A stretch of 64,000 nucleotides of DNA. Source: Branchiostoma floridae. Lineage: Eukaryota; Chordata; Leptocardii; Amphioxiformes; Branchiostomatidae. The stretch covers positions 32,789,628 to 32,853,627 of the forward strand of contig NC_049981.1 in the NCBI RefSeq assembly GCF_000003815.2, in the 5' to 3' direction. The notes below the pieces were generated by a model, which was not told the DNA's origin, ran no database searches, and was given only the letters and a program-made list of their open reading frames with translations. Numbering within the stretch: position 1 is the stretch's first letter; each line of letters opens with the position of its first letter. This document shows positions 1 through 64,000 of this stretch, one piece after another. A program made the translations under genes and the position numbers.

Positions 1-110
1 TCTCATACCATTATAGAAAATGTTCGCGGTGGTTTTAAGTTCGCGGTGAACTGGTCACCGCGAAAACCGCGAACATTAATCCACCGCGAACATTTCTGCA
101 TTTACAGTAT
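1..110. repeat. GC-rich palindromic element (MITE-like)
   Basis: An inverted repeat is built from the words AATGTTCGCGGT near position 18 and ACCGCGAACATT near position 67, with further ACCGCGAA words inside and after it. Such short self-complementary blocks are typical of non-autonomous DNA elements. The family is not recognised and the outer ends are unclear. Confidence 0.45.
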
Positions 111-780
111 ATCAATACTTACAAACTGGCATGATACGTTAAAACAACGTAAGTAATGATCAAATTAAATAGTCAGTACCTTAAATACTAGTGTTTAGTA
201 TGAGCCAACAACTATGGTGGTAACAACAAGATTGTTAACAACTAGGCATGCCTTTGCTTTTCAAGGTGGCAGTAAAAATCATGAAAACCTTTAGGAAGAT
301 TATTATTTTCAAAGTTAATGAATGTATATAATATTCAAAACATCTATCTTTAAGTGTATAATAACATGATATATCAAATGATATACTTGTCCCCTTTTGC
401 CATGTGCTTTCGGAAGCCTTTCCTAAATTTTAGACCCATGTCAATTACGTGTGACACCAGGATTGGCACTTTCAATGGCTTATACATTGGCGACCCACAT
501 GACACCGACTTTACGTTACTAAAGCGTCATCTAGCAGTTAGGATCAGTACTGCAGCCAGACAAACGATCCAGCTGTCAAAATCATGATCAGCAGCTTCTG
601 AGATACATTCGCCGGTTCCTCTGTAAACATGTGCTATCATGTCTCTGTATCTGAACCAACAAGGCAGGGAAGGTTTGACAATAGTCAGCACGGACCAATA
701 GAGCCAATACAGATAGGGTATCAACAACCTATGGCAAACTGTGGTTTCCCTTGCAGACTTCTGGCAGCGCTGGATTTCAC
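111..780. other. Non-coding stretch, nothing recognised
   Basis: AT-rich sequence with short reading frames only. I see no domain, splice pattern or repeat that can be supported. Confidence 0.5.
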
Positions 781-1137
781 TAGTATCTATGGTGGGAGTG
801 TTGATTTGTGATATTCCACATGGTTCTATTATAGGTCTATGACCAGTGCGGAATCCCTCTCCCAGCTTAGAGAACTTTAGCCCATGTTGAAAATCAGCTC
901 TTCCGCAAAAAATAAAAACAAGCTAGACTTAGTCTGTTTGGCTGTTTTCTGATGGACTCTCAGTGCCACGTTTTCTTTGGCTGATCTCCTGAGATGCCAA
1001 GGCTTTATGGAGACCTGCCAAAGGAAATTGTACGAGCAAAGCTGATATGAATTTCGAAAAAGACACATTATAGTAAAAAATGACATGTAGAGCTTGTAAA
1101 GGTGGTTGAGTGAAGTCCCCTTTAGTAGTGAGGTGGG
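781..1137 (-). pseudogene. Detached copy of a zinc-finger gene 3' end
   Basis: This block matches 39466-39810 closely along its whole length, with small indels. The matching block lies directly downstream of the stop codon of the zinc-finger exon at 39805. The similarity stops at the terminal codons of that exon, so only the 3' untranslated part is present here and no zinc finger remains. It is probably a remnant of a paralogous gene or of a duplication that included the 3' end. Confidence 0.6.
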
Positions 1138-1308
1138 GGTCGGGCGTGACTTTCAAAACGATTAATATTGTCCCTGCTGTTACTACTTCATAATGTTACA
1201 GTTGTTATGTTCTTACTCTGTTGTGGATTCAGAGATTTGAGTACCATGTTAGAATTGTCCAAACATGTCAGAGTATGCTACGTTCAATAGTCCAGTGATA
1301 TTCTCCCA

Positions 1309-1416
1309 GGCAGAGGTTGGGTCGAGGGGATTAGATCGTAGCGGTCGGGATCAGCGAGCCCGGGTAAAAACCGCGGCCACTACGATCTAATCCCCGCGAC
1401 CCAACCTCTGCCTGCA
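1309..1416. repeat. Long hairpin (inverted-repeat element)
   Basis: Two arms of roughly 38 bases are complementary with about two mismatches: GGCAGAGGTTGGGTCG on the left and CGACCCAACCTCTGCC on the right, each continuing into a GGGGATTAGATCGTAG arm. The loop is about 30 bases and GC-rich. This is the form of a foldback MITE. Confidence 0.7.
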
Positions 1417-2184
1417 GAATACCACAGTATTAGCTCAGACTGTATTGTACGATCCTTGTCAATCATTGCAGCATCTTTTTGTTGTTGTTGATGCAGTCCA
1501 AGTTTGGGTCACCAGGCATTATTAGGGTAGGGCCTTTACCCTATTTGTCCATCCATTAAGATACTTTTGCTATTACAGTAACAGAAGTAACACGAAATCG
1601 CAGCGGGCGCGGAGGGGGGGGGGTGGTGGTAAAATGCAGTATTTTTTTTATTCCTTGTACTTGTGATGATGTTGGTGGCTTTTGCTAGATGTGATTATGA
1701 TACTTCATGGCATTTTCAAGTGTCCTACAGCAGTGGCTTTCATATTTCCTTCTCAAATTATGAATTTCTTATATTGTCATTTTTCAACTTTTAGCTACCT
1801 TACTGTCTGTAAGTCTCGGTTGTCCTATGGATGTCGTGCCACAATGGCGCCTCCTGGCGGTTACAGTGATTCTGCAGCTCCCTGAGATTTTTGTTGCTCT
1901 AGTACTACTTTGGGTCGTTAGGGCAGGGCTTTAACCCCGATTGAAAGTTCTGGCCGCACATTTACCTGCTTCCCGGATCGAACAGAGCAGAGGAACTAAA
2001 TTCGTTATCGTTTTCTGTCCCTTTGAAGATTACATGTATGCCCCAACTCACTAGAGTCTGTATACGTATCGAAATACGCTGAGACTGGCCGAAGCCCATC
2101 AGTTACCATGCATGTACATGTGGCCTAAACTTTAAGAAGTGTAAGTCGGTAGCTTACCAGGTACCAGTAGAAGCCAGTTCATTG
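1417..2184. other. Non-coding stretch, nothing recognised
   Basis: Contains a short poly-G run near 1613. Two similar phrases with GGGTCG/GGGCAGGGC character occur near 1500 and 1910. No gene or element can be supported. Confidence 0.4.
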
Positions 2185-3045
2185 CACGTCAGATAACCGG
2201 ACACTTCGGTCAATTGCACGAAATCCCAAAATCCCAAACCGACTCCCATTCACTTTATTATTAGTGACTTCGCTTATTTGCACGACAAAAAGCCACCAAT
2301 GCCGGATAATAGCACAAAAATTTGTTCAACCCGTCGACAATTTGACTGAAAATGCTGCTAAAAATTGGCATATGCGGTACAATTAGGCCGATAACTGCCT
2401 GTGTTAAGGTGCAATACCAACAACAAAATTGTTATTAGTAGCAAAATAAAACGATATTGTGGGCGGGTCCCGGGCGAGTCGGCACCATGAATAGACGCCC
2501 GGCCGCTAAAGGCCGTTAAAGTTGGCATTACGATTTGTTCTCTATCCGTCCATTGTCTAATTACTGTAATTGCATTTAAGGTCGCTGGGAAATACTTTCG
2601 CGTTAGGGAGAAAACATTTGCAGTGTTTTTAAGTTCTTGGCAGCCAGTCGCAAACCACACAGAGACTCGGGACCTACAGACGGACATAGCAGTCGCTTTT
2701 GGCGGTGCGGTACTTTCGTAATCATCAACTGTCAGTGTCACTGATCTAACCGTATCTACCCTCTGGATACGTAGTATATAGCCCAGGGTACTTTACTACC
2801 ATAGTACTACTACCATAGTACTACTACCATAATGTTGGCAGTCAAACCTGTCCCAGCTTTATTCTGGACACTGATATGCAATGGGTTGATCCGTAATCAT
2901 TGACGTGTCACAGTGCACGGTGCGCTCGATCGTATACAGTATACGGTCCAACTATGTAACTTCGCATTATTGCACACGCCGGATTATTGCACGAAATTCG
3001 CTGAGACATTGGGTGTGCAATTAAACGGCTTATACTGACTGTACT
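2185..3045. mobile_element. Possible non-autonomous pogo/Tigger-like DNA element
   Basis: Both ends are rich in TTGCACG-type words (near 2185, 2215, 2275, 2975 and 2995), the interior carries CAGTCAAACCTGT near 2840, and the right edge reads ACTGACTGTA. Such words resemble pogo/Tigger inverted repeats. A reading frame of 127 codons on the minus strand (2358-2741) resembles no transposase I know. Boundaries and family are uncertain. Confidence 0.25.
2786..2832. repeat. Short tandem repeat
   Basis: Three copies of a 14-base word, TACTACTACCATAG or nearly so, lie in tandem. Confidence 0.6.
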
Positions 3046-3065
3046 TTGTATGTTACCTACATTCA

Positions 3066-3140
3066 GGCACTGTGAGTTTTTGGAAACCTGCACTTTATTC
3101 CAAAGGAGCAACAGAGTTCAACACTACCAATATTTATGCT
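3066..3140 (-). repeat. Partial extra copy of the lectin-gene 3' flank
   Basis: GAAACCTGCACTTTATTCCA and about 50 neighbouring bases match the conserved 3' flanks of the lectin genes at 5280, 30130 and 58005. On the minus strand this includes AATAAA at 3094-3099. The similarity fades on both sides. Confidence 0.45.
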
Positions 3141-3329
3141 GTTATATATGTATAATGTTATGCATAAATTTGTGGGTAACGCAAATACATGATTGCAAAC
3201 CACACATTGACATGTACCTCTTAGCTAAATCTTACGCCACATCTATACAGGACACGATAAAACTAATGGAACAAGTAGAGAATAATGAGTCGTGCTGTTC
3301 TAGCTATATGCTCTTTTGAACAAATTTCA

Positions 3330-4430
3330 GTAAAGTAGTCTGACAATGAGATGCTACATAGAACTCGAGAAGCACTACAGTTGTTATCAAACTACCAATT
3401 CGACAAGTCCTAACTGGACATCAATTGTTGTATAATGAAGCTTTCTTTTGACAAGAAAACGTCAGATAATTAACGTACACCTTAAGGCTTTACAATACTT
3501 GCTATAGTTGTATATTAGTGTATATTTGCGCCTTATTACGAGTATAAATATAATACATGTCAGTATACTAAGGCCCTGTTGATTTGATTACATGGATGAC
3601 ATCCCCTAGGAACCCCCAAGATGATGCGAGCGTGCAAATTAAAAAAAGAAGACCCCCCCCCCCCCCGAAAAATTGCCTTCGTTGTGGAATCATTGTGGAA
3701 TTAAATTGGTCAGGAAGGTTGAACAAATGGGTAACCACACAGAGTATGGTATACAAAATAATTGTCTTTATTTTGGTTCTTTCACATTCCTTCCTTGACG
3801 TTTGAAACGCCTTTCTTGGCATTCTATGTCATTAATATTCATTTTTCGACATTTATTTGCAATGTACGGCATATATTTTCTCATTTTATAGCTCATTTTT
3901 AAGTTTTACAGTACGGTTGAAAACTTTTTTCTTTGGAAACGGTCGGAAATTGATGCGCGCGCGGATGTCATTCATTTAATCAAATCAACATGGCCTAAAT
4001 CAAAACTTAATGACATTTTCATAACGCTAGTCTATTAATTTCGCCATGATCAATATTGACCAAAGTAGGTAATATATAATGATTAAATCTGTTAATAGAA
4101 AGAACGCTCACTGCAGGTATCTATGCTTTAACTATCTAACTACAGTACATACAACTATTTTGGCTAAAAGAAACCACATCTATTTGATCGTTACTCGGTT
4201 AATTGGAAATTCATACTAGATATAATCGCTTCCTTTAAAGGTGTCTTATAGATAGCGACAATACCTCATTATGATCGCATATCGACATATAAAACTGGCT
4301 GTATAACTTCCCTTTCTCCCTATTAGACTATCTATGTCTTCTGCTCTTTTAATCTCGGGAGACGGTCGACGGTTTCGGTCAGGGCATATGTTGTATATAA
4401 AGATAGATAGATTGGCAGATAGATGAATAG
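3330..4430. other. Non-coding stretch, nothing recognised
   Basis: AT-rich with a poly-C run near 3655-3666. The two overlapping frames of 70 to 85 codons here cross that run and show no domain. Confidence 0.5.
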
Positions 4431-4431
4431 A

Positions 4432-4745
4432 CATTATCATATAGCTAGGCGCCGCGGACCAATCAGAGGGCCCCGTTCCACGTTGGTTATGACGCCGTAA
4501 GACATAGATTCCGGCCAGGCCGGTGTGTATCGCTCATCTGATTGGTCAGAGTGAATGGACACCGGCAACGGTCAATTCTGACCAATCTGAATCAGCGATA
4601 GACACAAGAGAGTAAGGGATATGCAGGCGTTGGCCAATCAAAAGGAGCAAAACATATGCCAGAGAAAGGGGAATAAGTACAGACTGCAGGGGGGGAATGG
4701 CTCCTGACATTGATAATGAGTTTTGTTGTTCTATAAAGTCAAAGA
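4432..4745 (-). repeat. Dispersed repeat, copy a
   Basis: The block starts at ATTATCATATAG and ends near the word AAAGACTGCA. It matches 20945-21290 in reverse orientation over about 300 bases, and its first part also matches 10971-11070. Phrases such as GGTTATGACGCCGTAA are shared. This is a non-autonomous element or segment of unknown class; here it abuts the 3' flank of gene 4. Confidence 0.55.
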
Positions 4746-4844
4746 CTGCATCTGGGAGGCTACTCATAGTTACAGCCGGCGAAAAGAGAGATGGAGTGTT
4801 TTGTTTATAAACAAAATTTAATGGAGCATTATATTTCTGAGAAT

Positions 4845-4925
4845 GCAGTCTTGGAGCTATTCTCTTATGACTGAGTCATAATACACTTAAGAGAACACTA
4901 GTAGCTCCAAGACTGCATTTCCGAT
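4845..4925. repeat. Hairpin in the 3' flank
   Basis: ATGCAGTCTTGGAGCTA pairs with TAGCTCCAAGACTGCAT, continuing through TCTCTTA and TAAGAGA nearer the loop. Half of the arm is also seen near 45275-45320 in the gene 2 flank. Confidence 0.6.
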
Positions 4926-5293
4926 CTGTAAACACATAGAATCATTACAAAAGACATTCCGTTATTGTTAATTTTTATGATGAAGATAGGCCATTTAAAC
5001 TCCACATCATTTAGCATTATGACCTGCTCATAAATGTATCCTGCGGCACATCTGTACAAATTCACCAACATACTCAACAGCTAACTTGATCCATTCAGTA
5101 TCGATTCGTGATGGGAGATCCAACTATCTCACGTTTTGTGACATTTCTGATTTATTTCTTTATGAAGGTCAAAAAGGGAATTTAAAAAGGCAGCTTGGAG
5201 TCACTTAGTTGAATCCATTGTGATGCAACAGGTGGTAGTCTACAAGGATACCACTCAGACTGGACATGTGGGATTTTTTTTAGAAACCTGCAC

Positions 5294-5299
5294 TTTATT
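5294..5299 (-). other. Candidate poly(A) signal, gene 4
   Basis: AATAAA on the minus strand inside a phrase conserved in the gene 3 and gene 1 flanks, about 1.3 kb beyond the expected stop codon. Conservation and distance make it a plausible 3' end signal, but no transcript is available. Confidence 0.35.
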
Positions 5300-6562
5300 C
5301 CAAGGAAGCAATAGAGTCCACGCCATCAATTATTGTACGATAACTATAGATGTATGGACCATGTACCGACTAACACCAAATGTATACAAATATGAAGATT
5401 AAAACATATACCATTCATTATTGTATATTGGGCTCTACCATACGAACAGAACATAATAAACAAAATTTAATGCAAATTCCAGTTGGTGAAAAAAGACAGA
5501 AAAATGTCTAAAAATGAAGATCTAGTCATGTACCGTATAGTTAAGTGCAAATGTTATAGCAGCATACACCAAAAGGCACCGTTTGAAAATGAATATTGGG
5601 TTCAGACAATCTCCCAATATATTTGGACAGTAAAACTATACTAAGCATAACAAATTTCAAACAGAGATATATCCTATTAGAAAATAATTATTTTCAAACA
5701 GAGATATATCCTATAATAGAATAATTCTCACCTTCAAGTAAAGACTCATTGTACATTAGAAGTAGATATAAGCATTAAACTATACATTACATTTTTTAAT
5801 CTAATGGTAAAAGTTATTTGACGAATTCAATTTATAAAGATACTATCCCTTTTCTGAAAAAATACATAACGTTTTCTAATCCGTCACCTACAGTAGGAAA
5901 AGTGCCTCCAGACTATTTGCGTACTTAACCGTAGTTAAATTGTAAATCTTCCATGCTTTCACCATAGGCAAAGACTTCGTCAAAAATCGCCGGCCTTGTC
6001 ATTTCAAACCATGCAGAAAAAGATGTGTTGAGAGACCAAATTACATGCTTGTGTTCCTGATAAGTCTGATGTTTTGTGATAACTATAGAAAACACAGAGT
6101 ACAACAAGAAGATTCCGCTTCTATAATGTGTGACATATGTAATTAACTAACCTCACAATCTTCTGTCTAACTAGAATTAAAAGTAAAAGAAAGCATACTG
6201 ACAGGTATATGTGCTGAGCAGTTTTTCGTAACGCAATGATCGTTTCACGATGACAAGCGTCAGTAGTGTTAGAAATGAAACCTGGTTACAGGAATTATCT
6301 TTGTCATGTTTAACTACAACACGTACGAAGCAGTCCGCTACATGATCATGGCAGCTTAATGTTGACCCTATGCAGATACCAACACCCACAGTAACTTGAA
6401 ATAACCAAACCATGCAATTTGTCCAATACGTCACAACAATAATCATAGTTAACCGAAATATTAATTCGTTGAATCACTTTTGCGACCGATAAACATCAAA
6501 AGAATGTAATCTAGTTTTCTTGAAAGTACTGTTGCTCAAGAAGCTGACATGTAAATGTTGTT

Positions 6563-6876
6563 NNNNNNNNNNNNNNNNNNNNNNNNNNNNNNNNNNNNNN
6601 NNNNNNNNNNNNNNNNNNNNNNNNNNNNNNNNNNNNNNNNNNNNNNNNNNNNNNNNNNNNNNNNNNNNNNNNNNNNNNNNNNNNNNNNNNNNNNNNNNNN
6701 NNNNNNNNNNNNNNNNNNNNNNNNNNNNNNNNNNNNNNNNNNNNNNNNNNNNNNNNNNNNNNNNNNNNNNNNNNNNNNNNNNNNNNNNNNNNNNNNNNNN
6801 NNNNNNNNNNNNNNNNNNNNNNNNNNNNNNNNNNNNNNNNNNNNNNNNNNNNNNNNNNNNNNNNNNNNNNNNNNNN
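6563..6876. other. Assembly gap inside the last exon of gene 4
   Basis: A run of 314 N. By comparison with genes 1-3 the missing sequence contains most of the C-terminal FReD exon and its stop codon. Confidence 0.95.
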
Positions 6877-9800
6877 GAATAGCCGGAAAAGTACAGGCGG
6901 TACCCGTCCGATTCACCGGACAGCCTGGATGGGAACATTACGTCATGTGTTTGTTTGAATGCATTTGTGAAGATTACTCACCCATGCAGGTATTGAAGAA
7001 TAACGGTTTACTTCCATCTACATCTACATCTACTACCTACATTGAGCTACATCCAGTTCGTCTATACCACTGGATAACATTCCAGACGTTTCAGAACTAA
7101 CCCGATTACTTTTTACCAGTAGAATCCCTGTTAACGGAGCCTCAGAGCCCTCTTTCGGAAGAATCTCAGATTCGGCCAGATCGATATCTCTACCCCGATA
7201 TACGTGTGCCATGTTTGTATACTAAGCTTGTCTCATAAAGAAGCACTGACCTGAAAGTGCTATAAAAGGCGAAACGTTTGTTCCCTCCCCAATCCTCCAT
7301 GTCAATTCTTAACTGGTGTTTTTTAAAGTTTGTCAGGAGGTGAATGTTCTCGTTTCCAAGCCAAAATTCCCCCTTTTCGTCTCCAAAGCCCAGTTTGTAC
7401 TCCTCCCAGTTCCGGTTGAAAGGAACCGACCCGTCCTGCCGCCGCTGGATCACAGTCCAGCCGCCGCCTGTGTAGAGGTACAATCGACAAGCTTAACACT
7501 ATAACCTTGGTGGTCAAGGAATCTTATAGAATAGTCAAGAGATGTTATAGAATGATTGCACATAAATAGATGTACGCATTTGTAAGTCTAATATGTTCAG
7601 TCCCAGAAAAAGAACGATATTTTTGGATATTTGTCCTTCCTATTACTGTATATATGTACAAAATTGTACCAAGGATTTATTCATTTACCAAGGATCATAC
7701 TAAATAGGCCCTTGATAAGAAATTCCCACCTCTCGTGGACTAAGTAGGAAGAGGAATTGGCATAACCAGTGTAGAAAAGAAACATTTACAACCACGATAT
7801 GCAATCAGGTGTATAGTACCTGCAGTGTCCATGTCACAGTAGGTTCCCATCCTGTCAGGGTAGAAAAACATGGTGTACACGCCACTTGCTGTCCGTCCGG
7901 AGGCATAGTACTCATCGCAGCCTGTAAAATCTGTGGACAATATATGTATACATATATATAACTTTATCACATTACAAACGACACTGGACTGAGCCTAAAG
8001 TCTGTGGAAACAAGTGAAAAGGACCGTGCAACTTGGAGAGTTCTGACTGATAGGAGCAAGGGGCCAGTCACTGGCCTAAACACTTTGGCAGGCAGGCTTA
8101 ACTTTTTACAGGATGACTTGTGATGGCAAAACCTTTGTAAGCATAGCCAAATACAATTCATTCTATACAACTGGACAAAGAAGACGAGAGACATCCATGA
8201 GNNNNNNNNNNNNNNNNNNNNNNNNNNNNNNNNNNNNNNNNNNNNNNNNNNNNNNNNNNNNNNNNNNNNNNNNNNNNNNNNNNNNNNNNNNNNNNNNNNN
8301 NCATCTGTGATGACGTAATAAATCGCCATGGTAATGAGATGTGGGAAACCATGTCCATGAACATGGATAGTTGATATGAATGATTTAAAATGGGTGTCAA
8401 AAAGACAAACATTTTGATGCTATTTTTTAGAAGTCAGCTATGAAGCAAAACTAGCTATGAAATTGAATTTCTAACCTGCGCGAATCCTTCCCGTTTCGGC
8501 AGTGCCAACTCGCTGAACTTCCATTGGTCCCCCTGGAAGTCTGACCTGCTGAAAATAGCCTCTCCAAGGCTGCTGCTCCCGCGCTGTTTCACGTAGACGT
8601 TGAGGGTGCCGACTTGCGTGCCGTACATGTTGTAGTTAAAGTTCAGACAGAGGTTGTTCTCCATGTTTAGCGGTGCGCTGATGAGCCGAGCCGTGTCACC
8701 TGCGGTACCGCCACTGGCCTCAACGTACATGTAATTCCCTGTGGGGGTGACAGGGATTACGTTAGGATGAAGGACCATATTGCAAAATGTATTGCAATTT
8801 ATTTGCTACTCACCTTCGAAAGAAAGTGCATTGGTAGCAAGGCAGAAATATAGCTGATAAATACACGAAGAAATGACGTACGTATTATTATATTCATAAA
8901 GGTTGATTCAGCATGGCCTTCTGATGTACTTGGAATGGAATACAGTCAAACCTGTCTACAACGGCCGCGCAAGGGCTGGAGAAATGTGGCGACTATAGAC
9001 AGGTGGCCACTATAGAGAAAATGCTGATCATTTGATCGAGCAATAAGTTACATATGATTTAAGTACCCACTGATCTATCTCACCAAGTAAGATTGTCTCG
9101 ACCGTCTCAAAATTCAACTGTCCCTGCATATGCCAAAGTCAAATATACTGAAAATTGCCATGCGCATTTTTTTGGTAAATTCGCTGACAAAGACTAAGAT
9201 CTAATGTTCAAGGCACGCGTTCCTTCCGCTGCCTCCAAAGTGACCCTGTCTGGAACTCCAAATCCTCGCAATCTACGATTTTAAACCCAGCGCAGGGTGA
9301 CATACGGCCGCTGTATGGTCGCAATATGCAGTGTTTCTGTAACATACGGGACCGTAAATCATGTGGCCGTGGCCGCGTTTGACAGGTGGCCGCTATGGAC
9401 TATTTCTTAATGCTTAGGTTAATCTTTTAATCTTTATTGCATATTCATGCCCGAGGGCTAAATGCACAAAGGGACCACATATGGTCTTATGGATGCAGAG
9501 GAAAAAAAAGAAACTAGACTACTACAATGGTTTTAAACTAGTCTAAATGGAAAAGGAACTAAGACACTATGTGTTACAATCTCTAATGGCTGCTTCTAAC
9601 ATGTTCTTCTCTCTTTTTGAAACACATGGAGACATATTTACATATTGTGTTGATAGCATGATCGTCCTTGCATAACATCAAGTACTTAAACAAGTCTTGT
9701 TTTGACATTTTCTTACAGATATTGTCTATTTGCAAAGTATTAAATAGGGATTGGCGTTCGTATTCATATAATGTACACTCTAGTAAAAATGTGTCTCGTC

Positions 9801-12800
9801 TTCAAGATACAAGTGGTCACAGAATATACATGTTCTATCATTTAAAGGAGTACGGTTATGCCTGCCGGATTCTATATGTAATGGATGGTCACTTATGCGA
9901 AATTTACTCATAGCTTTGCGATGTTCAAAGCTTGAGATGCTAAGATACGTTTCTCTTTCATATGTCTCTTTGAATGTTTTGTACGTTCTCAATTTGTTTC
10001 CTTGGTTTCCTTTTCGTCGAATTGCTTGCAGTTCTGAATGAAATTTTTGGGTGAAGATATCTTTCAACCTTTGCTTTAGTTGATTTAGATGAGTGGGTAC
10101 GTTAGAGTGACCGTTTACATACAGGTAGGCAAAGCCGGACTCCTCTAAGAGTTTCCTTACATCAGATAGCCAGCAGGGTGTTTTACGGCGATCTAGTTCC
10201 TGCTGTGTCATATAAGCTTCATATTGAAGACTATCTGTGTGCACTTCGTTTGCTAATCTAAAATAATAACTATACATTCTGCATTGAGCTTCAATCCACA
10301 AGGGGAAACGCCCCAGCTTCGCTCTACTTGCAAAATTACTAGCGTTCCTTCGAACACCTAGGATGTATTTACAGAATTTCAGATGAACGGACTCTATCGG
10401 GGATTTGTCGTTCAATTTGCTATTGCACCAGACTTCAGATCCATACAATAAAATCGGTAGGATACATGTGTCGAACAGTTTGCAATGTAAAGATACAGAA
10501 GATCTAGTTAATGGGAAAATCCAAGGGACCGTCGAAAAGTGACCGCAGTGGCCAGGTGACCAGTATGCAAAGGTGGCCGCTAATACAGGTTCGACTGTAC
10601 TGATATTATTCGCCCTGTCATTTAATTGTAAACCTAAAATTTCAGGAATCCACCACTGTTGTATTTCGTCACTACAGGTTTACCATTTTCTGGACATGCA
10701 TGTCGGCTACGAAATCCTCGTATCAACTTCTACTCGTAGGATTCCACTACGATTTGATAGCACAGCTGGGTTTTAGTCCTTGAAAATCAAGCTATTTATT
10801 CTGCTGGCTATTCGGTTGCCGACATTCTATCTTCTTTTGCTCCTTAATTTAATCAGTATCAAAGTCAATCCTCTGCAAGACTAAACATGTTATGAGCTGG
10901 TGGGCTATATTCACATCGGTTACCGTTGTACAGTTGTACGATATAACAAGGGAAGACTCAGCAGTACATTGGAATAGTTTCAACAACCATTATCATATAG
11001 TAAGACGACGTCGACCAATCGGAAGTCCCCATTTCCTGTTGGTTATGACGCTATAACACAGAATTGCGGCGAGCCGGGTAATAGATAAAAGTGTTAAAAA
11101 GAAATGTTAAATGATCAGACATCGAATCCAATCAGAAGGAGCAATTCACAGTGCACTCACCAATGAAACTAATTGTTTCGTCCGCCATTTTCGAACCAGA
11201 ATCATGGAACGAGAGGACCGCAAGGTGCCTTTTTTCTGTCAAGAAATCTCAGAGACAGATTTACGCTCATTTTTCGAGTCACGGGTGGCTGGGGAAGACG
11301 CCATGGAGCAACAGCCAACAGCTGACGGGCAGGAAGCTCAACAAATTGGGCAAAACGGCACGAGCAAAGGCGCGGGTAGTTTGGATAAGATATGATACTG
11401 CCGTTGATGACCCGCCTATTCCTCAGTGTATGAATTACAAATCAAGCTCATTCTCTTCAATCACTAGCTAGGTGAATGTATACGGTGGTCATACACCTTG
11501 TAACAGACCATCAATCATCAATTATACTGTACCTGTGCTGTTGCGAAACGTGTTGTCATGGGGCGGCCCAGTGTTACTGGTGGGGGTGTGCTGACTCCCC
11601 CAGACCCAGTTGGTGTCGTCTGTTGTGTCTTGTGTGAAGCCACATCTAGCAGCTCCATGCTGGAAATCACAGCGTGGCCACAGGTCTAAAAAAAGGGAAA
11701 TACAAAAAATATATACTTGTTTTGCCATTTTGAATATTTCTATGTATGTATGTATGTATGTATGGAATATCTCATAGGGGGTACGGAAGATCACCTATGT
11801 AAAGAATCAAAAGGTTACATGGAATTAGAAAAATTTATTTAAAAAAACGTTATGATGATGTACTATACCGTTGTATCGTTGACGAAGTCGTTATGCTCAA
11901 TAGTCAATACATATGCCATGATACAGTAGACATAAATCAAATTGGTTATTTGTCTAGATGACATTTTAAGGGAAAGATGTAATTCAATGAAGATTAGGCA
12001 TTATAGTAACCACTAAAATACTAAAGTATGTCGACAAGGGAGGGCATGATGCATGGCCTTGAAAATAACTCTTCCCTTGCGGAGCCATACTGTGTTGAAA
12101 TGGACGAAGTGCGGCAGCTACATTCTGAGATCTTACCTGGAAGTTCATCTGTTGTGGCAAAAGTCATTCTGAATAAAGTTAAACTGCAATTTTTCAAGAA
12201 ATTGGACTTACCCAACTTTACGAATGATCAACGCCAGTCTTTTCCGTAGACTGTCTGAGACATATGTTCCACTGCTCACCGGGTCACGCATGCTGTCTAT
12301 ATACTGTGACATTTAGCGATTAACTGAGTTTATTAGGTTTATTGCGATACCCTTTAGCTCAGATTACTGAGTTTGGTAGCTTTAGCGTTAGCCGTTCAGG
12401 AGTTATGCGCCTTCAAATTAGCAGAGGCCCCCAAAACTCCTCTAGACTCTCATAATAGGGTTAGTGCTAAACGTGGCCTTTCTGATCTTTTGCATCAATA
12501 ATTATAGATACATGGAATAAATAACACCTTAACATGTCCAAATATTCCTCTTTCATTGAGGAAGCAATGTATGTACAACGATCACCGATAAAAGTTAAAA
12601 AGAAGACTTTATTGAACGGACCCCACTACTAGGTCATTTCAGTCGGAAAAAAAAGGTCGGGTGTTAGAGGGGTAATGTAGCAAGAAGACCTGGAAAATTC
12701 ATTGTTAGAACCAAAATTAGCGATTTTCGTAAAAAATGCATTTAAACAACCGGTTGCCATGGCAATACGTAAAACTGGAAAACTTCTCAAATTTTGTGAA

Positions 12801-15800
12801 ATTGTTGCCAACTACATTTTAGGACAAGTCGCTAAATTTGGCGGCTCTAGCTAAGCCGTTCAGGGGTTATGCGACATAAAAGTTAGAGCAGGCCTAACCA
12901 TCATTCAGTATTTGTTTCCACAGAACTGATCCCTAGTTATGTTGTCTCTATGCGTTTTTGAACGAATCTTCAAAACTTGCAATAAAAATATAAAAGCAAT
13001 CTTACCATAAGAAGAAACGCCAGCGTCCTCGCCGATCGCGCAGTCGTGATACTCCCAGCCGTTGTGCGGACAGTCGGCCAGTCTGGACTCGTTCCCGGTA
13101 CAGGCCACCTGGTCCATCCAGATGTCTCCTCCACCCCGCCCGAAGGAGTGCTGGGAGGAGACAGGCCACGCGTAACGGTAGCCCAGCTGACGGCACACCA
13201 CCTTCGCGTCCTCGTCTCCCCACCGGTCGTTACAGATCGTTCCCCACTCCCCGTAGTGAAGCACTTCCACTCGTCCTTCAGCAGCGGTTTTCCCTCCGAC
13301 AAGGCGTACTGTTGAGATAAAAGGTGAACAGAAAATGATTCAACGAAATCGGCGTGATAAAGCCGTGCCTGCGAATCTGCAGCTGGAGTGTTACGTACGT
13401 ATACGCTAGCCTATACCAGGATGGATAGACAGAGAACACGCCAGAGAAGTTAAGTGACCACGGAGTACAGTATGCGGTCTAGAGTGATAGGCGGAATAGA
13501 GACGCTGGCCAAATCTGATTCAATAGTTGCTATAGACCGTTATTAAATTTGCTATCCAAAACTATCATAAATAATACAGTGAAACTGAAATAAGCGGGGG
13601 AAATGTATTCTCCCTGATGTTGTTTTATTCTCTTTTAACGCAAAATTTCAGACACTCAAGAATCTGCATGGATTTTGAAAACGTTAAGACGTTTAAGGTA
13701 GCATCCAAAATCTTTTGTCAGTGACAAAAGTAAATTCATTAGATTTTTAACACAAATTATGAACTGATATTTAAATGAAGTGGAACCAAATTGTTTACAT
13801 CCCAATTGGAAATAAAACGTCAATACAATATTACAGCTAATGAGCCAATATCTGTTGTGCGAGTACAGGAGCTAAATGTTCGTTCCATAATGTTTGACGT
13901 ATGTATACGTTTGCCCACTAGCATTATTGCTATGCTCAGCACGATTCGTCATTATATCGCTGTCACATTATCCACGATCTTCGGGCGTATCGATGGACGA
14001 TCGGCCATATTTAAGATCGACAGAGGGTTGCGCGTATTTTTCACCTGAAAACCGTCCCTATCACATATAAGCAATACTTTGTAACGTAAGGTTACCAGTT
14101 TACGGTCGATTTGTTAATACTGCCGTTTTATGGAAAGCGCGCAGGTCGGGAAGTGAAAAGCTGTCCTTAATTGGAAGACACCAAAGTCGATCTGCGTCAA
14201 GCTCTATGTGGCATCATATTTCTTCTGAGGATTTCTCGCCGTACGAGCGTCTTTAATAAACAAGTCTGCAGCCAAGAATTCTTCCAGGGTGACCAATTTA
14301 CGGTCAGTTGGGTGTTTCTCCATGAGGTTACTTTTCTAAAGGACATATATCTGATCATTTCCCTTAAAAGTCCCCCACGTAGTGGACATAACACAATGGA
14401 TAAATTGTTTACATATGGCCATGCCGCCACTTTGCATCGCCGCTAAACGTTATCGGTAAGTCATCTTTGCCCCAACAGAACGCCACTCAGAGCGCCATGA
14501 TATGCTGTTCGACAACTTGCACAATGCTACTCATAATAATGACAACGCATTTTGATGTTGTTATCACCTGTATAGATAGACCCGCCCGGCGAGGACAGTA
14601 ACTTGTTTTTATGCAGTTTATAGGAGTTTCCTTGGACAACATACATAAAATCACCATGCATTCTTGAGATAAGAACTCCAGGTTTGGTTTGAGGTGATGT
14701 TTCAATTCATAAAGAGTTTGTTGGATTTTAAAGAGGGGACGAAAATAGCCGTCTAGAATTACGATCAGAACCGGGTCATCTGTAATAGTGTTGTGCGCAC
14801 TCAAGCGTAAATGTAAATTGTTGTCGGACTTTTCAGACGTGATTTGCTGGATGCAAAGTTATAGGATAAATAAGGCAAGACACATAGATGATATAAACGT
14901 ACTTCTTTCCTACTCAAGAGAATTTTCTTTTTTACAATTGACCTCGAAGTCTGCATCCACCAATAAGTGACCGTAAACTGGTCCTGCACGTAAACTGGTA
15001 ACCTCACGTTACCTTGAATAATTGTTGTGCAATAAAGTTATTATAAGCGAGGTTCGTGCGATTGCCGCAGAATCGTCGTCCGATCGATTTTCGTATAATA
15101 AATCTTTTCTGTAACGTTCGCCGCAGACACGCGCGTCTCTCGTCTTGAGCGACGATTATAGGACGGTTATGCTTCTATCTTATATGACCTGTATGTTTCG
15201 TGATATGCAAATGTATGCTGTTAATAATGTTATTGTACAGTTGATGTTGTTTCATGTGCGGAAAGGCAACCTGTAAAGGTGTGTTCGCACCTATCCCCCC
15301 CCCCCTTCACTCTGTGATAAATTCAACTAAAGAAAACAACAGACCTCTGTCAGAGATGTTTTACCGAAACTGTCGGTACTTACCTATAACCGCATTGGAA
15401 TTTGTTTAGTTAAGGCTAAATATCTGGTGGACTGCACATGTGTAGTCCAACCATCATCCTATAAAAAACAATCAATCGATGTTTTACAAAATCCCCTGTT
15501 GATATAGAAAGAATGGTACTTACCGCAGGCATCCGTTATTATTCCGACATCATCGATGGCAATGTCGCCGTAAGCGCCGCTGCCACGAACGGTCTCGAAA
15601 ACAATCTGTGATGATGTAATAGATTGTTATGGATATATGTAGGAAACCATGAACATGTATGGTTGATATGAATGGGAAATGTTGGGCTCTTACAATTCTA
15701 CACTGAATGCGCCACCAAGACGCACCAACACTACTGAACAACTTGCTACCTGAGGCCTACATCGAGAAACTCGTCTTTCAACATCCTAACACAGTGTGGC

Positions 15801-18800
15801 CCTAGAACCGGTCATTTCATCCTCCTAATGTCACAAAAGAACCTTTATCCCTGCTACAGTTAAGTTGTGTAACTGCCTATCGCAGAACACTGGAAACTCC
15901 AACGCCCATCAAACGCGATACTCGTCAGCGTACTGTATTGTGAAACTAGAGTTCCACGAAACAAATACCTTCCCCAAGTAAGAGTGCCTTTATCAAAGAC
16001 TTTAAGGTCTCATTCATGTATTACCAGAGTACCTACCAGAAGTAAACGGCTGCATGAAAGTGTGTATATAGCGGTTGAAAATTCCCTTTCATCCATCCCA
16101 ACTGACTTCCAGTGTCTACGTGATTAGAGCTTATTCATGAATTAAATCCAAAGAGTACGTTTTTGGCTCAAGTGTTCATTCATTAGCCTGAATTGAGTAA
16201 ACACCTACAAAACTACTCACAGAACTCCTATACAAAACACACTGGATGGCCATCTTGAGGATAAAACGTCATTCTTGCGCAGTTCAAATAATGTTTCTGT
16301 ATATATACATTTCCCCACCCGCTGATGAAAATGTAATGGCCGCTGAATGATGTGATCAAGACTCACAGGGCTGGGCTAAACATGTGAGAAACAGATGTGT
16401 TCTTAGACATAGGTCAAAATAAGATGGTTTAACAGAAATATAAAAAAACTCTGTTCATTTCTGTTAATTGGCCACTACTACAATTTAATGCATCTCTCCA
16501 TGTAGATTATTTAAAGTACCTTTCAGCTAAACACAATGCAAATGAATTAAATCGTGCTTGAGTTATTCCCTTCCACAGATAATAATAAGACACCCTTTGC
16601 AGTTCAAAACGAGCCGCTAGGTTTATTCAGCACTTACTCCCTGCCCCAACACTCATCTACGACTGTACCTGGCACTTGCAGAAACCTTGACTTCAAACTT
16701 TGCCCCTCCGCTGCAGTACCGTAACTCGCCGCTAGAACGCCCATTATGGAACTTGACCGTTGTTCATCCGACCCCTACTTATCCACCAAATATCATGCAA
16801 AACCATCGGCAACGTCTCGAGTTATTCTGTCCGCAAACAAACGGACACACACCCCCCGGCCCGCTACCGTCATGACGAAAAATACTACGCCAATCGTTTT
16901 TGAACTCGACGTTCCTTTTCGCAACCGCTATTCAAATACCAAACATCATGAAAATCCATACTCAGCTTCTCGAGTTATATAGTATTAACCTACATAAAGA
17001 CACACACAGCAAACCATAACCGGAAATAAAACCTTCTTGGTGAAGATAATGATTACTCATTTCAGCACAGCTCCTAAAGCCAAATTTTCCTCCAGAGGAG
17101 AGTGTTATTTTCTGAAAGACCACATCGACACGAAATCTGTAAAAATTAATCACAGACGAGCAAATAAATCAAAACTCATTGTTGCCATGGCAACAGCCCA
17201 AGCAAGTGTTGAGGCCATTTTCACAGATTTTTGCATGTCAACAACATAGAAATTGGCCAAGTTTAGGACCCGATTACTGCCCCTACGCAATAAGACGGAG
17301 GCATTCTTGGCAGTGACATCTTTAATTCTCAAGTCCGAAGTGATGTATCAGGTACAGTCATCACGAGATGTCAGCGGCCTAGTGAAGCTAAGCGGAACCG
17401 TAATAGAGTATATACAAGGAACGAACTAGTGTAATCGTACGATGGGCACAACCGTAAAGGCCCTACAAGGTAACATTAAAAGACGTATACAGATTCTTTC
17501 AAGGCTTAGAAATACTGCATGGTGAAAATGAAACGGTCTCTGCCCAACGCAGGAACAGAGCTTCACCATTAAAGGCGTTGAGACGCCCAACTATGTAACG
17601 ACCATCTTCGGTGGTTGCATTAAAAACTAGAGTTCCACGAACACATATCTTCGCCAAATAAACAATTTTTTATCAAGATTGCTGTTTTTGAAATGTTGTT
17701 CATTTTGGAAAATAGATATGTAATGAAATCATTGAAATGCTTCAAATTTGTAATGTGAGTTTTTGAAGTTTATGTATATTGTTTTGGAATGCAGTGAATT
17801 TATATTGTTTGTGTATTTTTGCCTGCATTTGAAATGCTGGCATAGCTTTTGGTATGTCTGTGTGTGTGTCTGTCTGTCTGCGTTTTTGCATTTTTGTGGC
17901 CACCATAAGTTTAGTACCTTTGAATGGATTGTAATGATATTTGGTATGTGGTATCTTTTTACTTGGACATGGTATGGGGTTTTTTTGTCGGTAGGTTGCA
18001 GGAACGTTGGATTTATATGATATTTTGCATATTGTTACTTTGGTAGAGATGTACATTTTAAATTGTCAATTATGCAAAGTTGGAGTTAATTAGAATGCTT
18101 ATTTAGCTATAGGATGATCTTATTTACAATTAATCTTATTGCCGGACTTATTTACAGGTAACATGATGTAGCTTGTATTTTTCAAGTGCTTTTTATATTA
18201 GTGGTTAGAATAGATGTACATTTTATAAGTCTAAAGATAAGCTTAGATGTGAGTGTAAGTGCATTATAGTGCGCAGCACTCTTTCATTTGGTCTGACTTG
18301 ATTTTGTTCACAAAGAGACTGGCTTTTGCTTTTCCCCACATGTTCTGCCAGGCAGCTAGTGTCACTGGTTGACCTTTTAGTAACCGGGTCATCCCAGGCA
18401 GACTTGCACTGATAGGCAACCCCTGATGCAGTCCCAGGGAAACATCCACAAACTCTCCACCCATTAATACATTTTGGTTAATATGGCGTGACCAGCCCAC
18501 TAGCTAGCTGTCAGGGGTGGGGAACAGGCACTCAACTTTTATGTTAATCTGATGAACTAAGATAGTTCTGTGGTTCATATCCACTATAGGGGACAGTAAT
18601 TAAATCATCGAGCATGAATTACGCCCAAAGAAAGATTAAGGATGCAGTCCACATCCAGAAGGAAGGTGCATAGCTGAACTAACTTTAATTACCCCCCGCT
18701 CAGCAAGGAGGTGGCAGGGGCGAGATCAAAGCAAGTCTCGGTCCTAGTCTGGTGCTCTGTGAACAAGATTGTACTGAACAGACGTCTAAGATTTGGACGT

Positions 18801-21800
18801 CCGTTTTGACCGATTCACCTTGAGCTAAAAGGTTGAGTCAGAAAAAAGATCACTTTGGTGTTTTCATCATCTCAATGACAGCCCAAACTTCACATTTAGG
18901 AACAGGTGTAAAATTGACCTACTTTCGGGGACAGCTGCACGGCAATAAAACAAGAACCCAGACTTTAAAACAAGATTCATTCAATAGACAATACTACGGC
19001 CTACACAGATAAAAAGTTGAGTCAGAAAAAAAAAGGTTAACTTTGGTGTTTCCATCAGCTCAAAGGCAGCAAAATATCCAAATTAAGGGACGGGTGTAAA
19101 AATGACCTAATTTCAGGGACAACTATACGGCAATAAAACAAGAACCCAGACTATCACTGTGCAAAATATGAGCCAAATCAATTTTTTTACCCTGAGCACT
19201 ATTGTTTGATTCTTAGACATTTGCTCTTAAGTATGGGTTGCAATGGGATGATTAACGAAGATCAAAGCCTATTTCGACCAAAAGCAAATGGAAATTTAAG
19301 TTGATAAGGCTTTAAGTTGTGAAAAAAGTATCCGGAAACACTTTTAAGTAATTTTTAAGCTCATGTAAATATTTCTTTAAGAGCTACCAAGTTGAAGTTT
19401 GTCCAATTGCTGTTCGCATTATAATGTGTTACACTTGGCTATAATTTAATTAGAGGGTACTCAGGGGTTAATGCTTTATAATGCAACAGCTAACTTGTCC
19501 AAGTTCAGTATCAAGTGGCCGATACAAGTACATTTTGGGATTCAGAAAATATCATTAGCAGAACCAGAACACTCCCACCTGTAGTACGGTATGTCTAAGG
19601 TGATGTGTCAGAATCAGTTTACAGGAAAATCTAAGTCATATGTTAAAAGAAATTGGTGTTATTTTGCGGAAGTCAGCTATGAAGCAAAGCATTGACCTAA
19701 TATTAATAGCTACGAAATTGAATTTCTAACCTGCACATAACCTTCCCATTTCGGCAGTGCCAACTCGCTGAACTTCCATTGGTCCCCCTGGAAGTCTGAC
19801 CTGCTGAAAATGGCCTCTCCAAGGCTGCTGCTCCCGCGCTGTTTCACGTAGACGTTGAGAGTGCCGACTTGTGTGCCGTACATGTGGTAGTTAAAGTTCA
19901 GACAGATGTTGTTCTCCGTGTTCAGCGGTGCGCTGATGAGCCGAGCCGTGTCACCTGGGGTACCGCCACTGGCCTCAACGTACATGTACTTCCCTATGGG
20001 GGTGACAGGGATTACGTTGTGAAGAACTGTATTGCGAAATATGTTGTATTTTGCTTGCTATTCATCATGGAAATTTCAGAAAATGGCGAAATGCATTGGT
20101 AGCAATGTAGCAATATAGCTGGGTAAATGATAAATATAAGTGTATTATTTTGATTGAGGTTAATTCAACATGCCCTTTTTGTACTCGAAATACTGATGTT
20201 ATTCTCCCTGTCATTGAACTTTAACCACCTAACCACTTCTCAGGAATCCACTGTTGGGTTTAGTCACTACAGGATCTCCAAATTCTGGATACAGTGTCGC
20301 CTCCGAGAACGAGATCCACTTATCAACTTCTATCTGTAACATTGGACTACGGTTTCATAACAAACTTCTTTGGCTGTTCTTCCTTGGAAATCAAGCTACT
20401 TTTTCTACTCACTGGTCGCTTTATTTGTCGATATTCTATCTTTTATAACGTCTTTAATTTAATCCATGTCAACGTCAAACCTCTGCAAGACTAAGCTCGT
20501 TATTTTACTGAATGAATTATGTTTATTGCATGTTTATGTCCGGGTGGTCTAAATTCACTTCGGTTGCCGTTGTACAGTTTTACGATATTATAAAGGCATG
20601 CTCAGAATTACATTGGAATCTAGAGAGGCAACCTTTTCCACCCTAAAGGAAGTATGAAACGGCGTCCCCCGCTTCGCTCACTCGGTGGTTTAGTTCGGTG
20701 GTTATAGCAAAGGACCAGGCGATATGCCACCATGTACACCGAGGAACAGACGGGTCATTAACGTTATTATCATATAGCCTAACCAAACTTGCAAACTCCT
20801 GTATGACGCATAGATCCCTTGTTACTATACGTGTGAATTCCTTTGTCAAATTTCTGAAAATTCACATTTGTTCTTTAGTACATACATTTGTATTACAGAT
20901 TGCATTTTGAAACCAGAATTTCCACAGAATATATACGAAACTTTGCAGTCTTTGGCTTTTTAGAACAACAAAACTCATTATCAATGTTAGCAGAAGGAGC
21001 CATTCTCCCCTTGCAGCCTGTACTTATTCCCTCTGCTCTGACATATGTTTTGCTCTTTTTGATTCGCCAATGCCTGCATATCCCTTACTTTCCTGTGTGT
21101 ATAGCTCCTTCTGATTCTCCTAATGAATCGACAACGGTGCCGTTGTCGATTTGCATCGACAACGGAAAAGTTGTCGATTCATTCTGACCAATCAGGAGGA
21201 GCGGGCTGGCCGAAATTTATGTGTTACGGCGTCATGACCAACGTGGAACGGGGCCTTCTGATTGGTCCGCGGCGCCTGGCTATATGATAATCAATGTCAA
21301 ATCCTATCTTGACCGGATTTTAAGTGTTTTATGCAGTAAAAACCCAAAGTATATAGGATGTAGGCAACCTTGGAATATTTCTACCAGAGCAAGAAGAACA
21401 CACCAGCAAAAAAATACGAGGAGCGTTCAAAAATTAATGCCACTGGTTTTATAACAGGCTCAATTTGTCATCGAATAAGTTGAAATTTGGCACCAAGGTA
21501 CAAGCATATATATCCTCGTCAGTGTCGTCGTCATTGGCAACAAAAGACTTGGCAGACTTAGACATCAATAAGATAACCTTTATAGTCATCGTTTTGTTCA
21601 AATCATTTAAGAATAGCGGAAATTTCATATTTTGACGATTTTAGCCCAAAATATGACATTATGACGTCATAATTACGCCATATTACGTCATAACGATACC
21701 AAAATTACAGAAAATGTAAAACTTTACTAGTACATCATCCTCACCAAATTTGGTGATCGTAGACCTAGCCGTTTTGAAATTACGAAGGGGGGGGGTCAGA

Positions 21801-24800
21801 AGAGCCCCCCCCCCCCACCCCTGGTCCCAGGAATCCCGAAAAAACCTGGTCTAGATAGGGTTAAACAGTTGATAATTGTGCCAAGTTTCGTATCTTTTGG
21901 TTAATAGAAAAGCAGTCTACAGAAACCTTTAATACATTAATCACGTATTTGGCTATTAATCAAACTGCCTGCAATATAGAAACTCGCTCCATTCTAGCAG
22001 CTGTAAAAAATGAACTATAGGGAGTTTAGACATGAAAATTGACATTTATTCTATAGAGAAATTTATTATTATACAGTTTTAAGTTACAATTTCAACTTTC
22101 TACAGTAGGTATGAGAGGGTCGGATCTTGAGGAACTAATCTTCTGACAAGCTCCCAGGGGTGTTGTCATCTTGAAATCAACTCAGTTGCTCATAAAAATC
22201 TGAACAACAAATTGAGAGGATACATGCTTGTACCTTGGTGCCAAATTTCAACTCATTCGAAGAAAAAATGAGCCTGTTACAACACCAGTGGCATTACGTT
22301 TTGAACGCCCGTCGTTTTTTTTTCCCTTACTCTACCTGTGGTATTGCGAAACGTGTTATCATGTAGCGGTCCAGTGTTACTGGTGGGGGTGTGCTGACTC
22401 CCCCAGACCCAGTCCGTGTCGTCGCTCGTGTCTTGTGTGAAGCCGCAGCCCCCGGCTCCGTGCTGGAAATCACAGAGTGCCCACGGCTCTGGAAATATAA
22501 AAACAGAGGACAAAAAATATAATTGTTTTGCGATTTTGTATGTTTCTTTGTATGTATGAAATATCTCATTGGGGGTGTGGAAAAGCACCTATGTTGGGAA
22601 TCAAAAGGTTACATAGAATATGAAAGAAAAAAGTTATCCGGTTATGTATTAGTAGTATACCGCTATATTGTTGATGAAATAGTTATGTCCAACACATCTT
22701 GTCATCATATAGAAGACAGAAAATCACAACGACCATTTTTCGTCATGACATTTGAGGGAAATTTATGTCATAAAATGCGTGTTGGATGTCATTTTAACGA
22801 CCACTAAGATATGTCGACAAGGAAAAAACGACGCATGGCCAAAATACTCTAAGTTGCCGGAGATAAACGATGTTGGCATGGACGAAGTATGACAGTAACA
22901 TTTTGCGATACTTACCTCCCGAGGTGCTGGGTTCGGTGGAGGCGATGCCTGTTGCAGCCGGTCCCGCTGTGGGAGTGTCTGGGCGGGTGGAATGGGCCAG
23001 ACCTGGTGGGGAGGTGATCGTTGGTGTCTGAAAACAACGAATAGCAAAGTTCAACTTGAAAGAGGAAAGTGAAAAGTAATCGTCTTGCATGACCTTAACG
23101 TTTTCTGTCCCTTCTGGACGCTAATGGAAACGAGGAAGAGGCCGCCAACGCTGTGAGGTATCCGACCTTAGACGTGCACGTTTTGAAAGTTGGACGTCTC
23201 CTCAAAACATAACATGGTGTTTTAACCCCTCCTGCTATGCTATAACTTGCTGCTAAGCCAGGTTCTATACAGAGATGCACAGACAGCAATACTAACTGAT
23301 CGATTCTTTTGAAAACCCATGTTCTAACACAATACCGGACATACTGGTCATCAGTTGTTCGAAAGCAGCATATATCGACTTGCGACATGTAGTTACATTT
23401 TCTTCTCGTTAAATACCTGTCCATCAGATCCAGGCGGACCGGGAGGGCCTGGTGGACCAGAGGGACCGGGTGGTCCGGGTGGGCCCTGCGGACCGTTCAG
23501 TCCAGCAGATCCGGCCAGGCATCCTGTTCAATAGACGGCAATCGATTTGTCCTTACATAATCAACCGAAAACTATGATCTTGCTTTGGTATGATCCGCAG
23601 GTTCATTCACCGAATAGTCATTATTTAAGCGACTAGATACGAATTTGAAAACGTTAAAACGTTTCAGGTAGCATCCACAACCTTTCGTAATTGAAACTGA
23701 TAAAAGCTTCTTGGAATGCAGGTTTTATACCTTAACTATGAACTACCTGTTTATTATTATTAAAATGCAAACAACCCCATACATACAGGTAATTCTGACT
23801 TTCACACTCAAATCGAAAATAGTTTAACTGAACTAGAAAATGACCTAGCTAATAACAATCCACTAGATAATGCAATACAGGAACAAGAAATTAGGCACGC
23901 AATCTCCCAATTAAAAAACAGTAAAGCCTCTGGTAGCGACCTGATACTTAACGAAATGTTAAAATGTGCCTCGCATGCCCTTACTAAACCATTAACTAAG
24001 CTTTTCAATCTATTTATCTCTTCCGGCTATTTCCCCAAACAATGGTGCACGAGTCACATTGTACCGATACACAAAGGCGGTGCCAAAGACGATGCGAACA
24101 ATTACAGAGGTATTTCTGTCACTAGTTGTCTGGCTAAATTGTTCACGGCAATCTTAAACACCCGCCTCACAAACTTTTTAGACGAACACGCTCTCATCTC
24201 CCCAAACCAGGCGGGCTTCAGGAAAAACTTCGGGACAAATGACAATATCTTTGTCATCGATTCATTAGTATCCAAGTACAGCAACGATAACAAACGCCTT
24301 TATGCTTGTTTCGTTGACTTTAAAAAGGCTTTTGATTGTGTGTGGCGAGAAGGCCTAAGATATAAACTACTTATTTCGGGAATAGGGGGTAAATTCTACA
24401 GTCTTGTAAAGTCCATGTATTCTAAACCACAATCATGCATTAAAACCTCCTCTGGTCTAACACCACCCTTCATTACGGACAAGGGGGTAAGACAGGGCTG
24501 TAACCTCAGCCCCACACTTTTCAACCTATTTATAAACGACTTAGTTAAAATGTTAGATAGCCCAGAATGTGCCCCGCCCTCCCTACATCATCTATTTGTT
24601 TCCTGCCTACTCTATGCAGATGATGTTGTCATCTTCTCGGAAACTGAGAAAGGTCTACAATGCGCACTAGACAAACTCAACACATTTTGTATGCAATGGA
24701 AACTGCAAGTTAATGTAAAGAAAACGAAGGTATTGATCTTCAACAAAACAGGACGCACACTTAAAAAGTTTAAATTTCTACTCGGTTCTGAAACCATAGA

Positions 24801-27393
24801 AATCGCCAATTCGTACTCCTATTTAGGTCTGCAATTATCCCCATCTGGCAGCTTCTCCCTAGCGAAGAAACAACTCGCACTGAAAGCGCGCAAAGCAGCT
24901 TTTAGTATCAAATCCCTTATCCGCTCACAGATATCCACAAAAGCTTTATTACGCATCTTCGATGTTTGTATTAAATCAATCATGCTCTATGGATGCGAAA
25001 TCTGGGGGAAAGATTATCATAATGCCAACTGCCCGATAGAAAATGTCCACAATCGCTTCTGTAAAAACATTCTTGGTGTACACAGAAACGCAAGCAATGC
25101 AGCATGTAAAGCTGAACTCGGTAGACTGTCTCTAGACATAGACATATCGGTTCGCTTAGTCAAATACTGGTTAAGGCTTAGACAACTAGATACCAATACA
25201 CATCCACTGCAAGCTGACGCATTATTATATCAAAAACATATGCTTAATATATATAGCAACAAGAAAAATCTGTTATCTCATGTGAAAGAAATACTTAACA
25301 ATAGCGGCTTGTCCTTTATTTGGAATAACGACAACACTGACCTCGACAGGCAACATATTTGTACTTTACTTAGAAGAAGGCTATCTGACATGTACATTCA
25401 AAGTTTTCTCCACAATTTATCTGTTGATACTGGTAAACTAAGATTGTATAAGCATCTCAAATCTGTGTACACTATGGAAAATTATCTACACACCAAAGAC
25501 TTTGAAGTAAGATCAGCTATATGTAAGCTCAGAGTAAGCGCACATACGTTAGAGGTCGAAAGAGGTAGATACAAACAATTACCTGTTAACGAGAGAATAT
25601 GTAAATATTGTACAGGAAAAGCAGTGGAAGATGAAATGCACTTTATTTGTCATTGTCCTCACTACAGTACCGAAAGAGACAAACTATTTAAACTAATTAA
25701 CAAATTTTTTCCCAGCTTTGCACATCGTAACGAACTACAAAAAACTGCCTTCCTGTTAGCACCACCCAATGCATATGTCTCCCAAAATGTCGGAAATTTC
25801 ATCCTCCACTGTATACAGAAAAGAAATCAAACCCAATAGCATTCATTTTAGATTAGAAGTATCACTAGTTGTTGACCCCTATGTCCACTTTGTTATTGTA
25901 TCATTATCATCAATGTACTTTCATACATGTATTTTTGCAATTAGCCTTCGGGCATGAGTTTGCAATAAAGATTATTATTATCCCAAAAGCTCAAGTATAG
26001 TTGGTTTATCCATCTAGCTCTATAAATGAAGAGCTATACTCCAACTAAAAAATAACCATAAGAGGGTGAATAGAAAAGAAGAAAAGCATTCCTACCCCCA
26101 AGAGTCATCGGTAATGTAATCTTGTTTGCAAATTGTCCAGTGTTGCGCACAGATCGCTTAGCTCGGCGATGCACTTCAGCTCCGTACATAAAGGTGGCGC
26201 TTTTGCCCCGTCCAGCTCCACTCACGTCCTCCTGAGCGTTTGGGCCTTGAGGACTGACCTGTTGGGTGACATTAGATATACCTAATTGACTCCGTATCAA
26301 GCTAATGTGTTTAGAAACTTGTCAGTAAAGCTGAAGTCTAACTAACTAAGCTGACTAACAGGTCCAACTCGGCCAAACGTGCAATGTGAACTCGTTCACC
26401 TGGAGCTCTGACCTGCAGGTCCAGACAAAAGGCCGTAGGGGTGAAGTTTTCTTCTCATTACACAGACGCACAAACGGCTGGTAAATTTGTACTGCTGCTT
26501 GTCAAGGAACCATGATTATAAATTCTTTAAGTCTGATACCATTTGTTAAGACTTCCAAAATAAGAAGTTGCACTGATGTCTGTTGTATGATAATGTCGAG
26601 TTTATATCAATCATTTGCAAAACACGTTAAACATTTTTATCCATCTATTTTTTTCATTTATTTCTGAATCTATAGCAATCTGAAAGAATACTCAACATCC
26701 TGTCCTTACCAGAAGAACAATTTATTTTACTCTTCAACTGATTTCTAAATTTGGAGGGGGGTTAGGGGCTACAGTGGAACAGGAAAATGTGTACAGGTCA
26801 TTACATTCATATGTAATGCGCCAGACGTCATGAGCTGGGCTTTTCTCACAACGTTAAGATAAAGTGTAGGGGTATAAATTGTACATTACGCAGTATGCAC
26901 AGCACTGAAGTCATTGTACTGTCGTTCTAACTCACTACCCGGAACTATCGGTCCGAAAATGTAACTGACAGGAGTTCGTCAACTAGTGAGAGCATGAAAT
27001 GTTGGCATGTGTGCAAAATAGTCTAACCTGCACATCCAGGTGTTCTATCCACTGTCGCATCTCCTGCATCTGCGATTCCATTTGCTTCAGGTGCGCTTCT
27101 GTTTCCTTCAGGTGCATTTCCGTTTCCTTCAGGTGCGCTTCTGTTTCCTTCAGGTGCGCTTCTGTTTCCTTCATGTGTGTGTCCGTTTCCTTCAGGTGTC
27201 CCATCTGCGACTTCATCTCGCCCAGCTCCGCCCCCTGCCTCACCATTACAAACATGACGACAAACATGGTGACGAAGCTCACAATGACGGCCGTGGCAGT
27301 TCCAATCGCTGTACCCAGGCCATTTGATGCCCCTTTACCCCGCATGGATTCGTGCGCGGGGTAACGTATGTCGTACAGATTTTCGGAACCCAT
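6563..27393 (-). CDS. Lectin gene 4: type II membrane collagen-MAM-SRCR-MAM-fibrinogen-like protein
   Basis: Fourteen exons can be joined with GT/AG sites and matching phases: 27393-27028, 26258-26096, 23523-23417, 23027-22916, 22488-22336, 19993-19731, 15605-15524, 13308-13006, 11685-11533, 8738-8476, about 8304-8223 (mostly gap), 7921-7820, 7467-7251 and 6924 into the gap. The product is about 893 aa. Order: short cytoplasmic tail, transmembrane helix near residues 26-51, coiled coil near 55-120, furin-type site near 154-157, about ten collagen triplets, Thr/Pro linker, MAM, SRCR, MAM, FReD. No signal peptide precedes the helix, and the lectin domain is C-terminal, so a type II membrane protein is expected. 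FReD proteins of the ficolin and FIBCD1 type bind acetylated sugars; a pattern-recognition role is inferred. Oddities are the loss of the last SRCR cysteine, an expanded heptad repeat, and intron copies showing that the MAM block was duplicated. Exon skipping cannot be excluded. Confidence 0.75.
6877..6924 (-). CDS. Gene 4 exon 14 (start of FReD C-terminal part)
   Basis: Acceptor CCATCCAG lies at 6925-6932. The visible part encodes [16 protein letters not shown], matching [18 protein letters not shown] of the other genes, then runs into the gap. The remaining roughly 270 bases, with the Ca-binding loop and stop, are not visible. Confidence 0.75.
6925..7250 (-). other. Gene 4 last intron
   Basis: Related to the last intron of gene 1 (59846-60466); both hold GGTAGAGATC and ACGGAGCCTCAGA phrases. 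No coding content. Confidence 0.5.
7251..7467 (-). CDS. Gene 4 exon 13 (FReD middle part)
   Basis: 217 bases, phase 1 to phase 2. It encodes [19 protein letters not shown], then [10 protein letters not shown] and [13 protein letters not shown], the classic first half of a fibrinogen C-terminal globe. Nearly identical in protein sequence to the gene 1 exon at 60467-60683 and less like genes 2 and 3. Confidence 0.88.
7468..7819 (-). other. Gene 4 intron between FReD exons
   Basis: 352 bases, related to 60684-61059 of gene 1. Nothing coding is seen. Confidence 0.5.
7820..7921 (-). CDS. Gene 4 exon 12 (FReD N-terminal part)
   Basis: 102 bases, phase 1 to 1. It encodes [18 protein letters not shown] and ends with GTYCDMDTA, giving the first two conserved FReD cysteines. 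The start of a FReD is usually (D/G)C..Y...G...SGVY, which fits. Confidence 0.87.
8202..8301. other. Assembly gap over MAM exon 3' of gene 4
   Basis: Exactly 100 N, the usual placeholder for a gap of unknown size. The sequence to its right (CTGTGATGACGTAATAAATC) matches the intron upstream of the 82-base MAM exons at 15524 and 62287. The third exon of the second MAM domain therefore lies here, and only its first three bases (8304-8302) show. Confidence 0.8.
8476..8738 (-). CDS. Gene 4 exon 10 (second MAM, middle part)
   Basis: 263 bases, phase 1 to 0. It encodes the MAM core with [34 protein letters not shown] and WKFSELALP. Almost identical to 19731-19993 and to 63181-63443, which supports recent duplication. 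Confidence 0.87.
8943..10597. mobile_element. TA-flanked TIR element split by a retrotransposon
   Basis: The left end is TA-CAGTCAAACCTGT and the right end is ACAGGTTCGACTG-TA, inverted with one mismatch and flanked by TA, as for Tc1/mariner/pogo-type elements. Both halves carry GGTGGCCGCTAT-like words. The left half is 8943 to about 9420 and the right half about 10511-10597. No transposase is visible, so it is non-autonomous. Confidence 0.6.
9421..10510 (-). mobile_element. 5'-truncated, decayed non-LTR retrotransposon
   Basis: The minus strand encodes the end of an ORF2-like protein, from ILLYGSEVW just after the RT domain to a C-terminal CxxC...H zinc motif (CIFC...EDETHFY). A one-base deletion near 9780 breaks the frame, which then reopens to a stop at 9583. 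The 3' end (CCCTCGGGCATGAATATGCA, then AATAAAG) matches the end of the element at 23764-25985, so the two belong to related families. Confidence 0.75.
11533..11685 (-). CDS. Gene 4 exon 9 (second MAM, N-terminal part)
   Basis: 153 bases, phase 1 to 1. It encodes [19 protein letters not shown] and [15 protein letters not shown]. The pattern C-DF-x-C-x-W matches the start of MAM domains. It parallels the exon at 22336-22488. Confidence 0.85.
11686..13005 (-). other. Gene 4 intron between SRCR and second MAM
   Basis: The part 11700-12160 matches 22500-22930, including a remnant (CTTACCTGG near 12136) at the place where the Thr/Pro linker exon sits in the other copy. The part 12900-13005 matches 61440-61544, next to the gene 1 SRCR exon. 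The rest is not recognised. Confidence 0.55.
13006..13308 (-). CDS. Gene 4 exon 8 (SRCR domain, one cysteine lost)
   Basis: 303 bases, phase 1 to 1, a whole scavenger receptor cysteine-rich domain in one exon: [55 protein letters not shown] domains mediate extracellular ligand binding. The gene 1 copy has six cysteines; here the last one is serine (GVSSY for SVSCY), which leaves an unpaired cysteine. Confidence 0.88.
13309..15523 (-). other. Gene 4 intron between first MAM and SRCR
   Basis: The part 13310-13560 matches the intron upstream of the gene 1 SRCR exon. A segment near 13672 (GAAAACGTTAAGACGTTT) is shared with 23642 and 62122. A TIR element occupies 14081-15012. The rest is not recognised. 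Confidence 0.5.
14081..15012. mobile_element. TIR element in intron
   Basis: The left end GTAACGTAAGGTTACCAGTT and the right end AACTGGTAACCTCACGTTAC form 24-base inverted repeats with one mismatch, about 930 bases apart. No transposase is seen, so a non-autonomous DNA element is likely. A clear target duplication is not visible. Confidence 0.6.
15524..15605 (-). CDS. Gene 4 exon 7 (first MAM, C-terminal part)
   Basis: 82 bases, phase 0 to 1. It encodes [20 protein letters not shown] and ends with GIITDAC. The phrase GDIAIDDV...C is the hallmark end of a MAM domain. The gene 1 counterpart is at 62287-62368. Confidence 0.88.
15606..19730 (-). other. Large gene 4 intron with repeats
   Basis: The phrase AACTAGAGTTCCACGAA occurs at about 15945 and 17625 and marks ends of dispersed repeats. 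A GT/GTCT-rich stretch lies near 17855-17885. A tandem duplication of about 182 bases occupies 18827-19155. The short frames here show no domain. Confidence 0.45.
18827..19155. repeat. Tandem duplication, period about 182 bases
   Basis: Two copies start at GGTTGAGTCAGAAAAAA and at AAGTTGAGTCAGAAAAAA and both end in CGGCAATAAAACAAGAACCC. They differ by scattered substitutions. Confidence 0.7.
19731..19993 (-). CDS. Gene 4 exon 6 (first MAM, middle part)
   Basis: 263 bases, phase 1 to 0. It starts [11 protein letters not shown] and contains [11 protein letters not shown] and [19 protein letters not shown], the beta-sandwich core of a MAM domain. Confidence 0.88.
20945..21290 (+). repeat. Dispersed repeat, copy b (inverted relative to 4432-4745)
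   Basis: Reads as the reverse complement of 4432-4745, sharing GAACAACAAAACTCATTATC, CCTGTACTTATTCC and GGTCCGCGGCGCCTGGCTAT. It is interrupted at 21124-21183 by a self-complementary insert. Confidence 0.6.
21124..21183. repeat. Nested palindrome
   Basis: GAATCGACAAC opens and GTTGTCGATTC closes the block. Inside, CGACAACGG and CCGTTGTCG repeat in both orientations, so it can fold as a double hairpin or cruciform. Confidence 0.7.
21413..22320. mobile_element. Element with about 100-base terminal inverted repeats
   Basis: The left arm begins ACGAGGAGCGTTCAAAAATT and carries ATGCCACTGGTTTTATAACA. The right arm is its reverse complement (CACCAGTGGCATTACGTTTT, ending GAACGCCCGTCGTTTT). The arms match over roughly 100 bases. 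The GCGTTCAAAAA start resembles Tc1/mariner ends. No transposase frame is present. Another repeat (about 21525-21872) is nested inside. Confidence 0.65.
21525..21872. repeat. Nested dispersed repeat ending CTAGATAGGGTTAA
   Basis: Contains ACGTCATAATTACG-type words and poly-G/poly-C runs near 21786-21816, and ends with CCTGGTCTAGATAGGGTTAA. Related ends occur at 49860 and at 63718 (TTAACCCTATCTAGACCAGG). Confidence 0.5.
22336..22488 (-). CDS. Gene 4 exon 5 (first MAM, N-terminal part)
   Basis: 153 bases, phase 1 to 1. It encodes [20 protein letters not shown] and [18 protein letters not shown], the first two MAM cysteines. Joins in frame to 19993. Confidence 0.87.
22489..22915 (-). other. Gene 4 intron between linker and first MAM
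   Basis: Similar to 11700-12130 through AATCAAAAGGTTACAT and TATGTCGACAAGG phrases. No coding content. Confidence 0.5.
22916..23027 (-). CDS. Gene 4 exon 4 (Thr/Pro/Ser linker)
   Basis: 112 bases, phase 0 to 1. It encodes a Thr-, Pro- and Ser-rich stretch ([20 protein letters not shown] and onward) that would be a flexible, probably O-glycosylated spacer between collagen and MAM. It replaces the Cys-rich linker of genes 2 and 3. The call rests on splice sites and phase. Confidence 0.7.
23028..23416 (-). other. Gene 4 intron
   Basis: 389 bases without recognisable content. Confidence 0.4.
23417..23523 (-). CDS. Gene 4 exon 3 (collagen repeat)
   Basis: 107 bases, phase 1 to 0. After CLA it encodes about ten Gly-X-Y triplets ([30 protein letters not shown]) without interruption. 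The leading cysteine could crosslink three chains. Collagen-to-FReD order is that of ficolins. Confidence 0.88.
23764..25839 (+). CDS. Reverse transcriptase ORF2 fragment
   Basis: The frame is open from 23764 (after TAA at 23761) to 25839, about 691 codons with no internal stop. RT motifs are visible: [20 protein letters not shown] at the start, [20 protein letters not shown] (motif A), [19 protein letters not shown] (motif B), [10 protein letters not shown] (motif C, catalytic YADD), [10 protein letters not shown] and MLYGCEIW. Near the C-terminus lies a CKYC...[13 protein letters not shown] zinc-binding motif. It would copy element RNA at a nicked target, but it lacks its endonuclease. The intact frame suggests a fairly young insertion. 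Confidence 0.88.
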   Translation, partial: NANNPIHTGNSDFHTQIENSLTELENDLANNNPLDNAIQEQEIRHAISQLKNSKASGSDLILNEMLKCASHALTKPLTKLFNLFISSGYFPKQWCTSHIVPIHKGGAKDDANNYRGISVTSCLAKLFTAILNTRLTNFLDEHALISPNQAGFRKNFGTNDNIFVIDSLVSKYSNDNKRLYACFVDFKKAFDCVWREGLRYKLLISGIGGKFYSLVKSMYSKPQSCIKTSSGLTPPFITDKGVRQGCNLSPTLFNLFINDLVKMLDSPECAPPSLHHLFVSCLLYADDVVIFSETEKGLQCALDKLNTFCMQWKLQVNVKKTKVLIFNKTGRTLKKFKFLLGSETIEIANSYSYLGLQLSPSGSFSLAKKQLALKARKAAFSIKSLIRSQISTKALLRIFDVCIKSIMLYGCEIWGKDYHNANCPIENVHNRFCKNILGVHRNASNAACKAELGRLSLDIDISVRLVKYWLRLRQLDTNTHPLQADALLYQKHMLNIYSNKKNLLSHVKEILNNSGLSFIWNNDNTDLDRQHICTLLRRRLSDMYIQSFLHNLSVDTGKLRLYKHLKSVYTMENYLHTKDFEVRSAICKLRVSAHTLEVERGRYKQLPVNERICKYCTGKAVEDEMHFICHCPHYSTERDKLFKLINKFFPSFAHRNELQKTAFLLAPPNAYVSQNVGNFILHCIQKRNQTQ
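23764..25985 (+). mobile_element. 5'-truncated non-LTR retrotransposon (CR1/jockey-like group)
   Basis: An open frame is followed by a 3' region ending GCAATAAAGATTATTATTAT, an ATT-repeat tail. There is no endonuclease domain before the RT, so the copy is 5'-truncated. It lies antisense in gene 4. The CR1/jockey assignment is by general RT character and is tentative. Confidence 0.8.
26096..26258 (-). CDS. Gene 4 exon 2 (juxtamembrane part with furin-type site)
   Basis: 163 bases, phase 0 to 1. It encodes [29 protein letters not shown] and [15 protein letters not shown] followed by S (26154-26165) fits the R-x-K/R-R proprotein convertase consensus. The exon is conserved in genes 2 and 3. Confidence 0.85.
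26259..27027 (-). other. Gene 4 intron 1
   Basis: Related to intron 1 of genes 2 and 3. Shared phrases are GTCCAACTCGGCC, GACCTTCAGGCCG-like words and a CGCATTAC / GTAATGCG pair. No coding content. Confidence 0.5.
27028..27393 (-). CDS. Gene 4 exon 1 (cytoplasmic tail, transmembrane helix, coiled coil)
   Basis: 366 bases, 122 codons. The start [11 protein letters not shown] aligns with the starts of genes 2 and 3. A hydrophobic run ([18 protein letters not shown]) lies near residues 34-51, then [20 protein letters not shown] and further H-L-K-E-T-E-A heptads to about residue 104. Heptads of this type form coiled-coil trimerisation stalks. The heptads are coded by near-identical 21-base repeats. 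Confidence 0.85.
27080..27205 (-). repeat. 21-base coding repeat (coiled-coil heptads)
   Basis: About six copies of a 21-base unit with CTTCAGGTGCGCTTCTGTTT on the plus strand lie in tandem. Each codes for one heptad, so copy number can change without a frameshift. Confidence 0.8.
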
Positions 27394-27600
27394 TTTTAGA
27401 TGTTTCAGCCCGAAAATGTAAGTGCACGTCGATCTACAGGCAGACCCCCACCTGCACAGAGACCTGACCGCAACTGACTGGCTTTAAAGATATGACATCA
27501 CTTTAAATCCAACAGTTCTGTTCCCTTATTGGTTAGAAACATAGTAGAACACCCATTTCCTCATACGTCATTCATATTTTTAGCGATGACTAGAGATTCG
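27394..27600 (-). promoter_or_regulatory. Upstream region of gene 4
   Basis: Closely matches the regions upstream of genes 3 and 2. CCAATAAG on the minus strand (ATTGG at 27528-27532) lies 135 bp before the ATG, and TGACGTA (27564-27570) about 170 bp before it. They resemble NF-Y and CRE/ATF sites. The transcription start is not determined. Confidence 0.45.
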
Positions 27601-29500
27601 GAGAACGTCGTAGGCCGTCCGGTCCGAACCGAAGTTTGGCGAAGGGTGCCGATAGGTGCCCGATGATTCCTGATCACCGATTTCAAGTCACTCGGCACAA
27701 GGAAGGAATACCGATCTAATTGGTGCGACAAGTGCCTGAGGGTTGGTTTGTATTAGTGGATAAAAGATATCGCTTTAGTTAATTTAGTGGATAAGATTCT
27801 GTATATACTATACAGGATCTTCCATCTAGATTATGTGATGAATGAAAACGGACTCTGTTGTTTTGTTTGATTTTTTTAATTCTGTCAACAATAACTGGGG
27901 TCACTGGAGCCAGCGAGAGGTCATGTTTTGTCTGTTCATGTTACTGAGGGAGTTTCACACTTTGTTTGCTTCAGGAGTAGTAGAAGTTAACTGTGAACGG
28001 TGAGCATCACGGACATGGTTAAACATAGCGCTGTCCTGTCTGTAGTTCCTACTCTGAGCATGCCGTAATTCAGAGGCCGTCGGCTCATGCCCGACACACG
28101 GCGAGTACAAACCGAAGTTTCGCGACTGAGACCGATGATTCCCGACCGCCTCGCTGCAAAGGGTCACTGGGCAAAATACAGCATAGCAAGTGTGATTATA
28201 ATTAGCGTGGCATACGCCCGGGGCCCAGTTTGTCCTCCAATACAAGTCCTAAAGCTTACGTTATGTCATCGAAATCACTTGTCCTGATGAGGTTAAAACC
28301 TTTTTTATGCGATGGTGGTTAGCTCTTTGCAACGATGAAAGTAGAAAATGTAAACGGTTAGTGCAGTTTGATTTGGACTCTTAACAACAACATTAGCTGC
28401 GCTGACCTATGATAACCCATGTGTAGAGACGACCGGTTTTACAGACGCGGTGTGTACAGACTTGTTACAGTCGCGCTGGAGTGTGTGTTTATACAGAAGT
28501 CACTGATGCATGAAACCCCCGAAAGACAACTTAAATGTCTTTATATCTCAAGGCACAGTCAAAATACGTCTGATATCAATGATGTGAGCAAGTACAAAAC
28601 CGACCAGCTCGATTTGGGACAAGAATGCGTCAAAATTTCCTTGTTTCCATTGGGAAGGGAGATTTTCAAACTCTCAAAGCCATTTTCAAACTCTCAAAAA
28701 TGTTGTAACTTACGGAAGCCAGCACATTTGGGTATGTTTAGCGACATAAAATGCGTTTTAGACTTCCATACATCAAGCGTTTCTTAATCAAGAGAACATC
28801 GGAGACCGTCGGCCCATGTTCGACGAACAACGAGTAGATACCGAAGCTGGCCGAATGGAACCGATGATTCCCGATTGCCTTGGTCGGAAGGGTCTTTTGT
28901 CAGAATGTAGCCATGCGTGTGTAATTAGTGGAACACTTGCCTGGGACTTGCACGGGGCGGTTTGTCCTCCATTATCTATTGATGAAAATCATAATCTCCT
29001 CAAGCTAAATATAATATTTTGTAGATATTGCATAAATGTGATGTTGACTTGTACACTCTGGGTTTAGGGACGACCGGTTTAGACACGCAGTGTACTCATT
29101 ACAACACTGGTCGTGTTTATACAGAAATCACTAATGCCCAAAATATATCCTAGTAAAAATACATCTTAGAGACGTGAATAAAGACCTCTACGGCTGGGGC
29201 GTGACATTTTCACCATTTCGCTATATTCACTCTCATGTCTATTTCTTTGTAGTCGGTATCATTTTCTTCAGCACAGAAAAAGTGTCCGTTTCTCTTGAAC
29301 ATCTTTGTTTGCTAACCATGACTGTGGCTACCTGAGCCAGGTGTGACCTAGATTGTAGACCTTCGGCACACGCTCCACAGGCGACGGGTACAAACCGGCG
29401 TTAGGCAAATGGGACCTACTATTCCCGACCAGCATGCTTGACAAAGTAGCTAGGGAGGCGGAATATAGTAAGACGTTTGCCTAACTAGACAATTGCCGTA
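27590..29500 (-). repeat. Repeated upstream units, gene 4
   Basis: Four degenerate copies of a unit of roughly 130 bases occur at about 27595-27715, 28075-28250, 28800-28990 and 29365-29500. They share CGTCGG, ACAAACCGAAGTTTGGCG-like and GATTCCCGACCGCC-like words. Linkers between them share GGACGACCGGTTTTACAGAC and TTTATACAGAAATCACTGAT. The same series precedes genes 3 and 2. Confidence 0.6.
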
Positions 29501-29519
29501 ACCACGTTAGGGCCTATTT

Positions 29520-31461
29520 CTACCGTTGTGTTTATGTCGTGCGTTTAATGCAGGACTTTATTTCAAAAGTGACAGATACTGAACAGATTACAAAGAAGGG
29601 AAACATCATTTACCGTTATAAGAGGCTAGTTCAATGTGACCTCTGACCTGTGAGCACACCAGCGATGAGCTACGTATATTGTTACAGTTGGTGAGATAGA
29701 GTGTTCTGTTTATACACAGTTTATTGAAGCATAAAAGTCCCGAGAATGTCCCTTCTACTTTCGCTTTGCCCTCCTAAACAGTCACAATACACTTAAGAAG
29801 CACCTAGAATAGCTCTAAGTCTGTATTTCCGACCACCTCTAACCTGTAAAGAACCCTTACAAAAGAGATTACGTTGTTATTTTTTTTCATGATGAAGCTA
29901 AGCCTTGGAAACTCCATAATATTTAGCATTATAACCTACGCAAATACATACTTTCCCATCAGGTTCTATTCACGTTTTGCGACATTTCTTTTGTTTTCTT
30001 CATGAAGGTCGAAATGGAAATTCTGAAAGAAAAAAAAAGGAAAAAGATGGCAGCTTGGAGTCACTAAAATCCAATGTGATACAACAGCTGTAGGTAGGAT
30101 ATAAGTCAGATGGGACATTTGGGATTTTTTAGAAACCTGCACTTTATTCCAAAGAAGCAATAGAATACAACGCCACCAATAATTGTACGATAATTATAGA
30201 TGTATGGATCATGTACCTACTAACACCAAATGTATATATATATAGATTAAAACATATACCATTCATTATTATTGTTATTATCATTGTATATTGGACCCTG
30301 ACATACGAACAGAACATACTACACAAAATGCACATTAGTTGGTGAAAAGAGGCAGAAAGATGCCTACAAATAAAGATCTAGCCATGTACCGTATAGTTAA
30401 GTACAAATGTATACGCCAAAGGGCACCATTCGAAAATGTAAAGTGAGGTTCAGACAATTTCACAATATATCTTTGGACAGTAAAACTATACAAAACATAA
30501 CAATTTCGAACATAGATATACACTATTAGACAATAATTCTCACCTTCACGTTAAGACACATTATGCATTAGAAGAAGATAAGAAAGTAACATAAAACTAT
30601 ACATTTTTTTAATCTAATGGTAAAACCAATTGAACTCATAAAGATACTATTCGTTTTCTAAAAAAATACATTAAGTTTTCTGATCCACCAAATAATATAG
30701 GAAACTATTGCCACCAGACTATCAAAATTTAAATGTAAATATTCCATACTTTCTACCATCAACAAAGAAGTGCATCTTTCACATTGTCATTTCAAACCTT
30801 TGATATATGCAGAAAAAGATGAGTTGATAACTCTAATGTTTTGTGATAACTGTAGGATTGCAGAGAGAAACACAGAGTACAGCAAGAAAGTTCCGCTCCT
30901 ATGACGCCCAATATATGTATTAACTAATAATAACCTCACTATCTTGTGCCTACTTCCTAACCAAGGAAGAGAATGTCATTAGCGAAAATGCTATTTCAGT
31001 GTCTTAAAGACTTAATCAAAGTAACATTACTCACTTTTAAGAGTACTGAAATACATACAGGCTGGAAATTGTCTTATACCCTTATAAGCTTGATTATAGA
31101 AATTATCTATGTCAGGTTTTACTATAAAACGCGAAATAACTGACTCCGCTACGTTAACGATAAGTGGCTTAATCTATCCCCCATGCAGATATCAGTAATG
31201 TTTCTACTTAACTTTAAATGATAACATAAAATATCCAAACAATGCAATTAGTTTAACATTTCACAACAAAATGCTAGTGAATCGGAACATCAATCTGCTG
31301 AAGCACTTTTCTGGCCGTTAAATCCATGACTATGTATCAAATTATTATGATCTACTTTCCGTAAAGGTATTGACGCTGTTTATAAAGATAAAAGTGATAT
31401 GTAAACATTGCTAGAAATGAGAGTGGCAATATTTCACAGAAAATGTTCTAAGACGCGCTGG
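29520..31461 (-). other. 3' flank of lectin gene 3 (duplicated block)
   Basis: Matches the 3' flanks of the other three genes. Contains AATAAA at 30143-30148 (minus) within the conserved phrase. No conserved reading frame. Confidence 0.6.
30143..30148 (-). other. Candidate poly(A) signal, gene 3
   Basis: AATAAA, about 1.3 kb beyond the stop codon at 31462, in the same conserved phrase as at 5294 and 58015. Confidence 0.35.
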
Positions 31462-31777
31462 TTATGGTCTGATTTTCATAGACACAGACTTCAGGGAGTA
31501 GCTGTAGCCTCTCCAGTTGTACCACAGCACACCTTGTCCCCACGGACAGGAGTTCCCACAGTTGCCCAGGTAGCGCCCGTTGAGGACAGAGGTGCTGCAG
31601 CCCGGAAACCACCAGCCGCCCTGTCCCCATCGCTGAGAACAATGGCCGATGCTCCAGGCATCATTGTCCCTGTCCAAAGTGGAGAACCTGTGACCGTTGT
31701 TGTGAGCCATGGAGTCTCTCGCGGTGCCTGAATACCCGGAAATGTGCAGGCGATACCCGACCGCCTCACCGGACACC
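31462..31777 (-). CDS. Gene 3 exon 8 (FReD C-terminal part)
   Basis: 316 bases, phase 2 to stop. It encodes [26 protein letters not shown] with the D-R-D-N-D calcium loop, [25 protein letters not shown], and [12 protein letters not shown] before TAA. The GWW..C..LNG and SLK...M.IRP phrases are standard FReD signatures. Confidence 0.9.
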
Positions 31778-34700
31778 CTGGATGGGAATATTACAACAGA
31801 TCATTGTTAGTATTCTTTTGTGAAGATTACTCATCCATGCAGGTATTGAAGAATAATGATTTATTTCAATTTATACACCTGCAGGATACAATAAGTGTCA
31901 AACGATTCAGAAGTCATCCGGCTTCTTTCATCAAAACGAAAAAAAAAAAAAATGATTACATATAAGACTTAACAGAACAAGCGCGAAACTAGCGAAATAC
32001 TTAAAAAAAATATGGAAGCCAACTTTATTACTCCTTATTAAATAATCGAAGATTGCAACGCTATATTTTGTATGTTGTATGTAGTAACGTGCTGAAGAGT
32101 ATAAAGTCGCATTTATACGTTGTGAATATTGCTGTTAAAAGGAAGACTCAATTCATAATATAGAAAAATGATAAAAACGGTGACTTTAATTTTCATAATG
32201 CATCCCTGTAACACTTTTTCAATCATTTTTCATAGCATGCTTCGTCATTCATTTTGCTAATGGCGCCAACATAATTTACATATTCTCACCTGAAGGTGCT
32301 GTACTCTGCAAAGCTCGTGGCGCCACTCCAGTCCTCGAGGACGATTCTTAATGTGTAGTTTTTACTTTTGGTCAGCAGGTGGATGTTCTCGTTCCCCAGC
32401 CAGTACTCCCCGTTCTTGTTCCCAAAGCCCAGTTTGTACTCCTCCCAGGTCCTGTTGAAGGGAACCGACCCTTCCTGCCGCCGCTGGATTACAGTCCAGC
32501 CGCTTCCTGTACAATCGTGTAGATACAAGACGGAGAAGTGAAATTATGCGTTGCACACCAATACACAATTGTCGTGTGACAAACTCAGACATTTGTGGCT
32601 TCTCAGAAAGATGAGGAACTGAATGTTGATGTACAGAAATTTCACAACTAATATTGCTGTTTGAAAGTTGACATGGAAATCGAGGATATAAAAAAAACTT
32701 AAGTGAGAAGACTGGGAGACTTTGCGCAAAAGTGTATCCAATGTTGGTCATGATTAAGTTTTCAATCACAAATCACCAATTTTATTGGTAGACGATCAAA
32801 TCGAGATGGTTTAAGGTTCCTATTTTACTGCAAATAAATAAGAAAAATAAAACAGCTTTCATCGTTCCATGTAATTAAAGTATTTTGCTAAATACCTTGA
32901 CAACGCAAACTGGTAGATTCCAAAGTTTTACTTCAGCATTACCTTCACTATTCATATCACAGTACGCCTCCACACTGGTGGATGACACCTGGAGGGTGTA
33001 CACTCCACTGGTGTTCTGTCCTGCCGCATGGTATGCCGCACAATCTAATGGATGGGAAATACAAAACATACACAACTGTCACTGAAATGCTGAAAGGAGG
33101 CTTAAGGTGAAAGTGAAAGTGTAAGTAAACTTTTCCTCACCGAAGAGCTAAATCTTAAGCTGGTTGTGACCGGAGAGACACACGTACATGTGCAGAATCA
33201 ATGTACCAGGAAAATCGCCTTCCCCCTTTTTAACAAACAATGAAATGAAGTGAATGTCCCACGGCTTAAATCCTGCCCTAATCACAGCTACCCTTTTTCA
33301 GTGACATGCATGTGACACCAACATTAAGTAATGAGTAGCAAAAACCTACCCTCAAGTATCGGATCCTCGGTTGTCTGGGGCTGGGCTGTCGAAGATACTG
33401 AAAGAAAGATCACACGATTGTCGCTCAGAAATGAGAGACGCAGAGCCGTCAGAGACGCAGTTTGGCCTTCCGGGGAAAAGTTTAATGCTTTCTTCACTTT
33501 TCCGGATACACAGGCATAAACAGAGTAAACAACATAAACAGCATAAACAACAGAGTAGATAATAAGAAAAAACAGTTACATTCAGAGATATATAAAGTGC
33601 GATGTGGGGCACATAAACGAGATGGCGTCCGAGCACTCGCCGCCTTGCCGTCGCGGTCGTTCTGGCGAGCGTGACGTGGGAGGTCCTGCTCAGTGAGAGT
33701 ACCCAGCAGTTCATCTATGGTTTTGTCAACCTCTTTTTTCAGCTCATCATCAGCGCGTAAATCCCGAACGGTTTTCTTCACGTCCTTCTCGGAGTCACTG
33801 GCCTCCGACCACAGGTCCTTGGCGAAATCTCTCGTACGACTGCGGCGATGGAGGTCTCCCAAAGAGCGCCGCACTGATTTGTCCCGTCGCAAAGATTCAT
33901 ACTCCTCCTCCGAGCGGGGACGAGTGCGTGGACTATACACTTGGCACTTTCCAACTCCATGCGGTCCCGGGTGTCCCTTCACGGGCAGGGAGCAGGCCCG
34001 ACAAGACTTCGTACCCGTCATGAACGCGTTTGGGTCCGTGAGAGTCGAGAAGAAGACCGCGAAACGAAGAAACTTGAGAGAACGACAGAGCGGACTACCG
34101 AGGAGTGCTGCCCGCGGTCTCGTCCTGGGCGGGAATGAGCGGGGCGACGCCAGGCCTGTGCCATGTGCTCGCCTGGCACCCCGGGGAGAGGCGGAGCTTG
34201 TAGTCAGGCCAATTAACAAAAATGACCCGTAGACATTTTTCCACCACAGTTTACATTTATTTATTTATTTATTGCCAATGATACAACTCATTACACGGAT
34301 CTGCCTAGGCAGCTTTGGGCTGGTAGCGGCAGATCCACAGAGATACAGACGAACATACATCATCGATCGACGTGATCGCACATGTTCGCACATGTTTACA
34401 CGGTTATACCGCCCCTTGCGGGGTGACATACCCTTTCATATGCGCATTCATATTCATATGAGTATAGTGAGGAAAGCCGTGTAAAGTGCCTTTCCCAAGG
34501 GCACAAGATCGGTAACACGGCTGGTGGATTCGAACCCGCAACCTCTCGGTCACGGGGCGAACACGGTCCCACTGCGCTACGCGGTCCCACCACATTCTCA
34601 CATGGTAGCACCAGAACGTAATTATCATCAAATACAGACTATGTTGGGCACAAGAATGTTTCCGTCAATCGAATGACAGATTTCTGGCTGCCTTTGCATC

Positions 34701-37375
34701 ACCGTTTTCCAAAAATAATGGAAGGAACATTATTATTTGTTGTAAAAATTCAGGTTCGAAAAGCAGATTGGTCAAAGTTACTACATGCTCTGCTAATCTG
34801 GAGATCGGTAAACTTAGTGGAAGCATTTTGCCATCCATTTTTATTCATCTTGACATGTCAAAAACTGTCGAGGTGCATTCGAAGTGGACAGATATCGAAT
34901 GGCATTCATAGTGGATTCTAACTATTCTAACTGCAGTCCGACGGCATTCTGCGGCATTCCAACATTATTCGAAACATTCTTATCTCAATCTTTATCTGTA
35001 ACGACACAATTTTAAAACTGTAGTTTACTCGTTTCCTCCGTATTTAGCACTGTAAGTTCAATTCGAAGTGATTGTTTTTGAGATTTCTGTACAACGTTAA
35101 ATGATTGTTACTGTGATCCATGTAAGAAGATACGCAATTCAGCCTTCGGTATCCTCGATTTTCAAATAAATAAACCAATCATCATCATTCGATGGAGGAC
35201 CGAAACGGCAGGCCATCTCGAATCCTGCCAGAATGTGGCCGAAAAAATATCTCGAATGCAGTGAGAATGTCTAGAATACACTACGAATTCACAGGAATAG
35301 AAAAGAATTTTCATTCTGACGGCATTCTGGCTCATTCCTTCTCGTGTGAAGGGGATTTAAGGCCCTTTTGGAATTCCCACCGGAATGGCACCGAATGTGA
35401 CACGAATTTTGCAAATACTTCATTCCGGCTGGTTCTGCTTGATTCTTGCTGATTCCATTTCAGTGTGAAGGCCCTATCACTAAATGTTGTATTCCTTGGT
35501 ATAAACAACGACTAAACCTTTACCCCGAGGCAAGCCCATTTGATGGGTCCGGCATATTTACAGGACACACTATACATCAAGTAATGATTGGGAAACGCCA
35601 TTTTTACTTGACTATTTGCATACATTATACATCAATAGTTGTCTTACCAGTGCTGGTTATAGGAGACTGACTGTGGCTTGTTGTTACAGGCGGGTTCGAT
35701 GTTGGTGTTGAACAGCAGCACTGTAAAAACATGTGATGTGATGGAAATCGTATATTAAAAAAAGGGATCATTACATTGTGTTTGTGAAATGGGATGCAGG
35801 GCTTCTGGTCTTCTTTTGTTTTTACTAGCTATTGCTAAAACAGTTGCTCCTGACCACAAATGTCATTCATGTACCTTTCAAATCCGGCTAATGATCAAGT
35901 TAACACTTCATCTAATTGAACCGGACTGCTCTATTCCGGACTGCACCATTTATAACAACTATAAATGCACTTCAATGGCATCAAGTTGTACTTACCGACC
36001 CAGGAGGCCCGGGCGGCCCAGCCGGACCGGGAGGACCGTCTCTCCCGTCCCTTCCGGGTTCTCCCTGGTTCCCGGCCAAACATCCTGAACAGACAACAAT
36101 ATTCAATTCGACGAAAATATGGCATCTGTAAAGTCATTCAATGCCTAGTTAGTTATGAATAAACTTTTAATTGACTGCAGACTGAAACTGTTAATCCGTG
36201 CCATTATGCAAGTTCAAAAAAACAAACATGAATACAAGATGCCAAGATACGTAAGAAAATGTGCTGAAATAGCAACTCAGGACAGCGTATGTGTAAGTGT
36301 AAATTATAAATCTTACGATAAAAAGGTTTGCAAGATGAAATTTGTAAGTGATTTAATGACAGTATTTTAAAAAGGAGCTTACAAAGTCCGAGGAATTCTG
36401 TATGGATAAATGGATGGAGTCACGCATATGCTATTGCCATGTTCATGATGGATTTGAAGTTATGGATTTATACTGAAGTAAAAGGGTTCAAGAAAATACA
36501 AATAAGTTTATTGTCCGTACCCCCTAGAGTCGTCGGCAGTGTAATCTTGTTAGCAAAATTCCTGATGTTAGACACAGATCTCTTAGCTCGGCGATGCACT
36601 TCAGCTCCGTACAGAAAGGTGGCACTCTTGCCACTCCCCGCCCCATTCTGCTGCTCAAGGTTGCCGGGGCCCTGAGGACTCACCTGTTGGGCGGAATTAA
36701 ACGCACTCAATTACCCCAGTATTGTCAGGCTGGCAGTGTTGGGACCTTGTCAGATCTTTTGAAGATCAGTCTGTCAGTGAAGATGTAGTCTCGCTCGTCA
36801 GGGTGACAGGTTGGCGACGGTCCAACTCGGCCTATCCTGCACTTTGAACTCGTTCATCGGGCCTGCTCATCCAGACTTCAGGCCGCAGGGAACTCATTTA
36901 CGCATTACTCTTTGAACACGCACGCTACACGCGCTACCGCGTGTAATGCGTTAGCTGTAATGATCTTGGCTTTTTCACTGCGATTAGATAAAATGAACGG
37001 GTAGAAATACTAAATAAATCTGCTCACTATTCAATACTTTAATTTATTATTGTAGCTGGTGTCCTTACCCACCACCCTGATCCATCGGCCCGAAAAATGT
37101 AACTCATTAGGAGTTTGTCGTGAACGTGAGTTCGATAGACATACCTGCGTATCCAGGTGTTCTTCCCACTGTCGCATCTCCTGCATCTGCGCTTTGATAT
37201 CCTTCAGTTGAGACTTCATTTCTGTCAGTTCAGCCCCCAGCCTCACCAGTACAAACATGGTGACGAAACTCACAAGCACCGCCACTACGGCTACCATCAG
37301 CGCTGCGATTATCCCCAGCCTGTCCCGCTCTGCCCCGTGTGCCGAGGAAGTCACTTCGAGGCTTTTAGAGCTCAT
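31462..37375 (-). CDS. Lectin gene 3: type II membrane collagen-fibrinogen-like protein
   Basis: Eight exons join with GT/AG sites and consistent phase: 37375-37145, 36683-36521, 36084-35996, 35720-35648, 33397-33350, 33044-32943, 32506-32290 and 31777-31462. The coding sequence is 1239 bases, 412 aa. Order: 20-residue cytoplasmic tail, transmembrane helix about 21-46, short coiled coil about 50-77, furin-type RAKR at 109-112, eight collagen triplets, CCC plus Ser/Thr/Pro linker, FReD of about 211 aa. This is the plan of a membrane-tethered ficolin; FIBCD1 of vertebrates is likewise a type II FReD protein but lacks collagen. Expected role: trimeric binding of microbial or self glycans at the surface, or as a shed form. 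The start MSSKSLEV is chosen by alignment to gene 2. An in-frame upstream ATG (MLIDVYLLFG...) is less likely, since genes 2 and 4 do not share its context. Confidence 0.82.
31778..32289 (-). other. Gene 3 last intron (empty-site reference)
   Basis: 512 bases. It aligns with the ends of the 2895-base intron of gene 2 and lacks the two insertions present there. Confidence 0.6.
32290..32506 (-). CDS. Gene 3 exon 7 (FReD middle part)
   Basis: 217 bases, phase 1 to 2. It encodes [39 protein letters not shown] and LEDWSGATSFAEYSTF. Confidence 0.9.
32507..32942 (-). other. Gene 3 intron between FReD exons
   Basis: 436 bases; matches gene 2 sequence on both sides of the L2/CR1-like insertion at 50336-51745. 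No coding content. Confidence 0.55.
32943..33044 (-). CDS. Gene 3 exon 6 (FReD N-terminal part)
   Basis: 102 bases, phase 1 to 1. It encodes DCAAYHAAGQNTSGVYTL and VEAYCDMNSE, with the first two FReD cysteines. Confidence 0.88.
33350..33397 (-). CDS. Gene 3 exon 5 (short Thr/Pro linker)
   Basis: 48 bases, phase 1 to 1, between TTTCAG and GTAGGT. It encodes VSSTAQPQTTEDPILE. It has no counterpart in gene 2. Because it is symmetric it could be skipped without changing the frame. The call rests on splice sites and phase. Confidence 0.6.
33494..34021 (-). CDS. Gag-like ORF of a mobile element (uncertain)
   Basis: From an ATG at 34021 the frame encodes about 175 aa: MTGTKSCRACSLPVKGH, then a charged helical region (SEEEYESLRRDKSVRRSLGD, KDVKKTVRDLRADDELKKEV), then a hydrophobic tail. 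The motif C-x2-C-x6-H-x8-C with HPGPHG inside resembles N-terminal modules seen beside transposon-encoded proteins in marine invertebrates (recollection, not searched). The frame is also open further upstream. No RT or integrase follows, so it is probably a fragment. Confidence 0.4.
   Translation of the reverse strand: MTGTKSCRACSLPVKGHPGPHGVGKCQVYSPRTRPRSEEEYESLRRDKSVRRSLGDLHRRSRTRDFAKDLWSEASDSEKDVKKTVRDLRADDELKKEVDKTIDELLGTLTEQDLPRHARQNDRDGKAASARTPSRLCAPHRTLYISECNCFFLLSTLLFMLFMLFTLFMPVYPEK
34241..34594 (-). mobile_element. tRNA-derived SINE
   Basis: On the minus strand a tRNA-like head begins at about 34586 with a pol III A box (TAGCGCAGTGG) and a B box (GGTTCGAATCC). A tRNA-unrelated body follows, then an AAAT-repeat tail at about 34258-34275. 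CCACCACA occurs at both edges (34241-34248 and 34587-34594), a likely 8-base target duplication. Confidence 0.8.
34990..35187 (+). mobile_element. Likely 3' end of a non-LTR retrotransposon
   Basis: CAATTCAGCCTTCGG, then AAATAAATAAACC and a short ATC-repeat tail, resemble the 3' ends of CR1/L2-type elements, including the one near 50495-50530. No coding part is left. Confidence 0.4.
35648..35720 (-). CDS. Gene 3 exon 4 (Cys cluster and Thr/Ser/Pro linker)
   Basis: 73 bases, phase 0 to 1. It encodes CCCSTPTSNPPVTTSHSQSP and ITST. Three adjacent cysteines directly after the collagen run suggest interchain disulphides. The gene 2 version is shorter. Confidence 0.75.
35996..36084 (-). CDS. Gene 3 exon 3 (collagen repeat)
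   Basis: 89 bases, phase 1 to 0. It encodes CLA then [26 protein letters not shown], an unbroken collagen triplet run. Confidence 0.88.
36521..36683 (-). CDS. Gene 3 exon 2 (juxtamembrane part with furin-type site)
   Basis: 163 bases, phase 0 to 1. It encodes [34 protein letters not shown] and ITLPTTLG. The site RAKR-S is at 36579-36590. Confidence 0.87.
36684..37144 (-). other. Gene 3 intron 1
   Basis: 461 bases, close match to 54556-55016 of gene 2. It includes an imperfect palindrome around CGCTACCGCGTGTAATGCG. Nothing coding. Confidence 0.55.
37145..37375 (-). CDS. Gene 3 exon 1 (cytoplasmic tail, transmembrane helix, coiled coil)
   Basis: 231 bases, 77 codons: MSSKSLEVTSSAHGAERDRL, then a hydrophobic helix (GIIAALMVAVVAVLVSFVTM), then LTEMKSQLKDIKAQMQEMRQ, about three heptads. 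The arrangement indicates a type II membrane protein. Confidence 0.87.
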
Positions 37376-37560
37376 TCTTGGATATTTCCGCCCAAAAAGT
37401 AAATACACGTCGATCAACAAGCAGACACAACCAGCCCGAAGACGTGTCCGCGACTGACTGATTTTAAAGATATGATGTTACTTTGAACCCAACGGTTCTA
37501 CTCCTTTATTGGTTAGAAACATTGTAGAACAACCATTTCCTCATACGTCATTCATATTTG
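37376..37560 (-). promoter_or_regulatory. Upstream region of gene 3
   Basis: Inverted CCAAT (ATTGG at 37508-37512) 133 bp before the ATG and TGACGTA (37544-37550) about 170 bp before it, in the same order and spacing as in genes 2 and 4. Confidence 0.45.
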
Positions 37561-38612
37561 TAGCGATGTGGGGAGATTCGGGGAACTTCGTAGACCGTAG
37601 GGACGAACCGAAGTTTGGCGAAGGGTGCCGATTGGTGCCCGATAATTGCTGACTGTCGATTCGTAGTTACTCGGCACAAGGAAGAAATACCGATCTAATT
37701 GCTGTGGCAAGTGCCTGAGGGTTGGTTTGTATTAGTAGATAATAGACATATTTTTAGTTAAGTTAGTGGATAAGATTCTGTATATATTATACAGGATCTT
37801 TCTTTTAAAATATGTGATGCATGGAAACGGATTTTGTTGTGTTGTTAGTTTGTTTTTTTCCTGTCAACAATTACTGGGGTCACTGGAGCCAGCGAGAGGT
37901 CATGTTTTGTCTGTTCATGGTACTGACGGAGTTTCACACTTGGTTTGCTTAATGAGTAGTATGAGTTAACAGTGAACAGTGAGCGGACATGGTTAAACAT
38001 AGCACTGTCTCTGTCTAGAGTTCCTCCTCCGAGCATGCCGTAATTCAGAGGCCGTCGCGGTCATGCACGACACAAAACGAGTACAAGCCGAAGTTTCGCG
38101 ACTGAGACCGACGATTCCCGACCGCCTTGCTTTAAAGGGTCACTGGGCAAAATGTAGCATTTCCAGTGTGATTATTGTGACATACGCCCGGGGCTCAGAT
38201 TGTCCTTCAACACCTAAAGATTATATCATATCATTGAAATCACTAGTCCTTGTGAGGTTAAAATCTTTTTGATGTGATGCTGGTTTGGTATTTACAACGA
38301 TAAAGTAGAAAATGTACACGGTTAGTGCAGTTTGGTTTTGACTCTTAACAACAACATTAGCTACCCTGACCTCTGATAACCCATATACAAGGACGACCAG
38401 TTTTACAGACGCAGTGTGTACCGACTTGTTACAGTCGCACTGGAGTGTTTTGTTTATATAGAAATCACTGATGCATGAAACGACCAAAATACAACTTAAA
38501 TGTCCTTATATTTTAAGGTACAGTCAAAATACGTCTAAGATCAACGATGTGAGCAAGTACAAAACCGACCAGCACGATTTGGGACAAGAATGCGTCAGAA
38601 TTTCCTTTTTTT
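37561..38612 (-). repeat. Repeated upstream units, gene 3 (truncated series)
   Basis: Units at about 37565-37685 and 38045-38215 match the gene 4 and gene 2 series. After GGACAAGAATGCGTCAGAAT near 38600 similarity stops and resumes near 44330, so the third unit is missing and the fourth lies at about 44880-45010. Confidence 0.6.
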
Positions 38613-39039
38613 CCGATTCTCTTCAGTACAAACTGGTGAGTCTTTTGTGAGAAGCTCTGAGACAGACACAATTTCCTGTACTTGGCAGGGTTGTGTGAAT
38701 TGCACACTCCCAAGACCACTGACCGAGTTTCATCACTTTGTTTCAATGTTCGAACATATGATCACATGTGATCACAAATGATGAATATATGTCGGAACAG
38801 TTTAGAAACTATCAGAAAAAATGACTTTGATGTTAGAAATGTTTCTAACATGTTTCAATACTGTAGAAAATATTTAGAACATCACAATGATGTTATAAAC
38901 AGTTCTAAACAGTTACTTATCACAATTAGAATGTTATAAAGATTTCCAAAATGTTAGAACAAAAGGCAAGAAACAACCTCTTGGCAATGTGGAATTGACT
39001 ATATTGGTTTATTTTGCTCATTATGTAAGTTACAAACTG

Positions 39040-39118
39040 ACAGGAAGGTTTGGAGAACGATGGCGGCCCGCCTCCGCGAAGCCTGATATGCGGCGAGGAT
39101 GATGATGATGATGAATTT
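39040..39118 (+). mobile_element. Likely retrotransposon 3' end with GAT tail
   Basis: GCGGCGAGGATGATGATGAT closes a GC-rich stretch. Such a GAT-repeat tail is typical of RTE-type 3' ends. Nothing coding is left. Confidence 0.35.
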
Positions 39119-39369
39119 ACAAACTCAAACGAACTTTTATACTAATAAAACAATGATAGGAAGAGTTATAGGTAAAGGAATCATTCATTTCTAATACTCC
39201 TCTACAGACGAAGTAAAATAAACTAAAGAAAGGAACACTAGTCGCACTAATAAAGGTGAACAACAAACAAAGGACAAAACAGGAGACATAAATATTTACA
39301 AACTGGCATGATACTGGCATGAAAGTGTAGCCTCTTTAGCTGACTCTATGTGAAAGAGCCTCCTTGGAG

Positions 39370-39434
39370 ACTTCAGTCTGAATTTTAGACTGCCAAGTTC
39401 GATTAAATAAAGTTTGATTTGATTTGATTTGAAC
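39370..39434 (+). mobile_element. Likely retroelement 3' end with TTTGA tail
   Basis: GATTAAATAAAGTTTGATTT followed by repeats of TTTGA resembles an element 3' tail with its own poly(A)-like signal. On the minus strand it lies beyond the zinc-finger 3' untranslated region. Confidence 0.35.
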
Positions 39435-39804
39435 AGTGCTTGATTTTACCAGTATTCATGGGGGGAGTGCTGATTTGTGATATTCAACATGGTTCTATCA
39501 TAGGTCTATGACCAGTGCGGAATCCCTCTCCCGGCATTAGAGAACTTTAGCCCATGTTGAAAATCAGCTCTTCCGCAAAAAATAAAAACCAGCTAGACTT
39601 AGTCTGCTTGGCTGTTTTCTGATGGACTACAGTTCTCTCAGTGCCACGTTTTTTTGGCTGATTTCCTGAGATACCAAGGCTTTATGGAGACCTGCCAAAG
39701 GAAATTGTACTAGCAAAGCTGATATGAATTTCGAAAAAGACACATTATAGCAAAAAATGACGTGCAGAGCTTGTAAAGGTGGTTGGGTGAAGTGGGGCTC
39801 CCCT

Positions 39805-40580
39805 TTAGTAGTGAGTGGCCATGTGCCTTGCCAAACTCCCCTTCCTATGCGTGCAGTACTCACACAGCTCACACCTGTACGGCTTGTTTCCTGAGTGTAT
39901 CTTCATATGCCTGTGCAGGTTGGACTTGGTCGTCCTGTACCCACACTCCCCACACAGGTAGGGTCTCTCACCAGTGTGCTCTTCTATGTGTCTAGTCAAG
40001 CACCCTTTCCACGCTGTGCAGAAGTCACACTGGTCACACCTGTAGGGCTTCTCTCCTGTGTGTACCCTCATGTGTCTAGTGAGATAGGCCTGGCTGACTG
40101 TAGTGTAGCCACACTCCTTACACATGTAGGGTTTAACACCGGTGTGTTTTCGCCTGTGTATGTCCAAGTCGTTTTTCCTAGCCGAGTAGTAGTCACACTG
40201 GTCACACTTGTACGGCTCACCTGTGTGTATCTTCATGTGTTGGGAGAGACAGAACTTTTCGGCTGTCCTGTACCCGCACTCTTCACACATGTAGGGTTTC
40301 TCACCAGTGTGCTTTGCCATGTGTGTTGTTAGACTGTCCCTTCGACCTGTATAATAATCACACTGGTCACACTTGTACAGTTTCTCTCCATGTTTTGCCA
40401 TGTGTGCCTTAAGATTCACTTTCTGTGCTGCAGAAAAGTCACATTGGTCACACTTGTAGGGTTGCTCCTCAGCTGACAGATGTTTAAACATGTGTTGCTT
40501 GAGGTGGTCCTTACGGACTGCTGAATAGTCGCACTTATCACACTTGTACGGCCTTTCTCCCGTGTGCACGGCCATGTGGT
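39805..40580 (-). pseudogene. C2H2 zinc-finger exon, 3' half (nine fingers)
   Basis: From about 40580 to the stop at 39805 the frame encodes nine C2H2 fingers with TGEKPY-type linkers, ending HMATHY and TAA. Examples are YKCDKCDYSAVRKDHLKQHM and YRCDQCDFCTAWKGCLTRHI. It is the continuation of the exon at 42344-43124, cut off by the RTE insertion. An ATG at 40575 (MAVHTGERPYKC) could start a 256-aa protein, but no promoter is evident. The downstream 3' region has a second copy at 781-1137. Confidence 0.82.
40566..40580. repeat. Target-site duplication, left copy
   Basis: GCACGGCCATGTGGT, identical to 42344-42358, marks the left edge of the RTE insertion. Confidence 0.9.
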
Positions 40581-42343
40581 CAGGACTCTAAGGACCCTCG
40601 CAGGGAGGACAACTCCACCTACTGCTTGTGTGAAAGCCATGGATGGAACAGTCCCAGACACCCCAGACCAACAGCTGGCAAGATGGAGGGAGCACTTCGA
40701 GAACCTGCTCAACCGACCAGCACCACCACCCTCCCCTCAGCTCGATGCACTAGCCGCCGCAGCCAGCGAGGACGACTCTGTTCCTACTGGCCCCCCCACG
40801 CGAGAGGAAGTGGTCAAAGCCATACAGAAGCTGAAGGCTGGCCGGGCTGCAGGAGCTGACGGCATCACACCTGAACTCCTGCTCCACGGAGGCCCTGCAC
40901 TAGCAGATCAGCTCTTACAACTGTTCACTGCCATCTGGAGCAGCGAGACCATCCCGGAAGACTGGTTGCAAGGTGTCATCCTTCCCTTCTGGAAGAAAGG
41001 GTCAAAGGATCTCTGCAGCAACTACAGAGGAATTACCCTACTTAGTGTTCCCGGGAAGGTGTTTGCAAACGTCATCCTTGGAAGGCTGCGCCCACTCCTT
41101 CTTCGCAAACAGAGAAAGGAGCAGAGCGGCTTCACACCGGGTCGCTCGACTGTTGACAGGATTTTAACTCTGCGACTGCTGGCCGAGAAGAGAAGAGAAT
41201 TTCGGAGACCCCTCTTCGCAGCCTACGTTGATCTGAAGCAGGCCTTTGATTCTGTTGACAGACAGGCCCTGTGGAAAATCCTCAAGACTCTCGGTGTTCC
41301 AGCAAAGCTTCTGACTCTCCTCTCTCTACTCTACTCCAACACCTCGTCCTCTGTGAGAGTTAATGGACAGATGTCTGACTCCTTCCATATCAACAGTGGT
41401 GTCCGCCAGGGTTGCGTCTTAGCACCATCTGTGTTTAATACAGCCATTGACTTTGTCATGAGCAGAACTGTGGCTCAGTGTGCCTGCGGTGCAAGCTATG
41501 GGAATGTCACTGTCACTGACTTGGATTATGCGGATGACGTGGCTATCCTAGCTGAAGTCATGGAAGTCCTCCAACTTGCCCTCCAGGCCATGGACACGGA
41601 AACCCATCCGCTGGGCCTGCAGGTCAGCTGGGGAAAGACCAAGGTCCAGAGCCTCAGCGACTACGAGCCTCCTCCACCAGGACTGGTGATCAACTCTAAC
41701 CCGGTTGAAGCCGTTGACAAGTTCTGCTACCTTGGAGGCACCATAACATCAGACTGCAAGAGCGACACAGACATCCAGCTCCGCATCGGCCGGGCCGCCG
41801 CGGCAATGGCCAGTCTGGACAGGGTTTGGACCAGCAGCAAGATCTCTGCGCAGACAAAGATAAGGCTCTACAACAGCCTCGTGCTGTCCATCCTTCTCTA
41901 CGGGGCAGAGACTTGGACTCTCACTGCTGCCCAGGAGCGTCGACTCGACGCCTTTGATACTAATTAAGTGCCAAAGAAGAATCCTGGGGATCAGGTGGCA
42001 TGACTATGTATCCAATGCCACCCTGCGCGAGACCACCAGTCAACCCCAACTGTCCAGTAAGGTGCGCCAGGCCCGTCTACGACTGTTTGGTCACATCGCC
42101 AGGACGGAGCCACCTCTGGAAACAGCTGCCCTTCTGAGGGAGCCGACCCCACCCAACTGGTCCCGCCCCAGGGGCCGTCCCAGGCATATACCTGGCAAGA
42201 ACAACTGAAGGACGACCTGAGGGCTGCCGGCCTCGACCTTACCACCGCCTGGGTGCTGGCCCTCAACAGACCTATGTGGAGATCTGTGTGTGCAGGCGCT
42301 ACGCTCCATACCGGAGCATGCGGACCTGAGTGAGTGAGTGAGA
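40581..42343 (+). mobile_element. RTE-like non-LTR retrotransposon, 5'-truncated
   Basis: 1763 bases between two perfect 15-base repeats. The 3' end is a TGAG-repeat tail at about 42328-42343. The endonuclease domain is missing. It is inserted antisense in a zinc-finger exon. The RTE assignment rests on RT motifs and tail type. Confidence 0.88.
40588..42208 (+). pseudogene. RTE-like reverse transcriptase, frameshifted
   Basis: RT motifs are clear: QLARWREHFENLLN, AIQKLKAGRAAGADGITPEL, NYRGITLLSVPGKVFA, AAYVDLKQAFDSVDR (motif A), GVRQGCVLAPSVFNTAIDFV (motif B), LDYADDVAIL (motif C) and YLGGTITSD. After LDAFDT four extra bases (AATT near 41961) give a stop at 41967. The frame reopens at KCQRRILGIRWHD and runs to 42208. 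Otherwise the copy looks fresh. Confidence 0.88.
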
Positions 42344-42358
42344 GCACGGCCATGTGGT
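42344..42358. repeat. Target-site duplication, right copy
   Basis: GCACGGCCATGTGGT, identical to 40566-40580. Confidence 0.9.
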
Positions 42359-43124
42359 TACTAAGGCGACCCGAGTCAGTCGTACTGTACTCACACAGGG
42401 AGCAGGCGAGTTTCTCACCGGTGTGTTTGGTCTTGTGTCGAGCCAAGTAAACCTTCCTGCTGGCTGTGTAGTCACACTGGTCACACTTGTACGGCTTCTC
42501 CCCAGTGTGGGTTTGCTTGTGGAGCTGTAGCCTGTGTTTGCTGGCCGAGCTGAACTCGCACACTTCACACACGAAGGGTTTCTCACCGGTGTGCTTGACC
42601 ATATGTGTTGTCAAACGGTTCCTCCAACCTGTAGCATAATCACACTGGTCATACTTGTACGGTTTTTCCCCTCCATGTTTTACCATGTGTGCTTTAAGGT
42701 GCTCTTTCTGAGCGGAGGAGTAGTCACACTGGTCACACTTGTAGGGCTTCTGCTCTGCTGGAAGGTGTTTAATCATGTGCCGCTTCAGATATTCTTTACG
42801 GCTTGCTGAAAAGTCACACTTATCGCACTTGTACGGTTTGTCTCCCGTATGCACAGCTGTATGGTTGCTAAGGTCGCCTGAGTTAGTCTTCTCACTTGTT
42901 GCAAAGTCGTGCTCACCAGAAATCTGACATTTTCCATCTTCCGTTTCCTGGTCAAAGTAAGGTTTTAGCACCTGGGGAAAGTTAGCCTGACTGCTAACAA
43001 TGTTTGCTGGTAGTTCTTCAGTCCTCTCAACCCTCACACGTTGTTGCCTGCCAAGCAGAACCTCAGTGGGAGACACGAAACCAACCAGAACTTCAGTGGG
43101 AGATCCGTAACTGGATGATGCCAT
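42344..43124 (-). pseudogene. C2H2 zinc-finger exon, 5' half (six fingers)
   Basis: An acceptor (CCCACAG, last base 43131) precedes AGCAGG and an ATG at 43124 (MASSSYGSPTEVLVG). After a leader of roughly 90 residues come six fingers, such as YKCDKCDFSASRKEYLKRHM. The third has Tyr in place of its first Cys (YKYDQC). The sixth is cut at LSNHMAV by the RTE. With the insertion removed the frame continues exactly into 40565-39805, giving 15 fingers and about 513 aa. As it stands the frame reads into the RTE and stops at 41991. DNA-binding transcription factor is the expected role; target unknown. Confidence 0.82.
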
Positions 43125-43130
43125 CCTGCT

Positions 43131-44325
43131 CTGTGGGGGGTGCAGCATTATGTTATTTTCCCTTCTTTAATATATATCTTAAGAGGTTAAATGAGTCAGA
43201 TGTAGACACATAAGCTTTCATCAGAATAATTACTTGACTACAGTCTAGATAGTTGTGTATAGATCTCATATTGGGTTAACCAACATACTAAGGTGCTTGT
43301 ACGCTCTCGCTTCGCGACATTGGCACCCATAATCTTGCTGGATCAAGGTCAACACCAGGTCACCGCCAAGAGTGTGCAAACGCCGAACATTTGGAAAAAG
43401 CAGAGAGAGATGATCACACGGGAAGGAAGCACAAAGAGAGGACGAGAGAGTAGGCAAGCACGCGAGACCAGAAACCGACAAAACGGAGTGGTTAAACTTA
43501 AACAAAATTATAAATTATAACAACAACTCTGAATCGAATTGCTAGCTGGATTGATAAAACACTGTTTGTAAACCACGTTGCGGAAAAAAATCTGTCTCCG
43601 GAATCTCAAATATAGTGCCCCCCTCCCCACACGACAACCCTCCCCACACGACAACCCTACCGAACACGTCTGCTTATAATTTCTACTTTTCTCTACACTA
43701 GTCTATACACGTGACTAAATTCCCGGTTTTGTGCGGCCCCAATAGGCTCGGGACTATTCAGGATTAAAAAGGAAGCATTCCGTTACCCACCCTGCTTGTC
43801 GTGACCTAACGTAGCGATCTAGTTCAAGTGTAATCGCTAAATTTCCTTGGAACTTTTGAGAAAATACTGTGAGGAGCATCCGGAGAACGAGGACACGTCA
43901 ACAGGGTCAAAGGTTATCTCGCACTACCACCTGATTATCACAATATGGTCAATGTACCAAGTTTGAGGTTACCAGTAAGACCGGTAGAGGAAAATCGATC
44001 GTAGCTCTATTGGTTGTACATTTTTTTTTTAAAACTTCGGCGCTATTTTCATCGTGACACGTGTTGGGCAGCATCGGCAAGATGGCCACACTTATGCGAC
44101 ATGTTTTGCGATATCTGAGGGAGTTATCTTGTGTAATAGCAGGTTTGGACATACCTCCGCTGTTGTCAGACGCTAGTTCACCTTTATCCGCGGGGTAACC
44201 TATATCCGTTGTATGCGGAAAACAGGGTATTTAGGACTCATTTTAATATGTATATCAATTCGACAGACAGTGGTTTCAAACTGCAATATTTTCAATACTG
44301 TACTAGTAGTAACATCCATGTAAAC
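43131..44325. other. Region upstream of the zinc-finger exon
   Basis: Contains the 3' splice acceptor at 43131-43132, so an upstream non-coding or short coding exon of the zinc-finger gene may lie here or beyond. I cannot place it. Short C-rich runs near 43620-43650. Confidence 0.35.
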
Positions 44326-45015
44326 TCATATCGTATTTTGTAGTTGACTTTGCATAATTGTGATGTTGGTTTGTTCCTTGCAACGATGAAAACAGAAAAT
44401 CTAAAATCTGCAAAACGATAGTGTTGTTTGGTTTTGTGTCTTATTATGTCAACAACATGAGCTGTGAACCCCGGGTTCAGGGACGGTCGGTTGTAAGACA
44501 GTGTACTTATTGCAAACCTGGTCGTTTTTATACAGAAATCTCTCATACATGAACACCTCAAAATGGCCACCAAACATCAAAAGTACATGTTAGGTGCTGT
44601 ACAGGAGTAAGGATATAAGGATATAAGGATGTACCTTTACGGCTGGGATTGAGACATCAATGTCATAATTTCTCTATATTCTTTATTTCTAATTTTTCTT
44701 TTTATCTATGTCGATTTTATTTTCGTAAGCACAGTTTCTCTTGAAATCTTCTTCTGCTTCAGACTGAAGTGGCCAACACCGCCACACCATAACTTTGGCT
44801 TCCTGATCCAGAAAGAGTAGAGTAGGCTATGTATTATATGTTTTGTAAGAAATTTAAAATTTGTAACGGCATTTTCAAACGTATGACATCGGCACACGGC
44901 CAACAGATGACGAGTACAAACCGGGGTTAGGCAAATGGGACCTACTATTCCCGACCAGATTGCTTGACAAAGTCGCTAGCGAGGCAGAATGTAGCAACAC
45001 GTTTGCCTAACTAGA
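44326..45015 (-). repeat. Resumed spacer of the gene 3 upstream series
   Basis: TGTGATGTTGGTTTGTTCCT and neighbouring words match 56885-57100; the unit at about 44880-45010 matches 29365-29500 and 57450-57585. Confidence 0.55.
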
Positions 45016-46731
45016 CATTTGTCGTAGCAGGCAAGTCATGTCAGCCGTGTGTTTAATGCAGGACTTTCTTTCACAAGTGACAGATGCTGAACAGACTAGA
45101 AAGCAGAGAAACATCATTTGCTGTTATAAGACACCCATTCTGTCACACTGTCACCTCTGATCAGCTGGGAGGCCACTCATCGTTACAGCCAGAGGAAAGT
45201 GAGATGGAGTGTTCTGTTTTTACACAATATAATGGAGCATTAGATTTCTGAGAATTCTTTTTACTCCCCTAAACAATACACTTAAGAGAATAGTTCCAAG
45301 ACTGCATTTCCGATCTCTAAAGACATAGAATCATTACAAAGAGATAGAAATATTCCAAAGAAGCAATAGAATCCAACGTCACCAATTATTGTACTATAAT
45401 CATAGATGTATGGATCATGTACCGACTAACATCAAATGTGTATAAATATATGGATTAAAACATATACCATTCATTATTGTTTATTGGACCCTAACATACG
45501 AAAAGAACATACTACACAAAATACACATTAATTGGTAAAAAGAGACAGAAAAAAATGCCTACAAATAAAGATCTAGTCATGTGCCGTATAGTTATTATAA
45601 TAAGTACAAATGTGATAGTAGTATACACCAAAAGCACCATTTGAAAATGTAAAGTGGAGTTCAGACAATCTTACAGTATATTAGGGTAGTAAAACTATAC
45701 TGAACATAACAATTTCAAGCAGTGATATATCCTATTAGAAAATGTAACACCTGTTGTACTACTGGTAATTCTCACCTTCAAGTAAAGACTCATTATACAT
45801 TAGAAGAAGACAAGAAAGTAACATGAAATTATACATTTCAATCTAATGGTAAAACTACTTCGAAGAATTGAACTCATAAAAATACTATTCCTTTTCTAAA
45901 AAAAAATACATTAAGTTTTCTAATCCGGCAAACACAGTGGGAAACTAATGCCACCAGACCATGCAAGTACTTAAATCTAAATGTAAATATTACCATGCTT
46001 TCTACCACCGGCAAAGAATTGCATCTTTCACATTGTCATTTCAAACCTTTGACCTTTGATACATGCAGAAAAATATGAGTTGATAACTCTGATGCTTAGT
46101 GATAACTAAAGGATTACAGAGAGAAACACTGAGTACAATCTGTATCTGTATCACTATGATGCCCAATACATGCCTCAATATCTTCTGCCTCCTTCCTAAT
46201 CAAGTGAGAGAATTGTAGCAAAAAGGCTATTCCAGTATCTTGAAGACTTAAAGTAAAACTACTCACTTATAAGAGTACTGAAATACATATAGGCTTGGCA
46301 TTCTCTTATACTCAATGATAGTTTTAAGATAACAACCGTCAGAACGTCGTGTTGGAAATGAAACCTAATTATGAAAATCATCTATGTCAGATTTTACAGT
46401 AAAATACACGAAGTATTTGACTCCTCTACATTAACGATAAGTGGCTAAATCTTTCCCATTTGCATATATTCGCACGTTCCTACTTTTCTTTAAATGATAA
46501 TATGAAATATTTAAACAATTTGTCCAACATGTCACATTAAGAATGCAAGTTGACCTGAAGCATCAATCTGCTGAAGCACGTATATGGCCGTTAAATGAAT
46601 ATATATATCAAATGATTTTAGTCTACTTTTCCTTAAATGTATTACGCTGCTCATGATATAAAACTGATATGTAAGTATCGCCAGACATAAGTGTGGCAAG
46701 ATTCCGCGGAAAATGTTCTAAGCAACCCTGT
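45016..46731 (-). other. 3' flank of lectin gene 2 (duplicated block)
   Basis: Matches the other 3' flanks. At 45345 the usual GCACTTTATTCC phrase is shortened to ATATTCC, so the AATAAA seen in the other copies is lost here. Confidence 0.6.
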
Positions 46732-47047
46732 TTATGGCCTGATTTTCATAGTCACAGACTTCAGGGAGTATCTCAAGCCTCTCCAGTGGACCCACAGCAC
46801 ACCTTGAAGCCGCGGACAGGAGCTTCCACAGTTGCCCAGGTAACGGCCGTTGAGGTAGGAGAAGCTGCAGCCCCCAAACCACCAGCCGCCCTGTCCGCGC
46901 GCCTGGGAACAATGGGTGCTGCTGTAGGCATCATTGTCCCTGTCCACAGTGGAGAACCTGTGCCCGTTGCTGTAAGCCATGGAGTCTCCTGCGTTTCCAG
47001 AATAGCCCGAAACGTGCAGGCGGTACCCGTCCCCCTCACCGGAAACC
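46732..47047 (-). CDS. Gene 2 exon 7 (FReD C-terminal part)
   Basis: 316 bases, phase 2 to TAA. It encodes [52 protein letters not shown] and YSLKSVTMKIRP. Calcium loop and C-terminal signature are intact. Confidence 0.9.
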
Positions 47048-50000
47048 CTGTATGGGAACATTACGTCATATCATCGTTAGAATGCATCTGTGAAGATTAC
47101 TCCTCCATGCAGAAAAATAGTTTAATTTAATTTTTAACCCTGCATATTACAAGGGAGTATCAAACGTTTCAGAAGTCATCCCTCTTCTTTCATCGGCGAA
47201 ACGAAAATAAACTAGAGTTCGGCGACCTCATACCTCCATGAATATTGAGAGCTTTTGTTAATTTCATGCAAATGACTTAACATTAACATGATTTATGCAT
47301 GGTGTTGTTCATCATAACGTACAGTACACATGTCACAAGTAAAATTCCCAATTCAGATCATTAATCATTAAGTTGTTTTGCAATGTTTGCATAAATTATT
47401 ATATAAGTTCCATCTCATATTTGATATCTGCATATGTTCCACTGATCATAATTAACAAGTGTTACATTTATCGAAGTCCAGTTATTGCAAACAGTGGAAC
47501 TATACAATTTCCTCATTAATTTTGCAAATTAAGTCCTCATTTGCATAGCATGCATATCATTATGAACATCTTTGCCCAAGCTACCTGCATACCTAAAATG
47601 CAGACAATCCGTCGTTCCTTTCTGCAGTTATCCCCTTTTGAGTGTCTTGACAAAAACGCCCCTGCAGTTCCACAATTAAAAGTTAGGGGACTGAAACTTG
47701 TCCCACTTTGTCATGACGCTAAAAGCTATCTACCACCCAAATGTCACAACCATATCACGTCCGGGACAAGAGATACATTGAAAAAACTGCTATGATAAAA
47801 TATTCCCATTAATTATGCAAATGTACTCCTATTTTGCATAATTAGTATCTTATCTTGTACAACATTGTCTAAGGTGCCTACATACCAAAAATCATAAAAA
47901 TCCGTTGTTCCCTTCTTGAGTTATCCACGTCAGAAGTTTTTGACAAAAATGCCCCTGCTATCCCAAAACTAGATGCTAGGGGGCCCAAACTTATGTCATT
48001 TCTTCCTGAGCACAAGAGCTATCTAATACTAAAAAATCGTAACCTTAGCATGTTCGGAACACCGAGATAGCAAAACCGGAAGTTGCACTGCAGTACCAAG
48101 GGGAGACGCTAGGGGCCCAAAATCTAATCATTTCCAGCTTTCATCACACACTACCAACACACCAAGTATGAAACCAATGTACCCAACCGTTCATGAGTTA
48201 TTTTCTTTACACACAGACAGACACACAGACAAACACTAGGTAAAATATAACCTCCATGACATTTCATGGAGGTAATGATTACATAAGACTGAACAGAACA
48301 AGCCGAAACTAGCGAAATACTTATATGTATTCTAAATAAGCAAATAAAATATGGACGCACACTCTCTATCGTTATCCTTTATTAGATAATCAAAGATTGC
48401 AGTGCTATATTTTGTATGTTGTATGTAGCCACGCGCTGAGGAGGGACGGCCGAGTTGCGGACGTAAATAGGGGACAGTGACGAGCGGCATAAGCCGATCC
48501 AAGGTTCACTAGTCGGCACCCTATAATGTTCTTCATAGCGTCAGACTTCACTGAATCTACAAAGTTGCAACGGAAACTAATTGTTTCGTCATGTACTGTA
48601 GACCCCGTGTGGGTTTCTGTTAAGTAGAACCACAGAATAATTGATTTGATGCATTGATCCATTATAGAGGTGAGTGGAGAGTACCGCACTTTGCTATAAT
48701 GGTGGTGGGTTATTAGAATATGCTTTTGCATAATTATGTTTATAACAGTCAAACAAAAATCTGAGCCATAATTACAATAGCCCGTAGATATGATTGTAGA
48801 CTGGATTCATTAGAATATTCATAATGCCAACATCCTGACTTAGCAAAAATGTCCTCCGACATGGTGCCGTCTGTGTAGCGCGCTCCTTGCAATTGGTTCG
48901 TTGGAAAGTTGAAAAGAATGGCGGACAACTCAAGCGGCCGTAGGAAGTTCTAATATTTCAAGGTGTTCTCACGTCACGTAACTTGTGAACATTTTTGCGA
49001 AGTTTTATAAGGCAGATTCCACTCAATGTAAAATGATTTTTACAATACCTACTTTGACCCTATTCATGTCGCATATATAAACGCCAGAACGGCTTAAGCT
49101 AGAGCCACCAAATTTGGTTTACCTAAAATTTAGTTTTCAGTTTCAGTCTATTTCCATTGTCTTTTGTGATCTCATCTTTCGCTGAAAAAAAATATATTTT
49201 TGAAAATTCAAGGTCTTGGATATAAGATGTTATCTTAGATATGCATGATGTCATTCTATGAAGTCATTTTGACGTCATTGATGTGTAAATGGATGTATTT
49301 ATTATTCGTTTGAGTTTTGAATTCAGAATGACCACCGCTTCTCGGAAAGCCGCACGTGTACACAAGCGGGTCCACTTCAGATGGGCGCCGGATGATCTCA
49401 GCAGGGAACATCCCCAATCTATCCTGCCTCAGTAGATTGTAAAGATGAGTCAACAGGAAGGAATTCGAATCAGCTACTTTTGTCTTATAAATGGATAACG
49501 TCCGTCGTCAGACACTCTGATCTCAGACGCGCAAGCACGCAGCCACGTTTCGCAATTCGATTGACAACATAAGTCGTAACAAACATTTTCGTTTAGTTAT
49601 CTATATCTGCAATTCTGTTACAATTCTGAAGTAAACCTTTTTTTCGTGGTTCCAGCCAATACAGTCAAATTGATGACGCCATAATTACGTCATATTATGT
49701 TATGATAGCGTCAAATTTATCAAAGTCTTTAGATATAATGTCTACATCTTTCTAAAAAAATAAGAATTACAGGAGTTTGATAGAAGGAGTGGGCCTCAAA
49801 AGACCCCCCACCCCACCCCGTCCCAGATGGACAAAAAAAGCCCGGGCTGAATAGGGTTAGCACTGAGTTTTTCAATCGTTTTCCATTGCATGCTTCCTCA
49901 TTCATTTTGCTAATGGCGCCAACATAATTTGCATATTCTCACCAGAAGGTGCTGTACTCTGCGAACTTCGTGGCTCCACTCCAGTCATCCAGGACAATTT

Positions 50001-53000
50001 TTAATTTGTAGCTTTTCCGTGTGGTCAGGAGGTGGGTGTTGTCGTTCCCCAGCCAGTATTCTCCGTTCTTGTTCCCAAATCCCAGTTTGTACTCCTCCCA
50101 GGTCCGGTTGAAGGGAACCGACCCGTCCTGCCGCCGCTGGATCACGGTCCACCCGCCTCCTGTACAATCATATACCATACGGAGAAGTAAAATGATATGT
50201 TGCTCACCAATACATCGTTACGCTGCGACAAACTCAGAGATTTGTGACTTCTCAGAAAGATGAGGAACTGAAGGTTTATAAGTTGACATCAAGTAGACTT
50301 GGGTCTATAGTCACGGAAATCGAGGAGATAAAAAAATTGAATGAATGAGTGAATGAATGAATGAATGAATGGATGAATGAATGAATGAATGAATGAATGA
50401 ATGAATGAATGAATGAATGAATGAATGAATGAATGAATGAATGAATGAATGAATGAATGAATGAATGAATGAATGAATGAATGAATGAATCGTTTCGGTT
50501 AATACATCGCAGCCGGGGAGGCTGAATTACGTATCACTTACAGGCTTAACATGTATATCATAAATCCATCCATTAATAAATAGATATATAAATAACATCC
50601 ATTAGAATCTGATACACATCAAAAACTAACTCATGGATAAAACATGGATAAAAACAATGGAACTATCCAGCAAAGCACCAACCCACTTTGTTGACAAACG
50701 ATATCTCAAATGAGCGAAATTGCTAAATATATTACATGTAAATACTGATCATAAAAGCTTAAATAAGTCTAAAGTATATAAGCATTTGCATCACATATCA
50801 TCGTTAAGTAACCTTGTCAGGTATGGAACAGATGAGTCTCTATATCTGTTTGTTTTAGATAGACCTGAATTTGTTTGAGTTTCTAGTATTCATACTGCTG
50901 TCATCGCTCATTCTGGGTGGAAGTAGTTCCTGGTCTATCGTTTTGGCGAACGTTTACATTAAAGTACACAAGGTTACTCGTCTGTAATGCAGTGACTTCA
51001 GACCTGAAATAGTTAGGGCCGTTTGGTAGTCTGTGTACTTATCACCGAGAATTGTTCTAAGCGCTCTCTTTTCTACTCTTTCCAGCCTTGCAGTCTGAGT
51101 AGTGGTGAGTCCTGGCTGCCAAACCGGAACAAAATATTCTAACACTTGTCTAACATAGGTCATGTAGATCTGTAGTAGGTCGTTGACAGAAGCTGGATGC
51201 GTTTGAGTCTGCGCAGCATTGCGAGGCGTCCACCTGCTTTGCCGATCATCGTGTTCAGTTATTTGTCCCATTTCAAGTTGTTTTGGATCCAAACCCCCAA
51301 GAGGTACATCGCGCATACCACTTCCAGCTCCGTCCGATCGATGAGAAGGACGGGATGTGCGGGTGGGCACTTCATAAAACACACAACCATGGCCTTGTAT
51401 TTACCTGGGTTTAATAACATGTGATTTCTTTGACCAGTCATTGAAAGAGTTCAGCTCCAGTTGCATAGACGATGGTGTGGTGCATCTACGTGACTCTGCC
51501 AGCGATAAATCATCAACGTATTTCCATATTTCTGCAGCTGCGATTCTCATGGCATCATCGAATACTACCAAGAAGATTGATGGACTCAACAGTGTCCCTT
51601 GGGAACTGAACATGTTAGGGTTTCCCAATTTGATAGTTGGCCCCCGTAGCGGACTCGCTGACGTCGTTGTGTTAAGAAGTCACAGATCCAGGGGATAAGC
51701 GAACTCTTTGCTCCAATATTGATCAATATTTGTATGGCTAAGTCTCTCAGTTTTTAAATGAGAAAACTGAGAGACATGGCTGAGATTGTTGGTCATAGTT
51801 ACGTTTTTAATCACAAAACACCAATTGAATCGGCAGACGATCAAACAGAGATGGTTAAGGGGTCCTATTTTACTGCTTCAAATCTAGTATGCAGATAAAA
51901 AAACAAGACAGTTTAGCTAAATACCTTAACAAGACAAACTAACAGATTCCAAAGTTTTACTTCAACATTACCTTCGTCATCCATGTCACAGTACGCCCAC
52001 ACACTAGATGATGACAAATCAAAGGTGTAGACTCCACTGGTATTCTGTCCTGATGCATGGTACTCTGCGCAATCTGATGGACGGAAAAGAAATTAACAAA
52101 GTACATCTCGGAAACTTTGCAATGTATGAAACACCCCTGTGATTATTAGATTGATGTTTTCTATTTTGAATAGACCAAAAGCTATAAAGGTCAAACAAGT
52201 TAAGACTATGTTGATGCAAATGAGTTAATTAGCTCCTGTTGTTTAAATCACAGGAGCTAACTGGCACTACCCAAACCACCATGTGAGTTTCCGAAACGAA
52301 TAATGACGTAATGTGATTATCCTGTAAGGCTCAAGTCCCAACTCCAAACCCGGGCAGCTTTCGGAAACGACAAATATGATATAAAAGGCAAAACAACACA
52401 CAGGAAGTAAAGAATAGTCATGAGCATAATATGTGTATATTCCTTCTTGATAAACACTTTTTTCCGTTTCTACAACATCCCGGTCAGGCCTCTGTTTTGA
52501 AAAGGGACTTAAGCCTAACAGAAATCTTGAACCTGTGAAGAATCCTGGTGTTCAAAGCAAAAGAGGGGTGTTTATTTGGCCCGAACGTTTATGTTACTTA
52601 AAAGATAGTATCATTGCTGAATCCAATTAGAAAATGTTGTATTTTATGGTCATATACCAATGAAGCCTACTGATCAGGACCCCAACATGCTTACCAGGTG
52701 CAGGTACAGGGCTGGGACTTGAACAGCAACACTGGAGAAAGACATGTGATGACCATGTTAGTACCAAAAGTATAGGAAAAAAGTATTGTCATTGAACTGT
52801 GATCAGAAGATTAAGAATTGAATTTTCAAGTTTAGATGCTAGGATTATATTTGCCTTGGCGTGTTAGTATGAGCCTTCAAGATACGTCGACTTGACTGAC
52901 ACCACACATTTTTGTCTGATTCGTTTCAATAAGAAGATGAAGACAATAACAGAGATTTTTAATGTAAATTATGTAGTTCTGACCTAGAGAAGAAAAACAA

Positions 53001-55256
53001 ACAAACATAGTACATAATTGTAACTATGAAATGAAGAAGCGATAAGAATAAGAAGCTTTCAAACTAGCTATAGGAGGTTTACATCTCCTTTAAAACTGGT
53101 CCACACTCCTGAAGGAACAGGTTTAGGTTATATAGTTACCGAGGGGGGCGTCATCGTACCCTGTTGCTTCGTGTCTGTTGCTAGAGAAACCGAGGCGGGC
53201 ACCATTGCCCTTATTGTCACTAGTCTGTTGCTAAAGCACTTCTCACAGAGCAAGAAAATTGTTCGGGACCGAGTCTGCGTGCTCTAAATGACATTTCCGA
53301 TGTTCTCTCGATCATGTCGGGTTTTCGAGAATCGGCCGATGTTCTCAGGTCTCAGGAGGGATATTTTAAGCCAAGATATAAGCTCGATTTTAAAATCTGG
53401 CGATAAAGAAATACGACCAAAGCTCTTCGACTGTATTTACAGAGGCTTAACAACTCTTCAAGCTCTTCTCTTTTCTTTTCTCCTGCAAGTTAATATCAAG
53501 ACGAACTTACCGAACCAGGAGGCCCGGGTGGGCCAGGGGGTCCGGTCGGACCGGTGACCGAGAGTCCATCTCTCCCATCCCTTCCGGGTTCTCCTCTCTC
53601 ACCGGCTAAGCACCCTTGAAGTTGAAGACAGCAATTTGACAATGAACGAGTGATGACCGGGACCAGGGCCGCCACTTTCCAACCCCCCTTCCGATCTGAA
53701 ACACTCTCTTGTAAAGTGACCTCATGACCCTGCCAGATCATCTAGGCCACAGAGTTGAAAAAGGGGGTCCGTATAAAAGCTTGTAGAGGTCCCTTCATTT
53801 AGGCATGAGCACCGGTCTCACAGAGATCCAAGTGATTCCAGTTGAATTGATAGTGTTTTCGGTAAAAATCTCGCCCCACCTAAAAAATGTGCTATTATCA
53901 TGCTATCGAGAACGTGTAAATAAACACCATCTACGGTACGGTATTAGTCAGCTATATATCATCTTTCTGTCGAGTATATGCAGCAACTCTGGGAATTCAA
54001 AGATCCAACCCTTCCAGACCGAAACAAGCCCAACTATATAATTACCATATCATTACGTTAATATTAATACCATCGTTAGAGTTATGTGTATAACTCTTGT
54101 ATCATTCTAAACCTACAGTTTGTGATTTGTACCAAGCTAATTCTAGAATTTACTGTAAAACCTTTTTTCGGGTGGGCGATATCGCTAGAGGGGGCGAGGT
54201 GTGGATGGGTGGGGGGCGAGATCAGTGTTGGAGTTCGGTGTTGGCGGGCAAGATCGCTATGACACCGGTTTAGCTCTGTTAGTTCATGAAGATACTGATT
54301 ACCTTTGCCAGAATGGCTAACAACAAAAATTGTAGCATTCTTAATTGTGTAAAAAGGTTACAAGAAAATAAAGTAATGTGTGTCATTCTTACCTCCTAGA
54401 GTCGTGGGTAGTGTAATCTTGTTGGCAAAATTCCTGATGTTAGACACAGATCTCTTAGCTCGGTGATGCACTTCAGCTCCGTACAGAAAGTTGGCGCTTT
54501 TGCCACGCCCTGCTCCATTCTGCTGCTCATGGACACTTGGGCCCTGAGGACTCACCTGATGGGCGACATTAGATGCTCTCAATTCACTCGGTATTGTTAG
54601 GCTGGCAGTGTCGGGACCTTGTCGGATGTTTTGAAGATCAGTCTGTCAGTAAAGCTGTAGTCTCGCTCGTCAGGGTGACAGGTTGGCGACGGTCCAACTC
54701 TGCCTATCCTGATCTTTGAACTCGTTTACAGGGCCTGCTGATCCAGACTTCAGGCCGCAGGGAACTCATTTACGCATTACTCATTGAACACATACGCTAC
54801 ACGCGCTACCGCGTGTAATGCGTTAGCTGTAATAATCTTGGCTTTTTCACTGCTATTAGATAAAATGTACGTGTAGAAATACTAAACAAATCTGCTCACG
54901 ATTCAATACTTTAATTTATGATTTGTCGTTTAGCGTCCTAACCCACCACCCTGATCCATTGGCCCGAAAAATGTAACATTTGGAGTTTGTTGTGAACTTG
55001 TGTTCGATAGACATACCTGCGTATCCAGGTGTTCTCCCCACTGTCGCATCTCCTGCATCTGCGCTTTCATATCCTTCAGTTGAGACTTCATTTCTGTCAG
55101 TTCCGCCCCCTGCCTCACCAGTACAAACATGGTGAAGAAACCTACAAGCACCGCCACTACGGCCACCATTATGGCCGTCAGCACTGCGATTATCCCCAGC
55201 CTATCCCGCTCTGCCCCGTGTGCAGAGGAAGTCATTTCGAGGCTTTTGGAGCCCAT
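46732..55256 (-). CDS. Lectin gene 2: type II membrane collagen-fibrinogen-like protein
   Basis: Seven exons join with GT/AG sites and consistent phase: 55256-55017, 54555-54393, 53614-53511, 52731-52695, 52073-51972, 50159-49943 and 47047-46732. The coding sequence is 1179 bases, 392 aa. Order: 20-residue tail, transmembrane helix about 21-47, coiled coil about 52-80, furin-type RAKR at 112-115, interrupted collagen run, CCC linker, FReD. Closest to gene 3 in domain plan and sequence. Differences: no 48-base linker exon, an interruption (GLSVT) in the collagen run, and Trp for Arg at the FReD middle/C exon junction (STFW for STFR). Introns are inflated by three insertions. Proposed role as for gene 3, inferred. 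Confidence 0.82.
47212..48274. mobile_element. Inserted repeat with inverted ends
   Basis: The site in gene 3 is empty. The block begins TAGAGTTCGGCG and has TACCTCCATGAA near its left end and TTCATGGAGGTA at its right end. The inside holds a CAGACAGACACACAGACA stretch near 48215. No coding frame. The phrase ACTAGAGTTC recurs at 15945 and 17625. Confidence 0.6.
48441..49863. other. Second insertion in gene 2 last intron
   Basis: Absent from gene 3. Its right part (about 49660-49863) is a copy of the repeat that ends in AATAGGGTTAGCAC; compare 21872 and 63718. The rest is not recognised, and no domain is seen in its short frames. Confidence 0.5.
49943..50159 (-). CDS. Gene 2 exon 6 (FReD middle part)
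   Basis: 217 bases, phase 1 to 2. It encodes [39 protein letters not shown] and LDDWSGATKFAEYSTF. Confidence 0.9.
50336..50491. repeat. TGAA microsatellite (retrotransposon tail)
   Basis: About 155 bases of TGAA repeats with few errors. On the minus strand it directly follows an L2/CR1-like 3' region, so it is the ATTC tail of that element, probably expanded. Confidence 0.85.
50954..51705 (-). pseudogene. L2/CR1-like reverse transcriptase, C-terminal fragment, frameshifted
   Basis: Three overlapping frames together show SSQGTLLSPSIFLVVFDDAM, KYVDDLSLAES (catalytic YVDD), LNPGKYKAMVVCFMK, LLGVWIQNNLKWD, YVRQVLEYFVPVWQPGLT and RVEKRALRTILGDKYTDY. These are in the order expected of the RT and thumb region. 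At least two frameshifts, so it is inactive. Confidence 0.8.
51972..52073 (-). CDS. Gene 2 exon 5 (FReD N-terminal part)
   Basis: 102 bases, phase 1 to 1. It encodes DCAEYHASGQNTSGVYTF and VWAYCDMDDE. Confidence 0.88.
52074..52694 (-). other. Gene 2 intron
   Basis: About 620 bases, AT-rich, with a TAGCTCCTG / CAGGAGCTA pair near 52230-52258. No coding content and no counterpart of the 48-base linker exon of gene 3. Confidence 0.45.
52695..52731 (-). CDS. Gene 2 exon 4 (Cys cluster linker)
   Basis: 37 bases, phase 0 to 1. It encodes CCCSSPSPVPAP. It fits by splice sites (TCCAG / GTAAGC), phase and similarity to gene 3 exon 4. Confidence 0.72.
52732..53510 (-). other. Gene 2 intron
   Basis: About 780 bases without recognisable elements. 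Confidence 0.4.
53511..53614 (-). CDS. Gene 2 exon 3 (interrupted collagen repeat)
   Basis: 104 bases, phase 1 to 0. It encodes CLA then GER GEP GRD GRD, an interruption GLSVT, then [14 protein letters not shown]. Interruptions give collagen helices a bend; here it may be a recent insertion relative to gene 3. Confidence 0.87.
53615..54392 (-). other. Gene 2 intron
   Basis: About 780 bases. A GGTGGGCGA-rich patch near 54170-54250. No gene is recognised. Confidence 0.4.
54393..54555 (-). CDS. Gene 2 exon 2 (juxtamembrane part with furin-type site)
   Basis: 163 bases, phase 0 to 1. It encodes VSPQGPSVHEQQNGAGRGKS, FLYGAEVHHRAKRSVSNI and ITLPTTLG; RAKR-S at 54451-54462. Confidence 0.87.
54556..55016 (-). 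other. Gene 2 intron 1
   Basis: 461 bases, nearly the same as gene 3 intron 1 (36684-37144), including the CGCTACCGCGTGTAATGCG palindrome. Confidence 0.55.
55017..55256 (-). CDS. Gene 2 exon 1 (cytoplasmic tail, transmembrane helix, coiled coil)
   Basis: 240 bases, 80 codons: MGSKSLEMTSSAHGAERDRL, a hydrophobic helix (AIMVAVVAVLVGFFTMFVLV), then LTEMKSQLKDMKAQMQEMRQ. An upstream in-frame ATG exists but is not conserved in context. Confidence 0.87.
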
Positions 55257-55440
55257 TCTTGGATATTTCCGCCAAAAAGTAAATGTACGTCGATCAACAA
55301 GCAGACACAACCAGCCCGAAGACGTGTCAGCGACTGACTGATTTTAAAGATATGATGTTACTTTGAACCCAACAGTTCTGTTCCCTTATTGGTTAGAAAC
55401 ATCGTAGAACAACCATTTCCTCATGCGTCATTCATATTTT
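55257..55440 (-). promoter_or_regulatory. Upstream region of gene 2
   Basis: Inverted CCAAT (ATTGG at 55388-55392) 132 bp before the ATG. The CRE-like site seen in genes 3 and 4 is changed to TGACGCA (55424-55430). Confidence 0.45.
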
Positions 55441-57585
55441 AGCGATGCCGGGAGATTCGGAGAACGTCGTAGACCGTCGGGTCCGAACCGACGTTTGACG
55501 ATGATTCCCGATTGCCGACTTGTAGCCACTCGGCACAAGGAAGAAATACCGATCTAATTGGTGTGCCAAGTGCCTGAGGGTTGGTTTGTATAAGGGGATA
55601 AAAGAATAGATCACTAAGTTAGTGTATTAGATTCTTTATATATATATACTATACAGGATCTTCCTTCTAAATTATGTGATGCGGATTCTGTTGTTTTGTT
55701 TTATTTTTCATTCCGTCAACAATTACTGGGGTCACTGAAGCCAGCGACAGGTCATGTTTTGTCTGTTCATGTTACTGACAGAGTTTCACACTTTGCTTAC
55801 TTCATGAGTGTAGTAAAAGTTAACAGTAAACGGTGAGCATCGCAGACATGGTCAAACATAGAGCTGTCTCTGTGTAGAGTTCCTCCTCCCGAGCATGCCG
55901 TAATTCAGAGGCCGTCGGGTAATGCCCGACACAAGACACAAACCGAAGTTTCGCGACTGAGACCTATGATTCCCAACCGCCTTACTTTAAAGGGTCACTA
56001 GGCAAAATGTAGCTTGCAAGTGTGACTAGGGCGGCATACGCCCGGGGCTCAGTTTGTCCTCCAATACCTAAAGACTATGTTTATCATTGAAATCATTTGT
56101 CCTTGTGAGGTTAAAATCTTTTTGATGTGATGCTGGTTTGGTATTTACAACGATAAAGTAGAAAATATACACGGTTAGTGCAGTTTGGTTTTGACTCTTA
56201 ACAACAACATTAGCTACCCTGACCTCTGATAACCCATATACAAGGACGACCGGTTTTACAGACGCAGTGTGTACCGACGTGTTACAGTCGCGCTGGAGTG
56301 TTTTGTTTATATAGAAATCACTGATGCATGAAACGACCAAAATACAACTTAAATGTCCTTATATTTTAAGGTACAGTCAAAATACGTCTAAGATCAACGA
56401 TGTGAGCAAGTACAAAACCGACCAGCACAATTTAGGACAAGAACATGTCGGAATTTCTCTGTTCGATGATTTTCATTGGGGGAGGGGGGTACTCTATATT
56501 TTTTTCTTAAAGCACAGAAAACAGCCATTTTTTAAAATCTGTCAAAAAATGTTGTCATTTACGAAAGCCAGCACATTCGGATATGTTTAGTGACAGAAAA
56601 TGTCTTTTAGACTTTCAAACCTCAAGCATTTGTTAATCAAGAGAACATTGGAGATCGTCGGCTCATACCAGACGGACAACTAGTAGATACCGAAGCTGGC
56701 CGAATGGAACCGATGATTCCCGATTGTCTTGGTAGGAAGGGTCTTTTGTCAGAATGTAGCCATACGTGTGTAATTAGTGGAACACTTGCCTGGGATTTGC
56801 CTGGGGCTCGGCTTGTCCTCCATTATCTATTGATAAAAATCATAATCTCTACAATATCAATATCACATTTTGTAGATATTGCATAAATGTGATGTTGCTT
56901 TGTTCCTTGCAACGTTGAAAATAGAAAATCTGAAATCTGCAAAACCATCATTTAGTTTAGGTTTGACTCCTGTCAACAACAGTAGTTGTCCTGACTTGTG
57001 CACTCTAGGGTTAGGGACGACCAGTTTAAGACACCCAGTGTGCAGCTACACAGAAATTCACAAAATTGGTCGTGTTTATACAGAAATCACTAATGCATGA
57101 AAATATATGCATATCTTATTCAGAAATCACTACTGCCCAATATATATCTTAGCAAAAATAAATGACGTGAATAAAGATCTAACGGCTGGGGCGACACATT
57201 GTCACCATTTCCCTATATTCATTCTTATTTCTATTTCTTTGTAGTCATTTTCTTCAGCACAGGAAAAGTGCCCGTTTTTGTTCAACATCTTCGTTTGCTA
57301 ACCATGATTGTGGCTACCTGAGCCAGGTGTTACCTAGATTGTAGACCTTAATGTACTTATACAGCTGGGATTGAGACATCGATTTCATAATTTCTCTATG
57401 TTCTTTTTGGCATTTTCAAACGTGTACATGTGTGATTAACAAAGGAGACCGTCGACACACGACCAACAGACGGACGAGTACAAACCGGAGTTAGGCAAAT
57501 GGGACCTACTTTTCGCGACCAGCATGCTTGACAAAGTCGCTAGCGAGGCAGAATGTAGCAAGACGTTTGCCTAACTAGACAATTG
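55441..57585 (-). repeat. Repeated upstream units, gene 2
   Basis: Four degenerate units at about 55445-55540, 55900-56080, 56650-56840 and 57450-57585 correspond one to one with the gene 4 series. Confidence 0.6.
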
Positions 57586-59532
57586 TCGTTACCGCGTTAC
57601 GGCCCATTTCTACCGGTGTGTTTATGTCGTGTGTTTAATGCAGGACATTCTCTCACAAGTAAAAGATGCTGAACAGATTACAAAGCAGGGAAACATCATT
57701 TACTATTGTAAGACACTAGTTCAATGTGACCTCAGGTAGCAGTGACCTGTAAAGACATAGAATCCTTACAAAAGAGATTACGTTGGTGCTTTTCATGATG
57801 AAGCTAAGTTATTTAAGCTCCACAACATTTAGCATTATAACCTACCACATTTCATTTGCTTTTTCATGAAGTCGAAATTGAAATTCTATAGAAAAAAAGG
57901 AAAAAGAAGGCAACTTGGAGTCGCTTAGTTTAAATCCAATGTGATACAACAGGTGGTAGTCTACTGAGCATAGCAGTCAGATGGGACATTTGGGATTTTT
58001 TAAGAAACCTGCACTTTATTCCAAAGAAGCAATAGAATCCAAGGCCACCAATCATTGTACGATATATATAGATGTATGGATCATGTACCGACTACCACCA
58101 AATGTGTACAAATATGTGGATTAAAACATATACCATTCATTAATGTATATTGAGCCCTGACATACGAACAGAACATATTAAACAAAATTTAATGCAAATT
58201 CCAGTTGCTGAAAAAAAGACAGTAAAAAGTCTACAAATAAAGATCTAGCCATGTACCGTATAGTTAAGTAAATATAATAGCAGTATACACCAAAAGGCAC
58301 CGTTTGAAAATGAATAGTGGGTTCAGACAATCTCTCAATATACTTGGACAATAAAACTATACTTAACATAGCAATTTCAAACAGCGATATATCCTATTAG
58401 AGAATACAGAACATGTGGTTCTTCTATCAATTCTCACCTTCAAATAAAGACACATTATACATAAGAAGAAGATAAGAAAGTCACATGAAAATTATACATT
58501 TTTAAAATTTTAATGGTAAAACATATTCGATGAATTCAGCATATAAAGATACTATCCCTTTCCTGAAAAAAATACATAACGTTTTCTAATCAGTCACCTA
58601 CAGTAGGAAAATTACTACCGAACTATTTTAGTACTTGACGGTAGTTAAACTTAATCTTCCATGCTTTCACCATAGGCAAATAAGTCGTCAAAAATAGTCC
58701 GCCTTGTCATTTCAAATCATGTAGAAAAAGATGAGTTGACAGACCAAATTACATGCTTGATAACACTAATTTGTTGTGAGAACGATAGGATTACACTGAG
58801 AGAAACACAGAGTACAACACGAAGATTCCGCTTCTATGTAAGAGATATGTATTAATTAACCTCACTATCTTCTGCCTCCGTCCTAATCAAGTAAGAGAAT
58901 GTTAGCAAAAAGGCTTTATCAGTGTCTTAAAGACTTAATCAAAGTAAAACTACTCACTTATAAGAGTACTGAAATACATGTTAAAATACCAAGCGCCAGA
59001 ATATCGTGCTGGAAATGATGCATGATTTTAGAAATCATCAATGTCAGGTTTTACTATAAAACACGCGAAATAGCTGACTCCGCTACGTTAACGACAAATG
59101 GCTCAATCTTTCCCCTATGCAGATATCAACATGTTCCTACGTTTCTTTAAATGATAACATTCAAACAATGCAATTTGTCCAACATGTCTCAACAAAATGC
59201 TAGTGAACCGAAACATCAATATGCTGAAGCACTTTTCTGGCCCTTGAGTACATGAATATGTATGAAATTATTATGATCTACTTTTCCTTAAAGGTATTTA
59301 CGCTGTTTATAAAAAGAAAAGTGATATGTAAGTATTGCCAGACATGAGAGTAGCAAGATTCCGCAGAAAATGGTCCAAGCTTTGATTCAGTGAAGTCAAG
59401 CTTGCCTAAGCTTGATGTTTCTGATTTTGGGAGAAGAAATGCTGCTACAGTTATCTCTATGGGCCGCTCTTCATCTTCATGATGGTAACATCAGGCCATA
59501 CGAACCTGATTTAGAAAAAAAAGCTGCTCCGG
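57586..59532 (-). other. 3' flank of lectin gene 1 (duplicated block)
   Basis: Matches the other 3' flanks. A stretch at about 59370-59520, directly after the stop codon, has no counterpart in genes 2 and 3 and looks like a small insertion. Confidence 0.6.
58015..58020 (-). other. Candidate poly(A) signal, gene 1
   Basis: AATAAA in the conserved phrase, about 1.5 kb beyond the stop codon. Confidence 0.35.
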
Positions 59533-59845
59533 TTATGGTCTGATTTTCATAGACACAGATTTAAGGGAGTAGTCGGAGCCTTTCCAGTGGTACCACACCA
59601 CACCTTGCCAGGCTGAACAGGAGCTCCCACAGTTGCCCAGGTAACGCCCGTTGAGAACGGAGTGGGTGCAGCTGTTAAACCACCAGCCGGCATATCCGCG
59701 CGTCCGAGAACAATGGCTACTCCAGACATCATTGTCCCTGTCCAAAGTGGAGAACCTGTGACCGTTGTTGTGAGCCATGGAGTCTCCCGCGGTGCCTGAA
59801 TACCCGGAAATGTGCAGGCGGTACCCGTCCGCCTCACCGGACACC
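59533..59845 (-). CDS. Gene 1 last exon (FReD C-terminal part)
   Basis: 313 bases, phase 2 to TAA, one codon shorter than in genes 2 and 3. It encodes [40 protein letters not shown] and [12 protein letters not shown]. Confidence 0.9.
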
Positions 59846-62800
59846 CTGGGTGGGAAAATTACGTCATATCATTGTTAGATTTTCTGAAGATTACGTATCC
59901 ATGCAGGTATTAAACATTAATGTTTAAGCTCAATCCACATCTACATCTACATTGAGCTACCCCCAGAAAGCCCCATTAGAGGGAAAGTGGTGGTGGGTGT
60001 ATGAATGTATTTGATGCATTTTTGCCATTGTATAGTCAGTCAAACAGAAATCATAGTCATGATTTCAATATCCTTTAGCTATGATTGTTAACTGAATTCA
60101 TCATCATACTTTGAATTTTCGTAATGCCTAAGATCATGACTTCGCAAAATGTCTTCCGTTTCGTCTGTGTAACTATGCGCTTGTTTCAGTTACGTACGTA
60201 TGTATGTATGTATGTTTGTATGTATGAAAAGATCAATCGTATTTGTGTACATGCGTGTATCAGTGTAATGGTAAAAATAGCGTTCTGCCATTCCACCGGT
60301 AGAGATCACTATCGGAGTCCTTGTTGACAAAGATCGCGACAGGATCTCTGCCTGTACAAGCGGCAGTTCTAACGGTAGAGATCCCGATCGGAGTCTCTGC
60401 CGACGGAGCCTCAGATCGCGATGTTTTTGCCATGTTTGATAGCTTGTCCCATTAAAAAGGACAAACCTGAAAGTGCTATAAAGGGCGAAACGTTTGTTCC
60501 CTCCCCAATCCTCCATGTCAATTCTTAACTGGTGGTTTTTAAAGTTTGTCAGGAGGTGGATGACCTCGTTCCCAAGCCAAAACTCCCCCTTTTTATCTCC
60601 AAAGCCCAGTTTGTACTCCTCCCAGTTCCGGTTGAAGGGAACCGACCCGTCCTGCCGCCGCTGGATCACGGTCCACCCGCCTCCTGTGTAGAGGTACAAT
60701 TGACAAACTTAACACTATCACCGCGGACAAGGAATTTTATTGAATGGTCAAGGGATCTTGTAGAATGGACATGAGTATCATAGAATGATTGTAAAAAAAA
60801 TAGATGTACACATTTGTAAGGCAAATATCTTTAGTCATGTAGAAAAAGAACGACATTTAAAAAAAAATTGTCCTATCAATCATATGTGTACTAGATGTTC
60901 ATAAGCAGCCTCTTGATAAGAAATTTCCACCGAGCAGTGAAATTTTAATTGCTTAGGGAGGAATGAGAATTGCCATTGCCAGTGTAGAGAAGGAAAATTT
61001 ACAGACAAGACATGCCAATAATAAACAATCATGGGGAAGTTTCAGCAGGTTTACAGTACCTGCAGTGTCCATGTCACAGTAGGTTCCGATCCGGGTAGGG
61101 TAGAAAAACATGGCGTACACGCCACTCGCTGTCCGTCCTGAGGCATAGTATTCATCGCAGCCTGCAGAATCTGTGGGCCAGAATATATATATATATATAA
61201 CTTTATAAAGCAGGACGCGTAATGACAAAACCTTAGCAAATGTATTTAATGTTATTAGCAACTAATAATTTTGGCATAATGTATTCAGTTTTGATGAAAG
61301 TAGTGGGATGAGATTTACATTTGTTGAAAATAGAAACATCAGCAGACGTGCTACTGACGGGGGCAAAGTGGCTGTTATTACTCAATTTGACCAACAGCAA
61401 ACTAAACAAATTATATATATCATTACATCTTTTAACCATAATTTCCTGTTTGTTTCCACAGAACTAATCACTAGTTAGGATGTCTCTATACGTTTTTGTT
61501 GAACAAATCATACAAAAAGTACGAAGCCTAAAAATCAACCTTACCATAACAGGAAACACTGGCGTCCTCGTCGTGCGCGCAGTCGTGATCCGCCCAGCCG
61601 TTGTGCGGACAGTCGGTCAGTCTGGACTCGTTCCCGGTACAGGCCACCTGGTCCAACCAGATGTGGCCGCCGCCCCGCCCGAAGGAGCGCTGGGAGGACA
61701 CAGGCCGGGCGTAACGGAAGCCCAGCTGACGGCACACCACCTGCGCGTCCTCGTCTCCCCACCGGTCGTTACAGACCGTTCCCCACTCCCCGTAGTGAAG
61801 CACTTCCACCCTTCCTTCGGCAGAGGTGTTCCCGCCGGTAAGACGTACTGTTGAGATAAAGATGAAAAGAAAAGGGTTCAATACGTGGGACAAGTCGGCG
61901 TGATAATGCTGTGGTTGCTAATCTGCATCTGGTGTTATAACGCAACAGAGGAGTTAGCTAAAGTCAAAGACAATATACAGTTTGCGGTCTAGAGTGTTAC
62001 CCGTAATAGAGACACTTGGCTATTCGGATTGAATAGTTTTGTTTTCGAAATGGTATCCATTAGACATCCAGGTAATAAGATACGCCAAAAAGCAGTTACT
62101 CAAGCAGCTGGATATGATATTGGAAACGGTTAGACGTTTCAGATAGTATCCACTATCTTTTGTTAATGACACTGAAGTGATCTGGAAGAAACTGGCCCCT
62201 TTTTCAAGTTCAAGTTCATTCCTTATCCGATACAGCATGTTTAATGCATTTATGCTGTACAAAATCCCTTGTTGAAGGGTACTCACCGCAGGCATCCGTT
62301 ATTATTCCAACATCATCGATGGCAATGTCGCCGTAAGCGCCGCTGCCACGAACGGTCTCAAAAACAATCTGTGATGATGTAATAAATCGTCATTGTGATG
62401 ACATGTAGGTAATTATGAACATGTGTGGTTACCATTAAAGGTTTCATCTACTAGTATTTTAGTAGTAAGTCATATTATAAAAACATCAAACATATGTCAT
62501 TTGCTATGACCAAAGAATTGACGTAACATAATGATAGAACGAAAAGAGCTCTTTATTAAAGAGACCAACAAATTCGAATGCAACTATTCCACAAACTGTT
62601 TGATTATGTTTTCAACTCAGAACTTCATTGTGCAAACTGGCCGTTTCTAACTATGTTTTTTCCCGTGTCCTACCAAAATATCCGGGGGGGGGGGGGGAAC
62701 CAAGACTTGCGCTTCCACCAGTCAATATACTAGAATACCATTTGTACAGATTTATTGCATCTTGTCAATCAATCTGTTATTTTGCCTTTATGTGTTTGTT

Positions 62801-63443
62801 CAATAAAAAAAAATCGAATTCCATCCAAATTTCTCCACGTTTCCAGACAAAAAGAAAACTACTCTTAACATCATAAAACCCACACAGAGTTACTTATTAG
62901 CCTAGAGTACTCGCTCACAATAGTGTTAACCTAGCCTCTACCAGGCACCACAGGTCGCTAGAAAAATAGTAAAAATTGGTCAGATGAGACAGAAAACACG
63001 CCAGAGGAGTACCGTTTGCGACCGGCCGGACAACACTCCTAGGCCAATTAACCCCTACTTGGCCAAAGTCCCCTATTCGGCCATTCGGGTGTCTGGTAGA
63101 GAGAAGTGTTTACCGTTGTCTGTCATTTTGTCACTCGCAATTAGCCTTCGGGCACAAATCTATTAACTTGTATTTCTAACCTGTAAGAATCCTTCCCGTT
63201 TTGGCAGTGCCAACTCGCTGAACTTCCAGTGGTCCCCCTGGAAGTCTGACCTACTGAAAATGGCCTCTCCAAGGCTGTTGTTCCCGCGCTGTTTCACGTA
63301 CACGTTGAGGGTGCCGACTTGTGTGCCGTACATGTGGTAGTTAAAGTTCAGACAGAGGTTGTTCTCCGTGTTCAGCGGTGCGCTGATGAGCCGAGCCGTG
63401 TCACCTGCGGTACCACCACTGGCCTCAACGTACATGTACTTCC
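59533..63443 (-). CDS. Lectin gene 1 (5' part outside window): MAM-SRCR-fibrinogen-like protein
   Basis: Six exons are visible: 63443-63181 and 62368-62287 (MAM), 61847-61545 (SRCR), 61161-61060, 60683-60467 and 59845-59533 (FReD). All join in frame. The first MAM exon and anything before it lie beyond the right edge, so the protein should continue N-terminally, perhaps with the same membrane and collagen part as gene 4. Here the FReD follows the SRCR directly, without a second MAM. Its FReD middle exon is nearly identical to that of gene 4. Confidence 0.82.
59846..60466 (-). other. Gene 1 last intron
   Basis: Holds a GTAT microsatellite near 60195-60230 and two copies of a GGTAGAGATC...ATCGGAGTC phrase (60300 and 60380). 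No coding content. Confidence 0.5.
60467..60683 (-). CDS. Gene 1 FReD middle exon
   Basis: 217 bases, phase 1 to 2: [33 protein letters not shown] and [16 protein letters not shown]. Confidence 0.9.
60684..61059 (-). other. Gene 1 intron between FReD exons
   Basis: 376 bases related to 7468-7819. No coding content. Confidence 0.5.
61060..61161 (-). CDS. Gene 1 FReD N-terminal exon
   Basis: 102 bases, phase 1 to 1: [18 protein letters not shown] and GTYCDMDTA. Confidence 0.88.
61162..61544 (-). other. Gene 1 intron after SRCR
   Basis: 383 bases. The part next to the SRCR exon matches 12905-13005 of gene 4. No coding content. Confidence 0.5.
61545..61847 (-). CDS. Gene 1 SRCR exon
   Basis: 303 bases, phase 1 to 1. 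It encodes [51 protein letters not shown] and DASVSCY, with all six cysteines. A complete SRCR domain in a single exon. Confidence 0.9.
61848..62286 (-). other. Gene 1 intron between MAM and SRCR
   Basis: 439 bases, related to parts of 13309-15523 (words near 61895 and 62122). Confidence 0.5.
62287..62368 (-). CDS. Gene 1 MAM C-terminal exon
   Basis: 82 bases, phase 0 to 1: [20 protein letters not shown] and GIITDAC. Confidence 0.9.
62369..63180 (-). other. Gene 1 intron within MAM
   Basis: Contains a poly-G run near 62683-62698. A fragment at about 63128-63160 (CAATTAGCCTTCGGGCA) matches the 3' end of the retrotransposon at 23764-25985. Confidence 0.5.
63181..63443 (-). CDS. Gene 1 MAM middle exon
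   Basis: 263 bases, phase 1 to 0: [34 protein letters not shown] and WKFSELALP. Confidence 0.9.
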
Positions 63444-64000
63444 CTATAGAGGAACAAACAATACATTACAGTGAAGAAGTGTATTCCAAGATTTTTAATT
63501 CTCTGTAGAATTTGACCTTTTGTCACAGGAAGAGGGGATCGGACACGTGCCCCTACCAATTTCGTAATACACGTTAGTTTACATCTTGCTACATTTTGTA
63601 TTTTGCGTAGTCTGGTTTTCAGTGAAAAATACGGTAAACTCTCGGGCTATTTTGCAATTTAGCGAGCTCTAGCCGATCTAAAAAAATCGGCCGACGTTCG
63701 CTTGAACTGAGAGGCAGGCTTAACCCTATCTAGACCAGGGGGGGGGGGGGGCTAAAAGTGTCTGCGCTAACTTTGACGTCGTATAACTGGCGAACGACGT
63801 GTGCTAGGACTACGAAACTTGGTGACTTTTCCTAAAATATTGTTAGCAACAATTCTAAGAAAAAAAATTTAGTTTGTGATTTTTCGCGTTGCCATGGCAA
63901 CGGGTTTCTGACAGGCATATTTTCCCAAATTTACTAATTTCAGCTTGAATTATGGGATTTCATAGTTTTATTGCTAGATCAAACTTGTTTATTCATATCA
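63444..64000 (-). other. Start of upstream intron of gene 1
   Basis: Includes TTAACCCTATCTAGACCAGG and a poly-G run near 63718-63750, an end of the repeat family also seen at 21872 and 49860. The expected first MAM exon is not reached. Confidence 0.5.

Follow-up and report, generated by a model that had tools for sequence, protein, structure and literature searches.

The window analyzed here, a 64-kb stretch of Branchiostoma floridae DNA, holds four neighboring genes, A, B, C, and D, all on the minus strand and all with a FReD as C-terminal domain. We think it somewhat more likely than not, although well short of certain, that they form a tandem array of paralogues encoding type II membrane proteins, built of a short tail, an anchor, a coiled coil, a furin-type site, a Cys with a collagen stretch, a linker, optional MAM/SRCR domains, and the FReD, which would act in trimeric recognition and could be shed.

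The gene models were built from the genomic sequence, with exon borders picked by hand for GT-AG ends and open frames, so that both features are partly built in; in these models, all 28 introns fully readable between two modelled exons are GT-AG (5 in A, 6 in B, 6 in C, and 11 in D). Exon lengths are equal modulo 3 between paralogues, including the linker (37, 73, and 112 bases). Pfam Fibrinogen_C matches all four genes, with values from 1.2e-42, for the visible part of D, to 3.5e-70. The four same-strand FReD genes and the splice sites given in the preliminary description of this DNA are borne out, as is a locally duplicated gene group whose predicted products are anchored and combine a collagen stretch with a FReD. 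Exon lengths, described there as exactly shared, are so for the 217-base exon (four of four genes) and the 163-base exon (three of three where visible), but the 102-base exon is found in two of the four genes (B and C), with 111 bases in A and D, and the last exon has 316 bases in B and C, 313 in A, and is interrupted by an N gap in D.

Genes B and C share one order: hydrophobic anchor, heptad coiled coil, RAKR-S, Cys and short collagen, Cys-rich linker, and FReD.

Gene B
55017..55256, minus strand: exon 1, N-terminal tail, hydrophobic anchor, and coiled coil, 240 bases (exon model, hydropathy)
54393..54555, minus strand: exon 2, furin-type site RAKR-S, 163 bases (exon model, motif)
53511..53614, minus strand: collagen exon, Cys ahead of Gly-X-Y, 104 bases (Pfam Collagen 17.9 bits, under cut-off)
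52695..52731, minus strand: linker exon, starts CCC, 37 bases (exon model)
51972..52073, minus strand: exon F1, 102 bases (exon model)
49943..50159, minus strand: exon F2, 217 bases (exon model)
46732..47047, minus strand: exon F3 and stop, 316 bases (Fibrinogen_C 1.3e-66)

Gene C
37145..37375, minus strand: exon 1, tail, hydrophobic anchor, and coiled coil, 231 bases (exon model, hydropathy)
36521..36683, minus strand: exon 2, furin-type site RAKR-S, 163 bases (exon model, motif)
35996..36084, minus strand: collagen exon, Cys ahead of Gly-X-Y, 89 bases (Pfam Collagen 22.0 bits, under cut-off)
35648..35720, minus strand: linker exon, starts CCC, Ser/Thr/Pro rich, 73 bases (exon model)
32943..33044, minus strand: exon F1, 102 bases (exon model)
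32290..32506, minus strand: exon F2, 217 bases (exon model)
31462..31777, minus strand: exon F3 and stop, 316 bases (Fibrinogen_C 1.7e-67)

Gene D, which extends over about 20 kb with long introns, has a front like that of B and C, with MAM-SRCR-MAM inserted ahead of the FReD, and its coiled coil is extended by 21-base (one-heptad) repeats.

Gene D
27028..27393, minus strand: exon 1, tail, hydrophobic anchor, and coiled coil, 366 bases (exon model, hydropathy)
26096..26258, minus strand: exon 2, furin-type site RAKR-S, 163 bases (exon model, motif)
23417..23523, minus strand: collagen exon, 107 bases (Pfam Collagen 24.8 bits, under cut-off)
22916..23027, minus strand: linker exon, Pro/Thr/Ser-rich, without CCC, 112 bases (exon model)
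22336..22488, minus strand: MAM1 first exon, 153 bases (Pfam MAM 3.7e-69, two stretches in D)
19731..19993, minus strand: MAM1 second exon, 263 bases (exon model, Pfam MAM)
15524..15605, minus strand: MAM1 third exon, 82 bases (exon model, Pfam MAM)
13006..13308, minus strand: SRCR exon, 303 bases (Pfam SRCR 2.1e-29; PDB relatives)
11533..11685, minus strand: MAM2 first exon, 153 bases (exon model, Pfam MAM)
8476..8738, minus strand: MAM2 second exon, 263 bases (exon model, Pfam MAM)
8202..8303, minus strand: expected MAM2 third exon, an acceptor-like end and the first two bases, then a 100-base N gap in which the exon presumably lies
7820..7930, minus strand: exon F1, 111 bases (exon model)
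7251..7467, minus strand: exon F2, 217 bases (Fibrinogen_C 1.2e-42, visible FReD part)
6877..6924, minus strand: exon F3, first 48 bases, the remainder expected in the N gap 6563-6876

Position 6563, the lower limit given previously, is the edge of this N gap and not a gene end.

In the three genes where the region is visible (B, C, and D), hydropathy indicates a single hydrophobic stretch near the N terminus, which is long, follows an N-terminal tail, and precedes the coiled coil. The heptad signal was reached by 0, 2, and 1 of 5000 shuffles in B, C, and D, respectively, with segment ends chosen by the analyst. These three genes had been proposed to begin with a type II transmembrane helix and a coiled coil; the anchor, as judged by hydropathy, and the heptad coiled coil stand, and we infer the type II orientation from hydropathy and domain order, the charges flanking the anchor showing no clear preference for it.

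B, C, and D (the last up to its first gap) each have a single R-x-[KR]-R site, RAKR-S, in an equivalent position between anchor and collagen, where we predict cleavage. Exon 2 is 74-89% identical between the genes; RAKR is not kept better than the whole exon, and the 3' part of the exon is conserved as well as the site. According to PMC7848082, furin-like enzymes cut collagens XIII, XXIII, and XXV directly ahead of the first collagen domain, and the ectodomains of ectodysplasin and the colmedins are secreted. Since a furin-type site before the collagen, present in all three visible genes, predicts a shed form, the cell-surface receptors of the preliminary description may be only half of the picture.

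A collagen exon was found in all three genes with that region visible. The Gly-X-Y stretches are short (8-10 triplets per gene, interrupted in B), scoring 17.9, 22.0, and 24.8 bits with Pfam Collagen in B, C, and D, respectively, against a cut-off of 27.2 bits, and in none of the three was a lysine or a GKxG motif found. If the N-terminal hydrophobic stretch were a signal peptide, these proteins would be secreted ficolins with a role in complement activation, and the putative cut would indeed leave a chain starting 20 residues ahead of Cys-collagen-FReD, a ficolin-like order. We consider this improbable, given the length of the hydrophobic stretch, the coiled coil next to it, and the lysine-free collagen, as the collagen lysine of ficolins is the MASP contact. 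The missing lysine motif is not decisive, because an amphioxus ficolin without collagen, BjFCN1, still works with MASP according to a 2024 survey (PMC11312191).

Gene A comprises at least MAM-SRCR-FReD, as detected by Pfam, and extends past the window at its 5' end, as had been stated. No exon upstream of the MAM second exon was found inside the window; we assume a front half with anchor, site, and collagen lying outside it.

Gene A
63181..63443, minus strand: MAM second exon, 263 bases (Pfam MAM 1e-25, profile positions 45-157 of 158)
62287..62368, minus strand: MAM third exon, 82 bases (exon model, Pfam MAM)
61545..61847, minus strand: SRCR exon, 303 bases (Pfam SRCR 3.6e-32)
61060..61170, minus strand: exon F1, FReD start, 111 bases (exon model)
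60467..60683, minus strand: exon F2, FReD, 217 bases (exon model)
59533..59845, minus strand: exon F3, final FReD exon and stop, 313 bases (Fibrinogen_C 3.5e-70, joined model)

The presence of MAM and SRCR domains in two of the four genes, D (MAM 3.7e-69, SRCR 2.1e-29) and A (SRCR 3.6e-32, MAM 1e-25), means that the group is not uniform. The preliminary description had named neither these MAM/SRCR exons nor the linker exon or RAKR-S. Both kinds of module have phase 1 at both ends, and therefore their gain, loss, or skipping leaves the frame intact. Among the matches listed, the only strong tblastn hits of the D and A modules were the known exons of these two genes, with no strong MAM/SRCR remnant in any intron of B or C.

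Alternatively, these exons of D and A might come from independent genes lying in the interval from the collagen to the FReD exons, the family proper being only anchor-collagen-FReD. The size of D and its long introns would leave room for this, and domain architectures derived from genomes can be prediction errors. Nevertheless, nested genes seem unlikely, as the exons share the strand of their neighbors and follow one order in both A and D, the phase 1 of the module borders matches the linker before and F1 after, and the joined exons have no internal stop codon. The MAM-SRCR-FReD order, identical in A and D, also argues against a chance join.

Class A scavenger receptors have a type II anchor, a coiled coil, and collagen, some members ending in an SRCR or C-type lectin domain, and resemble the anchor, coiled coil, and collagen seen here together with the SRCR of D. 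Among single-SRCR PDB chains, SR-A and DMBT1 are tied for the best score with the gene D SRCR (105.5 and 105.6 bits, respectively); CD163 heads the SRCR table only through nine summed stretches, its best single stretch reaching 90.3. These receptors are grouped with type II collagen-like proteins in PMC7848082. The four genes could accordingly encode cell-retained receptors of this type, serving ligand uptake with the furin motif unused, a possibility to which we give limited credence. Against it, RAKR-S lies, in all three visible genes, where transmembrane collagens are cut, although the exon is well conserved throughout. Compared to SR-A, MARCO, and SCARA5, the C-terminal domain is a FReD and not an SRCR, MAM domains and a furin-type site are present, and the SRCR is internal and restricted to two of the four genes, being absent from B and C.

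The acetyl-binding S1 pocket comprises, in FIBCD1 numbering, Tyr405, His415, Tyr431, Ala432, and an aromatic residue at 443, which is Trp in FIBCD1 and Tyr in TL5A and L- and M-ficolin, as described in PMC3908420. We placed these residues through a by-eye alignment to FIBCD1, in which A, B, and C are readable and D is not. In A, B, and C, respectively, His415 is replaced by Thr, Ser, and Ser, Tyr431 by Ala, Arg, and Trp, and Ala432 by Trp, Leu, and Gly, so that all three readable FReDs differ at these positions, which also speaks against secreted ficolins. Position 443 is Ser, Leu, and Tyr, C keeping the ficolin-type Tyr, and Tyr405 corresponds to Arg, Arg, and Trp, an uncertain placement owing to a one-residue insertion. 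The Asp-x-Asp of the calcium site is retained (DRDND in A, B, and C). In both PDB searches, the closest solved FReD was that of angiopoietin-2 (208.6 and 214.6 bits, versus 174.3 and 176.7 for FIBCD1), a similarity that is no orthology test. The three replaced pocket residues, the lack of lysine in the collagen, and angiopoietin-2 as the closest solved FReD weaken the earlier label of ficolin-like lectin and make it doubtful.

Ficolins combine collagen and FReD and are secreted. The predicted cut product, Cys-collagen-FReD, resembles them, but the long N-terminal hydrophobic anchor, the changed acetyl pocket, and the lysine-free collagen stretch do not. FIBCD1, with a type II anchor and a FReD but without collagen, is similar in its anchor, if our predicted orientation is correct, and in its FReD, and differs in that a collagen exon is present here in all three visible genes and that its pocket residues His415, Tyr431, and Ala432 are replaced in all three readable ones. 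The colmedins gliomedin and UNC-122 are likewise type II, with a collagenous part, a globular head, and a secreted ectodomain (PMC7848082), shedding being a prediction here; their head is olfactomedin instead of FReD, and two genes here contain MAM/SRCR. No olfactomedin family was found among Pfam matches up to E 0.01. The MACIT collagens XIII, XXIII, and XXV have a type II anchor, as predicted here, and a furin-type site directly ahead of their first collagen stretch (PMC7848082), and differ from the present proteins, which have only 8-10 Gly-X-Y triplets and a C-terminal FReD.

By analogy with colmedins and MACIT collagens, the products of the array are most likely recognition proteins of the cell surface, trimeric and open to shedding by furin-like enzymes. 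The coiled coil would nucleate the trimer, whose collagen segment would fold away from the membrane, giving a recognition protein on the cell surface. Proprotein convertases could then cut after RAKR and free an ectodomain of ficolin order, Cys, collagen, and FReD, which in D, and perhaps in A, would be longer, with MAM and SRCR arms. We tentatively suggest, as a scenario with less in its favor than the reading just given, that a ficolin look-alike evolved in an animal lineage from a type II membrane precursor, with convertase-released Cys-collagen-FReD oligomers, frame-neutral MAM/SRCR cassettes as alternative arms, and piece-exchanging tandem copies that preserve the FReD frame and vary in their ligand pocket. 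None of the papers listed in our searches of the openly accessible literature describes a protein built in this way. The array would provide an amphioxus collagen-FReD protein that is membrane-anchored, has a possible shedding site, and is without the known sugar pocket. If true, this would represent a second route by which collagen and FReD are assembled into a recognition protein, and would clearly exemplify how intron-phase-matched domain modules are gained or lost inside a tandem array.

Across the paralogues, amino-acid change is selected against overall, with a pooled dN/dS of 0.28-0.39 in six comparisons between genes, computed over the exons other than collagen and linker. The ratio is higher in F3 (0.52-0.64) than in F2 (0.16-0.32), which suggests that the terminal part of the head is less constrained; within F3, the second half showed no significant relative excess of amino-acid change over the first (Fisher p 0.10, 1.0, and 0.10). 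The altered sugar pocket and the proximity to angiopoietin-2 in both searches would also suit ligands acting in development or adhesion, in the manner of angiopoietin or gliomedin, instead of immune proteins, which we regard as conceivable and the less probable case. Local duplication and copy-specific pocket columns, as seen in three genes, fit recognition of varied targets better. Three of the five pocket columns fall among the 8 columns, of 104, in which no two of A, B, and C agree (hypergeometric 0.003; three genes, by-eye alignment, one of the 8 columns including a gap), a hint that pocket columns may be over-represented among those varying between copies.

Four paralogous FReD genes follow one another along the minus strand: A, whose 5′ end lies beyond 64000, then B, C and D. 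By predicted architecture, their products are of one kind with colmedins, ectodysplasin, class A scavenger receptors and MACITs, type II membrane proteins that combine a collagen-like part with a head at the C terminus. Motifs, reading frames and a self-comparison of the window served to find the exons, which were then joined into gene models. B (392 aa) and C (396 aa) consist of an anchor, a coiled coil, a furin-type site, a Cys-collagen stretch, a CCC linker and the FReD. D can be read for 655 aa up to the first gap, and part of its FReD is visible beyond; it shares this front, except that its Pro/Thr/Ser linker lacks CCC, and continues with MAM, SRCR, MAM and FReD. The visible part of A is MAM, SRCR and FReD, and no exon further upstream was found within the window. 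The preliminary description of a tandem array of membrane-anchored collagen/fibrinogen-like lectin genes mentioned no MAM or SRCR domain, no linker exon and no protease site, and the lower limit that it set for the array, 6563, is the edge of a gap.

Ten sequences, five of them gene models or pieces, were searched against Pfam, and PDB searches agreed with the resulting domain calls.

Pfam matches (E-values; bit scores for Collagen, all below the cut-off of 27.2)
A: Fibrinogen_C 3.5e-70; MAM 1e-25; SRCR 3.6e-32
B: Fibrinogen_C 1.3e-66; Collagen 17.9 bits
C: Fibrinogen_C 1.7e-67; Collagen 22.0 bits
D: Fibrinogen_C 1.2e-42 (visible part); MAM 3.7e-69 (two stretches); SRCR 2.1e-29; Collagen 24.8 bits

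For the SRCR of D, CD163 heads the PDB table because nine stretches are summed, none of them scoring above 90.3 bits; among one-domain chains the top scores per chain are those of DMBT1 (105.6 bits) and SR-A (105.5 bits), with further matches to SCARA5 and MARCO. MDGA1 is the best match for MAM. Wherever both ends are readable, the MAM and SRCR modules start and end in phase 1, which makes them frame-neutral.

GT-AG borders occur at all 28 introns (5 in A, 6 each in B and C, 11 in D) that lie between two modelled exons and are readable in full. Because exon borders were picked to keep the frame, more independent support comes from the lengths of paralogous exons, equal modulo 3 despite differences in size, and from dN/dS.

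Exon lengths (bases)
Exon 1: B 240, C 231, D 366
Collagen exon: B 104, C 89, D 107
Linker exon: B 37, C 73, D 112

Pooled dN/dS (Nei-Gojobori, collagen and linker exons left out) is 0.32 for B-C, B-D and A-D (the last without MAM), 0.28 for C-D, 0.39 for A-B and 0.36 for A-C. Single-exon values spread more widely, F3, the third FReD exon, being highest among the FReD exons (0.52-0.64). The exact sharing of exon lengths claimed earlier holds for the 217-base exon (4/4) and the 163-base exon (all three visible), not for the 102-base exon, which has this length in only two of four genes (111 in A and D); "about 316" for the last exon is an approximation (316, 316 and 313, one cut).

B, C and D all begin with a short N-terminal tail and one hydrophobic stretch, whose neighboring charges leave the orientation unsettled. 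The heptad signal that follows is strong, reached by 0, 2 and 1 of 5000 shuffles, respectively, and the coiled coil of D is extended by 21-base repeats of one heptad each. The only R-x-[KR]-R site found, RAKR-S, lies in exon 2 of all three genes. Since exon 2 is conserved throughout (74-89% identity between genes), this site is not outstanding by conservation alone; by analogy with transmembrane collagens, what marks it out is its location before the collagen. A passage of PMC7848082 states that furin-like enzymes cut collagens XIII, XXIII and XXV directly before the first collagen domain, and describes ectodysplasin and colmedins as type II collagen-like proteins with secreted ectodomains. 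Cleavage at RAKR-S would release a predicted chain of 20 residues, Cys, collagen and FReD.

The best solved relative of both FReDs queried is angiopoietin-2 (C 208.6, A 214.6 bits), ahead of FIBCD1 (174.3 and 176.7 bits) and of ficolins. FIBCD1 binds acetyl groups through Tyr405, His415, Tyr431, Ala432 and Trp443, adjoining the calcium site, according to a section of PMC3908420. In a by-eye alignment of A, B and C to the FIBCD1 record, the calcium motif DRDND is retained and the Cys pair NCGxSC lies in the same loop, but in the pocket His415 is replaced by T/S/S, Tyr431 by A/R/W and Ala432 by W/L/G; position 443 reads S/L/Y, and Tyr405 R/R/W, the last uncertain because of an insertion close by. 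The label "lectin" is thus unproven, and binding in the ficolin/FIBCD1 mode is unlikely. Nevertheless, C retains aromatic residues at 405 and 431 and has Tyr at 443, as in TL5A and L-/M-ficolin, so its pocket may be altered but functional. Three of the five pocket columns fall among the 8 of 104 F3 columns that differ among all of A, B and C, one via a gap (p 0.003, for three genes aligned by eye), and the balance of amino-acid and silent changes did not differ significantly between the two halves of F3 in any of the three pairs.

These proteins differ from ficolins in having no lysine in the collagen stretch and an altered acetyl pocket, and the signal peptide that a ficolin would need is unlikely here. 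They differ from FIBCD1 in possessing collagen, from class A scavenger receptors in having a FReD as the C-terminal domain, and from colmedins in lacking olfactomedin. Searches of the open literature brought up no protein of this architecture in the papers that they listed. A survey states in one part that collagen-bearing ficolins were lost in cephalochordates, a point on which its introduction is inconsistent (PMC11312191); provided that the window is amphioxus DNA, the array bears on this loss in domain content only.

MAM and SRCR occur only in A and D, which are mutually closest in F1 and F2, as B and C are in exons 1, 2, F1 and F2. F3 departs from this pairing: the A-C silent distance is 0.20, against 0.87 in F2 and 1.48 in F1, the last a noisy estimate from 33 codons. 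Within F3 it is also smaller than that of B-C (0.28), and this pattern suggests exchange between copies. About 1.3 kb before the ATG (upstream of 27393 in D, 37375 in C and 55256 in B) are 85-89% alike. D matches B or C at 85% of aligned bases there and at just 54-55% over the first 100 alignment columns past the ATG, so that what the genes share upstream stops close to the start codon; this likeness may reflect shared regulation or gene conversion. Within D, 22328-22917 matches 11525-12138 and 19653-20191 matches 8414-8936, and the second MAM appears to be a copy of the first made within the gene.

Other features of the window are the following; the retroelement frame between B and C sits mostly between the two zinc-finger frames, and the style of the zinc fingers is reminiscent of amphioxus.

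9783-10679 (-), 299-aa open frame in a D intron, without Pfam hits at E ≤ 0.01
33497-34264 (-), 256-aa open frame in a C intron, likewise without a match up to E 0.01
23764-25836 (+), 691-aa open frame in a D intron, on the opposite strand, a retroelement judging by its reverse-transcriptase match (RVT_1, 1.3e-38)
40525-41964 (+), 480-aa open frame between B and C, RVT_1 (4.2e-30) and DUF6451
41994-43166 (-), C2H2 zinc-finger frame between B and C (Pfam)
~39805-40587 (-), C2H2 zinc-finger frame between B and C (by similarity)
765-1132 and 39434-39815, dispersed repeat, 90.6% identity over 383 alignment columns
50338-50490, TGAA microsatellite of 38 copies in a B intron
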